In this document: positions 1 to 64,000 of the stretch, piece by piece
Layout: each line of letters begins with the position of its first letter
Numbering within the stretch: position 1 is the stretch's first letter
NCBI RefSeq assembly: GCF_003952525.1
Contig: NZ_CP034451.1
Span: forward strand, 4,092,001 to 4,156,000
Source: Mesorhizobium sp. M3A.F.Ca.ET.080.04.2.1
Lineage (GTDB): Bacteria; Pseudomonadota; Alphaproteobacteria; Rhizobiales; Rhizobiaceae
Reading direction: 5' to 3'
Length of the DNA stretch: 64,000 nucleotides
The notes under the pieces: model-generated
The model's input: the letters and a program-made list of their open reading frames with translations, nothing else
Told to the model about the DNA's origin: nothing
Databases searched by the model: none
Translations under genes and position numbers: made by a program

Positions 1-298
1 GCCCTGGAGACCGACGCGAGCCTTCGACGACGGCAGCAAGGTCTATATTGAGTTCCCTCGTCGCATAGATCAGGGCGAGGCGCCACCACTCTTCATCGTC
101 GGCGCAGATGGGAGCAGCGAGCTCGTCAACTATCGCGTGCGCGGCAACTATTACATCGTCGATCGGCTCTTCGCCGCGGCCGAACTTCGCCTCGGCACCA
201 AGCGGCAGCAGGTGATCCGCATCAGCAGGATTGACGGCAGGCAACCGCAACGGCGGATCTCGCTCTTTCGCGGCAGCCGGCGAGGTGAGGGCTCATGA
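1..298 (+). CDS. trbG: TrbG conjugal transfer protein, C-terminal part
   Basis: The window opens inside this gene; the frame starting at base 2 is open to a TGA at 296-298. The roughly 98 visible residues match the C-terminal beta-sandwich of TrbG/VirB9 proteins, with the motif YIEFPRRI near the start and NYRVRGNYYIVDRLF in the middle. TrbG is a periplasmic/outer-membrane core component of P-type type IV secretion systems and binds the TrbI/VirB10 channel protein. The stop overlaps the trbI start as ATGA, so the two genes are translationally coupled. Confidence 0.85.
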   Translation, partial: PWRPTRAFDDGSKVYIEFPRRIDQGEAPPLFIVGADGSSELVNYRVRGNYYIVDRLFAAAELRLGTKRQQVIRISRIDGRQPQRRISLFRGSRRGEGS

Positions 299-1509
299 TC
301 GAAAATTCCCGCTCTGGCATCCCGCCGAAACTGGATCCCGAGGAACTGCAGCTTCGGGCCTCTCCCCGCCGCGTGGTGCGGTTCAGGCGCGGTGTGATCA
401 TCGCTATCGCAGCGCTCGGATCCGGCGCTGTCTTCGGCGTTACCATGATCGCCCTCCAGGGGCCGGCCCTTCGCATCAGGGATCAGGCGGAAGATCTCTA
501 CAACACTGAGCGCAAACCAACCGCCGAGGGACTCGATACGCTTCCCCATGACTATTCCGGCATGAAGCCAAAGCCTCCCGTCCTTGGGCTACCTTTGCCG
601 GGCGACCTCGGCCGCCCCATCCTCGAGCGGCAGCGCCAGCTCGGCATCGTGCCGGGCCAAGACATCTCGGCCGAGGAGCAGCGTCTAGCGCAGCAGGCGA
701 TCGAAGCGCGTGAATCGCGGGTGCTTTTCCGCGTCGAAAATCGAGCTCAACAGACAGATGTCGGAGAGAGCGTGCAAACTGCTCAGCATCCATTTGAGGC
801 GCTTCCCCAATCCGAAGCAGGACGCGCGTCAGCCTCGGTGGCGGCGGCGGAAGGCGACCAGAACAATCAGCAGCGAAAGCTTGATTTTCTCAGCCAGCGG
901 AGCACTGGCGGGATCTACAATCCGCATGCGCTTCAGACGCCGATCTCGCCATATCAACTGATGGCTGGCAGCGTGATTGCCGCCAGCCTGATCACCGGCA
1001 TCAATTCCGATTTGCCGGGCCTTGTCGTCGCGCAAGTCACCGAAAATGTGCACGACACGGTCACGGGCAACATATTGCTGATTCCGCAGGGCTCACGTCT
1101 TATCGGCGTCTACGACAGCGTCGTCGCGTTCGGGCAAAAGCGAGCGCTGCTGGTCTGGCAGCGCATTCTGCTGCCCGACGGCTCGTCGGCCGAAATCGAC
1201 AATCTGCCCGCGAGCGACACCGCCGGCTACGCAGGGCTGGAAGACAAAGTCGATTTCCACACTTGGCAGATGATCAAGGGAGTGGCGCTTGCCACATTGC
1301 TCGGTGTCGGCACAGAATTCAGCCTCGGCGAAAACGAGAGCGATCTGGTCAAGGCGATCCGGGAATCAGCCCAGCAGAACGCCAGTCGAGCCGGCCAGCG
1401 CATCACCGAAAAAAACCTCAATATCCAGCCCACCATCGTCGTCCGCCCAGGTTGGCCACTGCGCGTCATCGTGCACAAGGACATCGTGCTGCGGCCATAC
1501 GCCAGTTGA
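295..1509 (+). CDS. trbI: TrbI conjugal transfer protein (VirB10-like)
   Basis: This 404-residue protein has the TrbI/VirB10 layout: a short cytoplasmic N-terminus, one membrane segment at about residues 35-60, a proline-rich periplasmic stretch, and a C-terminal beta-barrel domain from about 210 to 400 containing GNILLIPQGSRLIGVYDS. VirB10-family proteins span both membranes of the type IV secretion channel. It overlaps trbG by 4 bp and is followed after 12 bp by a DUF2274 gene, the usual end of rhizobial trb operons. It looks intact. Confidence 0.92.
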   Translation: MIENSRSGIPPKLDPEELQLRASPRRVVRFRRGVIIAIAALGSGAVFGVTMIALQGPALRIRDQAEDLYNTERKPTAEGLDTLPHDYSGMKPKPPVLGLPLPGDLGRPILERQRQLGIVPGQDISAEEQRLAQQAIEARESRVLFRVENRAQQTDVGESVQTAQHPFEALPQSEAGRASASVAAAEGDQNNQQRKLDFLSQRSTGGIYNPHALQTPISPYQLMAGSVIAASLITGINSDLPGLVVAQVTENVHDTVTGNILLIPQGSRLIGVYDSVVAFGQKRALLVWQRILLPDGSSAEIDNLPASDTAGYAGLEDKVDFHTWQMIKGVALATLLGVGTEFSLGENESDLVKAIRESAQQNASRAGQRITEKNLNIQPTIVVRPGWPLRVIVHKDIVLRPYAS

Positions 1510-1521
1510 GCAGGAGTTATC

Positions 1522-1764
1522 ATGGCTGACCTGAAACTTGGAAAACTTCCGGACCGAACAGCTTCGAAGATCACCATTACCGTCAGCGCGGAGCTGAGCC
1601 AAACACTCAAGGAGTATGCTGCACTTTACCGTCAGACCTATGGTCAGTCTGAAACCGTGGCAGAACTCATCCCTTTCATGCTGGCGGCGTTTCTGGAAGG
1701 CGACCGAGCCTTTGCCAGGGCCAGAAAAGAACGTCTGCCGACGGAGCTTGCCGGAAAATCGTGA
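1522..1764 (+). CDS. DUF2274 family protein of the trb operon
   Basis: This 80-residue protein begins MADLKLGKLPDRTASKIT and matches the small DUF2274 proteins that commonly follow trbI in rhizobial conjugation operons. An AGGAG ribosome binding site lies 7 bases before the ATG. The protein has no signal peptide or membrane segment, and no function is established for the family. The position suggests a role in or regulation of conjugation; that is inference. Confidence 0.85.
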   Translation: MADLKLGKLPDRTASKITITVSAELSQTLKEYAALYRQTYGQSETVAELIPFMLAAFLEGDRAFARARKERLPTELAGKS

Positions 1765-1853
1765 CTCCTCCGCTAGGGCAGCTGGAACATTGCCTAGCTG
1801 TCGCGACCTACCTGCTCCTCGCGAAGCATAGGATCAAACCCCTTGGAATGTAG
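1761..1853 (+). pseudogene. Truncated copy of the small conserved gene found again at 18.4 kb
   Basis: A GTG overlapping the DUF2274 stop (GTGA) opens a 30-codon frame ending in TAG at 1851-1853. It contains LEHCLAVATYLLL, which matches LECCLAVAAYLVI in the protein encoded at 18399-18743. In the longer protein this motif is followed by about 60 further residues, absent here, so this copy is a stub. Its coupling to DUF2274 suggests it was once the next gene of the trb operon. The 146 bp from here to the hemN stop hold nothing recognisable. Confidence 0.6.
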
Positions 1854-1999
1854 GTATGCGCAAGAGAGGATGTGGAAGGAGATACCGCGCAACAGCCTAA
1901 GTTTGCATTTTCGATTTGATGCGGTAGTCGCCTATGAGCGGTCAAAACGAACGCAGCTGGTTCGCCGATCGACCAAACGGCGAGCGCACTGTGCTTTGC

Positions 2000-3349
2000 T
2001 CAGACCGCCACCGAGTGCCTCGCCGTTCCCCCTTTGAAATATGTATCGAACTTGGCCGCGATGGTTCGAATGAAGGGGCGACTTTCAGTCCGTACGAGGA
2101 AACTGTCACCATCGAATTCAAGCGCTCGGGCAGGATCGTGGAGTGCGATGGACCTCGAGCGATGAAGGAGCTGCTCGCCGGCTTTGCCGAACCGCTCCAC
2201 CAGATCGACTGCCGAGAAGGCAAAATCACACATCAGCCGCTCGATGATCCAGCCACGGACGCGATCGTCGTCGGAAAGGGCAACGCCGCGGACGGCAGCC
2301 AACCCGCCATCCGCAACCATGCGCCCGTACCCGGCAGTCGAAGCCATGTTTTGCACGTAGCCTTGGCGAAAACGACCGATGGACGAAGGGCCAAGTCCGA
2401 TCAGTGTCGGGCAGCGATCCTCAGTGTAGCCCTGAAAATTGCGATGCAAAACCCCTGCGCGGGCCGCTATGGCCAGCGCATCGTCGGGCTTCGCGAAATG
2501 ATCGAGTCCTATTGCCTCATATCCCTTGGCGACAATTGCCCGCGCCGCGAGTTGAGATTGGGCGAAACGCTCAGTGGGACTCGGCAGCCATGCCTCGTCG
2601 ATCATCGTCTGATGCTTCTTGAACCAGGGCACATGTGCGTAGCCGAACAGGGCCATCCGGTCTGGCTCCAAGGTCAGTGCCTGCGCCACCGTGGAACAGA
2701 TCGTCTCGCGTGTCTGATTCGGGAGCCCGTAGAGCAGGTCCAGATTGACCGATTCGACGCCCCGCGAACGAACCCCGTCGACGACTGCCTTGGTCTGCAA
2801 AAAACTCTGCTCACGATTAATTGCTTTTTGCACTTGCGGATCGAAATCCTGCACGCCGAGGCTCGCCCGGGTTACGCCGATTTGAGCAAGTGCATCAAGG
2901 CGCGCCTTGTCCATGTCGTTGGTTTCGATTTCGATGCTGACCGTAGCATCCGGGAGAAAGTCGAAGCTGTCCCGCAAGGCCGCTCCAAGAGCAACCATAT
3001 CATCGGGCCTCAGAATAGTTGGCGAACCGCCACCGAAGTGGATTGCACGGACATGTGCCTTGCCGCTCAGCAGACCGGCAATCGTGACGATTTCGGCATT
3101 CAGCGAGCGCAGATAAGCGGCCACCGGCTCATATTGGTGCGTCTGCTTGGTGTGGCAGGCGCAGAACCAGCAGAGCTTGTCGCAGTAAGGAATGTGCAGG
3201 TACAGCGAGATTTCGTCGCCGCTTTCCAGCGTCTCCAACCAGCCACGGTAAATGGCAGCATCGATCCCCGAATGGAAATGCGGCGCCGTCGGATAGCTGG
3301 TGTAGCGTGGGACGTTCTCGCTGAGTTTGACAGCTATTTCCGATTGCAT
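2000..3349 (-). CDS. hemN: Oxygen-independent coproporphyrinogen III dehydrogenase
   Basis: This radical-SAM enzyme (449 residues from the chosen start) converts coproporphyrinogen III to protoporphyrinogen IX without oxygen and so supplies heme under microaerobic conditions. The iron-sulfur motif is CDKLCWFC (Cys56, Cys60, Cys63), preceded by YLHIPY, and GGGSPT follows at about 95. The C-terminus (GTARHSVAV) is complete. The frame extends 28 codons upstream to 3433, but the ATG at 3349 starts the conserved region (ENVPRYTSYPTAPHF). The later start also leaves the FNR-like box at 3404-3417 upstream of the gene. HemN supplies heme for the cbb3 oxidase encoded nearby. Confidence 0.93.
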   Translation of the reverse strand: MQSEIAVKLSENVPRYTSYPTAPHFHSGIDAAIYRGWLETLESGDEISLYLHIPYCDKLCWFCACHTKQTHQYEPVAAYLRSLNAEIVTIAGLLSGKAHVRAIHFGGGSPTILRPDDMVALGAALRDSFDFLPDATVSIEIETNDMDKARLDALAQIGVTRASLGVQDFDPQVQKAINREQSFLQTKAVVDGVRSRGVESVNLDLLYGLPNQTRETICSTVAQALTLEPDRMALFGYAHVPWFKKHQTMIDEAWLPSPTERFAQSQLAARAIVAKGYEAIGLDHFAKPDDALAIAARAGVLHRNFQGYTEDRCPTLIGLGPSSIGRFRQGYVQNMASTAGYGRMVADGGLAAVRGVALSDDDRVRGWIIERLMCDFAFSAVDLVERFGKAGEQLLHRSRSIALHDPARALEFDGDSFLVRTESRPFIRTIAAKFDTYFKGGTARHSVAV

Positions 3350-3403
3350 CTCGCGTTCACCGTGTTGCCCGCCGGAACACTGCACGCATCGCTGAAGCAG
3401 ACC

Positions 3404-3417
3404 CTGATCTCGATCAG
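3404..3417. promoter_or_regulatory. FNR/FixK-like box between hemN and fnrN
   Basis: CTGATCTCGATCAG is a perfect inverted repeat (CTGAT, 4 bp, ATCAG) that differs from the consensus anaerobox TTGAT-N4-ATCAA only at the outermost base of each arm. It lies 54 bp upstream of the chosen hemN start and 84 bp upstream of the fnrN start, in the divergent promoter region, so it could serve both. Binding is inferred. Confidence 0.6.
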
Positions 3418-3501
3418 CCGCGCTCATGGACAAACCGCCGCAGGATTTCTCTACCCTGGATGGGTATCCTGCCGGCAGTTAGGATCGGGTAAGGCGAACG
3501 C

Positions 3502-4245
3502 ATGACCTTTCGGCAAGACATTCATAGTTCCGGCATTCCTGTTCTTTGCTTCCCTTGCGAGGCACGGCGTCGCGGTGTCTGCGGTGCGCTCGATCCAGAC
3601 AATTTGGTTGGGCTCGCCAAGACTTGCTCGCGTCGCCGGATCGAGTCAGGAATGGAGTTGACCGGCGAGGCACAGAACGTCGACAGCTACTCCAACGTGC
3701 TTTCAGGCGTTGTAAAGCTATCAAAGAGCCTGTCGGATGGGCGCCAGCAGATCGTCGGTCTCCAGTTTGCACCGGATTTTCTGGGACGTCCTTTCAAGGT
3801 GGAAAGCTCGATCAATGCGGAAGCGGCAACAGCAGTCACGCTGTGTTCGTTTCCGCGAGCGGCCGTCGAACGGATGATGAAGGCGTCACGGGAATTCGAG
3901 CATCGCCTGCTCAAACAGACGCTGAATGAACTCGATGAGGCGCGCGAGTGGATGGTGACGCTGGGGCGCAAGACAGCTCCGGAAAAGGTAGCGACTTTTC
4001 TCCTCATGATGGCCCGGAATATCGATTCCAGTCTCGATGCGGCTTCCGGGTCGGCGTCCTTCGATCTGCCGCTGACGCGTGTCGAAATGTCTGATTTCCT
4101 TGGAATCACCAACGAGACCGTGAGCCGCCAACTGACGCGATTGCGGGCTGACGGGGTGATTCGGATTGAGAACGCACGCCATGTGACGGTGGACAGCATA
4201 AGCCGTCTGGAGAAGCGCTGTGGCGGCGGACGCGAGCGGCCCTAA
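3502..4245 (+). CDS. fnrN: Fnr/FixK-family oxygen-responsive transcription regulator (FnrN type)
   Basis: This is a 247-residue Crp-Fnr regulator. An N-terminal cysteine cluster (Cys16, Cys19, Cys27) plus Cys115 in the sensor domain matches the four [4Fe-4S] ligands of Fnr/FnrN; FixK proteins usually lack them, so direct oxygen sensing is expected. The C-terminal helix-turn-helix at about 190-215 contains ETVSRQLTRL, whose E-SR pattern recognises TTGAT half-sites. It diverges from hemN and lies 496 bp upstream of fixN, each with an FNR-like box, so it probably activates both. The specific FnrN call rests on the cysteines. Confidence 0.88.
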   Translation: MTFRQDIHSSGIPVLCFPCEARRRGVCGALDPDNLVGLAKTCSRRRIESGMELTGEAQNVDSYSNVLSGVVKLSKSLSDGRQQIVGLQFAPDFLGRPFKVESSINAEAATAVTLCSFPRAAVERMMKASREFEHRLLKQTLNELDEAREWMVTLGRKTAPEKVATFLLMMARNIDSSLDAASGSASFDLPLTRVEMSDFLGITNETVSRQLTRLRADGVIRIENARHVTVDSISRLEKRCGGGRERP

Positions 4246-4328
4246 GCGGCGAGGCCATGTCGCATGACTCCGGGGCGGGCCGTGTTTGCCTTTTAATGCG
4301 ATGTTGCCGCGCCTTCGACGAAGCGGCG

Positions 4329-4607
4329 TCACGGTCGAGACAAACAGCTTTCGGGCTTTGATAGGAACGTGACCAATCGCCAGGTGTGTTTCGGCACATA
4401 CCGGCGAAGCATGGTCCTTAATCTGCCACGGCTCGGCGGAACGATCGCGTTCGTTTCCAATGGGATCCGAACAACGTTTGGCAGGGCATCGGCAATAGCA
4501 TCCAACGCGCGCAGGGCCTCAGCTTTCGCCTCAGCGATCGCGTCTGCGCCCGCCCAACCCAGGGAACGCCTTCCATGAGGGGGGTGAGCCCGCGCTGCGT
4601 TCCTCGT
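4329..4607 (-). pseudogene. Start-less open frame resembling a protein C-terminus
   Basis: The minus strand is open for 92 codons, from just after a TGA at 4608-4610 to a TGA at 4329-4331, with no usable start near its 5' end. The translation looks protein-like: an Ala/Glu-rich helix (AEAKAEALRALDAIADALP) followed by a basic stretch containing LRRYVPKHTWRLVTFLS near the end. I do not recognise the family. The lack of a start and its position in an island intergenic region suggest the 3' end of a lost gene. Chance openness in GC-rich DNA is the alternative. Confidence 0.35.
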
Positions 4608-4653
4608 TCATTCGCCACCTGCTGATTGCGCCGCCGACACAAAATCTTGCGGC

Positions 4654-4667
4654 CTGACATAGATCAG
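4654..4667. promoter_or_regulatory. FNR/FixK-like box upstream of fixN
   Basis: CTGACATAGATCAG resembles the FNR/FixK consensus TTGAT-N4-ATCAA, with a TGAC left half as in several known rhizobial boxes. Its centre is 81.5 bp upstream of the fixN ATG. If bound at -41.5, transcription would start near 4702, leaving a 40-base leader. The regulator is probably the adjacent FnrN or a FixK elsewhere in the genome. Confidence 0.65.
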
Positions 4668-4741
4668 GGCGAGGGGGCGGCGGCTGCGCGATTAGTGCGC
4701 TGCGGATTTGGCATCCACCAGATTCGAGATCGGGATCTGCA

Positions 4742-6361
4742 ATGAAATTCGGCACAGAGATCGTCCTTCTAAGCGTGTTCGCTTTTGCGGCCCTGGTGGC
4801 CGCCGGCTTCGGCGTGGATGAACCTTTCCGCCGACACATGTGGGTGTTGTTCTTCGCAGTGGCTGGTTTCACTGCGATCCTGTTGCGCAACACGGAGTTC
4901 AAGCCAGCAGCTCCGATTGACCCATCCGCTTACATGGATGGTCCGATCCGCTACGGCGCGATCGCCACCGTGTTCTGGGGTGTCGTCGGCATGCTGGTCG
5001 GCGTGGTGATCGCGCTGCAGCTCGCCTACCCCGATCTCAACATCCAGCCCTGGTTCAATTTCGGTCGTTTGCGGCCGTTGCACACATCCGGTGTCGTCTT
5101 CGCCTTCGGCGGCAACGCGCTGCTTTGCACGTCTCTGTATGTCGTGCAGCGCACCTGCCGCGCCCGCCTCTTCGGCCGTGATCTGGCCTGGTTCGTCTTC
5201 TGGGGCTACCAGCTGTTCATCGTCATGGCCGCGACCGGCTACCTGCTCGGCATCACCGAGGGCCGCGAGTACGCCGAACCCGAATGGTATGTGGATGTCT
5301 GGCTGACCATCGTCTGGGTCGCCTACCTCATTCTGTTCCTTGGCACGATCCTGAAGCGCAAGGAACCGCATATCTACGTGGCCAACTGGTTCTACCTGTC
5401 GTTCATCGTCACCATCGCGATGCTGCATGTGGTCAACAACCTGTCCATACCAGTCTCGTTCCTGGGCTCCAAGAGCTACTCCGCCTTTTCAGGGGTCCAG
5501 GACGCCTTGACGCAATGGTGGTACGGCCACAACGCGGTCGGCTTCTTTCTCACCGCCGGCTTCCTCGGCATGATGTATTATTTCGTGCCCAAGCAGGCGA
5601 ACCGGCCAGTCTATTCGTACCGGCTGTCGATCGTCCATTTCTGGGCGATCATCTTTCTCTACATCTGGGCCGGGCCGCATCACCTGCACTACACCGCCTT
5701 GCCCGATTGGGCGCAGACGCTCGGCATGGTGTTCTCGATCATGCTGTGGATGCCGTCCTGGGGCGGCATGATCAACGGCCTGATGACGCTGTCCGGCGCC
5801 TGGGACAAGCTGCGCACCGATCCGATCATACGCATGATGGTGATGGCCGTCGCCTTCTATGGCATGTCGACCTTCGAAGGCCCCATCATGGCGATCCGGG
5901 CGGTCAATTCGCTGTCGCATTATACCGACTGGACGATCGGCCACGTCCATTCGGGCGCGCTCGGCTGGGTTGGCATGATCTCGTTCGGCGCAATCTACTA
6001 CATGGTGCCGAAGCTCTGGAACCGGCAACGGCTCTACTCGTTGCGGCTGGTCACCTGGCATTTCTGGCTGGCGACACTTGGTATCGTTGTCTACGCCGCG
6101 GTGATGTGGGTATCCGGCGTCATGCAGGGCCTGATGTGGCGCGAATACGACGAGCAGGGCTTCCTGGTCTACTCCTTCGCCGAGACCGTCGCCGCCATGC
6201 ACCCCTACTATGTCATGCGCGCCATCGGTGGGGCCATGTACCTCTCCGGCGCGCTGATCATGGCCTGGAACATCACCAGGACCATCCTCGGCCACCAGCG
6301 CGAGGAGGAGCCGATGCCGAGCCCCGTCGCCATCCGACCTGCGCGATCAGGAGCCAGGTAA
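4742..6361 (+). CDS. fixN: cbb3-type cytochrome c oxidase subunit I
   Basis: FixN/CcoN is the catalytic heme-copper subunit of the high-affinity cbb3 terminal oxidase in the inner membrane. The protein has 539 residues with about twelve or more membrane segments. Visible metal ligands are the low-spin heme His114 (RPLHTSG), Cu-B ligands His263 (WYGHNAV) and His313/His314 (GPHHLHY), and heme ligands His401/His403 (GHVHSGALG). Length and ligands are normal, so it should be active. It is the first gene of fixNOQP, with an FNR-like box upstream, and its TAA overlaps the fixO ATG as TAATG. Confidence 0.96.
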
Positions 6362-7092
6362 TGGGCTTGATGGACAAACACGCAATCATCGAGAAGAACG
6401 CCACGCTTCTTCTCGTTGGCTCGCTGCTCGTGGTGACGGTCGGCGGCATCGTCGAGATCGCGCCTCTCTTCTATCTCGACAATACGATCGAGAAGGTGGA
6501 AGGCATGCGCCCCTATTCGCCGCTCGAACTTGTCGGGCGCAACATCTATATGCGCGAGGGCTGCTACCTCTGTCATAGCCAGATGATCAGGCCGTTCCGC
6601 GACGAAGTTGAGCGCTATGGCCACTACAGCCTAGCTGCCGAGTCCATGTACGATCACCCCTTCCAGTGGGGATCGAAGCGCACCGGGCCGGATCTCGCCA
6701 GAGTTGGCGACCGCTACTCGAATGCATGGCATGTCGCGCATCTTACCGACCCGCGCTCGGTGGTGCCGGAATCGATCATGCCGAGCTATGGGTTCCTGAA
6801 AGACACGCCGATCGACGTGAAGGATTTCTCAACGCATCTGGTCGCCAACAGGCTTGTAGCCGTCCCTTACACCGATGACATGATCGTCCACGCCAATGCG
6901 GATCTGGCGGCGCAGGCCGATCCCAATGCCGACACATCAGGCCTTGAGGCGCGTTACCCAAAAGCCAAGATCGGCGACTTCGACGGCAACCCGCAACAGG
7001 TCACCGAAATGGATGCCCTGCTCGCCTACCTGCAGATGCTTGGCACACTGGTCGACTTCAAAAATTACGACGAAGCCGCCGGCTACCGCTGA
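6361..7092 (+). CDS. fixO: cbb3-type cytochrome c oxidase monoheme subunit II
   Basis: FixO/CcoO is a membrane-anchored monoheme cytochrome c that passes electrons to FixN. The protein has 243 residues with an N-terminal membrane anchor at about 15-38 and the heme-binding motif CYLCH (Cys68, Cys71, His72). A methionine in IMPSYGFL near 139 is the likely axial ligand. The start is the ATG overlapping the fixN stop. The same frame stays open much further upstream through fixN, but that part is not this protein. Confidence 0.95.
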
Positions 7093-7103
7093 GGAGAACG
7101 CTG

Positions 7104-7253
7104 ATGACCTACAATTTGATGCGGGCGTTTGCCGACAGCTGGGGCCTGGTTGCGATGGCGCTGTTCTTCGTGGGGTGCATCGCCTTTGCCCTACGCCCCG
7201 GCAGCCGAAGGCTGGCCGACGAAGCGGCCCGCATTCCGCTCGAGGACGAGTGA
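7104..7253 (+). CDS. fixQ: cbb3-type cytochrome c oxidase small subunit
   Basis: This is a 49-residue protein starting MTYNLMRAFADSWGLVAM, with one membrane helix at about 14-30 followed by a short charged tail. The size, single helix and position between fixO and fixP are diagnostic of FixQ/CcoQ, which helps stabilise the cbb3 complex. It begins 11 bp after fixO, behind a GAGGAG ribosome binding site, and ends 2 bp before fixP. Confidence 0.93.
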   Translation: MTYNLMRAFADSWGLVAMALFFVGCIAFALRPGSRRLADEAARIPLEDE

Positions 7254-7255
7254 TC

Positions 7256-8119
7256 ATGAGCGACGAGCATATCGATGAAATCTCTGGCGTCTCGACCACC
7301 GGCCACGAATGGGATGGCATCCGGGAGCTGAACAACCCGCTTCCCAGATGGTGGGTTATCACCTTTTACGTCACCATTGTCTGGGCGATAGGCTACACCA
7401 TCGCCTATCCAGCATGGCCTCTGTTGCACTCGGCGACGAAGGGTGTGCTCGGCTATTCCAGCCGCAACGAGGTCAGGAACGAGCTGACTGCGGCTGAGGC
7501 CGCCAAGGGCAAATATATCTCGGCGGTGGAGTCCAAGAGCGTCTCGGAGATCTCCGCGGACGACGGCCTGCGCGAATTCGCAATCGCCGCCGGTGGCGCC
7601 GCTTTCAAGGTCAATTGCGTACAATGTCACGGCTCCGGCGCCCAAGGTTCCAAGGGCTTTCCCAATCTCAACGACGACGACTGGCTATGGGGCGGCAAGG
7701 CCGAGCAGATCCAGCAGACGATTACGCACGGCATCCGCTTCGCATCCGATCCGGACACGCGCCTGTCGGAAATGCCGGCCTTCGGCGACATCATTACCGC
7801 CGACCAGATCGCACAAGTCAGCGCCTACGTGGCCAGCCTTTCCGGCAAGGTCCGCGATGCAAGTCTGATCCAACCCGGCGCCAAGGTCTTTGCCGAGAAC
7901 TGCGTCGCCTGTCACGGCGACAATGCAAAAGGCAACAGGGAATTCGGCGCCCCCGACCTGACCGATGCGATCTGGCTCTATGGATCCGGTGAGACAGCCA
8001 TCGCCGCACAGGTCCGTGCGCCAAAACAGGGCGTCATGCCGGCCTGGGTTGGCCGTCTCGGCGAGATCAAGGTCAAGGAACTTGCAGTTTATGTCCATTC
8101 GCTTGGCGGCGGAGAATAG
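7256..8119 (+). CDS. fixP: cbb3-type cytochrome c oxidase diheme subunit III
   Basis: FixP/CcoP is a diheme cytochrome c that accepts electrons from the bc1 complex or soluble cytochromes. The protein has 287 residues: a conserved N-terminal stretch (IRELNNPLPRWW, 22-33), one membrane helix at about 34-57, and two cytochrome c domains with CVQCH (Cys121, Cys124, His125) and CVACH (Cys216, Cys219, His220). It is the last gene of fixNOQP. A strong hairpin follows 41 bp downstream. Confidence 0.96.
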   Translation: MSDEHIDEISGVSTTGHEWDGIRELNNPLPRWWVITFYVTIVWAIGYTIAYPAWPLLHSATKGVLGYSSRNEVRNELTAAEAAKGKYISAVESKSVSEISADDGLREFAIAAGGAAFKVNCVQCHGSGAQGSKGFPNLNDDDWLWGGKAEQIQQTITHGIRFASDPDTRLSEMPAFGDIITADQIAQVSAYVASLSGKVRDASLIQPGAKVFAENCVACHGDNAKGNREFGAPDLTDAIWLYGSGETAIAAQVRAPKQGVMPAWVGRLGEIKVKELAVYVHSLGGGE

Positions 8120-8160
8120 GAATGGAAGTCCTATTCTTCGGTCCCCCCTGCCAAGCGGAC

Positions 8161-8184
8161 GAGGCCCGGCGTGAGCCGGGCCTC
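8161..8184. terminator. Hairpin between fixP and fixG
   Basis: GAGGCCCGGC and GCCGGGCCTC form a perfect 10-bp stem with a 4-base loop. No T-run follows, so it may be a weak terminator, an mRNA-stabilising 3' structure, or a processing point that separates fixNOQP from fixGHIS expression. Confidence 0.55.
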
Positions 8185-8285
8185 GACACCATCCCTAATG
8201 CGATCTGCACAACCCGGCAAGGCTATCCTACCGCGAGGCTTTACGACAGGTGCCCCTGACATTGGCTGGGAAAGTGGAGTTGCAC

Positions 8286-9845
8286 ATGCGTGATAAGACG
8301 CAGTTGACACGGCTCGAAACAGAAACTGTCAATTCCGCCAAAACCCGCAAGCCGCTTTATGCCGCGCGTCAAAAGATCTTTCCGAAGCGCGCCTCGGGCA
8401 ACTTTCGTCGCTTCAAATGGCTGGTGATGACGATCACACTTGGCATCTACTACCTGGCTGCGTGGCTGCCTTGGGCTCGCGGTCCATTTGCCCCGGACCA
8501 GGCAGTCCTGCTCGATCTCGCGAACCGGCGCTTCTACTTCTTCTTCATCGAGATATGGCCCCAGGAATTCTTCTATGTGGCCGGCCTCCTGGTCATGGCG
8601 GGCGTCGGTCTTTTCCTGATCACCTCGACTGTCGGCCGTGCCTGGTGCGGCTATGCATGCCCTCAGACGGTGTGGGTCGATCTGTTCCTCGTCGTCGAAC
8701 GTGCGATCGAGGGGGACCGCAACGCCCGCATGAAACTTGACGCAGGTCCCTGGACCGCGCGCAAGCTCATGCTGCGTGTGTCCAAGCACACCATCTGGCT
8801 GGTCATAGGGGCGGCGACTGGCGGCGCCTGGATCTTCTACTTTGCCGATGCACCGACGCTGCTCGGCGAGCTCTTCACCGGCACTGCGGCGCCCGTCGCC
8901 TACATCACTGTCGCCGTCCTGACGGCTACCACCTACACGTTCGGCGGTCTGATGCGCGAACAGGTCTGCACCTATATGTGCCCGTGGCCCCGCATCCAGG
9001 CGGCCATGCTCGATGAAAATTCCCTCACTGTCACCTACAATGACTGGCGCGGCGAACCGCGTTCGCGCCACGCCAAGAAGGTGCTGGCCGCAGGCCAGCC
9101 CGTGGGCGACTGCGTCGACTGCAATGCCTGTGTCGCGGTCTGCCCGATGGGGATAGACATTCGCGACGGCCAGCAGCTCGAATGCATCACTTGCGCGCTC
9201 TGCATCGACGCCTGTGACGGCGTCATGGACAAGCTCGGCAAGGAGCGTGGGCTGATCGCCTATGCGACGCTCTCCGACTACAACGCCAACATGATGCTGG
9301 CGACTGCAGGCGGGTCCAGCTCAGTCAATCCATCGCTGATCAGGACCGCTGATGGCCTGTTCTCCGACAAGGTGGCGCATTTTCACATCCGCAAGATCTT
9401 TCGGCCGCGCACCTACGTCTACATGGGCTTGTGGTCGCTGATCGGCCTCGGCCTGCTCTATTCGCTGCTGACGCGCGATCGGCTCGAACTGAACGTATTG
9501 CATGATCGCAATCCCCAGTTCGTCACGCTGACCGACGGATCCATCCGCAATGGCTATACCGTCAAGCTGCTCAACATGATCCCCGAGCCGAGGACGATCG
9601 TCGTAACCATGCAGGGCCTTGAAGGCGCTGACATGGTCGTCGTCGGCGACGACATCCCCGCAGGCCGTTCCTTCGCCATTCCGGTCGAACCCGACCGCCT
9701 GAAAATGCTGAGGGTCTTCGTTCGCCAGCCGGCGGACCAGATCCGCGCTCCGGCACAGACCTTCAAGTTCCGCGTCGAGGACAGAGCCAGCTTTGAGTCG
9801 AACGAGTACACCGCCACCTTCAACGCGCCGGAGCCCCTCAGATGA
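8286..9845 (+). CDS. fixG: cbb3 oxidase accessory protein FixG/CcoG
   Basis: FixG/CcoG is a membrane-bound iron-sulfur protein needed for maturation of the cbb3 oxidase, in particular copper handling. The chosen ATG at 8286 has a GGAG site 6 bases upstream; the frame could also start at a GTG at 8250. From 8286 the protein has 519 residues, with several N-terminal membrane helices, WCGYACPQ in a membrane loop, two ferredoxin clusters (Cys276/279/282/286 and Cys300/303/306/310), and a C-terminal periplasmic domain. It heads fixGHIS and overlaps fixH by 4 bp. Confidence 0.94.
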   Translation: MRDKTQLTRLETETVNSAKTRKPLYAARQKIFPKRASGNFRRFKWLVMTITLGIYYLAAWLPWARGPFAPDQAVLLDLANRRFYFFFIEIWPQEFFYVAGLLVMAGVGLFLITSTVGRAWCGYACPQTVWVDLFLVVERAIEGDRNARMKLDAGPWTARKLMLRVSKHTIWLVIGAATGGAWIFYFADAPTLLGELFTGTAAPVAYITVAVLTATTYTFGGLMREQVCTYMCPWPRIQAAMLDENSLTVTYNDWRGEPRSRHAKKVLAAGQPVGDCVDCNACVAVCPMGIDIRDGQQLECITCALCIDACDGVMDKLGKERGLIAYATLSDYNANMMLATAGGSSSVNPSLIRTADGLFSDKVAHFHIRKIFRPRTYVYMGLWSLIGLGLLYSLLTRDRLELNVLHDRNPQFVTLTDGSIRNGYTVKLLNMIPEPRTIVVTMQGLEGADMVVVGDDIPAGRSFAIPVEPDRLKMLRVFVRQPADQIRAPAQTFKFRVEDRASFESNEYTATFNAPEPLR

Positions 9846-10339
9846 CTGCCAATGTACAAAAGCCTCGTGAATTCACCGGCAGGCACATGCTGGTCATCAT
9901 CCTGGCCTTTTTCGGCGTGGTCATCGCAGTCAATCTGACCATGGCAACGCTCGCCAGCACAAGCTGGACTGGCCTCGTCGTCGAAAACACCTATGTGGCG
10001 AGCCAGCAATTCAACAAGAAGGCCGAGGAAGGACGGGCGCAGGCAGCACTTGGCTGGACCGGCAAGCTGACCATCGCATGGGGCGAAGTTCGCTATGGCC
10101 TCGCCGACGTCGCCGGCAAGCCGGTTCCCTTGCACGGCGTCAAGGTGCTGTTTCGCCATCCCGCGTACGAGAAGGAGGACAAGTCGGTCACCCTCGCACC
10201 CGCCTCGGGCCAGGAATTCGCAGCCCAGCACATGCCGAAGGACGGCGTCTGGATTGTCGAAGTCGACGCCGACGCCGGTCTGGACAAACCGTATCGCGAC
10301 GTCCGCCGGATCATGATTTCCAATGGAGCGCTGCAATGA
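9842..10339 (+). CDS. fixH: cbb3 oxidase assembly protein FixH
   Basis: FixH/CcoH is a small membrane-anchored protein needed for cbb3 assembly and stability. The protein has 165 residues: one N-terminal membrane helix at about 16-38 and a periplasmic domain with the conserved GWTGKL near residue 64. It overlaps fixG and fixI by ATGA at both ends, so it is made in a tightly coupled operon. Confidence 0.93.
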   Translation: MTANVQKPREFTGRHMLVIILAFFGVVIAVNLTMATLASTSWTGLVVENTYVASQQFNKKAEEGRAQAALGWTGKLTIAWGEVRYGLADVAGKPVPLHGVKVLFRHPAYEKEDKSVTLAPASGQEFAAQHMPKDGVWIVEVDADAGLDKPYRDVRRIMISNGALQ

Positions 10340-12609
10340 GTTGTTGTGCACCGGGCGCCGAAATGGCGCTTGATCTGGTCAACACCGGATCGGTCCTGCC
10401 GTCCAGCCAGGAGATCAGGCTGGCGAGCCGATCGCTTGGCGATGATCTTCACCAGACCGATCTTTCAGTACCGACGGTTCATTGCGCAGGCTGCATCCAG
10501 ACGATCGAGACGGCGCTGGGAAAGCTCGATCGCGTCGAGAGCGCCCGCGTCAACCTGTCGACGAAACGGGTCTCTGTCCGGTGGCGTGGTGACGAGGTCC
10601 CACCGTTCGTCGTCGCGCTTGGGCGGCTAGGCTACCAGGCGCATCTCTTCCCTTCCGAGGTCGGCGACAAGGACAGGACGTTATCGGATTTGATCCGCGC
10701 GGTCGCGGTTGCCGGCTTTGCGGCGGGCAACATCATGCTGCTTTCGGTCTCGGTCTGGTCCGGCGCCGAAGGTGCTACCCGCGACCTGTTTCACTGGGTC
10801 TCGGCGCTGATCGCCATTCCTGCCCTCGCCTTCGCCGGCGGCATCTTCTTCCGTTCGGCCTGGAATGCTTTGCGCCATGGCCGCATGAATATGGACGTGC
10901 CGATCGCGGTCGGTGTTTCGCTCGCCTACGCCATGAGCCTCTACGAGACGATCAACCATGGCGATCACGCCTATTTTGACGCGTCGGTATCGCTGCTGTT
11001 CTTCCTGTTGATCGGCCGCACGTTGGATCACGTGATGCGCGAACGTGCCCGGACCGCTGTGAAAGGCCTGTCCCAGTTGGCCGCACATGGCGCCATGGTG
11101 CTGCGCAGCGACGGCGCGCGCGACTATTTGCCGGTCGGCGAGATCGAACCAGGCATGCGGTTGTTGATCGCAGCCGGTGAGAGGATCCCCGTCGACGGCA
11201 AGATCATCCAGGGAACGTCGGATCTCGACTGCTCGCTGGCCTCAGGCGAAAGCACGCCGAAAAACGTGGCGCCGGGCGAAGCAGTTCAGGCCGGCGTGCT
11301 CAATCTTACCGGCCCGCTGACGATTGAGGCGACAGCCGCCGCGAAGGATTCGTTTCTGGCGGAAATGGTTCGTCTTATGGAAGCCGCAGAGGGCGGCCGC
11401 GCGCATTATCGCCGGATCGCCGATCGCGTTTCAGCGCTCTATGCCCCGGTGGTTCATCTCACAGCCTTCGCGACGTTCCTTGGCTGGATGGCGGTGACCG
11501 GCGACTGGCACCGGGCGATAACCATCGCCATTGCCGTTCTGATCATCACCTGCCCGTGCGCGCTCGGCCTCGCCGTACCGATCGTTCAGGTGGTCGCCGC
11601 GCGGCGCCTGTTTGAGAACGGCATCATGGTAAAGGACGGTTCTGCCATGGAGCGCCTGGCGACGATTGATACAGCGGTGTTCGACAAGACCGGAACGCTC
11701 ACGCTCGGCCAGCCCCGGCTGGTCAATGCATCGTCGATCGATCCGGCCATGCTGGCAGTCGCGGGAGACATGGCTACGCATTCCCGCCATCCTTTTTCAA
11801 AGGCCATAGCCGGTTTTGCCCATCCCGGCGGGCAGTACAAATTTGATGCCGTCACCGAGCATCCAGGGTTTGGAATCGAAGCCACTGGAGCCGGAAGCAC
11901 CTGGCGGCTAGGCCGACGCGGATGGGCTGGATGGAGAGCCCGGACCGGTGGTGAAGGCAAACATGGCGGAACCGTGCTGACAAAAGACGGGTTCATTGTC
12001 GCGACCTTCGATTTTGAGGACGCGCTGCGCGCAGACGCCAAGGCGGCGATCGGGCAATTGAGCCATGCCGGGGTGTCAGTGGAAATGCTGTCGGGCGATA
12101 CTGCGGGTGCCTGCGGTGAAGTCGCAGAAATGCTGGGTGTCAAGGACTTCGTTCCGTGCCTGCTGCCATCCGGCAAGGTCGAGCGCATCGAGACCCTGGC
12201 GAAAGACGGACACAAGGTTCTGATGGTTGGCGACGGCCTCAACGACACGCCGGCGCTCAGCGCGGCGCATGTCTCGATCGCTCCAGCTACCGCCGCCGAC
12301 ATTGGCCGCAATGCCGCCGACTTCGTATTCCTGCGCGAAAGCCTTCTGGCAGTGCCTCTCGCGCTGGACGTCTCGCGCAAGGCGGGACACCTGATCCGCC
12401 AGAACATCGCGATTGCGATCGTCTACAATGCGGTGGCAGTACCAATCGCCATCCTCGGGCACGCCACGCCTTTGTTAGCGGCGATTGCCATGTCTGCCTC
12501 ATCGGTGCTTGTTATTGGAAACGCATTGCGCTTGCACGGCTTCGGGGCGAATGCGACGCTGCAAGTTATTCAAAAAGTCGGACGCTCCGCAGTCAGCTAT
12601 TCGGCATAA
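10336..12609 (+). CDS. fixI: Copper-type P1B ATPase FixI/CcoI
   Basis: FixI is a P1B-type ATPase that exports copper for the Cu-B centre of cbb3 oxidase. From the ATG at 10336 it has 757 residues: a heavy-metal-binding domain with HCAGC (Cys50, Cys53), eight predicted membrane segments, the CPC copper motif at 406-408, the phosphorylated aspartate in DKTGTLT at 450, the HP motif (SRHPFSK) and GDGLNDTPALS near the C-terminus. All functional residues are present. A longer in-frame start at 10078 lies inside fixH and is not used. Confidence 0.95.
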   Translation: MSCCAPGAEMALDLVNTGSVLPSSQEIRLASRSLGDDLHQTDLSVPTVHCAGCIQTIETALGKLDRVESARVNLSTKRVSVRWRGDEVPPFVVALGRLGYQAHLFPSEVGDKDRTLSDLIRAVAVAGFAAGNIMLLSVSVWSGAEGATRDLFHWVSALIAIPALAFAGGIFFRSAWNALRHGRMNMDVPIAVGVSLAYAMSLYETINHGDHAYFDASVSLLFFLLIGRTLDHVMRERARTAVKGLSQLAAHGAMVLRSDGARDYLPVGEIEPGMRLLIAAGERIPVDGKIIQGTSDLDCSLASGESTPKNVAPGEAVQAGVLNLTGPLTIEATAAAKDSFLAEMVRLMEAAEGGRAHYRRIADRVSALYAPVVHLTAFATFLGWMAVTGDWHRAITIAIAVLIITCPCALGLAVPIVQVVAARRLFENGIMVKDGSAMERLATIDTAVFDKTGTLTLGQPRLVNASSIDPAMLAVAGDMATHSRHPFSKAIAGFAHPGGQYKFDAVTEHPGFGIEATGAGSTWRLGRRGWAGWRARTGGEGKHGGTVLTKDGFIVATFDFEDALRADAKAAIGQLSHAGVSVEMLSGDTAGACGEVAEMLGVKDFVPCLLPSGKVERIETLAKDGHKVLMVGDGLNDTPALSAAHVSIAPATAADIGRNAADFVFLRESLLAVPLALDVSRKAGHLIRQNIAIAIVYNAVAVPIAILGHATPLLAAIAMSASSVLVIGNALRLHGFGANATLQVIQKVGRSAVSYSA

Positions 12610-12614
12610 TCCTC

Positions 12615-12770
12615 GTGACGACGTTGCTCTATCTCATACCAGTGGCCCTTTTTCTGGGTGCACTGGGTGTGTCCGGCTTCGTCTGGGCATTGCGAAGCGG
12701 TCAATACGAAGATCTCGACGGAGCCGCCGAGCGGATACTAATTGATCGGGACGACAAACCGGAACGCTGA
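12615..12770 (+). CDS. fixS: cbb3 oxidase assembly protein FixS
   Basis: This is a 51-residue protein starting at a GTG 5 bp after fixI. It has one membrane helix (about 3-26, with FLGALGVSGFVWALRSGQY) and an acidic tail. This is the signature of FixS/CcoS, required for cofactor insertion into cbb3 oxidase. The helix-GQ(Y/F)-ED pattern and its place at the end of fixGHIS make the call secure. Confidence 0.92.
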   Translation: MTTLLYLIPVALFLGALGVSGFVWALRSGQYEDLDGAAERILIDRDDKPER

Positions 12771-13340
12771 TTTCAATCCGCTGTGCATAAGATGCGCGGA
12801 TCGCGCTCGTCAGTCGAGCCGGCTCGGTCGGGAACAAGCTGTCCATGCTCCATGCTCCATGCTCCATGACCATCTTGACCTAAGCTGCACACTACATTTG
12901 TGAAAAGCCTCTGTCGTGCGAAGGACTGCCTCCCATTGCACCCAGTATGAGGCGGCTGATGCCACGAGAGTACCTCGCGTGGCCGGACGAGAGCTTGGCC
13001 ATGTGCGCACGGGTTCCAAAGTGGAACGTCACGGTCGATCACCTGACCGTGAACCGCCAGTGCCGATTGGTCATGTCTGGCTGATCCAGATCAGGGTCAT
13101 ACTCATCGGTGTGTTCTATTGACCAGTCTTCGACGGAGAAATGCATGACTTACGGAAAGATTGGTCGTCATTATCAGCACCTTCACGGTTCTGGGTTTTC
13201 TGTCGTGTGGTCGGCCATGCCTTGTGCTTACGGCGCAGCCATTAGCTGACCGGCGTCGTGTGTATCTCGCTTGCTGGCTGACCATCCGCGTGGCTGCGCG
13301 GACACGGGGGCCGATCAACAGCTTTCGCCTTTGATGGGTT
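12771..13340. other. Degraded region downstream of fixS
   Basis: No intact gene was found in these 570 bp. They hold a short heptanucleotide repeat (12843-12868), a 27-codon frame at 13001-13084 whose first third resembles the start of the frame at 13729, and a stretch (13244-13301) repeated imperfectly at 13778-13834. The pattern suggests remnants of duplicated sequence. Confidence 0.5.
12843..12868. repeat. Heptanucleotide tandem repeat
   Basis: CCATGCT occurs three times in a row, followed by a partial fourth unit (CCATG). It lies 72 bp downstream of fixS in non-coding sequence. Its function is unknown; it is a candidate slippage tract. Confidence 0.8.
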
Positions 13341-13834
13341 GTGTGCGTCGAAAGTGGCCTTCTTTGGGCTGACTTCGTAGAAATGTTCCAGGGCTCGCAT
13401 CCAGCGCCGAAGATCCTCGTGATGTCAACGTGCTGCGGAGCATCATCGGGGTTGGGACGTGCGTTTTCGAGATCGATCAACCGTCCGAAGTTGATCATTG
13501 GTTCGAGTGACGCGCGCTATTTCGACGACTATGTCGCCGCGTGGGCTTTGCTCTATCGGCGACTGAATTGCAAGGACATCGACATCGAAGCCATGCAGCA
13601 GGTTCTTGATGAGATATGCGCGGTCGTGGATAAAAGTTTCCGCTACCTTGGCTGGGATGACGAGAGAGAGCGCTACGTTCGATACCCTCGCAAGAGAGCC
13701 CGCTTCGACGTCGTGGAGCGTGAGTAGTATGCGCAAGGGTTCCAGGTGGAATGTGGCGATCGATGCGGCGCGGCCGTGGCTGACCAGCGTCGCGAGTGTC
13801 TCGCTTGCTGGCGGCGATCTGCGCGGCTGCGCGG
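13244..13834. repeat. Imperfect direct repeat flanking the 13.3 kb gene
   Basis: A segment of about 58 bp at 13244-13301 is repeated at 13778-13834 with roughly 80% identity by eye, sharing the exact core TCTCGCTTGCTGG and the end GGCTGCGCGG. A second shorter similarity joins 13005-13043 and 13731-13764, both reading GCGCA-GGGTTCCA-GTGGAA. The copies lie in the same order and orientation either side of the gene at 13341-13727. Confidence 0.6.
13341..13727 (+). CDS. Hypothetical protein, possibly N-terminally truncated
   Basis: A 128-residue frame opens at a GTG two codons after an in-frame TGA. It has credible protein character, with ILVMSTCCGASSGLGRAF at about 26-43, an aromatic-rich middle (YFDDYVAAWALLYRRL, about 59-74) and a basic end (RYPRKRARF). 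There is no signal peptide or membrane helix. I do not recognise the family. The direct opening into dense sequence, without a ribosome binding site and behind a stop, suggests the 5' part of a longer gene was lost. Its TAG is 1 bp before an ATG that opens a frame continuous with ubiM. Confidence 0.5.
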   Translation: MCVESGLLWADFVEMFQGSHPAPKILVMSTCCGASSGLGRAFSRSINRPKLIIGSSDARYFDDYVAAWALLYRRLNCKDIDIEAMQQVLDEICAVVDKSFRYLGWDDERERYVRYPRKRARFDVVERE

Positions 13835-14010
13835 CCAAAGGGCGGGATCGGTTAGCCGCATCCACCTCTGAGCGCTTTGAGTGCTTCGTTGCCGATCGAT
13901 GCGAATCTCCCGGCCCAGCGCCTTTAGGCAATGCGGCGGCCACGGAGCTCATGTCACTCGGCTCAGTTCCACCGTTACACGAGGATAGGCGACCGGATGG
14001 CGGCACGCTG

Positions 14011-15189
14011 ATGGGCTCTGACGATAATTTTGACATCGTTGTCGTTGGAGCCGGCCCGGTCGGCCTTTCGTTCGCTGCGTCGCTTGCCCAAAGCGAACTC
14101 AAGGTGGCAGTTGTTGAACAGAACACATTCGATAGTCTGGCGAATCCGGCTTTCGATGGTCGCGAAATCGCGCTGACCAACGCTTCGATCAGAACCCTTC
14201 GCGAGCTCGGCGCCTGGGATGTCATCCCGGCTTCGGACAAATCAGCACTTCAAGGCGCGCGCGTGCTCAACGGCTCGAGCGCATTCGCTCTTCGTTTCGA
14301 TCCTCCCAGCAACTCTGGAGAACCGCTGGGGGTTTTGGTTCCAAATTGCCGGATCCGCGAGGCGCTGTTCAAAATCGTCCGCTTGCAGGATCGCGCCCGG
14401 CTGTTGTGCGGCCACTCGGTCGTCGATGCAACAAACAGCCAAGAAGGAGCAGTCGTAACGCTCTCTAATGGCGCGCGTTTAACTGCTCGGCTGGTTGTTG
14501 CCGCGGATTCGCGTTTGTCCGCCACGCGTGATCTGCTAGGCATCGGCGCCGATATCAACCGGCTTGGCCACTCGATGCTGATTTGCCGAGTGAGGCACGA
14601 GCGCGCCCACCACCAGATCGCCATCGAATGGTTCGATCACCATCAGACGATAGCGATGTTGCCCCTCGCGGAGGGCATGTCGTCGCTGCTGCTCACATTG
14701 CGCTCAAACGAGGCCTATAGACTGCTTGCCTTCGATGATGATTTGTTCCTGTCGGAGTTGACGAAACGGTGTCGAGGGCGCCTTGGAAAAATGACCTTGG
14801 CAAGCAAGCGCCACACCTATCCGCTGGTCACGACCTGGGCGCACAAATTCCGGGCGCCGAGCGCCGCACTCATCGGCGACGCTGCCATCGGCATGCACCC
14901 GGTGACCGCTCACGGATTCAACATCGGTCTCAGCAGCCAGAAGCAACTCGCCCGTGGAATCATGACTGCGTGCCGCGACGGCCGCAATGTTGGCGACCCC
15001 GACATGCTGCATATATACGAAAGGCGGCTGCGCCTGTCGGCGGCGCCGCTCTACCATGCAACGAACATATTGATTGGACTCTACTCCAGAGACCACCTGG
15101 CGGCACGGCTTGCAAGGCATCTGGGGCTTCGCTTTGCCCAACATGTTCCCCTTGTCCGGCATGGGATATCGGCGGAGCTCCAGCGGTGA
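14011..15189 (+). CDS. ubiM: UbiH/UbiM-family FAD-dependent ubiquinone hydroxylase
   Basis: This is a 392-residue flavoprotein monooxygenase of the UbiH/F/Coq6 group. It has an N-terminal dinucleotide motif (VVGAGPVGLSFAASLAQ), the FAD/NAD motif near residue 165 (VVAADSRLSATRDLLGI) and the C-terminal FAD motif GDAAIGMHPVTAHGFN. Such enzymes hydroxylate the aromatic ring of ubiquinone precursors; the sequence looks closest to the UbiM branch, which acts on several ring positions in other proteobacteria. The frame is open upstream to an ATG at 13729, but the conserved protein starts at MGSDDNFDIVVVGAG. Its place beside fix genes suggests a link to quinone supply at low oxygen. Confidence 0.75.
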   Translation: MGSDDNFDIVVVGAGPVGLSFAASLAQSELKVAVVEQNTFDSLANPAFDGREIALTNASIRTLRELGAWDVIPASDKSALQGARVLNGSSAFALRFDPPSNSGEPLGVLVPNCRIREALFKIVRLQDRARLLCGHSVVDATNSQEGAVVTLSNGARLTARLVVAADSRLSATRDLLGIGADINRLGHSMLICRVRHERAHHQIAIEWFDHHQTIAMLPLAEGMSSLLLTLRSNEAYRLLAFDDDLFLSELTKRCRGRLGKMTLASKRHTYPLVTTWAHKFRAPSAALIGDAAIGMHPVTAHGFNIGLSSQKQLARGIMTACRDGRNVGDPDMLHIYERRLRLSAAPLYHATNILIGLYSRDHLAARLARHLGLRFAQHVPLVRHGISAELQR

Positions 15190-15443
15190 TACTGCACCAG
15201 CAGTCGCATTTTTGCGCGTGCTGGGCGAGCGATGGGAGAGAGTGCATGATGCACCGGAGTAATCCTGCTCCCCGACGCTGATCTCCGATTGAAGAATTAA
15301 CCCGTCCTTCAGGGGGGCTGCATAGGCTGCGGACAAGCAGGAGTAAGCAAGCTGACCCGTCCAGCCTTGGAAAAGAAGATCCGCTGGAGGCGAGAATCCT
15401 TCAGGACCAGCTCGCTGATCTGAGGGCAGGCCTTTTCGTCTCA

Positions 15444-17266
15444 ATGCCGATAAGCATTGTGCTGTCCGGGCTGATTTTGACCGTGCAGGCCCTTTCCGGG
15501 AACGGTCTTGCTGGCGCGGCCTGGTTTTCGGTCGTTAATGCGATAAATGCCGCCCGCCTTGCACTCGCCCGTCATCAGCTGAAGGAACCCGGAGTCCAGG
15601 ATGATCTGACACGGGTTTGGCTGCGGCTTCGCTGGTTTGGCAGGCTTGCTCTTCTGGCGGGATTCACCTGGTCATTCCTTGCCATCCTAACGGCTGGATA
15701 CACGACGTCTCAAGCATCGCTGCATCTAATAATTCTGGCGGGCATTTCAGCTGGCGCGGTCACGTACGGCAGCTCATATGCTGCGGCAGCGATATGCTTC
15801 ATCACACCGCCACTCCTCATTGCCGCCGCATGTTTGCTGACGAAGGGAGCCCCGGAAAACTACATTCTGGCTTTTGCCGTCCTGCTTTTCGAGGGCGGCC
15901 TGGTTCGATCCTCGTTCGTTGGACAAGCGCGCTTCCGTGACGCGAGCCGCCTGAGACATCAAGCCGAGCGGCTTGCCGCGGAAATGGAGCGCAATTCCAG
16001 GGAGGACCATCTTACCGCGCTCCTCAACAGGCGGGGCCTCGAACATGCAATCGATCAGTTTGAGAACACCGATGGACCCTTTGTGGCCATGCTGATTGAT
16101 CTGGACGGGTTCAAATCTGTCAACGGTACCTACGGTCACAGAACGGGTGACGAGCTGCTTGCCAGGATCGCCCGCCGAATAGAGGAAGAAGCACCGGAGG
16201 GCTCAACGCTCGCCCGCATCGGTGGGGATGAATTCGTGCTGGTTTTTTCTTCGCGAAAGAATTCTCCTTCTCCCACCAATCTCGCGTCCAATCTCATAGC
16301 CAAGCTTGCTCGCCCCTATCCTGGGATCGCATCCGTCCGCATTGGAGCGTCTATAGGAATCTACTTGGCTGAAAACCCCGGACTGACGGAAATGTTGTTG
16401 CGGGCCGACATCGCCCTTTACACAGCTAAGCGCCGCGGCAGGAATGAATTTTGTCTGTTCGGTGCCGAGCTAGCCCGGGAACTGCAACGCCGCCAGTCAA
16501 TCGAACGCGATCTTCATTCGGCGATAACGATGAGAAGCTTGGTCGCTTGGTTTCAGCCAATCGTAAGACTCGAAACTGAAGCGTCGTCGGTTTTGAAGCC
16601 TTGCTAAGATGGTCTCACCCGCTTCACGGTCCCATTTCTCCGCCCGAGATCATGACAGCGGCACGCGAAACTGGAATGCTTCAGCTGCTAACTCAAACGG
16701 TATTCGCCGACTGTTGCGCTCTTATCGAGGGCTTGGTCAAAGCTGACCGTCGTGATGTTCGTGTGGCGATGAATGTTTCACCGCGCGAGTTGGAAGCTGG
16801 CGATATTGACGAGATGATTCTTAATGGTCTGGCGGCAAAAGACCTCCCTGCAACGATGTTCGACATCGAGATTACCGAAGAAGCCCCAGTGGATCCGGAC
16901 AGAGTGGATGAAAAGCTCGGCCAGCTTTCACATGCTGGCATTTCTATCGCGCTCGAGGACTTCGGCACCGGTTTTTCGACGTTGGCATCGCTCAAGGACA
17001 GTCGGATCAGGAAAGTGAAAATAGATCAGGGCTTCATTCGCGGCTTAGCCAAGTCCCGGGAGAATCGGCTGCTTGTCAAAGCGGTGATTGACCTTGGTAG
17101 GACGCTCGGGATCGAGGTCATGGCCGAGGGCGTTGAAACAGAGGCAGATCGGCAAACTCTGTACAAGCTTGGCTGCAGAACCGCGCAGGGCTTCCTGTTC
17201 TCTAAGGCAGTGCCTCTCCATTTGGCACTTGATTCGGTAGTAAAAGAGCACGCGAAGGAGTTGTGA
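15444..17266 (+). pseudogene. Membrane GGDEF-EAL cyclic-di-GMP protein split by a frameshift
   Basis: The first frame (15444-16607) encodes about five membrane helices (residues 1-165), a GGDEF domain with intact RIGGDEFVLVF, and the start of an EAL domain up to WFQPIVRLETEA. The EAL domain then continues in another frame, which contains FEALLRW at the junction, DFGTGFSTLASL and MAEGVETE, and ends at 17266. Restoring one base near 16578 (reading ACTGGAAGC for ACTGAAGC) gives an unbroken GGDEF-EAL protein with VGFEALLRW. As read, the product would be a GGDEF protein without its phosphodiesterase half. The frame is also open upstream to 15282 without a standard start. Confidence 0.88.
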
Positions 17267-18108
17267 CCGGCCTCTCCGTCCGTGCTGCTCGCGGAACTTT
17301 CATGTGGGGTGGACCTGACGCGCGAAAGCCGTTTCGGACGGTAGAGTTATTACGGGGGCGAAACTGAGCACGTGGTTTGGATAGCAGCAATCCGGTCCAC
17401 CGGCGCACATGCAGCGGCTTCATACAAGCGTTCAAGTTGCGAGATGAGCTTGAGTGAACGACGTCGGAGAATTGCGTCCCTTGGACGCTGGTTTCGCGGT
17501 TCCCGTAGGATTCGATTACGGGAAGCGTTCTTGGCTGCTTCTCGGCTCAGCGCTCATCTGGATGAACAACGTACCCGCGGTCAAGGTTTTCGCGACCTCA
17601 ACCCAGTCACCATCCCGCAACAGCAGCGGTCGGGTCCTGATCAAGCGCTCAGCCTCAGCACAGGTGCTGGAGCAACGGTAGAGCGCGGAAAACGTGTATC
17701 GGAATGCGCTGGCTCACCATAGGAAGCTGCCACGGCATGTCGAATGTCCCCAGGGGGCGGGACCGTTCCCTTGCATTTGTCTCGATGACGGGCTCTCAAA
17801 GCTAAAGCCAAGAGAGCTTTATAAAAATCGCACCCGATCGGCTGCGCAACGACGACCAGCTGAGGCCCGATCGGGTGCTAAGGTCGTGCCAAAAAAGGCG
17901 CGTCACTGTCGCATTTCTAGCCGGCTTGCGATCGGACGTCATCTCTTGGCGATCGTTGCCCCTTCTCTCAAATGCGCTTAGCGGCGCCGACGGCGAATAG
18001 CGCAAGCTTTTCCACCCGTTTCTACTCCACTACCGAGACTCGTCACCAACCTCCTTTTATTCGCTTCCATATGGCCCATCCTGTCTCCAATCGAGGAGGA
18101 GCGCGAAC
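17267..18108. other. Region without a recognised gene
   Basis: Several short frames cross these 842 bp, but none has a convincing start, ribosome binding site or recognisable motif. The main visible feature is the 12-bp inverted repeat at 17830-17878. Confidence 0.5.
17830..17878. repeat. Perfect 12-bp inverted repeat
   Basis: GCACCCGATCGG at 17830-17841 and CCGATCGGGTGC at 17867-17878 are exact inverted copies separated by 25 bp, in non-coding island DNA. It could be a stem-loop, a protein-binding site or the remains of a transposon end. No T-run follows it. Confidence 0.7.
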
Positions 18109-18396
18109 ATGGGCCAAGCCGTAGAACGTCTCAGTCTCGGGAATTCTTCTGCTCGCCAAACTGCCGTTGTCACCGGCACCATATTTGGCAGGGTGACAGT
18201 GAACGACAAGATATCAGGCGTTCTTGTCTGGGCTGAACTATGCTTGCAAGCCATAACCCAAAAATCGCCGATCCCTTTGAATTCGAGCCGGATGAATGGG
18301 TGTTTCAAAATTTTTGGCGGTTTTAGGCAGAACCCTCCGATGGCCCGCGTACCGGTCAAGCTTCGTGAGCACTTTAGGTTCGTCGATCAGGCATAG
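18109..18396 (+). CDS. Hypothetical protein
   Basis: This is a 95-residue frame with a strong ribosome binding site (GAGGAGGAG, ending 7 bases before the ATG). The product begins MGQAVERLSLGNSSARQ; it has no signal peptide, membrane helix or motif I recognise. The good translation signal is the main evidence; the C-terminal half (RMNGCFKIFGGFRQNPP) does not look strongly coding. Confidence 0.35.
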   Translation: MGQAVERLSLGNSSARQTAVVTGTIFGRVTVNDKISGVLVWAELCLQAITQKSPIPLNSSRMNGCFKIFGGFRQNPPMARVPVKLREHFRFVDQA

Positions 18397-18398
18397 GT

Positions 18399-18743
18399 TT
18401 GTATCCCATGCCACATGCTGGCCGTTTGCCTAGTTCGGAAGCCCTCGAGAGGCGTTGCTCGTCTTGGTATGGCGTCGCCCCTTTTTCCGATCCATCGGCC
18501 ACGGAGCTAGAATGCTGTCTAGCTGTTGCCGCCTACTTGGTCATCCGGCATGGAGATGCCTATATACCGACCTTCGAAAGGCTGGAATACGAGGTCGAAC
18601 AAATGCGGCGGAAGCTCGGAAATCGCGAGCGAGCGCAGCGCGTGCTGGCCACGCTCAACCTAAATGGCTCGGACAGCTGGAGCCGTGAGGTTGGTTCTCA
18701 AGGCCTGGATGGCGCCGCAATCACATTCGCCCGGGCGGGGTAA
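18399..18743 (+). CDS. Small conserved island protein, full copy of the 1.8 kb stub
   Basis: The frame has 114 codons from a TTG (an ATG follows at 18408). The convincing part begins at about residue 32 with PSATELECCLAVAAYLVIRH, then a charged helical segment (ERLEYEVEQMRRKLGNRERA). It matches the truncated frame at 1761-1853, which is coupled to the trb operon, so this small family seems tied to conjugation modules. The function is unknown. It converges on the integrase gene and overlaps its 3' end by 23 bp. Confidence 0.55.
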   Translation: MYPMPHAGRLPSSEALERRCSSWYGVAPFSDPSATELECCLAVAAYLVIRHGDAYIPTFERLEYEVEQMRRKLGNRERAQRVLATLNLNGSDSWSREVGSQGLDGAAITFARAG

Positions 18744-20043
18744 AAGCGATTTTTTGAAGCCACTCGCGCTTTTGCGCTAACGAAGGTCCCGCGCCGTATT
18801 TGGGCCGGATCCATTTGTGGCCCATCAGAGAAGCAATTACCTTCTCCGGCGCCTCAACTGCCGTCAGCCGGTCCTCGAAAGTGTGTCGCAGGCTATAAAG
18901 ACTATGCTCGGAAGTCGGCAGAAGTTCCTTGCTGGCGAGCACCTTGTTGACGAGCGCTGAAAGTGACGCGGCCTTGTCGCGATAACGAGGAAAGCCGTCC
19001 GGATGGAGCTTGATGGCTGCAAGTGCGCCGCCAACCAAGGGAATGTCACGGGCTGAATGACCGGTCTTCAAGCGACGGCCATTGGGGCGCACCCGCACAT
19101 GCGGGATTTCTTGATCGAGGTGGATTGTTTCGGTGGTGAGGTTTGCCGCTTCAGAAAGCCTGAGTCCGGTATCGGCAATCACATAGATTAGATGGCGGGC
19201 TTCGTCATTGAGTCCGTCGAGCGCGCCTTCAGCGAGTATCTTCTCCTGAATGAACTCCGCTGTGAACGCAGCGCGTTGCCCGGGGACGGCGCCGGAAAGA
19301 CGCAGGTTTCGAAAAACCGGCTCCAGCTTGAGCTGGTGAGTCAGATCGACGACGCGCAGCATTTTCGAAACATGGCCGATGTCCTTGTTGGCCGTACCGA
19401 TATCAAGTCCATCCTCAACGATCCGCTTTTGCCACCACTCGCGGAACGCGATTGCGTCGTCCCGAGTGAGGCTTGCGATCTCCTTGTCGCCAATGACTCC
19501 AACCAGATTGGCAACTGCGCGCTTTTTGGGGTTACGCCATTTCTTGATTTGGTTAGGCGACATGGTCAGCAAGTTCTGTTGCTCGATCGTCTCGAATTCC
19601 TTGATAAGACCGCTCAGGCGGACCGCTGGCCGCTTCTCCCCACCCATGACGGCCGAGACGTCCTGCGCGTCCTCGATCGATTTTTTGTCGAGGAGCAGCT
19701 TGATACGGGCCATGAGTTCGTCGAGCGGCCCCGCTGCTAGTTCCTCGTTAGAGCGATAGGCCAATCCAAATGACCGCGCGCGCTTCCTCGCGGCTTCGAA
19801 ACGCAGCCCCGCCTCGGCGGATTGGCCTTCCCGCAGTCTACGCCAATACGCCTCCAGCCCCGCGCCGAGGCTTTGCACTGCATCTCGCGCCCGTACACCG
19901 CGGGGATCGTCAGCCACGGCGACGCCCGTGGAAATGCGTACTAGGCAGCGGCGATCAAACGCCGCGAATTCCTTCGGCACCCTGCGGACGAGATACCAGA
20001 TGCCTTCACGTTTATGCGGCTTTGGCGCTGCGGAACGTCGCAT
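18721..20043 (-). CDS. Tyrosine site-specific recombinase (integrase)
   Basis: This is a 440-residue phage-type integrase. The catalytic set is visible: Arg295 in ADTGLRLSEA, a lysine near 326, Arg386 in YSLRHTFE, His409 in LMGHKW and the nucleophile Tyr416 in RPKYG. The usual HxxR box has Tyr in place of His, a tolerated variant. The N-terminal part has an arm-binding/core-binding layout. It lies 115 bp from the 3' end of a tRNA-Ser gene, the expected integration site, and probably catalyses integration and excision of the island. It looks intact. Confidence 0.92.
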   Translation of the reverse strand: MRRSAAPKPHKREGIWYLVRRVPKEFAAFDRRCLVRISTGVAVADDPRGVRARDAVQSLGAGLEAYWRRLREGQSAEAGLRFEAARKRARSFGLAYRSNEELAAGPLDELMARIKLLLDKKSIEDAQDVSAVMGGEKRPAVRLSGLIKEFETIEQQNLLTMSPNQIKKWRNPKKRAVANLVGVIGDKEIASLTRDDAIAFREWWQKRIVEDGLDIGTANKDIGHVSKMLRVVDLTHQLKLEPVFRNLRLSGAVPGQRAAFTAEFIQEKILAEGALDGLNDEARHLIYVIADTGLRLSEAANLTTETIHLDQEIPHVRVRPNGRRLKTGHSARDIPLVGGALAAIKLHPDGFPRYRDKAASLSALVNKVLASKELLPTSEHSLYSLRHTFEDRLTAVEAPEKVIASLMGHKWIRPKYGAGPSLAQKREWLQKIAFTPPGRM

Positions 20044-20057
20044 TATCTTTCTCTAAT

Positions 20058-20079
20058 GTTACACAGTTTGTTACACAGT
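20058..20079. repeat. Direct repeat between integrase and tRNA-Ser
   Basis: GTTACACAGT occurs at 20058-20067 and again at 20070-20079, separated by TT, giving a 12-bp period. It lies just upstream of the integrase start and within 100 bp of the tRNA end. Spacing close to one helical turn suggests a protein-binding site such as an integrase arm site or a repressor operator. Confidence 0.6.
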
Positions 20080-20157
20080 CTAAGATAAGTTTCGCTTCGC
20101 GCTGGTCAAGCGCAACAAGGAAGCTTTTGAAAGGAAACGATTATTATGGAAGCTAAA

Positions 20158-20247
20158 TGGCGGAGAGGGAGGGATTCGAACCCCCGATACCCTTGCGAGT
20201 ATGCCGCATTTCGAGTGCGGTGCATTCGACCACTCTGCCACCTCTCC
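20158..20247 (-). tRNA. tRNA-Ser (anticodon CGA)
   Basis: The minus strand folds as a class II tRNA. The acceptor stem is GGAGAGG (20241-20247) with CCTCTCC (20162-20168), the anticodon is CGA (complement of 20211-20213), a long serine-type variable arm is present, GGTTCGAATC forms the T loop, and CCA is encoded at 20158-20160. The CCA end faces the integrase and the island, making the 3' part of this gene the likely attachment site. The gene itself is intact, as expected when the element carries the missing end. Confidence 0.95.
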
Positions 20248-20665
20248 GCGAGGTCATGGTCGGCCGTTGCCGGCGCGGCGCACTAGATAACGGCTGACTG
20301 CAGCAGTTACAAGGCCCTCTTGGCGGATTTCCAGCTTCTTCGAAAGTCGGCAGGGCACGCTGCTTCGGTCTTCGCCGCAAGCGAGGTTTCAGCGCGTCCT
20401 CGCCGTGTTGCCCCTTGAGGGTCGGCTGACCGTGGGGCGGTTGGCACAGGCTGCAAGCTACCACCAGCGCCGGACGCTGCGCCGGTGCTGGCTCCCGGAA
20501 AGGCTCATTGCCTTGACTTCCGCGCAACCATCGGTTAGGGACAGCCCGCAATCGGCGTGGAGGCTCTTCCGCGCCGCTTGTTTTTTGAACCCGCAGACTG
20601 ACAAAAAGACGGCCGAACCGCTTGAGGCGGTTCATCGAGGCCGACCGAACAGCGAAAGGCAAAAA
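20248..20665. other. Intergenic region and rplU leader
   Basis: No gene was found in these 418 bp between tRNA-Ser and rplU; the rplU frame stays open upstream to 20405 but that part does not resemble L21. A small hairpin (GAACCGC at 20615-20621, GCGGTTC at 20627-20633) lies 33 bp before the rplU ATG and could be an autoregulatory leader element. That is inference only. Confidence 0.5.
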
Positions 20666-21355
20666 ATGTTCGCAGTCATCAAAACGGGCGGCAAGCAGTA
20701 TCGCGTCGCCGCCAACGATCTGCTCAAGATCGAGAAAGTCGAAGCCAAGGTCGGCGATATCGTCGAGATCGGCAATGTGCTCGCGCATGGCGAGGGCGAG
20801 AACGTCACCTTCGGCGCACCCTTCGTCGATGGCGCCATGGTCACGGCGGAAGTTGTCGAGCAGGGCAAGAACCGCACCGTCATCGCTTTCAAGAAGCGCC
20901 GCCGCCAGAATTCGCGCCGCAAGATCGGCCACCGCCAGCTGCTGACCACCGTGCGGATTTCCGAGATCCTGCTGGGTGGCGCCAAGCCGGCGAAGAAGGC
21001 TGCTGCGAAGGCCGAAGCCAAGGCTGAAGTCGCTGCCGAGGCGAAGGCCGAAGCCGCTCCGAAGGAAGCCAAGGCCAAGAAGACAGAGGCGGCTGCGAAG
21101 GACGACGCCACTGCCGAGACCGCTGCCGCGCCGCTGTTCAAGGCGCCGAAGGGCGAGCCGGACGACCTGACCGTGATCAAGGGCATCGGCCCCGTCGCTG
21201 CGAAGGACCTCAACGAGCAGGGCATCATCACCTTCGCGCAGCTCGCCAAGCTGACCGACAAGGATGTCGCCAAGATCGACGAGCACATGCCGTTCAGCAC
21301 CGACCAGATCAAGGACTGGCGCGAGCAGGCCAAGGAACTGGCGAAGAAGAAGTAA
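20666..21355 (+). CDS. rplU: Ribosomal protein L21 with C-terminal extension
   Basis: The product is 50S protein L21, which binds 23S rRNA. The protein has 229 residues, about twice the usual length of about 103. Residues 1-103 are L21 ([31 protein letters not shown]). A low-complexity Ala/Lys/Glu linker follows at about 104-165, then a helix-hairpin-helix-like domain ([19 protein letters not shown]) to the end. Similar extensions occur in other Rhizobiales. The start at 20666 is set by homology; the frame continues upstream. rpmA follows after 115 bp. Confidence 0.95.
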
Positions 21356-21470
21356 GGCGCACGAATAAGTAAGACGGGCCGGCGGCTGCCGCCGGTACGG
21401 ACTTGAAACGGAACGCGAACGCGTTCATAAGACAATTCAAGCGCCCCCAGGGCGCATCGGAGTTAGTTAG

Positions 21471-21740
21471 ATGGCACACAAGAAAGCTGGCGGTTCGTCG
21501 CGCAACGGTCGCGACTCGCATTCCAAGCGGCTCGGCGTGAAGAAGTTCGGCGGCGAAGCCGTGGTTGCCGGCAACATCATCATTCGTCAGCGCGGCACGC
21601 AATGGCATCCGGGCACCAACGTAGGCATGGGCACGGACCACACCCTCTTTGCGCTCGAAGCCGGCGCAGTCGCCTTCAACAAAAAAGCCAACGGCCGAAC
21701 CTACGTTTCGGTGAACCCGATTACCAAAGCAGCGGAGTAG
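21471..21740 (+). CDS. rpmA: Ribosomal protein L27
   Basis: This is an 89-residue protein starting [20 protein letters not shown], the classic L27 N-terminus that reaches the peptidyl transferase centre. The whole protein is conserved ([19 protein letters not shown]). It follows rplU as in nearly all bacteria, and a strong terminator lies 70 bp downstream. Confidence 0.98.
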
Positions 21741-21809
21741 CCGGTTCCGCACCATAACACCGGCGCCCATCTCGGGAACCGGTGTCTGGCCAGTCCAGGA
21801 AAAGGATCA

Positions 21810-21839
21810 GGAGAGATGGGCTTCCATCTCTCCTTTTTT
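21810..21839 (+). terminator. Rho-independent terminator of rplU-rpmA
   Basis: GGAGAGATGG and CCATCTCTCC form a perfect 10-bp stem around a 4-base loop, followed directly by six T. This ends the rplU-rpmA transcript. It also makes an upstream start for the next gene at 21816 unlikely. Confidence 0.93.
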
Positions 21840-21866
21840 CATTTTCTTTTTGCCTGGAGGACTAAA

Positions 21867-22454
21867 ATGGTTGCCGAAGCGGAAGACAGCGAAGACGAAA
21901 GTTATGCGATCGATTGCCCGGTGCTCGCGACCGAGCGTCTGGTCATGCGCGCCCCGCGCGAGAGCGATCTCGGGCAACTGGTGGCGCTGGCCGACAACCG
22001 TCACGTCGCCGAGATGCTGGCCCGCATGCCGCATCCCTATGGCGAGGCCGAAGGCCGGGCCTTTCTCGCCATGGCCTCCTCTCAGCGCGCCGGCATCGTC
22101 TATGCGCTGACGCTCGCCGGCACCGGCACCTTCGTCGGCTGCGCGGGGCTCAACACCACCGATCGCGGGCTGGAGCTCGGCTACTGGATCGGCGAGCCTT
22201 ACTGGAAGCGCGGCTATGCGACAGAGGCGGCGCACGCGCTGGTCGACCTCGCCTTCCAGAAGACCTCGATCCAGGTGCTGCACGTCTCGACCCGGGTCAT
22301 CAATCCTGCCTCGCGGCGCGTCATCCACAAGTGCGGCTTCCAGTATGCCGGCCAGGGCATGCTGAACTCGATCGTCGCCGGCCAGGTGCCGGTCGAGCGC
22401 TACCGCCTGGACAAAAAGACGTGGAGCAGCCTGCGCAACTGGGTCCACTTCTGA
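21867..22454 (+). CDS. GNAT family N-acetyltransferase (RimJ/RimL type)
   Basis: This is a 195-residue acetyltransferase related to the ribosomal-protein N-acetyltransferase group. ERLVMRAPRESDL opens the domain near residue 21, LELGYWIGEPYWKRGYATEA is the acetyl-CoA binding region, and NPASRRVIHKCGF closes it. The ATG at 21867 is preceded by TGGAGG; an upstream ATG at 21816 lies inside the terminator. The substrate cannot be told. Confidence 0.88.
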   Translation: MVAEAEDSEDESYAIDCPVLATERLVMRAPRESDLGQLVALADNRHVAEMLARMPHPYGEAEGRAFLAMASSQRAGIVYALTLAGTGTFVGCAGLNTTDRGLELGYWIGEPYWKRGYATEAAHALVDLAFQKTSIQVLHVSTRVINPASRRVIHKCGFQYAGQGMLNSIVAGQVPVERYRLDKKTWSSLRNWVHF

Positions 22455-22621
22455 GATGGGCCGATATTCAGGTGATGCCGGCCTGCGAGTGGCTACTTCC
22501 TCCGCTTCCGGTGCTCACGTGCCTCAAGCACGCTCCGCTCCGGTTCTCGGAAGCCGCCGCTCTCGGCGCGGCCTGACCTCAATCTCGACCCATCTGGGTG
22601 CGCTTGATCGTGCTGGGGGGC

Positions 22622-23485
22622 TCAGCCGAGCTCGACCCAGACCGGCAGGTGGTCGGAACCGACCGCTTTGCTGTCGGCCCACAGGCGCTGCAGCGATTTG
22701 GCCAGCGAAGCGCTGGTGAAGACGTAATCGATGCATTTGTGACGGCTGGCGTCGTCGGGTCGGTCGGGATCGACACAGGTGACGAGATCAGAAGCGCCGA
22801 GGCGCTGGGCGGCGTCGACCGCCAGATCGGCGGTCAGCGGCATGCCGAACTGATGGTCCGGACGGCCGGCGAGTTCGACATATTCGGGCGAGCCCGGCAG
22901 CATGTTGAAGTCGCCCATGACGATGAAGGCTTCCGGATAGGGCAAATCCGGCAGGCCGATCTCGGGAATGCCGGACAGGCCGCCGCCTTCCAGCGCGTAG
23001 TTCAGCAGGCGCTGGCGCAGGAACCGGATCTGGGCCTGGCGTTCGACCGGACTGCGGTGGTCGAGATGGGTGGAGTAGAAGCGCACGAAGCCGAGCGGCG
23101 TCTCGATGAGCGCCTCGAGCGCGCCGCGCTGGAAGTTCATCGCCTCGAGGCTGCGGCTGCGCGGCAAAAGGAGATTGCGCGACAGATGAATGGGCGACTT
23201 CGACAGCACCATGTTGCCGAGCTGGAAAGTCCGGGTGACGGCGCGGCCGGCCTCCAGGCGCGAGCCGACATTGACCTCGAAATTGCAGCCATAGGCGGCG
23301 AAATAGTCGGGCAGCGCCTCGCCGATCTCGGCCACCATGTCGCGGTCGCCGTTGCGCGGGTTGTTGCGGGTGACCTCCTGCAGCGCGATCACGTCGGCGC
23401 CGCGCACCGCTTCCGCGATGCGGCCGACGTCGTAGCGATCGTCGAGACCGATGCCATACTGGATGTTGTAGGTGACGAGCTTCAT
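22622..23485 (-). CDS. Endonuclease/exonuclease/phosphatase family protein
   Basis: This is a 287-residue EEP-fold hydrolase. YNIQYG, the metal-binding glutamate in ALQEV, STHLDH, GDFNM and the C-terminal SDHLPV are all present, so the metal centre is intact. Family members cleave nucleic acid or phosphoester/inositol phosphate bonds; the substrate is not evident. The ATG at 23485 starts MKLVTYNIQYG, where the domain begins; the frame extends 13 codons further. It is divergent from obgE. Confidence 0.88.
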   Translation of the reverse strand: MKLVTYNIQYGIGLDDRYDVGRIAEAVRGADVIALQEVTRNNPRNGDRDMVAEIGEALPDYFAAYGCNFEVNVGSRLEAGRAVTRTFQLGNMVLSKSPIHLSRNLLLPRSRSLEAMNFQRGALEALIETPLGFVRFYSTHLDHRSPVERQAQIRFLRQRLLNYALEGGGLSGIPEIGLPDLPYPEAFIVMGDFNMLPGSPEYVELAGRPDHQFGMPLTADLAVDAAQRLGASDLVTCVDPDRPDDASRHKCIDYVFTSASLAKSLQRLWADSKAVGSDHLPVWVELG

Positions 23486-23680
23486 TCCGGTGCTCCAACG
23501 CCGACGCGGAACCGCGAACAGCACAACGGACCGTCGCGCGCGATCGCTCGCGGCCTGACAGTGCTACCGCTTCTGCGGCGCGCGCAAAAGCGTGTGCCAG
23601 CGCTTTCGTCACAAAACAGCCTCGCCCTAAGCTTCGCCTTGGTTTAAGCAGTCGCGCAAGACCATCACAGAAACCTGTAA

Positions 23681-24712
<1,032 letters not shown>

Positions 24713-24717
24713 GCCTC

Positions 24718-25857
24718 ATGAAATCGCTGAAATCATACCGGCGCATTACCGTGAAGATCGGCTCGGCGCTGCTCGTCGACCGCTCGACGGGCTTGAAGCG
24801 CGACTGGCTGAACTCGCTCGCAGCCGACATTGCGGCGCTCGCCAATGCCGGCGCCGAGGTGCTCGTCGTTTCTTCCGGCGCGATCGCGCTCGGCCGCACC
24901 ATCCTCGGCCTCGGCAAGCGCGCGCTGAAGCTCGAGGAAAGCCAGGCTGCCGCCGCGGTGGGCCAGATCGCGCTCGCCGGCGCCTGGTCGGACGCGCTCG
25001 GCAAGGACGGGCTGAAGTCGGGCCAGATTCTGTTGACCCTGGGCGACACCGAGGAGCGCCGTCGCTACCTCAACGCGCGCGCGACGATCTCGACGCTGAT
25101 CAAGATGAAGGCGGTGCCGGTCATCAACGAGAACGACACGGTGGCGACCTCGGAAATCCGCTATGGCGACAACGACCGGCTGGCCGCACGGGTGGCGACC
25201 ATGATGGGCGCCGACCTGCTGGTGCTGCTTTCCGACATCGATGGGCTCTACACGGCGCCGCCGGCGAAAGATCCGACGGCGAAGTTCATCCCGGTGGTCG
25301 ACCGCATCACCCCCGACATCGAGGCGATGGCGGGCGCCGCGGCCTCGGAGCTGTCGCGCGGCGGCATGCGGACAAAGCTCGATGCCGGCAAGATCGCCAA
25401 CGCCGCCGGCACCGCCATGATCATCACTTCAGGCACAAGGCTGTCGCCGCTGATGGCGATCGAGCGCGGCGAACGCGCCACCTTCTTCAGACCGAGCGCC
25501 AATCCGGTGAAGGGCTACAAGACCTGGATCGCTGGGCAGCTGGAGCCGGCGGGCCGGCTCACCGTCGATGCCGGCGCCGTCGGCGCGCTGAAGTCGGGCA
25601 AGTCGCTGCTGCCGGCCGGCGTCAGGCTGGTCAGCGGCAACTTCTCGCGCGGCGACACGGTGGCGATCCTGTCGCCCGAGGGGCGCGAGATCGCGCGCGG
25701 GCTGGTTGCCTACGACGCCGCCGATGCCGTAAGGATCGCAGGCCTGAAGACCGCCGAGATCGAAACCGTGCTCGGCTATGAGGCGCGTTCGGCGATGATC
25801 CACCGCGACGACCTTGTGGTGAGCATTGCCGGCGACCACGTATTGGCCGACGAGTAG
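24718..25857 (+). CDS. proB: Glutamate 5-kinase
   Basis: The enzyme phosphorylates glutamate, the first step of proline synthesis. It has 379 residues: an amino-acid kinase domain ([41 protein letters not shown]) to about 260, then a C-terminal PUA domain. It is followed by proA after 11 bp; the pair makes glutamate 5-semialdehyde. Confidence 0.97.
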
Positions 25858-25868
25858 CCCAGTGGAGG

Positions 25869-27161
25869 ATGACCATGCTCAAGCTGCATGAAAAATCCGG
25901 GGAAGACACGGTGGCGATGATGACCGATATCGGCCGTCGCGCCCGCGCTGCCGCCCGACCGCTGGCCGTCGCATCGACAGAAGCCAAGAACAGCGCCCTA
26001 TCCGCGATGGCCGACGCCATCCTGCGCAACGAGCAGGCGATCCTTAAGGCCAATGCCATCGACATGGCGAACGGCGAAGAGGCCGGATTCTCCGCCTCGC
26101 TCATGGACCGGCTGAAGCTTAATCCGGCGCGCATCAAGGCCATGGCCGACGGCATCCGCGAGATCGCCGCGCTCAAGGACCCGGTCGGCGACGTGATTGC
26201 CGAATGGGACCGGCCGAACGGCCTCCATATCGAACGCGTGCGCACGCCGCTCGGCGTCGTCGGGGTGATCTATGAGAGTCGCCCGAACGTTACGGCGGAC
26301 GCCGGCGCGCTCTGCCTTAAAGCTGGCAATCCGGTGATCCTGCGCGGCGGCTCGGATTCGCTCAATTCCTCCTCCGCTATCCATGCCTGCATGGCCGAGG
26401 GGCTGAAGGCCGCCGGCCTACCGGAAGACGCTATCCAGCTGGTGCCGACCACGGACCGCGCCGCCGTCGGCGAGATGTTGAAGGGTCTGGGCGGCAATCT
26501 GGACGTCATCATCCCGCGCGGTGGCAAAAGCCTTGTCGGGCGCGTGCAGACCGAAGCCCGGGTGCCGGTCTTTGCGCATCTCGAAGGCATCTGCCACCTC
26601 TATGTCGACCGGTCCGCGAAGCTCGACATGGCGGTGGCGATCGCCGTCAACGCCAAGATGCGGCGCACCGGCATCTGCGGGGCCGCCGAGACGCTGCTGG
26701 TCGACCAAGCCGTCGCCTCGACGCATCTGGTGCCGATCCTGGAGGCGCTGCACGCCGCCGGCTGCGAGATCCATGCCGACGCCGAGGTGCTGCTGGCCTA
26801 TTCCGATGCCAGCCCGGCGACCGATGCGGACTGGGTGACGGAGTATCTCGACGCCGTCATCGCGGTGAAGCTGGTCGACGGCGTCGCCGGCGCGATCGAG
26901 CATATCGAGACCTTCTCCTCGCACCACACCGAGGCGATCGTGGCCGAGGACGCGAAGGCGGTCGAAAGATTCTTCAATGAGATCGACTCGGCCATCCTTT
27001 TGCACAACGCCTCGACGCAGTTCGCCGATGGCGGCGAGTTCGGCATGGGCGCCGAGATCGGCATCGCCACCGGCAAGATGCATGCGCGGGGTCCGGTCGG
27101 CGTCGAGCAGCTGACTTCGTTCAAATACCGCGTGCGCGGGTCGGGACAGGTGCGGCCTTGA
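25869..27161 (+). CDS. proA: Gamma-glutamyl phosphate reductase
   Basis: The enzyme reduces gamma-glutamyl phosphate to glutamate 5-semialdehyde with NADPH. The 430-residue protein of the aldehyde dehydrogenase fold contains [19 protein letters not shown], the nucleotide-binding region and the catalytic cysteine in [13 protein letters not shown]. It ends with [14 protein letters not shown], the usual C-terminus. A GGAG site precedes the ATG at 25869. Confidence 0.97.
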
Positions 27162-27190
27162 AGCTGGTTGGCCAAAGGGCCTGAGGCACC

Positions 27191-27823
27191 ATGCTTTCCC
27201 AGCCCGAGCCACCTGTTCCGGCACCCTATCTCCACATGCCGCATGCCGGCAGAGGACTGGCCGTCGGCCTGTTCGGCGGCTCGTTCAATCCGCCGCATGC
27301 CGGTCATGCGCTGGTCGCCGAGATCGCGCTGCGCAGGCTAGCGCTCGATCAGCTGTGGTGGATCGTGACGCCCGGCAACCCGCTGAAAAGCGCACGCGAA
27401 CTCGCGCCGCTCGCCGAGCGGATCGCGTTGTCCGAGAAAATTGCCCGCAACCCTAAGATCAAGGTCACTGCCTTCGAGGCGGCGCAGCATGTCCGCTACA
27501 CAGCCGACACGCTGGCGCTGGTCAAGGCGCGCAATCCGGGCGTCGACTTCGTCTGGATCATGGGCGCGGATTCGCTGCGCGACTTCCATCGCTGGCAGCG
27601 CTGGCGCGAGATCGTGCTCACCTTCCCGATCGCGGTCATCGACCGTCCGGGCGCCACGCTCTCCTTCCTGTCGTCGGTCGTCGCCAAGACCTTCGACTAT
27701 GCCCGCGTCGACGAGGGCGACGCGCCGCGGCTCGCCCGCACGCAGGCGCCGGCCTGGACCTTCATCCACGGCCCGCGCTCGTCACTGTCTTCTACCGCGC
27801 TGCGCAAGGCGGCGAAGGGCTGA
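27191..27823 (+). CDS. nadD: Nicotinate-nucleotide adenylyltransferase
   Basis: The enzyme joins nicotinate mononucleotide and ATP in NAD synthesis. The 210-residue protein has a short N-terminal extension, then VGLFGGSFNPPHAGH, the nucleotidyltransferase signature, DFVWIMGADSL in the middle and SSTALRKA near the end. It closes the obgE-proBA-nadD run. In most relatives rsfS and rlmH follow directly; here an MFS and an MscS gene intervene. Confidence 0.96.
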   Translation: MLSQPEPPVPAPYLHMPHAGRGLAVGLFGGSFNPPHAGHALVAEIALRRLALDQLWWIVTPGNPLKSARELAPLAERIALSEKIARNPKIKVTAFEAAQHVRYTADTLALVKARNPGVDFVWIMGADSLRDFHRWQRWREIVLTFPIAVIDRPGATLSFLSSVVAKTFDYARVDEGDAPRLARTQAPAWTFIHGPRSSLSSTALRKAAKG

Positions 27824-27833
27824 GCGCGGGCGC

Positions 27834-27862
27834 CCCCTTCTCCCACACAAGGGGAGAAGGGG
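27834..27862. repeat. Intergenic palindromic element (hairpin)
   Basis: CCCCTTCTCCC and GGGAGAAGGGG form an 11-bp perfect stem around 7 bases. It resembles the G/A-rich palindromic elements scattered between rhizobial genes and may also slow transcription leaving nadD. No T-run follows. Confidence 0.65.
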
Positions 27863-27912
27863 AAAAGCCGGCCATGTCGCTTTTACGGCGGTCTTTCGTC
27901 CCTGGGTAAGCG

Positions 27913-29220
27913 ATGCTGCGCAACATCATGCCGGCGAAGAAGCGCACCACGATCGACAATAACCAGGGCAGCAAGCCGGCGCCGCTGATCGCCATCGCCA
28001 GCGTCATCGTGTCGATGGCGCTGATTGCGATCGGCAACGGGCTGATGTTCGCTTACATACCGGTGCGGCTCGGTGCCGGGGGTTTCGACCCGACCTGGGC
28101 CGGGCTCATCGTCACCGGTCTTTCGGCCGGCGGCCTCGCCGGCTGCATCCTGACCGGACCTCTCGTCAGGAGGGTTGGCCACGCCCGCGCGTTCATGGTG
28201 CTCTCGGCACTGATCGCGCTCTCCAATGCGGCGATCGGCGCCGGTCCGATCCCGCTCGTCTGGATCGCGGCCCGGGCGCTTTACGGCTTTGCCATTTGCG
28301 GCCTGTTCATCGTCGCGCAAAGCTGGCTCAACGATGCCTTGCCGAATGCCATACGCGGCCGCGTGATGGCGGTGTTCTATGTCGCCTACATTGGCGGACT
28401 GGGCCTCGGCTATGGCACGCTCGCGGCAATCGACATCCAAACCGCCGCCGCGCCGCTGATCGGCATCGCGTTCACCGCCTTGTCCATCCTGCCGGTTGGT
28501 ATGACGCGGCTTGCGCAGCCGCCGGCGCCGCAGGCGGCTTCGGTGGCGCTCGGCAAGGCCTGGCGGATCTCGCCGGTCGGCGTCGCCGGCATGCTGGCGG
28601 TTGGCGGGCTGTCGATGATCATTTCCGGTTTCGCACCGATCCACGCCACCGCCAAGGGCTACAGCCAGGCGGATGTCGCGCTGCTCCTCTCGGCCATGCC
28701 GGTCGGCACCCTGATCCTGCAGATCCCGCTCGGCTGGCTCTCCGACCGCACCGACCGGCGCTACGTGCTGGCGGGCACCGCGGCGCTGGCGGTCGTCGCC
28801 AGCCTGCTGGCGATCGGCTTCGACGGCGGCGCGCTGATGGCCCTGGTGGTGATCTACCTCGTCTGGGACGGTGCGGCGGAGTCGATCTATTCGCTGTCCA
28901 GCGCGCACGCTGCCGACCGCGCAAGCAAGGACGAACTGCTTGCCCTGTCGAGTTCGCTTTTGTTTGCCTGGTCGCTGTCCGGCTTCATCGTGCCGGGCAT
29001 CGTGACGGCGCTTTCGGCTGTCTTCGGCACCGCGACCTTCATCTATGTGGGCATTGTCATCGCTTCAATGTTCTGCGTGTTCGTGCTGTGGCGCGTGATG
29101 GCGGCGCGGCGGGCCTCCGCCCCGGCGACTGGCGGCTTCGCGCCGATGTGCGCGCAGACGCCGTTGCCGGTGGAACTCGCCTTCGCGCCGGACGATTCGA
29201 CAGATCGGCCCGAGCGCTGA
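27913..29220 (+). CDS. MFS transporter (YfcJ/UMF2-like)
   Basis: This is a 435-residue inner-membrane transporter with about twelve hydrophobic helices. The first helix contains VSMALIAIGNGLMFAYIPVRLG, the loop after helix 2 is short, and a mid-protein GWLSDRTDRRYVL matches the repeated MFS loop motif. The substrate is unknown. The last 35 residues are soluble and proline-rich. It faces the MscS gene, 18 bp away on the other strand. Confidence 0.85.
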   Translation: MLRNIMPAKKRTTIDNNQGSKPAPLIAIASVIVSMALIAIGNGLMFAYIPVRLGAGGFDPTWAGLIVTGLSAGGLAGCILTGPLVRRVGHARAFMVLSALIALSNAAIGAGPIPLVWIAARALYGFAICGLFIVAQSWLNDALPNAIRGRVMAVFYVAYIGGLGLGYGTLAAIDIQTAAAPLIGIAFTALSILPVGMTRLAQPPAPQAASVALGKAWRISPVGVAGMLAVGGLSMIISGFAPIHATAKGYSQADVALLLSAMPVGTLILQIPLGWLSDRTDRRYVLAGTAALAVVASLLAIGFDGGALMALVVIYLVWDGAAESIYSLSSAHAADRASKDELLALSSSLLFAWSLSGFIVPGIVTALSAVFGTATFIYVGIVIASMFCVFVLWRVMAARRASAPATGGFAPMCAQTPLPVELAFAPDDSTDRPER

Positions 29221-29238
29221 ATCGTCAAAGGGATTGGT

Positions 29239-30090
29239 TTATTGCTTGCGCGCCTCCGGCAGCGGCACCTCGGGCGGCGGCAGCGGGATGGAGATGCCTT
29301 CATTGTCGAAGGCCTGCTTGGCGCGCTTGGTCATGCCGATCTGGGTGGCGAAGTAATCGGCTGCCGATGTCCAGTAGCGCAAGGTCAGCGTGACCGTGGT
29401 TTCGCCCAGGCTCGCCACGAAGGCGATCGGCGCCGGTTCGCGCCGGATGCGCTTCTCGGCATTGGCGATGGCAAGCAGCGTCTTCTGCCCGCGGTCGATG
29501 TCGTTCCAGGAACCGATGCTGAGCGTGACGTCGCAGCGGCGCACGCCGTTGCGGGTGAAGTTGCGCACCGGCTGGTTCCACAGCGTCGAGTTGGGCGCCA
29601 GGATGTACACGCCTTCCGCAGTGCGGAGCGTGGTGGCGAACAGGCCGATTTCCTCGATCGTGCCGGCGATCGAGCCGACCTCCACATATTCGCCAATGCG
29701 GAACGGCCTCAGCGCCAGCAGCATGATGCCGGCTGCGATGTTCTGCAGCGTGCCCTGCAGCGCCAGCCCGATGGCCAGGCCGGCGGCACCGATGGTGGCG
29801 ATGATCGAAGCGGTCTGCACGCCGAACTGGCCGAGCACCATGATCACCACCAGGATCAGGATGCCGTAGCGCACCACCTGCGAGAAGAAATGGCGAAGGG
29901 TCTCGTCGAAGCCATGAATGTGGCCGAGCCCGGCATAGATCGACCGCTCGGCAAGACCGGCGACGATGTAGCCGACGATCAGGAGAATGACGGCGCCGAT
30001 GGCTGAGAAGGAATAGGAAACGATCAATGTGCTGAGCTGCGCGAGCCCAGCCTGCACGGTGAGGAAAGCACTTTGGGGATCGATGGGCAT
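29239..30090 (-). CDS. Small-conductance mechanosensitive channel (MscS family)
   Basis: This is a 283-residue channel that opens under membrane tension to release osmolytes. It has three N-terminal membrane helices; the third is Gly/Ala-rich (TIGAAGLAIGLALQGTLQNIAAG) as in MscS pores and is followed by the beta domain (FRIGEYVEVGSIAGTIEEIGL) and a C-terminal alpha-beta domain. The ATG at 30090 (MPIDPQSAF) is preferred; the frame runs 16 codons further. Confidence 0.9.
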   Translation of the reverse strand: MPIDPQSAFLTVQAGLAQLSTLIVSYSFSAIGAVILLIVGYIVAGLAERSIYAGLGHIHGFDETLRHFFSQVVRYGILILVVIMVLGQFGVQTASIIATIGAAGLAIGLALQGTLQNIAAGIMLLALRPFRIGEYVEVGSIAGTIEEIGLFATTLRTAEGVYILAPNSTLWNQPVRNFTRNGVRRCDVTLSIGSWNDIDRGQKTLLAIANAEKRIRREPAPIAFVASLGETTVTLTLRYWTSAADYFATQIGMTKRAKQAFDNEGISIPLPPPEVPLPEARKQ

Positions 30091-30243
30091 GGCGGGAATC
30101 CGGTTGGTGGGCGGGCCGTTAACCCCTGCGGCGCGCAAAGGGTTCCGACATTTTCCGACTGTCGTGGAACCGCCAAGCTGGCGGCGCGTTGGCCTCGGCG
30201 AGCGCCGGCGTCTTGAAACTGCAACGGAACTCTGCCTATCTAA

Positions 30244-30711
30244 GTGGTGTCACCTGATTTGATGGGTGATTTGGTTGTTCTTGTTGGGAAAGGAAACACA
30301 CTGAGAACAGCACTGCGGAAGAAGGCCGATATCGTGCCTTCGCCGGCCGGGATCAGCGAGAACGATGCTGCGTCCCTCGCCATCAAGACAGTCCTTGCCA
30401 GTCTGGAAGACTCCAAGGCCGAAAACATCGTCTCAATCGACATCCAGGGAAAATCGAGCTTGGGCGACTATATGGTCGTCGCCTCGGGTCGATCGCACCG
30501 TCATGTCTCGGCTGTCGCCGATCATCTCCTCAAGGCGCTCAAGGATGCCGGTCTCGGCATGGCGCGCGTCGAGGGGCTGGCCAGCGCAGACTGGGTCCTG
30601 ATCGATTCGGGCGACATCATCGTCCATGTCTTCCGCCCCGAAGTCCGCGAATTCTACAATCTCGAAAAGATGTGGCAGGCGCCGGATCTCGAGGAAGAGA
30701 CCTTGCACTGA
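30244..30711 (+). CDS. rsfS: Ribosome silencing factor RsfS
   Basis: RsfS binds L14 and blocks joining of ribosomal subunits when nutrients are low. Of 155 residues, the domain covers about 45-145, with DIQGKSSLGDYMVVASGRS, EGLASADWVLIDSGDIIVHVF and REFYNLEKMW. The start is uncertain: the GTG at 30244 gives a longer N-terminus than in many relatives. rlmH follows at 61 bp. Confidence 0.93.
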   Translation: MVSPDLMGDLVVLVGKGNTLRTALRKKADIVPSPAGISENDAASLAIKTVLASLEDSKAENIVSIDIQGKSSLGDYMVVASGRSHRHVSAVADHLLKALKDAGLGMARVEGLASADWVLIDSGDIIVHVFRPEVREFYNLEKMWQAPDLEEETLH

Positions 30712-30772
30712 GCCTTGATCGGCATGCCGTGAATTTTCGGCGGCATGCATCGAGAATCTCGCGGGGGCGAGG

Positions 30773-31255
30773 ATGAAGATCACCGTTCATGCCGTGGGCC
30801 GAATGAAAACCGGCCCCGAGAGAGAACTCGCCGACCGCTATTTCGAGCGTTTCGCCAAGGCTGGGCCAGCGGTCGGGCTGGAATTTGGCGGCATAGCCGA
30901 GACTCCCGAGAGCCGTGGACAGAGTGCCGACGAGCGCCGCCGGGAAGAAGGCCAGAGATTGCAGAGCCAGTTGGCGACGGGAGCCGTGCTGTTCCTGCTC
31001 GACGAGCGCGGCAAGGCGCTGTCCTCGGAGAACCTCGCCACCCGCATCGGCCAGTTGCGCGACGGTGGCCGCAAGGCGCTGGTCATCGCCATCGGCGGCG
31101 CCGACGGCCATGACAAATCCCTGCGCGATCAGGCCGATCTCGTTCTTTCGTTCGGGGCGCTGACCTGGCCGCACCAGCTGGTGCGGGTCATGCTGGGCGA
31201 GCAGCTTTACCGCGTCGCGACCATTCTCGCCGGCCATCCCTACCACCGATCCTGA
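30773..31255 (+). CDS. rlmH: 23S rRNA (pseudouridine1915-N3)-methyltransferase RlmH
   Basis: This is a 160-residue SPOUT methyltransferase that modifies pseudouridine 1915 in helix 69 of 23S rRNA. Typical features are the N-terminal MKITVHAVGRMKTGPE, LLDERGKALSSENLA, the glycine-rich IAIGGADGHD in the knotted SAM site, and the C-terminal EQLYRVATILAGHPYHRS. It pairs with rsfS as in most bacteria. Confidence 0.96.
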   Translation: MKITVHAVGRMKTGPERELADRYFERFAKAGPAVGLEFGGIAETPESRGQSADERRREEGQRLQSQLATGAVLFLLDERGKALSSENLATRIGQLRDGGRKALVIAIGGADGHDKSLRDQADLVLSFGALTWPHQLVRVMLGEQLYRVATILAGHPYHRS

Positions 31256-31412
31256 AAACCATCGATCGAAAGCTGGGGATGAGGCCCGTTTGCCCGGATT
31301 TCCGCCCCAATGGCAGGCCACATCAGCCCAATGCCACATCATCCCAATGGCTGGTGTTCGTCCAACATGGTTGATGGTTCGTTAACGAAGCGGCGGATAG
31401 AGTCGAAGCCTG

Positions 31413-32744
31413 ATGTCTGAAGGCTGGAATTCGAGGAAGCGCGCCTGGCGCGGCCGCTGCGGCTTGGCCGTAGCCGCCGTGCTGTTGGCTTTGGGCCATG
31501 CGCGAGCGGAGAACACGCTGGATGGCGCGCCGGATCCGGACCGGAGCCGCGCCGAATACGAGCAGGTCTCGAAGGAAATCACGCTGTCCGCGGAGAAGCT
31601 GGCCAAGCTGGCGGCCGATATCGCCGCGGTCAAGAAGGACCACGCATCGATCAGCGCGGCGCTTATCCAATCGGCGATGACCGAGCAGAAGCTCAGCCAG
31701 GACATCGAGGACATCGGCGCCAAGCTCGAGGGTTTGAAGACGGAGCAAGAGAAGCTGCGCGCCTCGCTGGCGGCGCGCCGTGACGTGCTGGCGGAAGTGC
31801 TCGGCGCGTTGCAGCGCATGGGGCTCAACCCGCCGCCGGCGATCCTTGTCAAGCCGGAGGACGCGCTGTCGTCGGTGCGCAGCGCCATCCTGCTCGGGGC
31901 GGTGGTGCCGGAACTGCGCCAGCAGACCGACAGGCTGGTTGCCGATCTCAAGGAACAGACCCGGGTGACGGCGTCGATCGAGGCCGAACGGGGCCGCCTC
32001 AGCGCGGCTGTGACCGAGCAGGCAGCGGAGAAGAAGCGCCTAACCATGCTGCTGGAGGCCAAGCGGAGGCTGCAGACCGACACCGAAACGGCGCTGGCCG
32101 CCGAACGGCAGCATTCGCAGGAGCTGGCGGCCAAGGCCAGCAGCCTGAAAGACCTCATCGCCTCGCTCGAGGCCGACAAGGCGCGCAAGGCCGCCGACCA
32201 GGCCAAGGCGGCCGAGCAGAAATCGGCCGACGGCGACCAGACGGCATCGACGACGGAGCTTGCCGCGCTGCCTGTCCCCGAGGCCAACCGTCTGGCCTCG
32301 TCGGCGCCGTTCTCGGCGCTGCTGGGACAGGTGGCGCCGCCGGTCACCGGCAAGATCAAGCGCCGTTTCGGCAGCGACGACGGCAACGGCGCCCCGATGC
32401 AGGGGGACATGGTTGCGACACAATCGGGCGCCATCGTAACCGCTCCGGCGGACGGAAATGTGCTTTATGCCGGCCCGTTTCGCTCCTATGGTCAACTCTT
32501 GATCCTCGATGCCGGCGACGGATATCATGTCGTCCTGGCTGGGATGAGCAGAATCAGCGTCACGACCGGACAGTCGGTGCTCGCAGGAGAGCCGGTCGGC
32601 GCGATGGGAGAGGCCCGAGTGGCAAGCACTTCGGCCTCGCAGAATGGAAATGCGGTGCCGGAACTCTATGTTGAGTTCCGCAAGGATGGAAAACCCGTCG
32701 ATCCGAATCCCTGGTGGGCGGACCGATTTTCTGGAAGGACGTGA
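31413..32744 (+). CDS. EnvC-like murein hydrolase activator (M23/LytM domain)
   Basis: This is a 443-residue exported protein: a signal sequence at about 13-30, a long coiled coil at about 35-285 (SRAEYEQVSKEITLSAEKL; EAKRRLQTDTETALAAERQ), and a C-terminal LytM domain (GKIKRRFG; VTAPADGNVLYAGPF; GDGYHVVLAGM). Zinc ligands of true peptidases are not complete by eye, as in EnvC, which activates amidases during cell separation. It ends 1 bp before ctpA, a frequent pairing in alphaproteobacteria. Confidence 0.9.
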   Translation: MSEGWNSRKRAWRGRCGLAVAAVLLALGHARAENTLDGAPDPDRSRAEYEQVSKEITLSAEKLAKLAADIAAVKKDHASISAALIQSAMTEQKLSQDIEDIGAKLEGLKTEQEKLRASLAARRDVLAEVLGALQRMGLNPPPAILVKPEDALSSVRSAILLGAVVPELRQQTDRLVADLKEQTRVTASIEAERGRLSAAVTEQAAEKKRLTMLLEAKRRLQTDTETALAAERQHSQELAAKASSLKDLIASLEADKARKAADQAKAAEQKSADGDQTASTTELAALPVPEANRLASSAPFSALLGQVAPPVTGKIKRRFGSDDGNGAPMQGDMVATQSGAIVTAPADGNVLYAGPFRSYGQLLILDAGDGYHVVLAGMSRISVTTGQSVLAGEPVGAMGEARVASTSASQNGNAVPELYVEFRKDGKPVDPNPWWADRFSGRT

Positions 32745-32745
32745 A

Positions 32746-34077
32746 ATGATGCGGAAATTGTCGCTTCTGTTTGCCGGCGCGCTGATGGGCGCATCGGCAA
32801 TGAGCCTGGTCTACGGCGCACCGGGCTCGGCGGCGAACGCTGCGGGTTCCGAAACCTACAAGCAGCTGGCGATCTTCGGGGACATCTTCGAGCGGGTGCG
32901 GGCGCAGTATGTGACGCCGCCGGACGACAAGTCGCTGGTCGAGAATGCCATCAACGGCATGCTGGCCTCGCTCGACCCGCACTCCTCCTACATGAATGCC
33001 GAGCAGGCGCAGGACATGCGCGTGCAGACCAAGGGCGAGTTCGGCGGCCTCGGCATCGAGGTCACGATGGAGAACGACCTGGTCAAGGTGATCACGCCGA
33101 TCGACGATACGCCGGCCGCCAAGGCGGGCGTGCTTGCCGGCGACTACATCGCCAAGATCGACGGCGAGGAGGTCCGCGGCCTGACCCTCAACGACGCGGT
33201 CGAGAAGATGCGCGGTCCGGTCAACACGCCGATCAAGCTGACCATCCTGCGCCAGGGCGCCGACAAGCCGATCGAGCTGACCGTGGTGCGCGACATCATC
33301 AAGGTCAAGGCGGTGAAGTACCGGGTCGAGAACGACGTCGGCTACATGAAGATCACCTCCTTCACCGAAAAGACCTATGACGATCTCGAGAACGCCATCG
33401 AGAACATCAAGAAGCAGGTGCCGAACGACAAGCTGAAAGGCTACGTGCTCGACCTCAGGCTCAATCCCGGCGGTCTGCTCGACCAGGCGGTGAGCGTGTC
33501 GGATGCCTTCCTGAAGCGCGGCGAGATCGTGTCGACCCGCGGCCGCGACCCCAAGGACGTCACCCGCTTCGACGCCAAGCCGAAGCAGAACGACGACATC
33601 AACGGCAAGCCGCTCATCGTACTGGTCAATGGCGGTTCGGCGAGCGCGTCCGAAATCGTCGCCGGCGCGCTGCAGGATCTGCGCCGCGCCACCGTGGTCG
33701 GCACGCAGTCCTTCGGCAAGGGCTCGGTGCAGACCATCATCCCGCTCGGCGAGAATGGCGCGCTCCGGCTCACCACGGCGCTCTATTACACCCCGTCGGG
33801 CAAGTCGATTCAGGGCAAGGGCATCACGCCCGACATCAAGGTCGAGCAGCCGCTGCCGCCGGACCTGCAGGGCCGCGACCTGACCCGTGGCGAATCGGAC
33901 CTCAAGGGCCATATCAAGGGCGCCGACGAGAGCTCCACCGGCTCCGGGTCGGCCGCCTATGTGCCGCCGGAACCGAAGGACGATCTGCAGCTGATCTATG
34001 CCGAGCAGCTGCTGCGCGGCCAAAAGACCGATCCGGCCTTCCCGCCGAACCCGGACAAGGCTGTGATGAACCAGTAA
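32746..34077 (+). CDS. ctpA: Carboxyl-terminal processing protease (S41)
   Basis: This is a 443-residue periplasmic serine protease. A signal peptide (LSLLFAGALMGASAMSLVYG), a PDZ domain at about 95-170 (GGLGIEVTMENDLVKVITPI), and the S41 catalytic domain with the nucleophile in GSASASEIVAGAL and the lysine in QSFGKGSVQT are present. A Gly/Ser-rich tail follows. The frame is open upstream inside the EnvC-like gene; the ATG at 32746 starts the signal peptide. It forms an operon with the upstream gene. Confidence 0.95.
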   Translation: MMRKLSLLFAGALMGASAMSLVYGAPGSAANAAGSETYKQLAIFGDIFERVRAQYVTPPDDKSLVENAINGMLASLDPHSSYMNAEQAQDMRVQTKGEFGGLGIEVTMENDLVKVITPIDDTPAAKAGVLAGDYIAKIDGEEVRGLTLNDAVEKMRGPVNTPIKLTILRQGADKPIELTVVRDIIKVKAVKYRVENDVGYMKITSFTEKTYDDLENAIENIKKQVPNDKLKGYVLDLRLNPGGLLDQAVSVSDAFLKRGEIVSTRGRDPKDVTRFDAKPKQNDDINGKPLIVLVNGGSASASEIVAGALQDLRRATVVGTQSFGKGSVQTIIPLGENGALRLTTALYYTPSGKSIQGKGITPDIKVEQPLPPDLQGRDLTRGESDLKGHIKGADESSTGSGSAAYVPPEPKDDLQLIYAEQLLRGQKTDPAFPPNPDKAVMNQ

Positions 34078-34251
34078 ACCTGGGATGGCTAGAGAAGACT
34101 CTGGCCGCCCGATCGAAGCAATGCGATGCTGCCGGGACCGCGAGGTTCCGGCAGTTTGATTCGGGGAGTTGGCGCCGCGACGCGCCGAAGAGGAATGCGC
34201 ACGTGACCGCTGACGACCTGGCGAGCTGGATCACGGGCTTGGGGATGCGGC

Positions 34252-35454
34252 TTGGCTGACATCGGCAAGGACATCGAACGTCCGCTCGGACAGACGCTCC
34301 GCGCCCAACGCTCCGCCGCGCGCGGCATCAGCACAGGCACGCTTGTCGCAACGATCGCCGTCCTCGCCGTGATGGGCGTTTCCGCCGCTATCGCGCTGCG
34401 CGACAGGCCCTTTCGCAAGCCGCAGGAGATAGCCGTTTCGACGCCGAAAGAGGCAGTGGCGCCAGCTCCCGCGCCCCCCGCACCGGCGCCGCCGCCGGCA
34501 CCGGCCGAGGTCGCCGCGACGAGCCCCAATGCGGGCACATCGATGAAGAGCGGTGGTCCGCAGATCATCCATGTCCAGCCCGCAGAGGGTGACGGCGCGC
34601 CCAAGGCAGGGATCGTCATCCGCGATCCCTCCACGCTCGGCCAGGATCTGAAGGTAGCGCATATTCCCGACCGGGCGTTGATCGAGGCCAGCGATACCGG
34701 TCCGCTGCCGATCCGGGCGGCCGACGGCAGGCGGCCGTTCGACGTCTATGCGCGGCCATGGTCCGGGGCGCGCGGGGCGCGCGTGGCGATCGTCATCGGC
34801 GGGCTCGCCGTCTCGCAGACCGGGACGCAGGCGGCGATCGCCAAATTGCCGGCCGAAGTGACGCTGGCTTTCGCGCCGCAGGGCAACAGCATCGGCCGCT
34901 GGATGCAGGCGGCACGGCAGGGCGGGCACGAGATCGTCATGCAGATCCCGTTGGAGCCGTTCGACTATCCGAACGTCAATCCCGGCCGCAACACGCTGAC
35001 TGTCACCGCAAGCCCGGCCGAGAACCTGAAGAGCCTGCACTGGGCGCTGTCCAGGACGACCAACTACACCGGCATCATGAACTACATGGGCGCGCGATTT
35101 TCGGCCGACGCCGCCGCGATGGGTCCATTCATCGCCGAACTCGGCAAGCGGGGGCTGGCCTATGTCGATGACGGGTCGTCGGCGCGCAGCCTGGCATCCG
35201 ACCTGGCGCTGAAGGACGGCGTGCCTTTCGTGGCCGGCGACATGTCGATCGATGCCGTGCAGGAACGGGGCGAGATCCTCAAGAAACTCGACAGCCTGGA
35301 GGCGACTGCGCGGGCCAAGGGCACGGCCGTCGGTATCGGCTCGGCCTTCGACGTCACCGTCGATGCGGTGACGTCCTGGATCGCCGAGGCCAAGAAGCGC
35401 GGCATCGAGATCGTGCCGATTTCGGCTGTGGCCATAGACCCTCAGAAAGGTTAG
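34252..35454 (+). CDS. Divergent polysaccharide deacetylase family protein
   Basis: This is a 400-residue protein with one N-terminal membrane segment (about 27-48), a Pro/Ala-rich linker (about 65-90), and a C-terminal divergent polysaccharide deacetylase domain from about 175. Domain motifs include [29 protein letters not shown] and AYVDDGSSA. The family (YibQ type) commonly sits next to envC-ctpA and is thought to act on the cell envelope; the reaction is not established. The start is a TTG ([11 protein letters not shown]); no better start was found in the 174 bp after ctpA. Confidence 0.85.
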
Positions 35455-35486
35455 CCCTCGGCCTTCCGTTGATGCTGGTATCCAGA

Positions 35487-36020
35487 ATGTCCAAGAAAAT
35501 GATCGATCCCGAGACGCTGCCTTACCGCCCCTGCGTCGGCCTGATGATCCTCAACCCCGCCGGCCTGGTCTGGGTCGGGCACCGCATCGCCGAACCGGAC
35601 AGCGAATTTTCAGGCACGACACAGCTCTGGCAAATGCCGCAGGGCGGCATCGACAAGGGCGAGGAGCCGCTGCAGGCGGCCGGGCGGGAGCTTTATGAGG
35701 AGACCGGCATGCGCAGCGTGTCGTTCCTCGCCGAGGCGCCGCAGTGGATCCATTACGACCTGCCGCCGCATCTAGTGGGCGTCGCCTTCAAGGGACGCTA
35801 CCGCGGCCAGACGCAGAAATGGTTCGCCTACCGCTTCGAGGGCGACGAGAGCGAAATCCAGATCAATCCGCCGCCAGGCGATCACAAGGCCGAATTCGAC
35901 CAATGGGCATGGCGGCCGATGCAGGAATTGCCCGACCTGATCGTGCCGTTCAAGCGCAAGGTCTACCAACAGGTGGTGCAGGCATTCCGGCATCTCGCTC
36001 CGCAAAGCGCCTCGCGCTGA
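35487..36020 (+). CDS. rppH: RNA pyrophosphohydrolase (Nudix)
   Basis: RppH removes pyrophosphate from mRNA 5' ends and so starts mRNA decay. The 177-residue protein has [20 protein letters not shown] near the start and a complete Nudix box (GGIDKGEEP then RELYEETGM). The ATG at 35487 (MSKKMIDPE) is chosen by similarity; an ATG at 35472 is also possible. Confidence 0.95.
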
Positions 36021-36179
36021 AGGGATCCAGGCGACGCGGTCCAGGTTTTTGTTTGATGCATGTCGCTAGCTCAGACCCGCTGCCACTTGCGAGCCACATG
36101 CATAGGCGGCGGTCGTCTCCACGGCGGTTGCCCCGGTGGCACGACCGCACTATTGATGGGCTGACGCAAAAGGGGCGCC

Positions 36180-37325
36180 ATGAACGACGACGCCAGAGGG
36201 CCTTTTCCGAAATCAGCTCCCGGCGCGCTGGTCAGCGAAGCGGCGGCCGGCGCGATCCTGACGATCGATCTCGGCGCGATAGGCGAGAACTACCGGCGGC
36301 TCAAGGCAAGGCTCGGCGGTGTGCGTTGCGCCGGCGTGCTCAAGGCCGACGGCTATGGTCTCGGTGCCGCACAGGTGGCAGGGGCGCTGGCGAAAGAAGG
36401 CTGCGAGACATTCTTCGTGGCGCTGCTGGCCGAGGGCATTGCACTGCGCAAGGCGCTGGGGCCGGTGCCCCAGATCTATGTGCTCAACGGGCTGCCGCCG
36501 GGTTCAGAAGCGGAAGCGGTTGCGGCTGCGCTCTATCCCGTCATCAACAGCACCGCGCAGTTGGAAGCATGGCGTCAGGCAGGCCGCCAGACCGGTCAAA
36601 GCCTGGCGGGCGCGATCCAGGTCGACAGCGGCATGTCGCGGCTCGGCATGTCGCCGGCCGAAGTCGAGGCGCTCGCGAAGGATGACAGTGCCTTCCAGGG
36701 CATCGATCTGCGCCTCGTCATGAGCCATCTCGCCTGCGCCGACGATCCGAGGCATCCGGCCAACGAAGAGCAGTGGCTGGCGTTCGAACGGCTGCGGAAA
36801 ATGCTGCCGGAGGCACCCGCTTCGCTCGCCAATTCGTCCGGCATATTCCTGGGGCCGCTGTACCGCTACGATCTCGCCCGCCCGGGTGCGGCGCTCTACG
36901 GCATCAATCCGACACCTGGCGAACCCAACCCGATGCTGCCCGTGGTGCGGCTGGAGGCCAAGGTGGCGCAGACGCGCGGCGTCGAAAAAGGCGCGGGCGT
37001 CGGCTATGGCCACAGCTTCCACGCGGAGGGGCCGCTTCGGCTGGCGACGATTTCGCTGGGTTACGCCGATGGCTGGCACCGGCGCGCAGCCTCGGCAGCC
37101 TGGTTCGAGGGGGTGCGGCTGCCGTTTGCCGGCCGCGTGTCGATGGACTCGATCATCCTCGACATTTCCGCGCTGCCGGCCGGACGGCTCGGCGAAGGCG
37201 ATCTCGTCGAGCTCCTCGGCCCCTCGCAAAGCGTCGACGCCGCCGCCGGCCAGGCCGGCACCATCGGCTATGAGATTCTGACCAGCCTTGGTCCCCGCTT
37301 TCATCGCCGCTATGTCGGCCTGTAG
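36180..37325 (+). CDS. alr: Alanine racemase
   Basis: This is a PLP enzyme interconverting L- and D-alanine. The 381-residue protein has the PLP lysine Lys55 in AGVLKADGYGLGA and the second catalytic base, a tyrosine, in GVGYGHSFHAEGP near 279. The D-amino acid dehydrogenase gene dadA follows 93 bp downstream. The pair suggests the catabolic (dadX-like) role, turning L-alanine into D-alanine for oxidation, though it may also serve the cell wall. Confidence 0.95.
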   Translation: MNDDARGPFPKSAPGALVSEAAAGAILTIDLGAIGENYRRLKARLGGVRCAGVLKADGYGLGAAQVAGALAKEGCETFFVALLAEGIALRKALGPVPQIYVLNGLPPGSEAEAVAAALYPVINSTAQLEAWRQAGRQTGQSLAGAIQVDSGMSRLGMSPAEVEALAKDDSAFQGIDLRLVMSHLACADDPRHPANEEQWLAFERLRKMLPEAPASLANSSGIFLGPLYRYDLARPGAALYGINPTPGEPNPMLPVVRLEAKVAQTRGVEKGAGVGYGHSFHAEGPLRLATISLGYADGWHRRAASAAWFEGVRLPFAGRVSMDSIILDISALPAGRLGEGDLVELLGPSQSVDAAAGQAGTIGYEILTSLGPRFHRRYVGL

Positions 37326-37418
37326 CACGCAAGCCCTTGGCGCGCGCCTCAGAATCCGGCAGACAGGCGGGAGCGATCTCGCCCCCGCACGGCGGGTCGG
37401 TCTTGAGGGGAGCATGCG

Positions 37419-38672
37419 ATGAAGATCCTGGTGTTGGGCGGCGGCGTGATCGGTGTCACAAGCGCCTACTTCCTCGCAGAGGCCGGCCATGAGGTCACGG
37501 TGATCGACCGCCAGAAGGGGCCGGGGCTGGAGACCAGCTTCGCCAATGCCGGCGAGATCTCGCCCGGCTATGCCTCGCCCTGGGCCGGGCCGGGGGTGCC
37601 GATCAAGGCGATCAAGTGGCTGCTGATGAAGCACGGCCCACTGGTGGTGCGGCCTGCCTTCGATCCGCAAATGTGGACGTGGCTGCTCAAGATGCTGCGC
37701 AATTGCACGGCGGAACGCTATGCGCTCAACAAGTCGCGCATGGTGCCGCTTGCCGAATACAGCCGCGACACGCTGAAGGCGCTGCGCGCGGCGACCGGCA
37801 TTGCCTATGACGAGCGCGCAAAAGGCACGCTGCAGCTCTTTCGCCAGCAGAAGCAGCTCGACGGCACGGGCGGCGATGTCGAGGTGCTGAAGAAATACGG
37901 CGTTCCCTACGAGCTCCTCGATCGCGACGGCTGCATCGGTGCCGAACCGGGGCTGGCCGCCGTTCGCGAGAAGTTCGTCGGTGGCCTGAGGCTGCCCGGC
38001 GACGAGACCGGCGACTGCAAGATGTTCACCGATCGGCTGGCCGAGCTTTGCGCGGCGCGCGGCGTCAGCTTCGAATATGGCACCACCATCCGGCGTATCG
38101 TCAGGAGCCGCAACCGCGTCGGCCATGTCATCACCGACAAGGGCTGGCGCATGGCGGATGCCTATGTGCTGGCGCTTGGCAGCTATTCCGCGCTTTTCAT
38201 GCACAAGATGAAGCGGCCGATTCCGGTCTATCCGGTCAAGGGCTACTCGATCACGGTGCCGATCAAGAACGCCGAGGCGGCACCGGTGTCGACGATCATG
38301 GACGAGACCTACAAGGTGGCGACCACCCGGCTCGGCGACCGCATCCGCGTCGGCGGGACGGCGGAGATCTCCGGCTTCGATATGAGGCTGCACGAATCCC
38401 GCCGCCGCACGCTCGAGCATTCAGTCGGCGACCTCTTTCCGGGCGCCGGCGACCTCAAGGCGGCGACGTTCTGGTGCGGGCTCAGGCCGATGACGCCGGA
38501 CGGACCGCCGCTGATCGGACAAAGCGAATTGTCCAATCTCTATCTCAACACCGGCCACGGCACGCTCGGCTGGACCATGGCCTGCGGGTCGGCCAGGGTG
38601 CTCTCCGACATCCTTTCCAACAGGGTCCCGGAGATCAACGCGCGCGATCTCAGCCCGGACCGGTATCTCTAG
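37419..38672 (+). CDS. dadA: D-amino acid dehydrogenase small subunit
   Basis: DadA oxidises D-alanine and other D-amino acids to oxo acids, passing electrons to the respiratory chain. This 417-residue FAD protein starts [20 protein letters not shown] with the dinucleotide fold. [19 protein letters not shown] near 38-56 is characteristic of DadA, and [12 protein letters not shown] and [15 protein letters not shown] close the FAD domain. It forms a catabolic pair with the upstream alr. Confidence 0.95.
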
Positions 38673-38687
38673 TGAAGGCCACGCTGA

Positions 38688-40853
38688 TCAAAAGGCCTGC
38701 CTCACCCATGCCCCGCTGAACAGCAGCCTGTAGGCCCAGCCGATGCTCACATTGGCGGCGACCGGCCGGGAATGGGCGAGATAGTCGTCATAGACCGGCT
38801 TCATGCGGCGGTAGAAGGCGGGATCGAGCACCACCATGCCGTTCTCGCTGTCGTGAAAGAAGCTGCGGTTGTTGAGATTGACCGAGGAGATGGTGACCAG
38901 CCGCTCGTCGATCATCATGATCTTGGAGTGTAACACGACATCCGGGGCCTTGAACTCGCGGATGTCGATATGGTCGCCATATTTCTCGACGAACAGCCTG
39001 TTGAGCGCGGTGAGAAAGCTGCCGCCGATGTCGCCCTTGAGGTCGATGCGGCCGACGATGTCGATCTTCACGCCTCGGGCGAGCGCCCGGTCGAGGGCGC
39101 GAACAAGGTCGGGCGTCGGGTTGAGATAAGGGTTGACGATTTGGATATGGCGCCTGGCGGCGTTGATAAGCTCGACAAAGTAGTTCTCCAGCGCATGCCC
39201 ATCCTCGTAGGGCACCGAGATGAAGTGCCGCGCCACGCCTGGCGAGCTGCGACCGGCTGAAGGAACCGGGATTGAAAACGGACGTGACAGGTTGGTGTCG
39301 GCATCGCGCAGCCAGACTGTGGAGAGGTGCGCCGCAAGCGTCGCGACCGTCGCCTCGTCCGCGACCTCGACGTCGAAATCGCTCCAGTTGGAATAGTAGT
39401 TCAGCGAGAACCCGTCCGTCTTGCCGTATTGCTGCAGGTTCGGATAACGCGTCAGGTCGACCGGCCGGTGAAAAAGGAAGCCATCATGGATGTTGCGTCC
39501 GCCGATGATGACGCGGGACCGGCCAGGCTGATCCGCCAGCGTCGCCAGCATCTTGATGTGGTGGGTCTTGTGCAGCTGTGAGATCTGCTCGTCGATCGGC
39601 GCGCCGCGGTAGGCCCGCCAGCGATATTCCTGCAGCTGGACATTGGGGAATTCGGCGGCCAGGCGGTGCAGCATGGCGTCGTCCTTCTCGCGTTCCAGCA
39701 CGTCGGTGATCAGGATGCGCACCTTGGCGCCCCGCGCGGCATGATACCTTATCAGCCGCTCGATGATGCGGCCGGAAAAGTCCGCCTTGAACTCCAGCGA
39801 CGACAGATAGATCAGCCTGAGCTTTGGAGCGTCGGAAAAATCGAGCGGCAGTTCCGGATCGGCTTTGTCGAAGGCACTGTCGGGCAGCGTCTTGCCGAGC
39901 AGGGCCTCGACCTTGGCGTTGAAGCCGTCGCGCGACTTGCGCAGGAGCGTGGGATTTCCGAGCGGCAGAGCGCAGGTCTGCGACAGCCAGCGGCCGGCAT
40001 AGAAAGCGCGGTCGAGCGCTTCGAGGCTTTTCGCATCGGGTACCGGGCAGCGGTCATAGCGGCTGTCGAGCGCCGTGATCCAGGGATCGGCGGTCTCCTC
40101 GCGCAGAATGGTCAGCGGGGCTCCGGCCGGGGCCTCTCTGGAGCTGACGCGCAGGTCGCAGCGGCCGAGCGCCTCGCTGGGAAAGAGGCTGACCGGAGTG
40201 CCGGCTGCGGGCAGGCTGAGATGGAATTGCGAGCCCGCGGCGACGGTGCCCGATCGCGCCGACGAGCGAAGGGCGAGCGGGCCATCGCAACTGCCGTCAA
40301 TGTCGAGGGGCGTGTTGCCGGCCTGTCGCAGCACGATCTCGACGGAGCGCGCCTGAAGTCCTGAAAAGCTGAAGGTCTTGGGGTCAGAGGGCCGCGCGGT
40401 GGCATCGAGATAAAGCGTCTGCCGCGACATGCGCCAGCGGCCGGTGAAATGGCTTTCGCCCGGCTTGCCCGATGCCGGCGGCAGCTCTGTCCTGTCGAGC
40501 GGATTTGCCAACCGCTGCAGCGCTCGATAGGTCCTTTGGAAGCTATCGTTATGGACGTCGCGCCAGTTGCGGCCGAAGCGGCCGGTGCCGTTTGAGCGGT
40601 CGAGGGCGTCGATCCGGCTCTGGGCGAGCAATGCCTGGAACCGCTTCTCGTAGGCAAAGTCGCCGTCATCCGCGAAGATGCGGGCGGTCGCGGTCTCGGC
40701 GCCGCTGGTGTCGGCCGATATTGGGGGGCGGGCGCAGGCACCATCACCTGGAAAATAGGCGCAGGCGGAACGGCCCGGCATGCCCGCGCAACTGGCCAGC
40801 ACCGTCAGCGCCAAACCCGCCAACGAGCTTGCTCCAACGGACCTCAAGCTCAC
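38688..40853 (-). CDS. Phospholipase D family lipoprotein
   Basis: This is a 721-residue protein of the PLD superfamily. The GTG at 40853 overlaps the upstream gene's stop (GTGA) and starts a lipoprotein signal with the lipobox-like LASC near residue 21; the frame is open 64 codons further upstream but there it overlaps another gene. Two PLD catalytic regions are visible: a degenerate HIKMLATLAD with IIGGRN near 440, and HSKIMMIDERLVTISSVN near 660. The first departs from the strict HxK-x4-D spacing. It is likely envelope-anchored and acts on phospholipids; the substrate is not shown. Confidence 0.85.
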   Translation of the reverse strand: MSLRSVGASSLAGLALTVLASCAGMPGRSACAYFPGDGACARPPISADTSGAETATARIFADDGDFAYEKRFQALLAQSRIDALDRSNGTGRFGRNWRDVHNDSFQRTYRALQRLANPLDRTELPPASGKPGESHFTGRWRMSRQTLYLDATARPSDPKTFSFSGLQARSVEIVLRQAGNTPLDIDGSCDGPLALRSSARSGTVAAGSQFHLSLPAAGTPVSLFPSEALGRCDLRVSSREAPAGAPLTILREETADPWITALDSRYDRCPVPDAKSLEALDRAFYAGRWLSQTCALPLGNPTLLRKSRDGFNAKVEALLGKTLPDSAFDKADPELPLDFSDAPKLRLIYLSSLEFKADFSGRIIERLIRYHAARGAKVRILITDVLEREKDDAMLHRLAAEFPNVQLQEYRWRAYRGAPIDEQISQLHKTHHIKMLATLADQPGRSRVIIGGRNIHDGFLFHRPVDLTRYPNLQQYGKTDGFSLNYYSNWSDFDVEVADEATVATLAAHLSTVWLRDADTNLSRPFSIPVPSAGRSSPGVARHFISVPYEDGHALENYFVELINAARRHIQIVNPYLNPTPDLVRALDRALARGVKIDIVGRIDLKGDIGGSFLTALNRLFVEKYGDHIDIREFKAPDVVLHSKIMMIDERLVTISSVNLNNRSFFHDSENGMVVLDPAFYRRMKPVYDDYLAHSRPVAANVSIGWAYRLLFSGAWVRQAF

Positions 40854-41290
40854 CCGATGGCCCCGTTCATGGCCTTGAGCTGGGCAGGATCGCGCGGCGG
40901 CATGAAGCCATGCGGGAACATCCTGCAGACGGGAAGCGCAAAGGTGGCGAGCAGAAGCTCCGCCTCGCCACGCATCTTCCTCGGTGCGCTGCGGTCGTCG
41001 CGGATCGCCCTCGCCGAGGCGATCAGCGCGCCGTCGCAGTCGCAATGATTGCGCTGGGCGATGTAGCAGGCGTCGTGGACCTGGCAGGCGGCATCAAGAC
41101 GATCGACCGGCTTGGACGACAGGTCCCCGGTTCGGGTCCCGGGCCCACAATAGTTGCCGAAGACGAACGGCGAGGGGCGAGCCATTGCATAGCGGATCGG
41201 TTTCGGAAGTTCCGCCTCCGGACGTTTGGTCCAGGGATTGGCGCAGGCGGCGAGGCAAAACAGCGGCAGGATGGCAAGAGAGGCACGCAT
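40850..41290 (-). CDS. Phospholipase A2-like lipoprotein
   Basis: This is a 146-residue protein with a lipoprotein signal (MRASLAILPLFCLAACANP, Cys17 in LAAC). It carries FGNYCGPGTRTGD followed by LDAACQVHDACY, matching the calcium loop and His-Asp active site of prokaryotic phospholipase A2 domains. The start at 41290 is set by the signal peptide; the frame is open 33 codons upstream. Its TGA overlaps the GTG of the phospholipase D-like gene, so the two are translationally coupled. Enzyme activity is inferred from the motif. Confidence 0.8.
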   Translation of the reverse strand: MRASLAILPLFCLAACANPWTKRPEAELPKPIRYAMARPSPFVFGNYCGPGTRTGDLSSKPVDRLDAACQVHDACYIAQRNHCDCDGALIASARAIRDDRSAPRKMRGEAELLLATFALPVCRMFPHGFMPPRDPAQLKAMNGAIG

Positions 41291-41385
41291 GTTTCCGCCG
41301 ACGTTACGAAGAACAGTCCACGGTCGTCCGTGACGATCGCCGGTGCCACACTCGCCGACTTTGTGGCAAGCGCAAGGCGGCCTGC

Positions 41386-42267
41386 TCACATGAACAACGC
41401 GCGCTCCCGCTCGACCGCCTTGGTGATGAAGTTGGCGACGATCTGCACGCGCCGCAGCGGCCTCACCGATTCATGATAGACCAGCCAGTAGGCCCGGCGG
41501 ATGGGCGCCACGATGTCGACCGGGACGAGCTCCGGCATCGAGCGCGCCACGAAGGTGTGGAGGATGCCGATGCCGGCGCCGGAGCGCACGGCTTCCGCCT
41601 GGCCGAGGGCCGAGGAGATGGCGAAGGTCGAGCGCCAGTCGGGGCTGAACTCGGCGGCGTAGTCGAGCGAGGGGCTGACGATGAGGTCGGGCACGTAGCC
41701 GATCAGCGTGTGCTGACCGAGCTCGGCCGCCGACTTCGGCAGCCCGTTGGAATCCACGTAAGCGCGGGAGGCAAACAGGCCAAGCGTGTAGTCGACCAGC
41801 TTTCCCGCGATCAGCCGGCCCTCGGTCGGCCGCTCGACCGTGATCGCGATATCGGCCTCGCGCCGCGACAGCGAGAAGGAGCGCGGCACGGGCACCAACT
41901 GGATGGTGAGTTCGCGGTGGAGCGCCGTCAGACCGCCGAGCCGCTTGGCCAGGAAGGCGACGCCAAAGCCGTCGGGCGCGCCGATGCGCACCGTGCCGGA
42001 AACGTCGTCGCCCTCGCCGGCAATGGTCGAGCGCGCGGCGATCATGTCGCTCTCCATGCGCTCGGCAATGTCGAGCAAGCGCTCACCGGCCGGCGTCAGC
42101 TCGCTGCCGGTGGTCAGGCGACGAAAGAGTTTTGTGCGCAATGCCTCCTCGAGCGCGGCGATGCGGCGCGACACGGTGGCGTGGTTGAGCTCCAGGCGCT
42201 TGGCCGCGCCCAGGATCTGGCCGGCGCGCGCCACGGCGAGGAAGATGCGGACGTCATCCCAGTTCAT
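41386..42267 (-). CDS. LysR family transcription regulator
   Basis: This is a 293-residue LysR regulator. The N-terminal winged helix-turn-helix (MNWDDVRIFLAVARAGQILG; NHATVSRRIAALEEAL) is followed by an effector domain. The ATG at 42267 starts the HTH; the frame extends 39 codons further into a palindromic repeat. It diverges from mmsA and is a candidate regulator of that gene. Confidence 0.93.
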   Translation of the reverse strand: MNWDDVRIFLAVARAGQILGAAKRLELNHATVSRRIAALEEALRTKLFRRLTTGSELTPAGERLLDIAERMESDMIAARSTIAGEGDDVSGTVRIGAPDGFGVAFLAKRLGGLTALHRELTIQLVPVPRSFSLSRREADIAITVERPTEGRLIAGKLVDYTLGLFASRAYVDSNGLPKSAAELGQHTLIGYVPDLIVSPSLDYAAEFSPDWRSTFAISSALGQAEAVRSGAGIGILHTFVARSMPELVPVDIVAPIRRAYWLVYHESVRPLRRVQIVANFITKAVERERALFM

Positions 42268-42309
42268 GGGGATGACCTCGGTGGCAACGGTCAAGGCCGC
42301 GATCCCTCG

Positions 42310-42378
42310 CGCCCCCCTCCGTCCTGCCGGACATCTCCCCTCTAGAGGGTGAGGTGTCCGGCAGGACGGAGGGGGGCG
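42310..42378. repeat. Long intergenic palindrome
   Basis: The 24-bp arms 42310-42333 and 42355-42378 are perfect inverted copies. The left arm begins CGCCCCCCTCCGTCC and ends TGCCGGACA. Between them is CCCTCTAGAGGG, itself palindromic, so nearly 70 bp can fold into one hairpin. This is the type of mobile palindromic repeat common between rhizobial genes. It lies in the LysR-mmsA divergent promoter region. Confidence 0.9.
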
Positions 42379-42552
42379 TGACAAAGCTCAACTTGAGAAA
42401 TCCTTGGCGACAGGCTCTGGCTATTTGCGGCAATTAATGCACGTCCGGCTCCTGTTGTCTATTTTTCGCACAACGGTTGCGTTCTGGCTCGCGTTGCCTT
42501 CGCCCTCGCAAAGGCGGACAATGCCTCATCATCGAAAACAGGGAGAGAAACC

Positions 42553-44049
42553 ATGATCGAATACGGTCATTTCATCGGCGGCGAGCGTGTCGCCGGCACG
42601 AGCGGGCGCAAGCAGGATGTGATGCAGCCGATGGACGGCTCCGTGCGCGGCACGGTGGCGCTGGCCTCGCAGGCGGAGCTGCGCTCCGCGGTCGAGAACG
42701 CCAAGGCCGCGCAGCCCAAGTGGGCCGCCACCAACCCGCAGCGCCGCGTGCGCGTGCTGATGAAGTTTCTCGAGCTGGTCCAGCGCGACTATGAAGAGCT
42801 CGCCGACATACTGGCGCGCGAGCACGGCAAGACCCTTGCCGATGCGCGCGGCGACATCCAGCGCGGCCTCGAAGTGGTCGAAGTCTGCATCGGCGCCCCG
42901 CACATGATGAAGGGCGAATTCACCGACGGCGCCGGCCCCGGCATCGATGTCTATTCGATGCGCCAGCCGCTCGGCGTGGTCGCCGGCATCACGCCGTTCA
43001 ACTTCCCGGCGATGATCCCGCTTTGGAAGATCGCGCCGGCGATCGCCTGCGGCAATGCCTTCATCCTGAAGCCATCCGAGCGCGATCCGGGCGTGCCGCT
43101 GCGCATCGCCGAACTGTTCATCGAGGCCAGCCTGCCTGCCGGCATCCTCAACGTCGTCAACGGCGACAAGGAAGTGGTCGACGCCATCCTCGACGATCCG
43201 GACATCAAGGCCATCGGTTTCGTCGGCTCGACGCCGATCGCCCAATACATCTATTCGCGCGGCTGCGCGGCCGGCAAGCGCGTGCAGTGCTTCGGCGGCG
43301 CCAAGAACCATATGATCATCATGCCCGACGCCGACATGGACCAGACGGTCGATGCGCTGATCGGCGCGGGCTACGGCTCGGCCGGCGAGCGCTGCATGGC
43401 GATCTCCGTCGCCGTGCCGGTCGGCAACGACACCGCCAACCGGCTGATGGAAAAGCTGGTGCCGCGCGTCGAAAGCCTGAAGGTCGGCCCGTCGACCGAC
43501 TCTTCCGCCGATTTCGGCCCGCTAGTGACGCGCCAAGCGCTGGAGCGCGTCAAGGGCTATGTCGACCTGGGCGTCAAGGAAGGCGCCAAGCTCGTCGTCG
43601 ACGGCCGTGGCTTCAAGATGCAAGGTTATGAGAACGGCTACTATATGGGCGGCTGCCTGTTCGACAATGTGACCGCCGACATGCGCATCTACAAGGAAGA
43701 GATCTTCGGACCGGTGCTGTCGGTGGTGCGCGCGCCGACCTATGAGAACGCCATCCACCTCGCCAACGACCACGAAATGGGCAATGGCGTCGCCATCTTC
43801 ACCCGCGACGGCGACGCCGCGCGCGACTTTGCCTCGCGCGTCCAGGTCGGCATGGTCGGGGTCAACGTGCCGATCCCGGTGCCGATCGCCTACTACACGT
43901 TCGGCGGTTGGAAGGCCTCCTCCTTCGGTGACCTCAACCAGCATGGTCCGGACGCGTTCCGCTTCTACACCAAGACCAAGACGGTCACCTCGCGCTGGCC
44001 GTCCGGTATCAAAGACGGCGCCGAGTTCGTCATCCCGACGATGAACTGA
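42553..44049 (+). CDS. mmsA: CoA-acylating methylmalonate-semialdehyde dehydrogenase
   Basis: The enzyme converts methylmalonate semialdehyde or malonate semialdehyde to propionyl- or acetyl-CoA in valine, thymine or inositol breakdown. The 498-residue aldehyde dehydrogenase has TPFNFPAMIPLWKIAPAI near 148 and the catalytic Cys281 in GSAGERCMAISV; these are MMSDH signatures. An AGGGAGAGA site precedes the ATG. No valine or inositol genes are adjacent, so the pathway role is not set by context. Confidence 0.93.
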   Translation: MIEYGHFIGGERVAGTSGRKQDVMQPMDGSVRGTVALASQAELRSAVENAKAAQPKWAATNPQRRVRVLMKFLELVQRDYEELADILAREHGKTLADARGDIQRGLEVVEVCIGAPHMMKGEFTDGAGPGIDVYSMRQPLGVVAGITPFNFPAMIPLWKIAPAIACGNAFILKPSERDPGVPLRIAELFIEASLPAGILNVVNGDKEVVDAILDDPDIKAIGFVGSTPIAQYIYSRGCAAGKRVQCFGGAKNHMIIMPDADMDQTVDALIGAGYGSAGERCMAISVAVPVGNDTANRLMEKLVPRVESLKVGPSTDSSADFGPLVTRQALERVKGYVDLGVKEGAKLVVDGRGFKMQGYENGYYMGGCLFDNVTADMRIYKEEIFGPVLSVVRAPTYENAIHLANDHEMGNGVAIFTRDGDAARDFASRVQVGMVGVNVPIPVPIAYYTFGGWKASSFGDLNQHGPDAFRFYTKTKTVTSRWPSGIKDGAEFVIPTMN

Positions 44050-44120
44050 CCGGACGCTTTTGGTTGCGCGTCCTCGCCGCGTTGCGGCTGCGGGCGCGCG
44101 GCATCCGATCGTGATTGAAT

Positions 44121-44155
44121 GAGAGGCCCGGCGCTCGCGCTGGGCCTCTCCTTTT
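44121..44155 (+). terminator. Terminator downstream of mmsA
   Basis: GAGAGGCCCGGCGC and GCGCTGGGCCTCTC form a long stem with a single mismatch and a 2-base loop, followed by CTTTTC. It lies 71 bp after the mmsA stop. Confidence 0.8.
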
Positions 44156-44293
44156 CAAAGCGGAATCAAGCGAATGTCACGACCATGGAACCAACAGGCA
44201 ATATCTGCCTTAAATTACATTCCTGCCGCGTGCAGGCCAATCAAACAGCGCCGGTAGCAGCCGGGGTACTCGTCTGGCGCGAGGAGGTGTCAG

Positions 44294-44596
44294 GTGACAC
44301 GATTTCTTATGGCGACGATGAGCCTTGCGGTTGCGGTATCCGGCGGCATCGCCCAGGCAAACGCGGCCGGGCAATGTGCTCCACGTTCCGAGGTGATCAA
44401 AGCGCTCGGCGACAAGTTCCATGAAAGCGAGGCCGGCCGCGGACTGATCAATCCGAACGTGGTGCTCGAGATTTTTGTTTCCGAGCAGGGCAGTTGGACG
44501 GTCCTTGCCTCCGATACCAAGGGTCAGAGCTGCGTGCTTTCGGTCGGCGAAGGCTGGGATAGCCCGACGATCGCCGCCGCCCTGCCGGGCGCTTGA
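44294..44596 (+). CDS. Small secreted protein, copy 1 of a related pair
   Basis: This is a 100-residue protein from a GTG with GAGGAGG just upstream. A signal peptide at about 1-25 (MATMSLAVAVSGGIAQANA) precedes a small domain with LEIFVSEQGSWTVLASD and GQSCVLSVGEGWD. The second gene, 258 bp downstream, encodes the same pattern. It probably acts in the periplasm; the conserved glycine/tryptophan segment and a conserved cysteine are the only clues. No function is known to me. Confidence 0.75.
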   Translation: MTRFLMATMSLAVAVSGGIAQANAAGQCAPRSEVIKALGDKFHESEAGRGLINPNVVLEIFVSEQGSWTVLASDTKGQSCVLSVGEGWDSPTIAAALPGA

Positions 44597-44854
44597 ACGT
44601 CGAGATGCAAGGCGCCTGAGCGCCTCGCCAGGTTTACAGCCCGAAGCGGAGAAAGCAGGTTGCTTGCGCTCGGTCAGCTTGTTTGCGGGGCGCAGGTTCA
44701 CCATATCGAATCCAGGAAGTGACAGCTCCCGACAGACCGGAAACCAGAAGGAATGACGTGATGGGAACGTCCGATCCGGCCTGGAGCATTCCGGCACGCT
44801 GAGGCGGCCAAATGTGCCTCCCTTGCCGAAATGCGACGGCGAAGGAGGTGCCCG

Positions 44855-45172
44855 ATGGCACGCATATTTTCGTTTCAATGGATCAAGCCGGCGGCGGTCG
44901 GGTCGACGATGGCGTTGCTGGCATTCCCCGCATCGGCGCAGGTCATTTGCGACGCCCATGACGTTTTGGTCACCGGACTGGCGGCGACGTTCGAGGAGAA
45001 GCGGCTCGGCTATGGTGTAGCCGGAGATGTCGCCATCTTTGAGGTGTTCGCCTCGGCAAGCGGCACCTGGACCATCGTCGTGACGGACGTCAACGGCCAA
45101 AGCTGCATCCTTGCGGCCGGTGAGGGTTGGGAAGAGACTCCGGCCACCGCGGTCGGGCAGCCGGGCGGGTGA
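44855..45172 (+). CDS. Small secreted protein, copy 2 of a related pair
   Basis: This is a 105-residue protein starting MARIFSFQWIKPAAVG behind a strong GAAGGAGGTG site. A signal peptide ends near PASAQ (about 29). The mature part has FEVFASASGTWTIVVTDVNG followed by QSCILAAGEGWEE, matching copy 1, and an extra cysteine pair near its start (VICDAHDV). The tandem copies suggest gene duplication. It ends 15 bp before the convergent GntR gene. Confidence 0.75.
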   Translation: MARIFSFQWIKPAAVGSTMALLAFPASAQVICDAHDVLVTGLAATFEEKRLGYGVAGDVAIFEVFASASGTWTIVVTDVNGQSCILAAGEGWEETPATAVGQPGG

Positions 45173-45187
45173 CGCGCGACGCGCCGG

Positions 45188-45880
45188 TCAGCGCGTCGCC
45201 GCGACCTCGGCATGGCCGCGCAGCAGCGCCATCAGCTTGTCAGCATCCTTGGCGGCCGCCTCCTCATCGCCGTCGAGGATGGAGCGGATCAGCGCGACGT
45301 GATGTTCGGCCGATTCGGCCAAGCCGGTATCGGCCTTGTAGCGGTACCAGAAGCGGCGGCTGTGGGTCTGCAAGGGAGCCGCCACGCGTGCCGCGAACGG
45401 ATTGTCGGCCGCCATCGCAAGGGCCTCGTCGAGGGCCTTGTCGGCCTGGATGAAAGAAAGCACGTTGCCGGAGATCACCGCCTTCTGCATGGCTAGGGCG
45501 GCCTCGTGGAAAAGGTCCGCCGCCTCGCGGGTGACGAAGCGGGCCGCTGAGCGGGCCAGCACCAGCTCGATGCCGCGCCTTGCGTCGAGCACCCGCAGCC
45601 AGTCGCCGGGGTGAAGCGGCGCGACCGCGACGCCGGCGCGCGGGCGCACATCGAGCAGGCCTTCCCACGCCAGCCGCTGGATTGCCTCGCGCACCGGGGT
45701 CCGGCCCAACCCCAGCCGATCGATCAGCGCGCCCTCGGTGACAAAGCTAGCCGGAGGCAGCTCCAGGGTGACGATCATGTGCTCGAGGGCCCGGTAGGCT
45801 CGCGTCGCCGCCGGCTCGAACGCCGTCCTTGTCTCGAGGGATATCAAAGGCAGGCTCCTGATATATTTTTCATATATCAT
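45188..45880 (-). CDS. GntR/FadR-family regulator of the hydroxyproline cluster
   Basis: This is a 230-residue regulator: an N-terminal winged helix (EGALIDRLGLGRTPVREAI) and an all-helical FCD effector domain (RRGIELVLARSAARF; HHVALIRSILDGD). It diverges from the DHDPS-family gene with 69 bp between starts. Two TGATATAT-type palindromes lie in that gap, one overlapping its own start codon, so it probably represses both directions and is released by a hydroxyproline-derived effector. The effector is inferred. Confidence 0.88.
   Translation of the reverse strand: MIYEKYIRSLPLISLETRTAFEPAATRAYRALEHMIVTLELPPASFVTEGALIDRLGLGRTPVREAIQRLAWEGLLDVRPRAGVAVAPLHPGDWLRVLDARRGIELVLARSAARFVTREAADLFHEAALAMQKAVISGNVLSFIQADKALDEALAMAADNPFAARVAAPLQTHSRRFWYRYKADTGLAESAEHHVALIRSILDGDEEAAAKDADKLMALLRGHAEVAATR
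45859..45879. promoter_or_regulatory. Candidate GntR operator 1
   Basis: TGATATAT and ATATATCA form an 8-bp inverted repeat separated by 5 bp. It overlaps the first codon of the GntR gene, fitting autorepression. The half-site is shared with the palindrome at 45925-45934. Confidence 0.7.
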
Positions 45881-45924
45881 AATCGATTCCGCGTTGACGG
45901 GCCATTTCTTAATAGATATATGCC

Positions 45925-45934
45925 TGATATATCA
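45925..45934. promoter_or_regulatory. Candidate GntR operator 2
   Basis: TGATATATCA is a perfect 10-bp palindrome 15 bp before the ATG of the DHDPS-family gene. Another GATATAT at 45914-45920 adds a partial half-site. Its resemblance to operator 1 suggests one regulator binds both. Confidence 0.65.
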
Positions 45935-45949
45935 GATGGAGGTGCTGCC

Positions 45950-46843
45950 ATGTGGACCGGAGTTTTCCCCGCCGTCACGACCAAATTCACGACCGACGAC
46001 CGCCTCGACCACGCCGAGATGGAGCGCTGCTATGGGCTGCAGATGGAGGCTGGCTGCGACGGCATCATCGTCTGTGGCTCGCTCGGAGAAGGTCCGATGC
46101 TGTCGCATGACGAGAAGATCGAGGTGCTGAAGACGGCGCAGAAGGTCGCCGGCCGCAAGCCGGTGCTCCTGACCGTCAACGAGCCCGGCACCCGCGAGGC
46201 GGCGAACATTGCGCGCCGCGCCGCCAGGGAGGGCGCCAATGGCCTGATGGTGGTGCCAAGCCCGATCTACCACACCGACCGGCAAGAGACGGTGGCAGCG
46301 CTACGCGCCGTCGCGCAAGCGGGCGACCTGCCGGTGATGATCTATTCCAACCGGCTCGCCTATCGCGTCGACGTCACGGTCGACCTGATGGAGGAGCTTG
46401 CTTCCGACGAGCGCTTCGTCGCCATCAAGGAATCGTCCGACGATATCCGCCGGTCGACCGAGATCATCAACCGCCTCGGCGACCGCTACGACCTCTTCAC
46501 CGGCGTCGACAATCTCGCCTTCGAGGCGCTATCGGTCGGCGCCGTCGGCTGGGTGGCCGGCCTGGTGACGGCCTTCCCGCGCGAAACGGTCGCCATCTAC
46601 CAACTGATGAAGCAGGGCCGCCGCGAGGAGGCGCTGGCAATCTACCGCTGGTTCCGGACTCTGCTCGATCTCGACGTCTCGACCTATCTGGTACAGAACA
46701 TCAAGCTTGCTGAAGTGCTGGCGATTGATACCAATGACCGCGTGCGCATGCCGCGGCAGCCGCTGTCGGGCGAACGCCGCAAGGCTGTCGAGAAGATCGT
46801 GCGGGATGCGCTCGCCGTGCGGCCGAAACTGCCGGCGTTCTAA
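45950..46843 (+). CDS. DHDPS-family deaminase/aldolase, likely hydroxyproline pathway
   Basis: This is a 297-residue member of the dihydrodipicolinate synthase family. The Schiff-base lysine is Lys160 (VAIKESSDD) and the tyrosine is Tyr132 (MIYSNRLAY). Between a GntR regulator and an FAD oxidase plus hydroxyproline 2-epimerase, it most likely acts as the deaminase that converts the cyclic imine product of D-hydroxyproline oxidation to 2-oxoglutarate semialdehyde. This assignment rests on context. The frame is open upstream but 45950 has GGAGGTG before it. Confidence 0.82.
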   Translation: MWTGVFPAVTTKFTTDDRLDHAEMERCYGLQMEAGCDGIIVCGSLGEGPMLSHDEKIEVLKTAQKVAGRKPVLLTVNEPGTREAANIARRAAREGANGLMVVPSPIYHTDRQETVAALRAVAQAGDLPVMIYSNRLAYRVDVTVDLMEELASDERFVAIKESSDDIRRSTEIINRLGDRYDLFTGVDNLAFEALSVGAVGWVAGLVTAFPRETVAIYQLMKQGRREEALAIYRWFRTLLDLDVSTYLVQNIKLAEVLAIDTNDRVRMPRQPLSGERRKAVEKIVRDALAVRPKLPAF

Positions 46844-46899
46844 ACTTGGCTCCGGCTTGCAGCCTTCTCCCCGCGCCGGAGAGAAGGTAAGGCAGCCGG

Positions 46900-48233
46900 A
46901 TGAAGGGCAGTGCCGACGTGCAAGAAGACTCCAAAGAGACACAAGAGAGGCGGCACTCCTCAGCCGCCCCGCGTGCAGCTTCATCTCGCGAGCCGGGAGA
47001 AGCAGAAGATATCGCCATCATCGGCGGCGGCATCATCGGCATCTGCGCGGCAACCTACCTAGCGGAGGCGGGGCGCCGCGTCACCGTCTTCGACCGCACC
47101 GGCATCTGCGAGGAAACGAGTTCCGGCAATGCCTCGGCATTCGCCTTCTCCGATGTGCTGCCGCTCGCGCACAAGGGCATGATCAGGCAGCTGCCGAAGT
47201 GGCTTGCAGACCCGCTCGGGCCCCTCAGCATTCCCCCACCTATCTGCCGAAGCTCCTGCCCTGGCTGATCCGCTTCTGGCGTGCCGGGCGAAGCGGCCGC
47301 TACGAGGCAAGCCTCGCGGCGCAAGCGGGCATGATGAAGCTTGCCGAGGCCGAATGGATGGGTCTGCTCGATCGCTCCGGCACGAGGTCGATGCTGCGCG
47401 AGGACGGCTCATTGGAACTCTATGAGAGCGAAGCGGAATTCCGTGCTTCACTGCCCGGCTGGGCGGCGCGCGGACGTTTCGGCATCGCCTTCCGTCACGT
47501 CGAAAGGGAGGAGCTTGCCGCCCTGCAGCCGGGGCTTGCCCCGCGATTCGTCAAGGGCTCCTTCGTTCCGAGCTGGAAAACGGTCACCGACCCCAAGCTG
47601 TTCGGCAAGGCGGTCTGGGCCTACGCCGAGCGGCTGGGCGCCCGCTACGAAAAGGGGCAGGTCCAGCGGGTCGAAACAGGATCCGAAGGCCCAACGATTT
47701 CGCTGGCCGACGGAACGACGCGGCGGGCAAGGCATCTCGTCATCGCCGCAGGTGCATGGTCGCACCTGCTAGCCAGAAACCTCGGCGACCGAATCCCGTT
47801 GGAGACCGAGCGCGGCTACAACACGACACTGCCGGTCTCAGCCTTCGATGTGAAGCGGCAGCTGATCTTTTCCGGGCATGGTTTCGTCATCACGCCGCTG
47901 GAGACCGGCTTGCGCATCGGCGGTGCCGTCGAGCTCGGCGGCATCGAGCGGCCGCCGAATTTCGCCCGCTCGAGGGCGATGCTCGAAAAAGCGAAAAAAT
48001 TCCTGCCGGGGCTCGATCCAAGCGGCGGCCGGGAATGGATGGGTTTTCGCCCGTCGCTGCCGGATTCGCTGCCGGTCATCGGCATGGCCGGGGCGCCGAA
48101 TGTCTTCTACGCATTCGGCCACGGCCACCTCGGCCTGACCCAGTCGGCCGCGACCGGGCGCTTGATCCGCGATCTCGTTCTCGGGCAGACGCCGGCGCTC
48201 GATCTCACACCATTCCGCCCGCAGCGGTTCTGA
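46900..48233 (+). pseudogene. FAD-dependent D-hydroxyproline oxidase-like gene with frameshift
   Basis: The first frame (46900-47268) carries the FAD motif IAIIGGGIIGICAATYLAEA and runs to LGPLSIPP. The protein then continues in the next frame from YLPKLLPWLIRFW to the end (FYAFGHGHLGLTQSAATG), stop at 48233. The break is at a run of five C at 47233-47237; one more C would restore a single protein of about 440 residues. The order (deaminase, oxidase, epimerase) marks it as the oxidase of hydroxyproline catabolism. The N-terminal 28 residues before the fold are low-complexity and the true start may be later. Confidence 0.85.
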
Positions 48234-48249
48234 AAGTTAGGAAATCATC

Positions 48250-49251
48250 ATGGCCAAGCAAACCTTCTTCTGCATCGACGGCCACACTTGCGGCAATCCG
48301 GTCAGGCTGGTCGCCGGCGGCGGGCCGCCGCTGCTGGGCGCCACAATGATGGAGCGGCGGGCGCATTTTCTGGCCGAGTATGACTGGATCCGCACCGGGC
48401 TGATGTTCGAGCCGCGCGGCCACGACGTGATGTCGGGCTCGATCCTCTATCCGCCGACGCGCGGGGACTGCGACATCGCCATCCTCTTCATCGAGACATC
48501 CGGCTGTCTGCCGATGTGCGGACACGGAACGATCGGCACGGTGACGATGGCGATCGAGCACGGGCTGGTGAAGCCGAAGACGCCTGGTGTGCTCAGGCTG
48601 GACACGCCGGCCGGCCTCGTCGTCGCCGAATACAAACAGGTCGGCGACTACGTCGAGGAAGTGCGCATCACCAACGTGCCGTCGTTCCTCTATGCCGAAG
48701 GGCTGACGGTCGAATGCCCGGTGCTTGGCCAGATCAGCGTCGACGTCGCCTATGGCGGCAATTTCTACGCCATCGTGGAGCCGCAGAAGAACTACCGTGA
48801 CATGGCCGACTACTCGGCCGGCGACCTCATCGCCTGGAGCCCTGTGGTGCGCCAGCGCCTCAACGAGAAATATTCCTTCGTCCATCCGGAGAATCCCGGC
48901 ATCAACCGGCTGTCACACATGCTGTGGACCGGCCGGCCGAAACATGCCGAGGCCGATGCGCGCAACGCCGTCTTCTATGGCGACAAGGCGATCGACCGCT
49001 CGCCTTGCGGCACCGGCACTTCGGCGCGCATGGCGCAACTGCACGCCAAGGGCAAGCTCAAGGAAGGCGACAGCTTCGTCCATGAATCGATCATCGGCTC
49101 GCTGTTCAAGGGCAGGGTGGAAAAGGAGGTCAGCGTGGCCGGCAAGCCGGCGATCATCCCTTCGATCGGCGGCTGGGCGCGCATGACGGGTTTGAACACC
49201 ATTTTCATCGACGAGCGCGATCCGTTCGCGCACGGGTTTATCGTCGCTTGA
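48250..49251 (+). CDS. 4-hydroxyproline 2-epimerase (proline racemase family)
   Basis: The enzyme interconverts trans-4-hydroxy-L-proline and cis-4-hydroxy-D-proline, the entry step of hydroxyproline breakdown. The 333-residue protein has both catalytic cysteines, Cys90 in LPMCGHGTIG and Cys253 in SPCGTGTSA. Two cysteines argue for an epimerase rather than the trans-3-hydroxyproline dehydratase, which has Thr in one place. It starts 16 bp after the oxidase stop. No oxoglutarate semialdehyde dehydrogenase gene is seen nearby. Confidence 0.9.
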   Translation: MAKQTFFCIDGHTCGNPVRLVAGGGPPLLGATMMERRAHFLAEYDWIRTGLMFEPRGHDVMSGSILYPPTRGDCDIAILFIETSGCLPMCGHGTIGTVTMAIEHGLVKPKTPGVLRLDTPAGLVVAEYKQVGDYVEEVRITNVPSFLYAEGLTVECPVLGQISVDVAYGGNFYAIVEPQKNYRDMADYSAGDLIAWSPVVRQRLNEKYSFVHPENPGINRLSHMLWTGRPKHAEADARNAVFYGDKAIDRSPCGTGTSARMAQLHAKGKLKEGDSFVHESIIGSLFKGRVEKEVSVAGKPAIIPSIGGWARMTGLNTIFIDERDPFAHGFIVA

Positions 49252-49674
49252 CGTCCCGATGGACTGGCCGGTGCTCGGCAGCCGGTGTCGCGGCCACTCA
49301 CGGCCAGGCGATGCCCCTGCTTGCCTGGCCGCCACATGGCAGAATCCTGCCCTTGCGGAAGCAGTCGGGGCGGGCAACGGAACCCTGTCAGGGGCGCAAG
49401 GAATCGCCTCATCACCTACTTTTGACGGCGATTTCTTCGAAAGGCGGCGCATGATGCGCCTGAATCGTCAAAGACATTGCGTTGTGCCAATGCTAGGGTC
49501 CGCCATAGTCCAGGGGGTCGGGTGCAAGAAAACGAACGATCGTAAGGCGGGCGTCGGAAACATGTCGCGTGATCGAAAAATCACGTTGCAATCCGGGCTC
49601 GAAACTTTACGACTAGGGGAAATACGAAAAGGGACGCGCCCTTAAGGGCGACGTTCCAGGGGAGCCGCATAAAT
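49252..49674. other. Intergenic region upstream of the liv operon
   Basis: No convincing gene was found in these 423 bp; one short frame at 49259-49645 lacks any recognisable motif. The last 40 bp carry a perfect palindrome, CGCCCTTAAGGGCG, at 49637-49650, 24 bp before the livH start. The region probably holds the liv promoter. Confidence 0.5.
49637..49650. promoter_or_regulatory. Palindrome just upstream of livH
   Basis: CGCCCTTAAGGGCG is a perfect 14-bp palindrome in the probable 5' leader of the liv operon. It may be an operator or a small leader hairpin; nothing further supports either. Confidence 0.45.
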
Positions 49675-50577
49675 ATGCAGTATTTCGTCCAGCAGCTTAT
49701 CAACGGGCTGACGCTGGGATCGATCTATGGGCTGATCGCGATCGGCTACACGATGGTCTACGGCATCATCGGCATGATCAATTTCGCGCATGGCGACATC
49801 TTCATGGTTGGGGCCTTCGCGGCCCTCATCGTCTTCCTCATCCTCGGCGCGATTTTCTATTCCGTCCCGGTCGTGGTCGCGCTTCTGATCATGATGATCG
49901 TGGCCATGCTGCTCACCAGTCTTTACAACTGGACGATCGAGAAAGTGGCCTACAGGCCGTTGCGCGGCTCGTTCCGGCTGGCGCCGCTGATCACAGCCAT
50001 CGGCATGTCGATCGCTCTGTCCAACTTCGTGCAGGTCACGCAAGGTCCGCGCAACAAGCCGATTCCGCCGCTGGTCAGCCAGGTCTATTCCTTCGACGGA
50101 ATCAGCGTCTCGCTGAAGCAGATCATCATCGTGCTGGTGACGATCGTGCTGCTGGCGATCTTCTGGTACCTGGTCAACCGAACGGCGCTTGGCCGCGCGC
50201 AGCGCGCCTGCGAACAGGACCGCAAGATGGCGGCCCTGCTCGGCATCGACGTCGATCGTACCATTTCCATCACCTTCATCATGGGCGCGGCGCTCGCGGC
50301 GGTCGCCGGCACGCTGTTCCTGATGTATTATGGCGTGGTGGTGTTTTCCGACGGCTTCGTGCCGGGCGTGAAGGCGTTTACGGCGGCCGTGCTCGGCGGC
50401 ATCGGCTCGCTGCCCGGCGCTGTGCTCGGCGGGCTTCTGATCGGCTTCATCGAAAGCATGTGGTCGGCTTATTTCTCGATCGACTACAAGGACGTCGCCG
50501 CCTTCTCGATCCTGGCGATCGTGCTGATCTTCCTGCCCTCCGGCATTCTCGGCCGGCCTGAAGTCGAAAAGGTCTGA
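49675..50577 (+). CDS. livH: Branched-chain amino acid ABC transporter permease LivH
   Basis: This is a 300-residue inner-membrane permease with about eight helices. The family start GLTLGSIYGLIAIGYTMVYG is followed by MINFAHGDIFM, and GSLPGAVLGGLLIGFIES near the end is typical. It is the first gene of a six-gene liv operon; livM starts 3 bp after it. Confidence 0.95.
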   Translation: MQYFVQQLINGLTLGSIYGLIAIGYTMVYGIIGMINFAHGDIFMVGAFAALIVFLILGAIFYSVPVVVALLIMMIVAMLLTSLYNWTIEKVAYRPLRGSFRLAPLITAIGMSIALSNFVQVTQGPRNKPIPPLVSQVYSFDGISVSLKQIIIVLVTIVLLAIFWYLVNRTALGRAQRACEQDRKMAALLGIDVDRTISITFIMGAALAAVAGTLFLMYYGVVVFSDGFVPGVKAFTAAVLGGIGSLPGAVLGGLLIGFIESMWSAYFSIDYKDVAAFSILAIVLIFLPSGILGRPEVEKV

Positions 50578-50580
50578 GCC

Positions 50581-51972
50581 ATGGCCGTTACCGTGTCTCC
50601 GGCGAGCGACAGCGTCGCAACTCCCATCCAGCGCGCATTTCGCGAAGCGCTCTATGCCGGCGCGATCGCGCTCGGGCTGTTCGTGCTGTTCATCGGTCTG
50701 AGGACCGACCAGAACATCAACAACGAACTGATCCTGGTGCAGCGCTGGGGTCTGCTCGCGCTGGTGGTGATCCTCACCGCGGCCGGACGCTTCCTCTATG
50801 TCGGATTCGCTCAGCCGGCGATGGAGCGGGCCAAGGTCGAGAAGGCCAAGGCGCCCGCGGTCACCGTCGAGCCCGGCTTCGTGCGGCGCAACTTCAACAA
50901 GATCGGCGTCGTCGTGCTGCTGATCTATCCGGTCGCCATGGTGCTTCTGTTCGGCTTCCAGGGCTCGCTGAAATGGGTCGACAATTTCGGCATTCAGATC
51001 CTGATCTACGTGATGCTGGCCTGGGGACTCAACATCGTCATCGGTTTGGCTGGCCTGCTCGACCTCGGCTACGTCGCCTTCTACGCCGTCGGCGCCTATG
51101 CCTATGCGCTGCTCGGCACGCATTTCGGCCTGTCGTTCTGGATCCTGCTGCCCGCCGCCGGCTGCATGGCGGCCTTCTGGGGCGTCATGCTCGGCTTCCC
51201 GGTGCTGAGGCTACGCGGCGACTATCTGGCGATCGTCACGCTCGCCTTCGGCGAGATCATCCGTCTGGTGCTGATCAACTGGCGTGAGGTGACCAACGGC
51301 TCGGCAGGCATCTCCGGCATCCCGAAAGTCTCCTTTTTCGGACTGATGTCGTTCAACGTCTCGGACCCGAACTACATCGCCAAGGTTCTCGGCATCGCCC
51401 AGTCGGGCGCCTACTACAAGATCTTCCTCTACTATCTCATCCTGGGACTCTGCTTCCTCACCGCGTTCGTCACCATCAGGCTGCGCCGCCTGCCGGTGGG
51501 CCGCGCCTGGGAAGCCTTGCGCGAGGACGAGATCGCCTGCCGATCGCTCGGCATCAACACCACCACCACCAAGCTGACGGCGTTCGCCACCGGCGCCATG
51601 TTCGGCGGCTTCGCCGGCTCTTTCTTCGCCGCGCGCCAGGGCTTCGTCAGTCCGGAATCCTTCGTCTTCCTGGAATCGGCGATCATCCTCGCCATCGTCG
51701 TGCTCGGCGGCATGGGCTCGCTGGGCGGTATCGCGGTGGCGGCACTGGTGATGATCGGCGGCACCGAGATCCTGCGCGAGCTGGGCTTCCTCAAGGTGCT
51801 GTTCGGTCCGGACTTCACGCCGGAACTCTACCGCATGCTGCTGTTCGGCATCGCCATGGTCGTCGTCATGCTGTGGAAGCCGCGCGGCTTCGTCGGCAGC
51901 CGTGAGCCGACAGCCTTCCTCAAGGAGCGAAGAGCCGTCTCAGGCTCCTTCACCAAGGAGGGCCACGGCTGA
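50581..51972 (+). CDS. livM: Branched-chain amino acid ABC transporter permease LivM
   Basis: This is a 463-residue permease, longer than small LivM proteins because of an N-terminal region (about 1-110) with two extra hydrophobic segments. The core starts near [40 protein letters not shown] and [18 protein letters not shown] are family signatures. Its stop overlaps the livG start. Confidence 0.95.
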
Positions 51973-53129
51973 TGAACGCGCAACCTTCCATCAGCGACGT
52001 CATCCTGCAGGTCGAGCATCTGTCGATGAAGTTCGGCGGCCTGATCGCCATCGGCGACCTGTCGTTCCAGGCCAAGCGCGGCGAGATCACCGCGCTCATC
52101 GGGCCGAACGGCGCCGGCAAGACCACGGTGTTCAACTGCATCACCGGCTTCTACAAGCCGTCGGAAGGCATGATCACGCTCAGCCGGCGCGACGGGTCGA
52201 GCTACCTGCTCGAGCGCCTGCCCAATCACGAGATCCCGGCGCGCGCCAAGGTGGCGCGCACCTTCCAGAACATCCGCCTGTTCTCGGGCATGACTGTGCT
52301 GGAGAACCTCCTGGTCGCCCAGCACAACAAGCTCATGAAGGCTTCCGGCTACACCTTCCTTGGCCTGTTCGGCTTTTCCAGTTACCGGCAGGCCTCGGCC
52401 GAATCGATCGATCTCGCCAAGCACTGGCTGGAGAAAGCCAATCTCGTCGACCGCGCCGACGACCCGGCCGGCGACCTGCCTTATGGCGCGCAGCGGCGGC
52501 TCGAGATCGCACGCGCCATGTGCACCGGCCCCGAGCTTCTGTGCCTCGACGAGCCGGCCGCCGGCCTCAATCCGAAGGAGTCGGCCTCGCTCAACGAACT
52601 CCTGATGGACATCAAGGACAACACCGGCACCTCGATCCTGCTCATCGAGCACGACATGTCGGTGGTCATGCAGATCTCCGACCACGTCGTGGTGCTGGAA
52701 TACGGCCGCAAGATATCCGACGGCAATCCGCAGTCGGTCAGGACGGACCCGCGCGTGATTGCCGCCTATCTCGGCGTCGACGACGAAGAGGTCGAGACGG
52801 TGCTGACCGAGGTCGGCGACGAGGACGTCATCGAGCAGCTGGATACCGGGCCGGATGCGGCGCACGGGCCCGGCAGTTCCGCCTCGATGATGGCGGGACC
52901 GGTTTCCGATACCGTCGAACACGCGGACGAAGGCGAACGGGTCACGGTATCGAAAGGCGCCTCGAAAGCGGCTCAGGTCGATGCACGCGCAAGTTCGGCA
53001 AGGACCAAACCGGCCGCGCAGGCCGGGAAGCCCGCTGCGAAGGCGAAGACCTCGGCCACCAAGTCCACCTCGCCGGCCAAGCCGGCGACGAAATCCTCGA
53101 CAGCCAAGCCGCGCGGAGGGCGCAAATAA
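51972..53129 (+). CDS. livG: Branched-chain amino acid ABC transporter ATPase LivG, extended
   Basis: This is a 385-residue ATPase: a LivG domain at about 9-255 with Walker A GPNGAGKTTVF, Walker B LLCLDEPAAGLN, the family insertion ARTFQNIRLF, and the switch histidine in IEHDMSVVM. Residues from about 265 on form an acidic, then Lys/Ala/Thr-rich tail (AKAKTSATKSTSPAKPATK) that typical LivG lacks. The tail looks disordered and basic. It overlaps livM and livF. Confidence 0.93.
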   Translation: MNAQPSISDVILQVEHLSMKFGGLIAIGDLSFQAKRGEITALIGPNGAGKTTVFNCITGFYKPSEGMITLSRRDGSSYLLERLPNHEIPARAKVARTFQNIRLFSGMTVLENLLVAQHNKLMKASGYTFLGLFGFSSYRQASAESIDLAKHWLEKANLVDRADDPAGDLPYGAQRRLEIARAMCTGPELLCLDEPAAGLNPKESASLNELLMDIKDNTGTSILLIEHDMSVVMQISDHVVVLEYGRKISDGNPQSVRTDPRVIAAYLGVDDEEVETVLTEVGDEDVIEQLDTGPDAAHGPGSSASMMAGPVSDTVEHADEGERVTVSKGASKAAQVDARASSARTKPAAQAGKPAAKAKTSATKSTSPAKPATKSSTAKPRGGRK

Positions 53130-53857
53130 TGGCCGGGACAGCGCTGCTCGACATCAAGGGCGTCGAAACCTATTACGGCAACATCCGGGCGCTGAACGGC
53201 GTCAATGTCAGCGTCAACGAGGGCGAGGTGGTGGCGCTGATCGGCGCCAACGGCGCCGGCAAGTCGACGTTGATGATGACGATCTTCGGCGCCCCGCGTG
53301 CGCGCACCGGCACCATCACCTTCGCCGGCACCGACATCACGCAGTTGCCGACGCACGAGATCGCACGGATGCGCATCGCCCAGTCGCCGGAGGGACGGCG
53401 CATCTTCCCGCGCATGACGGTGATGGAAAACCTGCAGATGGGCGCCAGCCTCGACAACCTCAAGCATTACGACGAGGACGTCGAGAAGGTCTTTTCGCTG
53501 TTCCCGCGGCTGAAAGAGCGCATCGGCCAGCGCGGCGGCACGCTGTCGGGCGGCGAGCAGCAGATGCTGTCGATCGGCCGAGCGCTGATGGCACGGCCGA
53601 AGCTGCTGCTGCTCGACGAGCCGTCGCTGGGTCTGGCGCCACTGATCGTCAAGCAGATCTTCGATGCCATCCGCGAGCTGAACAGGACGCAAGGGCTGAC
53701 CGTATTCCTGGTCGAGCAGAACGCCTTCGGCGCGCTGAAGCTCGCCAATCGCGGCTATGTCATGGTCAACGGCAATGTGACGATGAGCGGCTCCGGCAAA
53801 GAGCTGCTCGCCAATCCGGAAGTGCGCGCCGCCTATCTCGAGGGCGGCCACCACTGA
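53129..53857 (+). CDS. livF: Branched-chain amino acid ABC transporter ATPase LivF
   Basis: This is a 242-residue ATPase. YYGNIRALNGVNVSVNEGE and GANGAGKSTLMMTI (Walker A), TLSGGEQQMLSIGRALMA (signature), LLLLDEPSLGLAP (Walker B) are all present. The ATG overlaps the livG stop as TAATG; the frame is open upstream through livG, but that is not coding. Together with LivG it drives the transporter. Confidence 0.95.
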   Translation: MAGTALLDIKGVETYYGNIRALNGVNVSVNEGEVVALIGANGAGKSTLMMTIFGAPRARTGTITFAGTDITQLPTHEIARMRIAQSPEGRRIFPRMTVMENLQMGASLDNLKHYDEDVEKVFSLFPRLKERIGQRGGTLSGGEQQMLSIGRALMARPKLLLLDEPSLGLAPLIVKQIFDAIRELNRTQGLTVFLVEQNAFGALKLANRGYVMVNGNVTMSGSGKELLANPEVRAAYLEGGHH

Positions 53858-53873
53858 GTTCAGGAGACTCATC

Positions 53874-54221
53874 ATGCAGGGCATTCTCTACGAGGAAGCC
53901 TCGATCTGGCAGTTCCTGTTCGTCACCTGCCTGCTCGGCGGCTGGGCGGCATGGATGACCGGCAAGGCGAGCGCGCAAACCTGGCGCAGCTTCTTTCAGC
54001 TGTTCCTTTACATGCTCGGGCTCGGCATCGGCATAAGGTTCATCCACCACGCGCTGTTCGACGGCACGATGTTCTCGCTGCATTACTATATCGTCGACAC
54101 GATTGTGCTGACCATACTGGGTTTCCTCGGCTACCAATACACGCGCACCAATCAGATGGTGACACAGTATAATTGGCTCTACGAAAGAGCTTCCCTCTTG
54201 AGCTGGAAACCGAAAGGTTGA
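53874..54221 (+). CDS. Small membrane protein of the liv operon (DUF6867-like)
   Basis: This is a 115-residue protein with three predicted membrane helices (about 12-28, 40-58 and 68-90), starting MQGILYEEASIWQFLFVTC. It sits between livF and the binding protein, 16 bp after livF, a position in which such proteins recur in Rhizobiales. I recognise it as the DUF6867 type by size and context; its role is unknown, perhaps an accessory to the transporter. Confidence 0.75.
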   Translation: MQGILYEEASIWQFLFVTCLLGGWAAWMTGKASAQTWRSFFQLFLYMLGLGIGIRFIHHALFDGTMFSLHYYIVDTIVLTILGFLGYQYTRTNQMVTQYNWLYERASLLSWKPKG

Positions 54222-54360
54222 TGTTCACGATTAGCGCCGCTTCAGGGATGAATTCGGCGTGACAAGTGCCTGAAAATCGGCAAACTGTGCTTTCTGCGAT
54301 AAGGGTGGGCATCGCATGAAAGTGTCATCCACGCCCACTCCGTAAATGGGAGCGTACTAA

Positions 54361-55479
54361 ATGAAAAAATCTCTCTTGTCCGCCGTGGCCCTGACCGCGC
54401 TCGTCGCGTTCACCGGCAGCGCGTGGGCCGACATCCTGATCGGCGTTGCCGGTCCGATCACCGGCCCGAACGCCGCCTTCGGCGCGCAGTTGCAGAAGGG
54501 CGCAGAGCAGGCCGTCGCTGACATCAACGCGGCCGGCGGAGTCCTCGGCCAGCAGCTCAAGCTGAGCGTCGGTGACGACGTGTCGGATCCGAAGCAGGGT
54601 ATCTCGGTCGCCAACAAGTTTGTCGCCGACGGCATCAAGTACGTCGATGGCCACTTCAATTCCGGCGTCTCAATTCCTGCGTCGGAAGTCTATGCCGAGA
54701 ATGGCATCCTCGAGATCACGCCTGCCGCGACCAATCCGAAGTTCACCGAACGCGGCATGTGGAACACATTCCGCACCTGCGGACGCGACGACCAGCAGGG
54801 CAAGGTTGCGGGCGACTATGTCGCCAAGAACTTCAAGGACGCCAAGATCGCGCTCATCCACGACAAGACACCTTATGGCCAGGGCCTCGCCGACGAAACC
54901 AAGAAGGCGCTCAACGGCAATGGCGTCAAGGAAGCCATGTATGAAGGCATCAATGTCGGCGACAAGGACTTCTCGGCGCTCATCGCCAAGATGAAGGAAG
55001 CCGGCGTCACCGTCGTCTACTATGGCGGCCTGCACACCGAGGCCGGCCTGATCATTCGCCAGCTCGCCGACCAGGGCCTCAAGGCCCAGTTCATGTCCGG
55101 CGACGGCATCGTCTCGAACGAACTGGCTTCGATCGCTGGCGACGCCGTCCAGGGCACGCTGATGACCTTCGCTCCCGATCCGCGCAAGAACCCGAACGCC
55201 AAGGAGCTTGTCGAGAAGTTCCGCGCCGCCGGCTTCGAGCCGGAAGCCTACACGCTCTACTCCTACGCCGCGATACAGATCATCGCAGCGGCTATCACCA
55301 AGACCGGCTCCGCCGATGATGCCCAGAAGGTCGCCGACACCATCAAGTCCGGCGGGCCGTGGAAGACCGCCATCGGCGACATCGGCTATGACGCCAAGGG
55401 CGACATCACTCGTCCGGACTACGTCATGTACACCTGGAAGAAGGGCGACGACGGCAAGTACTCCTACTTCGAGCAATAA
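54361..55479 (+). CDS. Branched-chain amino acid-binding periplasmic protein
   Basis: This is a 372-residue substrate-binding protein of the LivJ/LivK type. A signal peptide ([18 protein letters not shown]) is followed by [18 protein letters not shown], the N-lobe start, and [16 protein letters not shown] mid-domain. It is the last gene of the liv operon, with its own 139-bp upstream gap. A clear terminator follows. Exact ligand preference (leucine, isoleucine, valine or others) cannot be told. Confidence 0.93.
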
Positions 55480-55503
55480 GCCCGGCAATAGGCCGGAGAC
55501 CAG

Positions 55504-55538
55504 AAATGCCCGGTGCGTCGCGCCGGGCATTTTTGTTT
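55504..55538 (+). terminator. Terminator of the liv operon
   Basis: AAATGCCCGG and CCGGGCATTT form a perfect 10-bp stem around 9 bases, running into TTTTTGTTTT. It is 24 bp after the binding-protein stop. Confidence 0.92.
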
Positions 55539-55613
55539 TGGCGCAAACAGAGGATTTAAATCGTTTTAGGTGTCGCGCGATTTTGTTTGCGCTGCAGCAT
55601 TTTCACGTTAATC

Positions 55614-58600
55614 ATGCGCCGGTCCACCCAACCTTCCGCTGCTGGAGCCCAGTCCTTGGCCATCACGAAGATCCTCGTCGCCAACCGGTCCGAAATCGCC
55701 ATCCGCGTCTTTCGCGCGGCAAACGAACTCGGGCTCAAAACCGTGGCGATCTGGGCCGAGGAAGACAAATATTCGCTGCATCGCTTCAAGGCCGACGAGA
55801 GTTATCAGGTCGGACGCGGACCGCATCTTGCCAAGGACATGGGGCCGATCGAAAGCTACCTGTCGATCGACGAGGTAATCCGCGTCGCCAAATTATCGGG
55901 CGCTGATGCCATCCATCCGGGCTACGGCCTGTTGTCGGAAAGCCCGGAATTCGCCGAGGCTTGCGCTGGCGCCGGCATCACTTTCATCGGGCCGAAGCCG
56001 GAGACGATGCGCCGGCTCGGCAACAAGGTCGCCGCGCGCAATCTGGCGATCGAGGTGGACGTGCCGGTGGTGCCCGCCACCGAGCCGCTGCCGGACGACA
56101 TGGACACGGTCAAGAAGCTTGCCGCCGAGATCGGCTACCCGGTGATGCTGAAGGCCTCGTGGGGCGGCGGCGGACGCGGCATGCGCGCCATCCGCGCGGA
56201 AGCCGACCTGGCGCGCGAGGTGATGGAAGGCAAGCGCGAAGCGAAGGCGGCCTTCGGCAAGGACGAAGTCTATCTCGAGAAGCTGATCGAGCGCGCCCGC
56301 CATGTCGAGGTGCAGGTGCTTGGCGACACGCATGGCAACGCCGTGCATCTGTTCGAACGCGACTGCTCGATCCAGCGTCGCAACCAGAAGGTCGTGGAGC
56401 GCGCCCCGGCTCCCTATCTCAGCGAGGAACTGCGCCAGGAACTCTGCGGCTATGCGCTGAAGATCGCACGCGAGACCAGCTATATCGGCGCCGGCACGGT
56501 CGAGTTCCTGCAGGACGCCGACACCGGCAAGTTCTATTTCATCGAAGTCAACCCGCGCATCCAGGTCGAGCATACGGTCACCGAGATGGTGACCGGGATC
56601 GACATCGTCAAAGCGCAGATCCACATCCTCGACGGCTTTGCCATCGGCACGCCGGAATCGGGCGTGCCGGCGCAGAAGGACATCAGGCTCAACGGCCACG
56701 CGCTGCAGTGCCGCATCACCACCGAGGATCCGGAGCAGAATTTCATTCCGGATTACGGCCGCATCACCGCCTACCGCGGCGCGACCGGGTTCGGCATCCG
56801 CCTCGACGGCGGCACCGCCTATTCGGGCGCGGTCATCACCCGCTTCTACGATCCGCTGCTGGAAAAGGTGACGGCGTGGGCGCCGACGCCGGCCGAGACG
56901 ATCGCGCGCATGAACCGGGCCCTGCGCGAATTCCGCATCCGCGGCGTGGCGACCAACCTCACCTTCCTCGAGGCGATCATCAACCACCAGAGCTTCGCCG
57001 ACAATTCCTACACGACCAAGTTCATCGACACGACGCCGGAGCTGTTCGAGCAGGTGAAGCGGCAGGACCGCGCCACCAAGCTGCTCAATTATCTGGCCGA
57101 CGTCAGCGTCAACGGGCATCCCGAGACACGCGGGCGGCCGATGCCCAAGGTCGATGCGGCGGCCCCGGTCGTGCCCTATCTCAACGGCAACATTCCCGAC
57201 GGCAGCAAGCAGAGGCTCGACGCGCTCGGGCCGCAGAAGTTCGCCGCCTGGATGCGCGATCAGACCCAGGTGCTGGTCACCGACACGACGATGCGCGACG
57301 GACATCAGTCGCTGCTCGCCACGCGCATGCGCACCTATGACATTGCCGGCATCGCCGGCACATATGCGCGGGCGTTGCCGCAGCTGCTGTCGCTGGAATG
57401 CTGGGGCGGCGCCACCTTCGACGTCGCCATGCGCTTCCTCACCGAGGATCCGTGGGAGCGTCTGTCGCGGGTGCGCGAAGCCGCGCCCAATCTGCTCCTG
57501 CAGATGCTTCTGCGCGGCGCCAACGGCGTCGGCTACACCAACTACCCCGACAACGTGGTGCAGCATTTCGTCCGCCAAGCGGCGGCCGGCGGCGTCGACC
57601 TGTTCCGCGTCTTCGACTGCCTGAACTGGGTCGAGAACATGCGCTTCGCCATGGACGCGGTGGGCGCCGAAGGCAAGCTGATCGAAGCGGCGATGTGCTA
57701 CACCGGCGACATACTCGATCCGGCGCGCGCCAAATACGACCTCAAATATTACGTCGGGCTGGCGAAGGAACTCGAGGCCGCCGGCGCCCACATCATCGCC
57801 GTCAAGGACATGGCGGGGCTGTTGAAGCCGTCGGCGGCGCGCGTGCTGTTCAAGGCGCTGCGCGAATCCACCGACCTGCCGATCCATTTCCACACGCATG
57901 ACACGTCCGGCCTCTCGGCGGCGACTGTGCTGGCGGCGGTCGAGACAGGCGTCGACGCCATCGACGCAGCGATGGACTCCTTTTCAGGCAACACCTCGCA
58001 GCCCTGTCTCGGCTCGATCGTCGAGGCGCTGAAGGGCACCGAGCGCGATCCCGGCCTCGATCCGCAATGGATCCGCCACATCTCGTTCTACTGGGAAGCG
58101 GTGCGCAACCAGTATGCCGCCTTCGAGAGCGACCTCAAGGGGCCGGCCTCGGAAGTCTATCTGCATGAGATGCCCGGCGGCCAGTTCACAAATCTCAAGG
58201 AGCAGGCGCGCTCCCTGGGACTGGAAACACGCTGGCACGAGGTGGCGCAGGCCTATCACGACGTCAACCTGATGTTCGGCGACATCGTCAAGGTGACGCC
58301 GTCGTCCAAGGTGGTGGGCGACATGGCGCTGATGATGGTCAGCCAGGATCTCGCGGTCGCCGATGTCGAGAATCCCGCAAAGGACATCGCCTTTCCGGAT
58401 TCGGTCGTCTCGATGCTGCGCGGCGATCTCGGCCAGTCGCCGGGCGGCTGGCCGGCGCCCTTGCAGAAGAAGGCGCTTAAGGGCGAAAAGCCAATCACCG
58501 TGCGGCCGGGCTCGCTGCTGAAGGCAGCCGACCTCAAGGCCAGCCGCAAGGAGATCGAAGAGAAGCTCGAGCGCAAGCTCAGCGAATTCGAATTCGCCTC

Positions 58601-59114
58601 CTGGCTGATGTACCCGAAAGTGTTCACCGACTTCGCCGCCGCGCAGGAGACCTACGGCCCGGTCAGCGTGCTGCCGACGCCGACCTATTTCTACGGCATG
58701 AAGTCGGAAGACGAGATTTTCGTCGACATCGAGAAGGGCAAGACGCTGGTCGTGCGTTGCCAGGCGTTCGGCGATGTCGACGAAAAGGGCATGGTCACCG
58801 TCTTCTTCGAGCTCAACGGCCAGCCGCGCCGCGTGAAGGTGCCGGACCGCGCGCATGGCGCCTCTGCCGCCAAGGCGCGGCGCAAGGCGGAGCCAGGCAA
58901 CGAGGCGCATGTCGGCGCACCGATGCCGGGCGTGGTCTCGGCGCTTGCCGTTGCTGCCGGCCAGCCGGTGAAGGCGGGCGACGTGCTGCTCTCGATCGAG
59001 GCGATGAAGATGGAAACCGCGCTCCACGCCGAGCGCGACGGCGTGGTCGCCGAGGTGCTGGTCAAGGCCGGCGACCAGATCGATGCCAAGGACCTGCTGA
59101 TCGCGTTTGCCTGA
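55614..59114 (+). CDS. pyc: Pyruvate carboxylase
   Basis: The enzyme makes oxaloacetate from pyruvate with ATP and bicarbonate. It is a single chain of about 1,166 residues: biotin carboxylase (ITKILVANRSEIAIRVFRAA; SWGGGGRGMRAI), carboxyltransferase (DTTMRDGHQSLLATRMRTYD), and a C-terminal biotin carrier domain with the biotinylated lysine in IEAMKMETA. All three domains are intact. The start may be ATG 55614 or TTG 55656 (LAITKILVANR). The DNA before it is AT-rich and probably the promoter. Confidence 0.97.
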   Translation: MRRSTQPSAAGAQSLAITKILVANRSEIAIRVFRAANELGLKTVAIWAEEDKYSLHRFKADESYQVGRGPHLAKDMGPIESYLSIDEVIRVAKLSGADAIHPGYGLLSESPEFAEACAGAGITFIGPKPETMRRLGNKVAARNLAIEVDVPVVPATEPLPDDMDTVKKLAAEIGYPVMLKASWGGGGRGMRAIRAEADLAREVMEGKREAKAAFGKDEVYLEKLIERARHVEVQVLGDTHGNAVHLFERDCSIQRRNQKVVERAPAPYLSEELRQELCGYALKIARETSYIGAGTVEFLQDADTGKFYFIEVNPRIQVEHTVTEMVTGIDIVKAQIHILDGFAIGTPESGVPAQKDIRLNGHALQCRITTEDPEQNFIPDYGRITAYRGATGFGIRLDGGTAYSGAVITRFYDPLLEKVTAWAPTPAETIARMNRALREFRIRGVATNLTFLEAIINHQSFADNSYTTKFIDTTPELFEQVKRQDRATKLLNYLADVSVNGHPETRGRPMPKVDAAAPVVPYLNGNIPDGSKQRLDALGPQKFAAWMRDQTQVLVTDTTMRDGHQSLLATRMRTYDIAGIAGTYARALPQLLSLECWGGATFDVAMRFLTEDPWERLSRVREAAPNLLLQMLLRGANGVGYTNYPDNVVQHFVRQAAAGGVDLFRVFDCLNWVENMRFAMDAVGAEGKLIEAAMCYTGDILDPARAKYDLKYYVGLAKELEAAGAHIIAVKDMAGLLKPSAARVLFKALRESTDLPIHFHTHDTSGLSAATVLAAVETGVDAIDAAMDSFSGNTSQPCLGSIVEALKGTERDPGLDPQWIRHISFYWEAVRNQYAAFESDLKGPASEVYLHEMPGGQFTNLKEQARSLGLETRWHEVAQAYHDVNLMFGDIVKVTPSSKVVGDMALMMVSQDLAVADVENPAKDIAFPDSVVSMLRGDLGQSPGGWPAPLQKKALKGEKPITVRPGSLLKAADLKASRKEIEEKLERKLSEFEFASWLMYPKVFTDFAAAQETYGPVSVLPTPTYFYGMKSEDEIFVDIEKGKTLVVRCQAFGDVDEKGMVTVFFELNGQPRRVKVPDRAHGASAAKARRKAEPGNEAHVGAPMPGVVSALAVAAGQPVKAGDVLLSIEAMKMETALHAERDGVVAEVLVKAGDQIDAKDLLIAFA

Positions 59115-59327
59115 GACAAGCTGTTTCAGGGCAGGCTGCCCAACGAAATCGCTTGGCCGCGACGAGTGGGTTCGGCCGGGGGCATAGTCGATGTCAGCAC
59201 CGCCCTCGCAAGAAATTGGCGTTTCATGCCGCACCAATAACGGCTTGACCCGCAGCGCCCGCTCGGGCATCGAACCCGCTCCAATTTGCCGCCAGAGTCG
59301 CGGCGCTGAAACGACGCGGAGAGAAAA

Positions 59328-59588
59328 ATGGCCGACGAAATTACCGAGACCAGCCAGACTGTAGCCGCCGGCCAGCTGCGCGCCATCATCGAGCGCATCG
59401 AGCGGCTCGAGGAAGAGAAGAAGACGATTTCCGACGACATCAAGGACGTCTATGGCGAGGCCAAGGGCACCGGTTTCGACACCAAGGCGATCCGCACCAT
59501 CATCCGGCTGCGCAAGAAGGACCAGGCCGAGCGCCAGGAGGAGGAGTCCATCCTCGACCTGTACAAGGCCGCGCTCGGCATGGTCTAA
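59328..59588 (+). CDS. gapR: GapR-family nucleoid protein (DUF2312)
   Basis: This is an 86-residue, highly charged helical protein: [20 protein letters not shown] is coiled coil, followed by [20 protein letters not shown], the DUF2312 signature. In Caulobacter the homolog GapR binds overtwisted AT-rich DNA and aids replication. An AGAGAAAA purine-rich site precedes the ATG. Confidence 0.9.
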
Positions 59589-59609
59589 GGCTCGCGGCCG
59601 AGGCCGGCC

Positions 59610-60050
59610 ATGAGCGAGTTCGACTTCGGCGGCCGCCGCGCCTCGGAGTTCCGGCACCGCGGTTTCTGGGGGCTGTTTTCGGAACGGCACCCAGAGGAGC
59701 GCGCTCGGCTGGCTAGGCGCGGTCCCTGGTTCTGGCAGCGCGGGCTGCCTGAATTCGGCTTGGTGCTTTCCATGTATGTCGCGCCCAGCGAGAACGTCGT
59801 CGGCGTCTTCTTCGGGCGCAACGAAAAGCTTGGCGCGACGGAAGTCTGGACGCGGCTGAAGCCGGTCCAGCCAGCGATCGAGGCGCGGCTGAAGCTCAGG
59901 CCGGAGCAGAGCGCACAGAATCTCGGCATCAATTCGCAGTGGCGGGTCAATTGCTTTGCCGAGGACAACTGGCCGGCCATGACCGATTGGCTGGTTACGG
60001 AATGCTCTCGCTTCGAGCGCGCCGTCACTGAAGTTCTGAGGCAGGGATAG
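59610..60050 (+). CDS. Conserved hypothetical protein
   Basis: This is a 146-residue cytoplasmic protein. It has FWGLFSERHPEERARL near residue 19, LVLSMYVAPSENVVGVFFGR in the middle and an aromatic C-terminal part (QWRVNCFAEDNWPAMTDWL). The pattern resembles DUF4268-type proteins, but I am not sure. It lies between gapR (21 bp upstream) and a small membrane protein (4 bp downstream) and probably shares their transcript. Confidence 0.6.
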   Translation: MSEFDFGGRRASEFRHRGFWGLFSERHPEERARLARRGPWFWQRGLPEFGLVLSMYVAPSENVVGVFFGRNEKLGATEVWTRLKPVQPAIEARLKLRPEQSAQNLGINSQWRVNCFAEDNWPAMTDWLVTECSRFERAVTEVLRQG

Positions 60051-60054
60051 GCCG

Positions 60055-60354
60055 ATGCTGGCGGATTTCTTTCGCTCGCGCTGGCAAGGCAAAGTGCCGC
60101 TCGACCGGCTGTTCTGGCGCGACATGTTGCTGGTCGGCACCGTAATCAACATCGTGTCGTCCGCGGTCGCGCTCGTCCTGCTCGGATCGAAGCTGCCGCT
60201 GTGGCTGGTGCTCTCGGTGCATTTCCTCCCCGTGCCGTACAACATCTTTCTCGCTCTTGCCGTCTGGCGGATGGCAGAGAAGACAGCCGGCGCCAAAGCA
60301 TCGCTGACGATGCTGGGCTCGGCGCTCTGGCTGATCGCGACGGTGGTTGTCTGA
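60055..60354 (+). CDS. Small membrane protein
   Basis: This is a 99-residue protein with three hydrophobic segments (about 25-43, 49-68 and 80-98), starting MLADFFRSRWQGKVPLDRLF. No known family is recognised. Its close spacing to the upstream gene implies co-expression. Confidence 0.65.
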   Translation: MLADFFRSRWQGKVPLDRLFWRDMLLVGTVINIVSSAVALVLLGSKLPLWLVLSVHFLPVPYNIFLALAVWRMAEKTAGAKASLTMLGSALWLIATVVV

Positions 60355-60377
60355 CCGGCGCCCGGTGCCGCGCAAAC

Positions 60378-60403
60378 AAAAAAGGGCGGCCGAAGCCGCC
60401 CTC
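60378..60403 (-). terminator. Terminator of msrB
   Basis: On the minus strand AGAGGGCGGC-TTCG-GCCGCCC is followed by six T. The stem uses the stable TTCG loop. It lies 25 bp beyond the msrB stop and 24 bp after the convergent gene's stop. Confidence 0.9.
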
Positions 60404-60427
60404 TGGCTGACGATCGAAGCGACGCCT

Positions 60428-60832
60428 TCAGGCCGCCGGCTCGAATCGCAGCGCTACGCCGTTGATGCAGTAGCGCAGGCCGGTCGGCGGCGGGCCGTCT
60501 TCGAAGACATGGCCGAGATGGCTGCCGCAGCGCGAGCAATGGCATTCGGTCCGAACCATGCCGTAGCTGCGGTCGACGGTCGTCTCGATCGAACCCGGGA
60601 CAGGATCATTGAAGCTTGGCCAGCCGGTGCCGCTCTCGAACTTCAGCTTGGATTCGAACAGCGGCTGATCGCAGCCGACGCAGTAGAAGGTGCCGGCGCG
60701 CTTCTCGTAAAGCAGGGCGCAACTGCCCGGACGCTCGGTGCCGTGATTGCGCATGACGGCATATTGCTCCGGCGTCAGCCGGGCGCGCCACTCGGCGTCG
60801 CTGCGGGTAACGGGATAGGCGTGGGTGTCCAT
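60428..60832 (-). CDS. msrB: Peptide-methionine (R)-S-oxide reductase
   Basis: MsrB repairs oxidised methionine (R form) in proteins. The 134-residue protein has zinc-binding cysteines in [11 protein letters not shown] and [14 protein letters not shown], and the catalytic cysteine in [12 protein letters not shown]. It is complete and not part of a larger operon. Confidence 0.95.
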
Positions 60833-60924
60833 GAGATCTCCTCGGCCTTGGCGGCTCGTTGTCGGTTGCAGCCCGTATTCGTCGGAAGATAGGCCTTTGT
60901 TACAGGCGCTGCCAGGGAAAGCGG

Positions 60925-62115
60925 TCAGTGCCTGCGCGACAGCTGCTTCGTCGCCGCCTCAAGCCCGGCCAGCGTCAGCGGGAACATGCGGCCGCCGAAG
61001 ATGTCGCCGATCAACTGGATCGAGTGGGTGTAGCGCCAGTTCTTCTCGCCTTCCGGGTTGAGCCACACCGCGTTAGGCCACTGCTGCAACAGTCGTGCCA
61101 GCCAGACGCTGCCGGCCTCCGGATTCCAGTGCTCGACCGAGCCGCCGGGATGAACGATCTCGTAGGGGCTCATCGAAGCGTCGCCGACGATGATGACCTT
61201 GTAGTCCGGCCCATATTTGTGAAGCAGGTCGAAGGTTGGGATCGTCTCGGCAAGCCGGCGGCGATTGTCCTTCCAGACGCGCTCATAGAGGCAGTTGTGG
61301 AAGTAGAAATATTCGAGCTGCCGAAATTCGGCGCGTGCGGCCGAGAACAGCTCCTCGACGCCGCGGACATGGTCGTCCATCGAGCCGCCGACATCGAAGA
61401 ACATCAGAAGCTTTACCGCGTTGCGCCGTTCCGGCCGTGTCTTGACGTCGAGATAGCCATGCTCGGCAGTGGCGTGGATGGTGCCGGGCAGATCGAATTC
61501 TTCCTCGGCGCCTTCGCGCACCCAGCGGCGCAGCCGCTTCAACGCCACCTTGATGTTGCGCGTGCCGAGTTCGACCGTGTCGTCGAAGTTCCTGAACTCG
61601 CGCTTGTCCCAGACTTTCACCGCGCGGCGATGCCGGCTCTCATGCTGGCCGACGCGCACGCCTTCCGGGTTGTAGCCATAGGCGCCGAAGGGCGAGGTGC
61701 CGCCGGTGCCGATCCATTTCGAGCCGCCTTGATGGCGCCCTTTCTGTTCCTCGAGCCGCTTCTTCAGCGTCTCCATCAGCTTGTCGAAGCCGCCCAATGC
61801 CTCGACCAGTTTCTTCTCCTCGTCGGTCAGGTGCTTTTCGGCCAGCCGGCGCAGCCATTCCTCGGGGATGTTGGCGACATCGACGGCATCCGGGCCGGAA
61901 AGCGCCTCGACACCCTTGAAGACATGCGCAAAGACCTGATCGAATCGGTCGATATGGCGCTCGTCCTTCACCAGGACCGAGCGGGCAAGGTAGTAGAAAC
62001 CCTCGACATCATAATCGACGAGCCCTGCTTCCAGGCCTTCCAGCAGCGTCAGATATTCCCGCAGCGAAACGGGAATCCGCGCAGCCTTCAGCTCGAGGAA
62101 GAAGGGAATGAACAT
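60925..62115 (-). CDS. VWA-domain protein (CoxE-like), partner of MoxR
   Basis: This is a 396-residue cytoplasmic protein with a C-terminal von Willebrand A domain. The metal site reads [11 protein letters not shown] in place of the usual DxSxS, and [15 protein letters not shown] follows. The N-terminal part ([20 protein letters not shown]) matches CoxE-like proteins. It lies downstream of a MoxR AAA ATPase with a GNAT gene between. Such ATPase/VWA pairs act in protein complex assembly; the target here is unknown. Confidence 0.85.
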
Positions 62116-62121
62116 GGTTGT

Positions 62122-62568
62122 TTATAGCAGATCGTACTCGATGAAGCCCGTGCGACGCGCGACATGGTCGTAGAGCCGGCGCGCGGTGGCGTTGGTTTCG
62201 TGCGTCATCCAGTAGACGTTCTTGACGCCGATCTTGCCGGCCTCGTCCTGCACCGCTTTGATCAGGGCGGCGCCGACGCCCTTGCCGCGCACTTGCGGGT
62301 CGGCGAACAGGTCCTGCAGATAGCAGTTGTTGAGCTGCGACCAGCAGGAGCGGTGATAGAGATAATGGGTGATGCCCACGGCCTTGCCACCGAGCGTGGC
62401 AATGAACCCCTTCGGCTCGAATTCGCCTGCCGTGAACAGCCGTTTCCAGGTCTGGTCGTAGACTTCGTCCGGCAGCCTGGTCTCGTAGAAGGTGAGATAG
62501 GCGGTCCAAAGCCGCCGCCAGTCGGCGTGGTCGGACTGGGCGAGCGGACGGATGGCGATCTCGGACAT
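62122..62568 (-). CDS. GNAT family N-acetyltransferase
   Basis: This is a 148-residue acetyltransferase starting MSEIAIRPLAQSDHADWRRL. The acetyl-CoA site is QVRGKGVGAALIKAVQDEAG near 92, and TNATARRLYDHVARRTGF is near the end. It lies 6 bp from the VWA gene and 92 bp downstream of the MoxR gene, on the same strand, so it may be co-transcribed with them. The substrate is unknown. Confidence 0.88.
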   Translation of the reverse strand: MSEIAIRPLAQSDHADWRRLWTAYLTFYETRLPDEVYDQTWKRLFTAGEFEPKGFIATLGGKAVGITHYLYHRSCWSQLNNCYLQDLFADPQVRGKGVGAALIKAVQDEAGKIGVKNVYWMTHETNATARRLYDHVARRTGFIEYDLL

Positions 62569-62660
62569 TTCTTCTCCCTCGATGCTTTGCTTCCGAAGCT
62601 GCGGCCTCGGCCGATTGTCGGCAACGGTCCACAGCTCGGGAAAGTGCTGTTGCTGCGGGC

Positions 62661-63500
62661 CTATTGCTGGCGTCTGGCCATGAAGGCCAGGCGCTCGAAC
62701 AAATGCACGTCCTGCTCGTTCTTCAGCAGCGCGCCGTGCAGCTTCGGCAGCATGTTCTTTGGGTCGGCGCGCAGGTCCTCCGGCGCGATGTCGTCGGCGA
62801 CGAGCAGGCGAATCCAGTCGAGCGCTTCCGAGGTCGACGGCTTCTTCTTCAGCCCCGGCACTTCGCGGATTTCGTAGAACTGTGTCAGTGCGGCCCGCAC
62901 CAGGTTCTGCTTGATGCCGGGATAGTGCACATCGACGATGCGATGCAGCGTCTCGACGTCGGGGAAGCGGATGTAATGGAAGAAGCAGCGGCGCAGGAAG
63001 GCGTCCGGCAGCTCCTTCTCGTTGTTGGAGGTGATGATGACGATCGGCCTGAAAGCGGCGCGGATCGTCTCGCCTGTCTCATAGACGAAGAATTCCATCC
63101 GATCGAGCTCCTGCAGGAGATCGTTGGGGAATTCGATGTCGGCCTTGTCGATTTCGTCGATCAGCAGCACGACTTTCTTCTGGGCAGCGAAGGCGTCCCA
63201 CAGCTTGCCGCGCTTGATGTAATTGGCGATGTCGTTGAAGCGGTCGTCTCCCAATTGGCTGTCGCGGAGCCGCGAGACGGCGTCGTATTCGTAGAGGCCC
63301 TGCTGCGCCTTGGTGGTGGACTTGACGTTCCATTCGATGAAGTCCAGTTCGAGCGCGGCCGCGACCTGGCGGGCAAGTTCGGTCTTGCCGGTGCCGGGCT
63401 CGCCCTTGACCAGCAGGGGCCGCTCCAGCGCGATCGCGGCGTTCACCGCAACCATCAGATCCTTGTCGGCGACATAGGCCGCAGTGCCTTCGAAACGCAT
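62661..63500 (-). CDS. MoxR-family AAA ATPase
   Basis: This is a 279-residue ATPase of the AAA+ MoxR group. Walker A is GEPGTGKTELA (33-43), Walker B VVLLIDEIDKAD, and sensor 1 IITSNNEKELPDAFLRR. The ATG at 63500 has AGGAGA just upstream; the frame extends 15 codons further. MoxR proteins act as chaperones with VWA partners, and the VWA gene lies two genes downstream. Confidence 0.92.
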   Translation of the reverse strand: MRFEGTAAYVADKDLMVAVNAAIALERPLLVKGEPGTGKTELARQVAAALELDFIEWNVKSTTKAQQGLYEYDAVSRLRDSQLGDDRFNDIANYIKRGKLWDAFAAQKKVVLLIDEIDKADIEFPNDLLQELDRMEFFVYETGETIRAAFRPIVIITSNNEKELPDAFLRRCFFHYIRFPDVETLHRIVDVHYPGIKQNLVRAALTQFYEIREVPGLKKKPSTSEALDWIRLLVADDIAPEDLRADPKNMLPKLHGALLKNEQDVHLFERLAFMARRQQ

Positions 63501-63600
63501 TCTGTCTCCTGTCCGTGCGGCGGGACCGTAAGGAGCGATGCGCATGCGCGCAAGGCTTAACGGTCGCTCCGTTTCTCTGGCGCTGGGGCAAGCATGGGCC

Positions 63601-63606
63601 TATATT
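63601..63606 (+). promoter_or_regulatory. Candidate -10 element of the 6S RNA promoter
   Basis: TATATT lies about 7 bp before the likely 5' end of the 6S RNA. The -35 region is not a clear match, so this rests mainly on position. Confidence 0.4.
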
Positions 63607-63612
63607 GGCATT

Positions 63613-63790
63613 GGCGGTCTGCGCTTCCCGGCAGGAGAAACTTATCCCCGGGGCCTTATCGATCCTTAGGGAGCTGTCCCTGGGAAGACCCGTGGGTTTT
63701 CTCACACGGCGCCCACCTACTTTGTAGGCACCCGGGATCGACCTCTCCACCGGTTGTGTGGATCGTCACCTCCCGAAAGATTCAAGCGGT
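63613..63790 (+). ncRNA. ssrS: 6S RNA
   Basis: This stretch has the conserved blocks of alphaproteobacterial 6S RNA: TTATCGATCCTTAGGGAGC at about 63656-63674, CTGTCCCTGG, GGCGCCCACCTACTTTGTAGG near 63708-63728, and CACCTCCC near the 3' end. 6S RNA mimics an open promoter and holds the housekeeping RNA polymerase. It is directly followed by the 5-formyltetrahydrofolate cyclo-ligase gene, the widely conserved neighbour. The ends are approximate. Confidence 0.8.
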
Positions 63791-63899
63791 TCCGGTGCTC
63801 CTCTGATTGACCGCGACGTCAACTCCAGGCCCTGGACCGGTTTTCCTTGACCTGCGTCCGAAGTTGGGATTTTCCTGCGGCGCCGCAAACGAGTTCCGC

Positions 63900-64000
63900 A
63901 TGACCTCATCCAAGGAATTGAAAAAGCAGCTTCGCAAGGAGGCGTTGGCGCGCCGGGATGCGCTCGACGAATTCTGGCGGGTGGAAATCGCGCTGGAAAT
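63900..64000 (+). CDS. 5-formyltetrahydrofolate cyclo-ligase, N-terminal part
   Basis: Only 33 codons are visible before the window ends. The start MTSSKELKKQLRKEALARRD is typical of this enzyme, which converts 5-formyltetrahydrofolate to 5,10-methenyltetrahydrofolate. Its position next to 6S RNA is the classic arrangement and supports the call. Confidence 0.8.
   Translation, partial: MTSSKELKKQLRKEALARRDALDEFWRVEIALE

Follow-up and report, generated by a model that had tools for sequence, protein, structure and literature searches.

Is the oxidase block at this locus the cargo of a mobile element, and what would it bring to a host that receives it? The window that we analysed is a 64,000-nucleotide stretch of a Mesorhizobium genome, of which the first 20,178 bases form the right-hand end of an element of ~397 kb. 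A first-pass annotation of the window had proposed a mobile island at tRNA-Ser with an oxidase block near the integrase, and this is borne out by the positions of the repeat, the integrase and the tRNA. The integration target, tRNA-Ser(CGA) (20158..20247, minus strand; ARAGORN), is the only tRNA in the window, and 114 bp separate its 3' end from the open reading frame of a tyrosine recombinase, the intS of tRNA-Ser ICEs (18721..20043, minus strand; Pfam Phage_integrase). The element is bounded by an exact 21-bp direct repeat of the tRNA 3' end, with the right copy at 20158..20178 and the left copy 396,732 bp away; in a search of 464 kb with a 101-bp query, the left copy was the sole other match of at least 16 bases on the same strand. 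Apart from the tRNA itself, a 25-base probe for a second tRNA end matched four places, each with 2–3 mismatches and three of them tRNA-Ser-like; at 21 bp, the repeat is too short for this probe to have picked up the second copy. GC content is ~0.59 inside the element and ~0.65 outside.

Two findings had been named in advance as telling against such an island, the lack of a direct repeat on the far side and the presence of the same genes in all strains. The repeat lies at genome position 3715426, and most of the strains looked at lack the element: the integrase is found at no less than 99% identity in 15 of 99 genomes of the genus, its own genome counted, and is 99–100% identical in many named Mesorhizobium records. 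Six genomes without the element have the two flanks 1.6–5.2 kb apart. In none of these is the site entirely empty: even the best of them (G022, G026 and G062) have 1.6–1.9 kb of other DNA between the flanks.

The element belongs with ICEMcSym1192 among the symbiosis ICEs of chickpea bacteria and is hence not new. ICEMcSym1192 is 418.9 kb long with a 20-bp core repeat, and its transfer has been demonstrated, with WSM4313 among the recipients (PMC8090884); the published repeat, GAATCCCTCCCTCTCCGCCA, is contained in the 21-bp repeat at both ends of the element described here. The tRNA-Ser site, the 20-bp core and the trb, nif, nod, bio and fix content are common to ICEMcSym1192 and other monopartite Cicer ICESyms, and the integrase is 99.5% (WSM4313) to 100% identical to theirs. 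Differences lie in size (396.7 kb here), in a GGDEF-EAL gene that is broken into two frames in ICEs of this type (15444..17266, plus strand) but unsplit in ICEMcSym1192-type loci (a single open frame of 606 aa in locus L139), and in fixS, which is present here and reported as absent from ICEMcSym1192 (PMC8090884). A fixS frame is also present in published ICEMcSym1192 recipients (loci L037, L039 and L040). The same ICE in a second genome (G047) is 99.98–99.99% identical over 115,877, 94,239 and 34,312 bp and 99.995% identical over 18,183 bp, while the chromosome beside it is 91.6% identical over 1,098 bp; near-identity of the ICE across genomes with diverged chromosomes lends indirect support to excision and conjugative transfer.

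The element carries a complete hemN-fnrN-fixNOQP-GHIS block, and every gene that the first-pass annotation had listed for it is an open frame. The block opens with hemN, for oxygen-independent coproporphyrinogen III oxidase (2000..3349, minus strand, with a likely start at 3349 in an open frame that runs to 3433; TIGR00538 above cut-off), and fnrN (3502..4245; HTH_Crp_2 and cNMP_binding), which like all the genes that follow is on the plus strand. Next come fixN (ccoN, 4742..6361; TIGR00780 above cut-off), fixO (ccoO, 6361..7092; TIGR00781 above cut-off), fixQ (7104..7253; Pfam FixQ) and fixP (7256..8119; Pfam FixP_N and two cytochrome c stretches), and then fixG (8286..9845; Pfam FixG_C and Fer4_18), fixH (9842..10339; Pfam FixH), the P-type ATPase gene fixI (10336..12609; Pfam E1-E2_ATPase and HMA) and fixS (12615..12770; 51 aa with a GTG start, Pfam FixS at 71.4 bits). 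Farther on is a ubiM-type ubiquinone hydroxylase gene (14011..15189, in an open frame from 13606; NF006593 above cut-off). The trb genes that had also been listed are represented in the window by trbI (295..1509; Pfam TrbI), adjoined by a DUF2274 protein (1522..1764; Pfam PF10038), but this is just the end of the trb cluster, trbB and trbE lying upstream. Also inside the element are nifHDK, trbB, trbE, bioB and nodA, together with a partial match to relaxase PF03432 (26.2 bits against a cut-off of 24.6).

A possible swap of the integrase onto the fix backbone was considered by following the two in other loci. In all nine ICESym-like loci with FixN at no less than 98% identity and no such integrase, similarity to the window stops exactly at 17274, and past this point they have a common stretch of ~1.0 kb, which we take to be the remnant of an IS66-type transposase. 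Five other loci (L046, L047, L054, L055 and L056), with integrases 86–88% identical, have the trbI end 0.5–2.7 kb from the integrase and no fix block between the two. Four-fold-site identity to these relatives is alike for trbI (51–56%, five loci) and the integrase (46–59%, four loci), as would be expected if trb and the integrase descended together and only ICESyms had the fix block between the two; the sites are too diverged to decide the matter.

What appears to be new is the regulator rather than the ICE itself. The chromosome of the source genome carries another full hemN-fnrN-fixNOQPGHIS cluster (L130), with TTGA-N6-TCAA, the form canonical for FnrN, at its FNR/anaerobox positions; the island has CTGA-N6-TCAG at fixN and at the promoter of fnrN itself. 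An anaerobox scan of the window returned nothing at fixN, and the changed sites there were recognised because the island was compared with the chromosomal copy. The island boxes occupy the places of the chromosomal anaeroboxes, 86 and 88 bp before fixN and between hemN and fnrN: CTGATCTCGATCAG lies at 3404..3417, 98 bp 5' of the fnrN ATG, and CTGACATAGATCAG at 4654..4667, 88 bp 5' of the fixN ATG. The chromosomal fixG promoter also has a box, whereas that of the island has none within 3 mismatches. An extra candidate box, CTGATCCAGATCAG, downstream of fixS (13081..13094) is unchanged in 33 of 33 matching loci though the alignment there falls to 82.6% identity, and another putative box stands at genome position 4034957.

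The two FnrN proteins differ as well. The N-terminal cysteines are kept, but the island protein has Asn at residue 204 (codon 4111–4113) where the chromosomal copy has Ile. The "own oxygen sensor" of the first-pass annotation is the strongest part of the finding: by operator class, this sensor and that of the host are distinct. In an alignment with FixK2, residue 204 falls immediately before ETVSR; it corresponds to CRP 180 and FixK2 L195, which is described as touching a thymine (PMC9104804); CRP residue 180 correlates with the identity of the outer box base, as an excerpt of PMC1274295 states. Among 105 fix loci, 103 of them distinct, CTGA..TCAG stands at fixN in every distinct locus with Asn (51/51) or Ser (5/5; together 56/56) and TTGA..TCAA in every one with Ile (39/39), with no mixed fixN box in any of these loci, and all 11 Mesorhizobium plasmid records obey the same rule. 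When classes were set by the operator alone, two of 236 FnrN columns separated them fully, residues 197 and 204. When they were set instead by the FnrN residue, the box was the best-conserved 14-base window both in N/S promoters (0.981 against a median of 0.898, 26 distinct) and in I promoters (0.947 against 0.716, 39 distinct), its outer bases being C and G in 26/26 of the former and T and A in 39/39 of the latter while other positions drift. CxxC-x7-C, the iron-sulphur cluster cysteines, is present at the N-terminus of 35/35 distinct N/S-class proteins. The CTGA loci, some of them on symbiosis plasmids, number 54 in nodA-positive genomes and 0 in nodA-negative ones. However, four nodA-positive genomes (G009, G032, G052 and G079) have no CTGA locus among those sampled, and thus the equation of CTGA with symbiosis is not absolute; G032 and G079 hold further, unsampled FixN rows, and a symbiotic locus in G052 has Phe with TTGA..TCAT.

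We therefore consider it likely that this is an ICE of the ICEMcSym1192 kind with a cbb3 block under its own FnrN, in which residue 204 and the outer box pair changed together. The integrase and the 21-bp core would allow the ICE to excise and re-enter tRNA-Ser(CGA), as others have shown for the transfer of ICEMcSym1192. At low oxygen, an iron-sulphur FnrN dimer would bind CTGA-N6-TCAG before fixN and between hemN and fnrN, and this binding would turn on the oxidase, heme synthesis and fnrN itself. Residue 204, Asn or Ser in place of Ile, and the outer pair, C:G in place of T:A, covary between symbiosis-borne and other fix clusters, and as the most probable consequence the element would read oxygen via its own sensor, with less reliance on host FixK/FnrN wiring. 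We propose an oxygen circuit with an operator code of its own as part of what symbiosis elements carry; judged from these sequences, each new host would seem to receive a private oxygen switch along with the element. More tentatively, at somewhat less than an even chance, the FnrN helix and boxes of Mesorhizobium ICEs and plasmids co-diverged once, and the oxidase and heme genes answer to the element's sensor with little input from host FixK/FnrN.

The rival that survives best, though we think it unlikely, is that this is an ordinary chickpea ICE with a redundant cbb3 duplicate, in which one FnrN/FixK pool reads CTGA and TTGA alike and the residue is a neutral clade marker. The complete chromosomal cluster would make such a duplicate redundant, and residue 197 (Ser vs Ala) separates the classes as completely as residue 204. 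The Asn/Ser class is one clade nested among Ile-type FnrN (188-row tree with no FixK rows), and therefore the covariation may be a single event, with which any clade marker would covary. Cross-binding is likely, since the fnrN box is half-canonical (CTGA..TCAA) in 14 of the 49 Asn-class loci with a box in the piece, and in the excerpt of PMC1274295 some HcpR proteins of delta-proteobacteria combine Ser at CRP 180 with T rather than C, so no simple one-residue code holds. Against a neutral marker stand the invariant outer bases in promoters that otherwise drift and the lack of any mixed fixN box among N, S and I loci. A very improbable alternative is that another symbiosis-borne regulator binds the CTGA boxes and the change in FnrN is incidental; the tie between FnrN and box is indeed a predicted one, but the boxes stand at the same places as the chromosomal anaeroboxes and one changed FnrN residue is described as facing this very base in the family. 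Least probable of all is the earlier suggestion that the block moved to give recipients a high-affinity respiration they lack, which fits the 16 of 84 integrase-free genomes in which no FixN is both near full-length and 80% or more identical but is weakly supported, and mostly refuted, because the other 68 of the 84 already encode one, 14 of 15 integrase carriers encode a second, and many rhizobia have further fixNOQPGHIS copies outside symbiosis elements, according to an excerpt of PMC9957244.

A mobile trait must function in unrelated hosts with differing regulators. If the preferred reading is true and a co-changed sensor and operator travel with the trait, nature would here offer an uncluttered example of a regulatory circuit that is private and portable, in a cell that still keeps the host's version as a control; the prediction is a simple one, a single base pair set against one residue or two. 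An operator code of its own would help to explain why working symbionts arise after ICE transfer into diverse hosts, and also why FixJ and FixK are reportedly dispensable for symbiosis in M. loti R7A.

The result contrasts with a published survey, covering 50 genomes, in which the base-contacting residues of FnrN/FixK showed no change specific to any group (PMC4999443). With the FnrN proteins of Rhizobium and of Mesorhizobium chromosomes, the island protein has in common the CxxC-x7-C motif, the ETVSR helix and the position between hemN and fixN; it differs from the chromosomal FnrN in having N/S for Ile at residue 204, and its CTGA-N6-TCAG differs from the anaerobox of those proteins, TTGAT-N4-ATCAA or near it in the published excerpt (PMC7888657). 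The co-evolution of CRP/FNR regulators and their sites in HcpR, DNR and NnrR involves the same protein position, CRP 180, and the same half-site base as here. In the excerpt of PMC1274295 these regulators pair Arg with G3 and other residues with T3, and the combination of C3 and Asn or Ser does not occur in it; unlike in that comparison, the two operator states here coexist in one genome.

The source genome, a single contig of 6,165,597 bases, carries another hemN-fnrN-fixNOQPGHIS cluster, in the same gene order, at 2.19 Mb, and the FNR-type boxes of this chromosomal copy differ from those of the symbiosis island. The chromosomal boxes, TTGATCCTGATCAA in the hemN–fnrN interval and TTGACTTAAATCAA ahead of fixN, have the form TTGA-N6-TCAA, whereas the corresponding island boxes, CTGATCTCGATCAG ahead of fnrN (3502–4245, forward strand) and CTGACATAGATCAG ahead of fixN (4742–6361, forward strand), are CTGA-N6-TCAG. 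We read promoter and FnrN in 105 fix loci, comprising 92 of the 128 near full-length FixN rows (all 24 at ≥98% and 68 of the 104 others) and 13 further loci; removal of two repeats recognized by their coordinates (L157 = L225 and L158 = L233) left 103 distinct loci. A fixN box was present in all 105 promoters, beginning 86–103 bp ahead of the start. Among the distinct loci, the fixN box was CTGA..TCAG wherever FnrN residue 204 is Asn (51/51) or Ser (5/5, WSM4313, read as L136 from G058, having the Ser form), and TTGA..TCAA wherever it is Ile (39/39). The single Phe locus, L233, has an asymmetric TTGA..TCAT box (TTGACCTGGATCAT), L260, where the FnrN helix was unread, has TTGA..TCAA, and six pieces without fnrN have four CTGA and two TTGA boxes. 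At the fnrN promoter, the Asn class has 35 CTGA..TCAG and 14 CTGA..TCAA boxes, the remainder falling outside the piece, the Ser class has five CTGA..TCAG, and the Ile class has 37 TTGA..TCAA with two outside the piece. We show that residue and box differ as a pair, that both the host pair and the island pair occur within a single genome, and that the island pair is tied to symbiosis elements.

With the operator as the sole grouping criterion, full separation of the two sets of loci was seen at 2 of 236 FnrN columns, 197 (Ser vs Ala) and 204. Grouping promoters by the FnrN residue gave outer bases C/G in 26 of 26 distinct Asn/Ser promoters and T/A in 39 of 39 distinct Ile promoters, with the box as the most conserved 14-base window in both sets. 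Common descent has to be weighed here. Of the 188 FnrN rows placed in a tree, 132 have Ile, 48 Asn, 1 Ser and 2 Phe, with a single row each for Val, Glu, Asp, Thr and an unread residue; those with Asn or Ser make up a single group nested among Ile forms and adjoined by Val, Glu, Asp and Phe forms, so independent repeats of the change cannot be claimed. P0012, P0031, P0042, L233 and P0046 branch beside the Asn class and have Val, Glu, Asp or Phe where Ile prevails elsewhere.

A third box, CTGATCCAGATCAG at window 13081–13094, is identical in all 33 matching loci (some being two pieces of one genome) in alignments down to 82.6% identity, and has no obvious target gene. The strict pattern CTGA[CT]N4[AG]TCAG occurs seven times on the island, against a mean of 1.6 and a maximum of 6 across 60 simulated sequences, and strict TTGA[CT]N4[AG]TCAA is absent from it (simulated mean 1.2), while counts of the loose forms, 11 for CTGA (simulated mean 6.5, maximum 14) and 2 for TTGA (mean 4.7), are within chance. 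Four of the seven strict sites are plausibly placed, at hemN/fnrN, at fixN, at 13081 and before a broken hemN-like ORF at genome 4035030; the other three look like chance. The CTGA box at the hemN-like ORF begins 73 bp ahead of it, and by eye this frameshifted ORF resembles a second island hemN (box and ORF together, genome 4034957–4035760).

FnrN residue 204 aligns with the FixK2 (4i2o) residue preceding ETVSR, which, from its place in the helix, we take to be L195. Judging from the ETVSR helix, residue 204 probably corresponds to CRP/FNR position 180. FixK2 L195 is described in part of PMC9104804 as contacting thymine hydrophobically, and in a passage of PMC1274295 base 3 of the CRP/FNR motif correlates with residue 180; base 3 as defined there is the base altered in the CTGA boxes. 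PMC4999443 calls the base-contacting residues of FnrN/FixK highly conserved, without group-specific changes, and uses one general Rhizobiales profile; the CTGA/Asn-Ser class is an exception to that statement. Searches of the open-licence PMC literature, mostly at listing level, found no earlier report of this class.

NodA was found in 68 of 99 genus genomes. Within the 92 loci tied to these genomes, all 54 CTGA loci lie in nodA-positive genomes, as does the Phe locus, and TTGA loci are divided between nodA-positive (28) and nodA-negative (9) genomes. A CTGA locus was present in 53 of 57 sampled nodA-positive genomes, with nine nodA-negative genomes sampled. Every one of the 11 matching Mesorhizobium plasmid records is either Asn + CTGA (7) or Ile + TTGA (4, including pMc1192 of the chickpea strain CC1192), and a Pararhizobium plasmid is Ile + TTGA. 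At least six of the seven Asn + CTGA plasmids carry nodA; as seven of eight Mesorhizobium nodA records were listed, at most one of pM0123d and the four TTGA plasmids has it.

The first-pass annotation had described a complete cbb3 oxidase block, and this was borne out, fixS included: an intact frame at window 12615–12770 encodes 51 residues from a GTG start 5 bases past the fixI stop and scores 71.4 bits (cut-off 23.1). The further suggestion that the block supplies respiration that recipients lack is weakly supported, as near full-length FixN (≥80%) is already present in 68 of 84 genus genomes without the integrase, and a second one in 14 of 15 with it, making the block redundant in many hosts. 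A UbiM-type ubiquinone hydroxylase lies beside it (14011–15189). A GGDEF-EAL gene (15444–17266) is split in the own-type element and likewise in L030–L033, L035, L042, L050, L127 and L128; it aligns as one piece (~600 aa) in ICEMcSym1192-type loci, and in nine other ICESym loci is in one piece in five and two pieces in four.

We hypothesize that CTGA boxes are occupied by the island's FnrN when oxygen is low and would be bound poorly by host FixK/FnrN, and a sensor travelling with its own boxes might then make the trait portable. Nodules of M. loti R7A FixJ and FixK mutants are still Fix+ according to part of PMC3538637, and CC1192 can do without pMc1192, which carries fixLJ and fixK, according to PMC8090884; both are in line with such a private circuit, although other reasons are possible for each. 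The island fixG promoter has no visible box, and this and the half-canonical boxes speak against full insulation.

The tRNA-Ser(CGA) (20158–20247) does face the integrase (18721–20043) with its 3' end, as had been noted, and a search of the 400 kb upstream of the window for the second copy of this end found a 21-bp repeat at genome 3715426, 396,732 bp from the first. GC is ~0.59 within the island vs ~0.65 beyond, and the island holds nifH, nifD, nifK, trbB, trbE, bioB, nodA and a relaxase. A 1217-aa ORF (genome 4078045–4081698) partially matches the Ulp1-family isopeptidase effector model NF041337, far below cut-off.

The proposed mobility at tRNA-Ser is supported by strains without the element, the flanks being 1.6–5.2 kb apart in six ICE-free genomes (G022, G025, G026, G033, G062 and G089). 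Counting our own, 15 of the 99 genus genomes have the integrase at ≥99% identity; fixN starts 13,982–14,377 bp from it in 14 of the 15, and in G092 the two are on separate contigs. From left repeat to tRNA end the element measures 419,849 bp in G047, against 410,452 bp in G080. Own and G047 elements share 99.98–99.995% identity in four long stretches towards both ends, with 304,626 of 396,753 bases covered (the uncovered part includes 1.7 kb corresponding to a G047 piece outside the compared DNA); the flanking chromosome, compared over 1,098 bp, has 91.6% identity. In the middle (genome 3831303–3963070), ~89 of 132 kb are unmatched in G047, though both ends are ~99.99% identical.

Among relatives, L046, L047, L054, L055 and L056 (integrase 86–88% identical) have 0.5–2.7 kb from the trbI end to the integrase, without the fix block, and the tRNA readable in three of them is tRNA-Ser(GGA). 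L044 and L045 have integrases ~99% identical to our own, yet adjoin tRNA-Ser(GGA), not (CGA), so two isoacceptor genes seem to serve as sites for this enzyme family. In all nine ICESym-like loci without this integrase, similarity stops at exactly window 17274, past which they have ~1.0 kb in common, presumably an IS66-type remnant.

The ICEMcSym1192 island was already described in a 2016 genome note (PMC4901226). Cicer symbiosis elements are treated in sections of PMC8627217, in which tRNA-Ser is the site of the monopartite ICESyms, ICESym-specific genes include the cbb3 fix genes, and backbone and integration site have no strict link. As described in parts of PMC8090884, ICEMcSym1192 is 418,907 bp long with 20-bp flanking repeats GAATCCCTCCCTCTCCGCCA at a Ser-tRNA, its transfer is documented in laboratory and field, it lacks fixS, and WSM4313, WSM4311 and WSM4306 carry it entire. 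However, the fixS frame is present in these three recipients (L037, L039 and L040, respectively) as well as in our island, and the reported absence is likely an annotation omission. The 21-bp repeat of our island includes the 20-bp core of ICEMcSym1192, and the island is a known kind of element.
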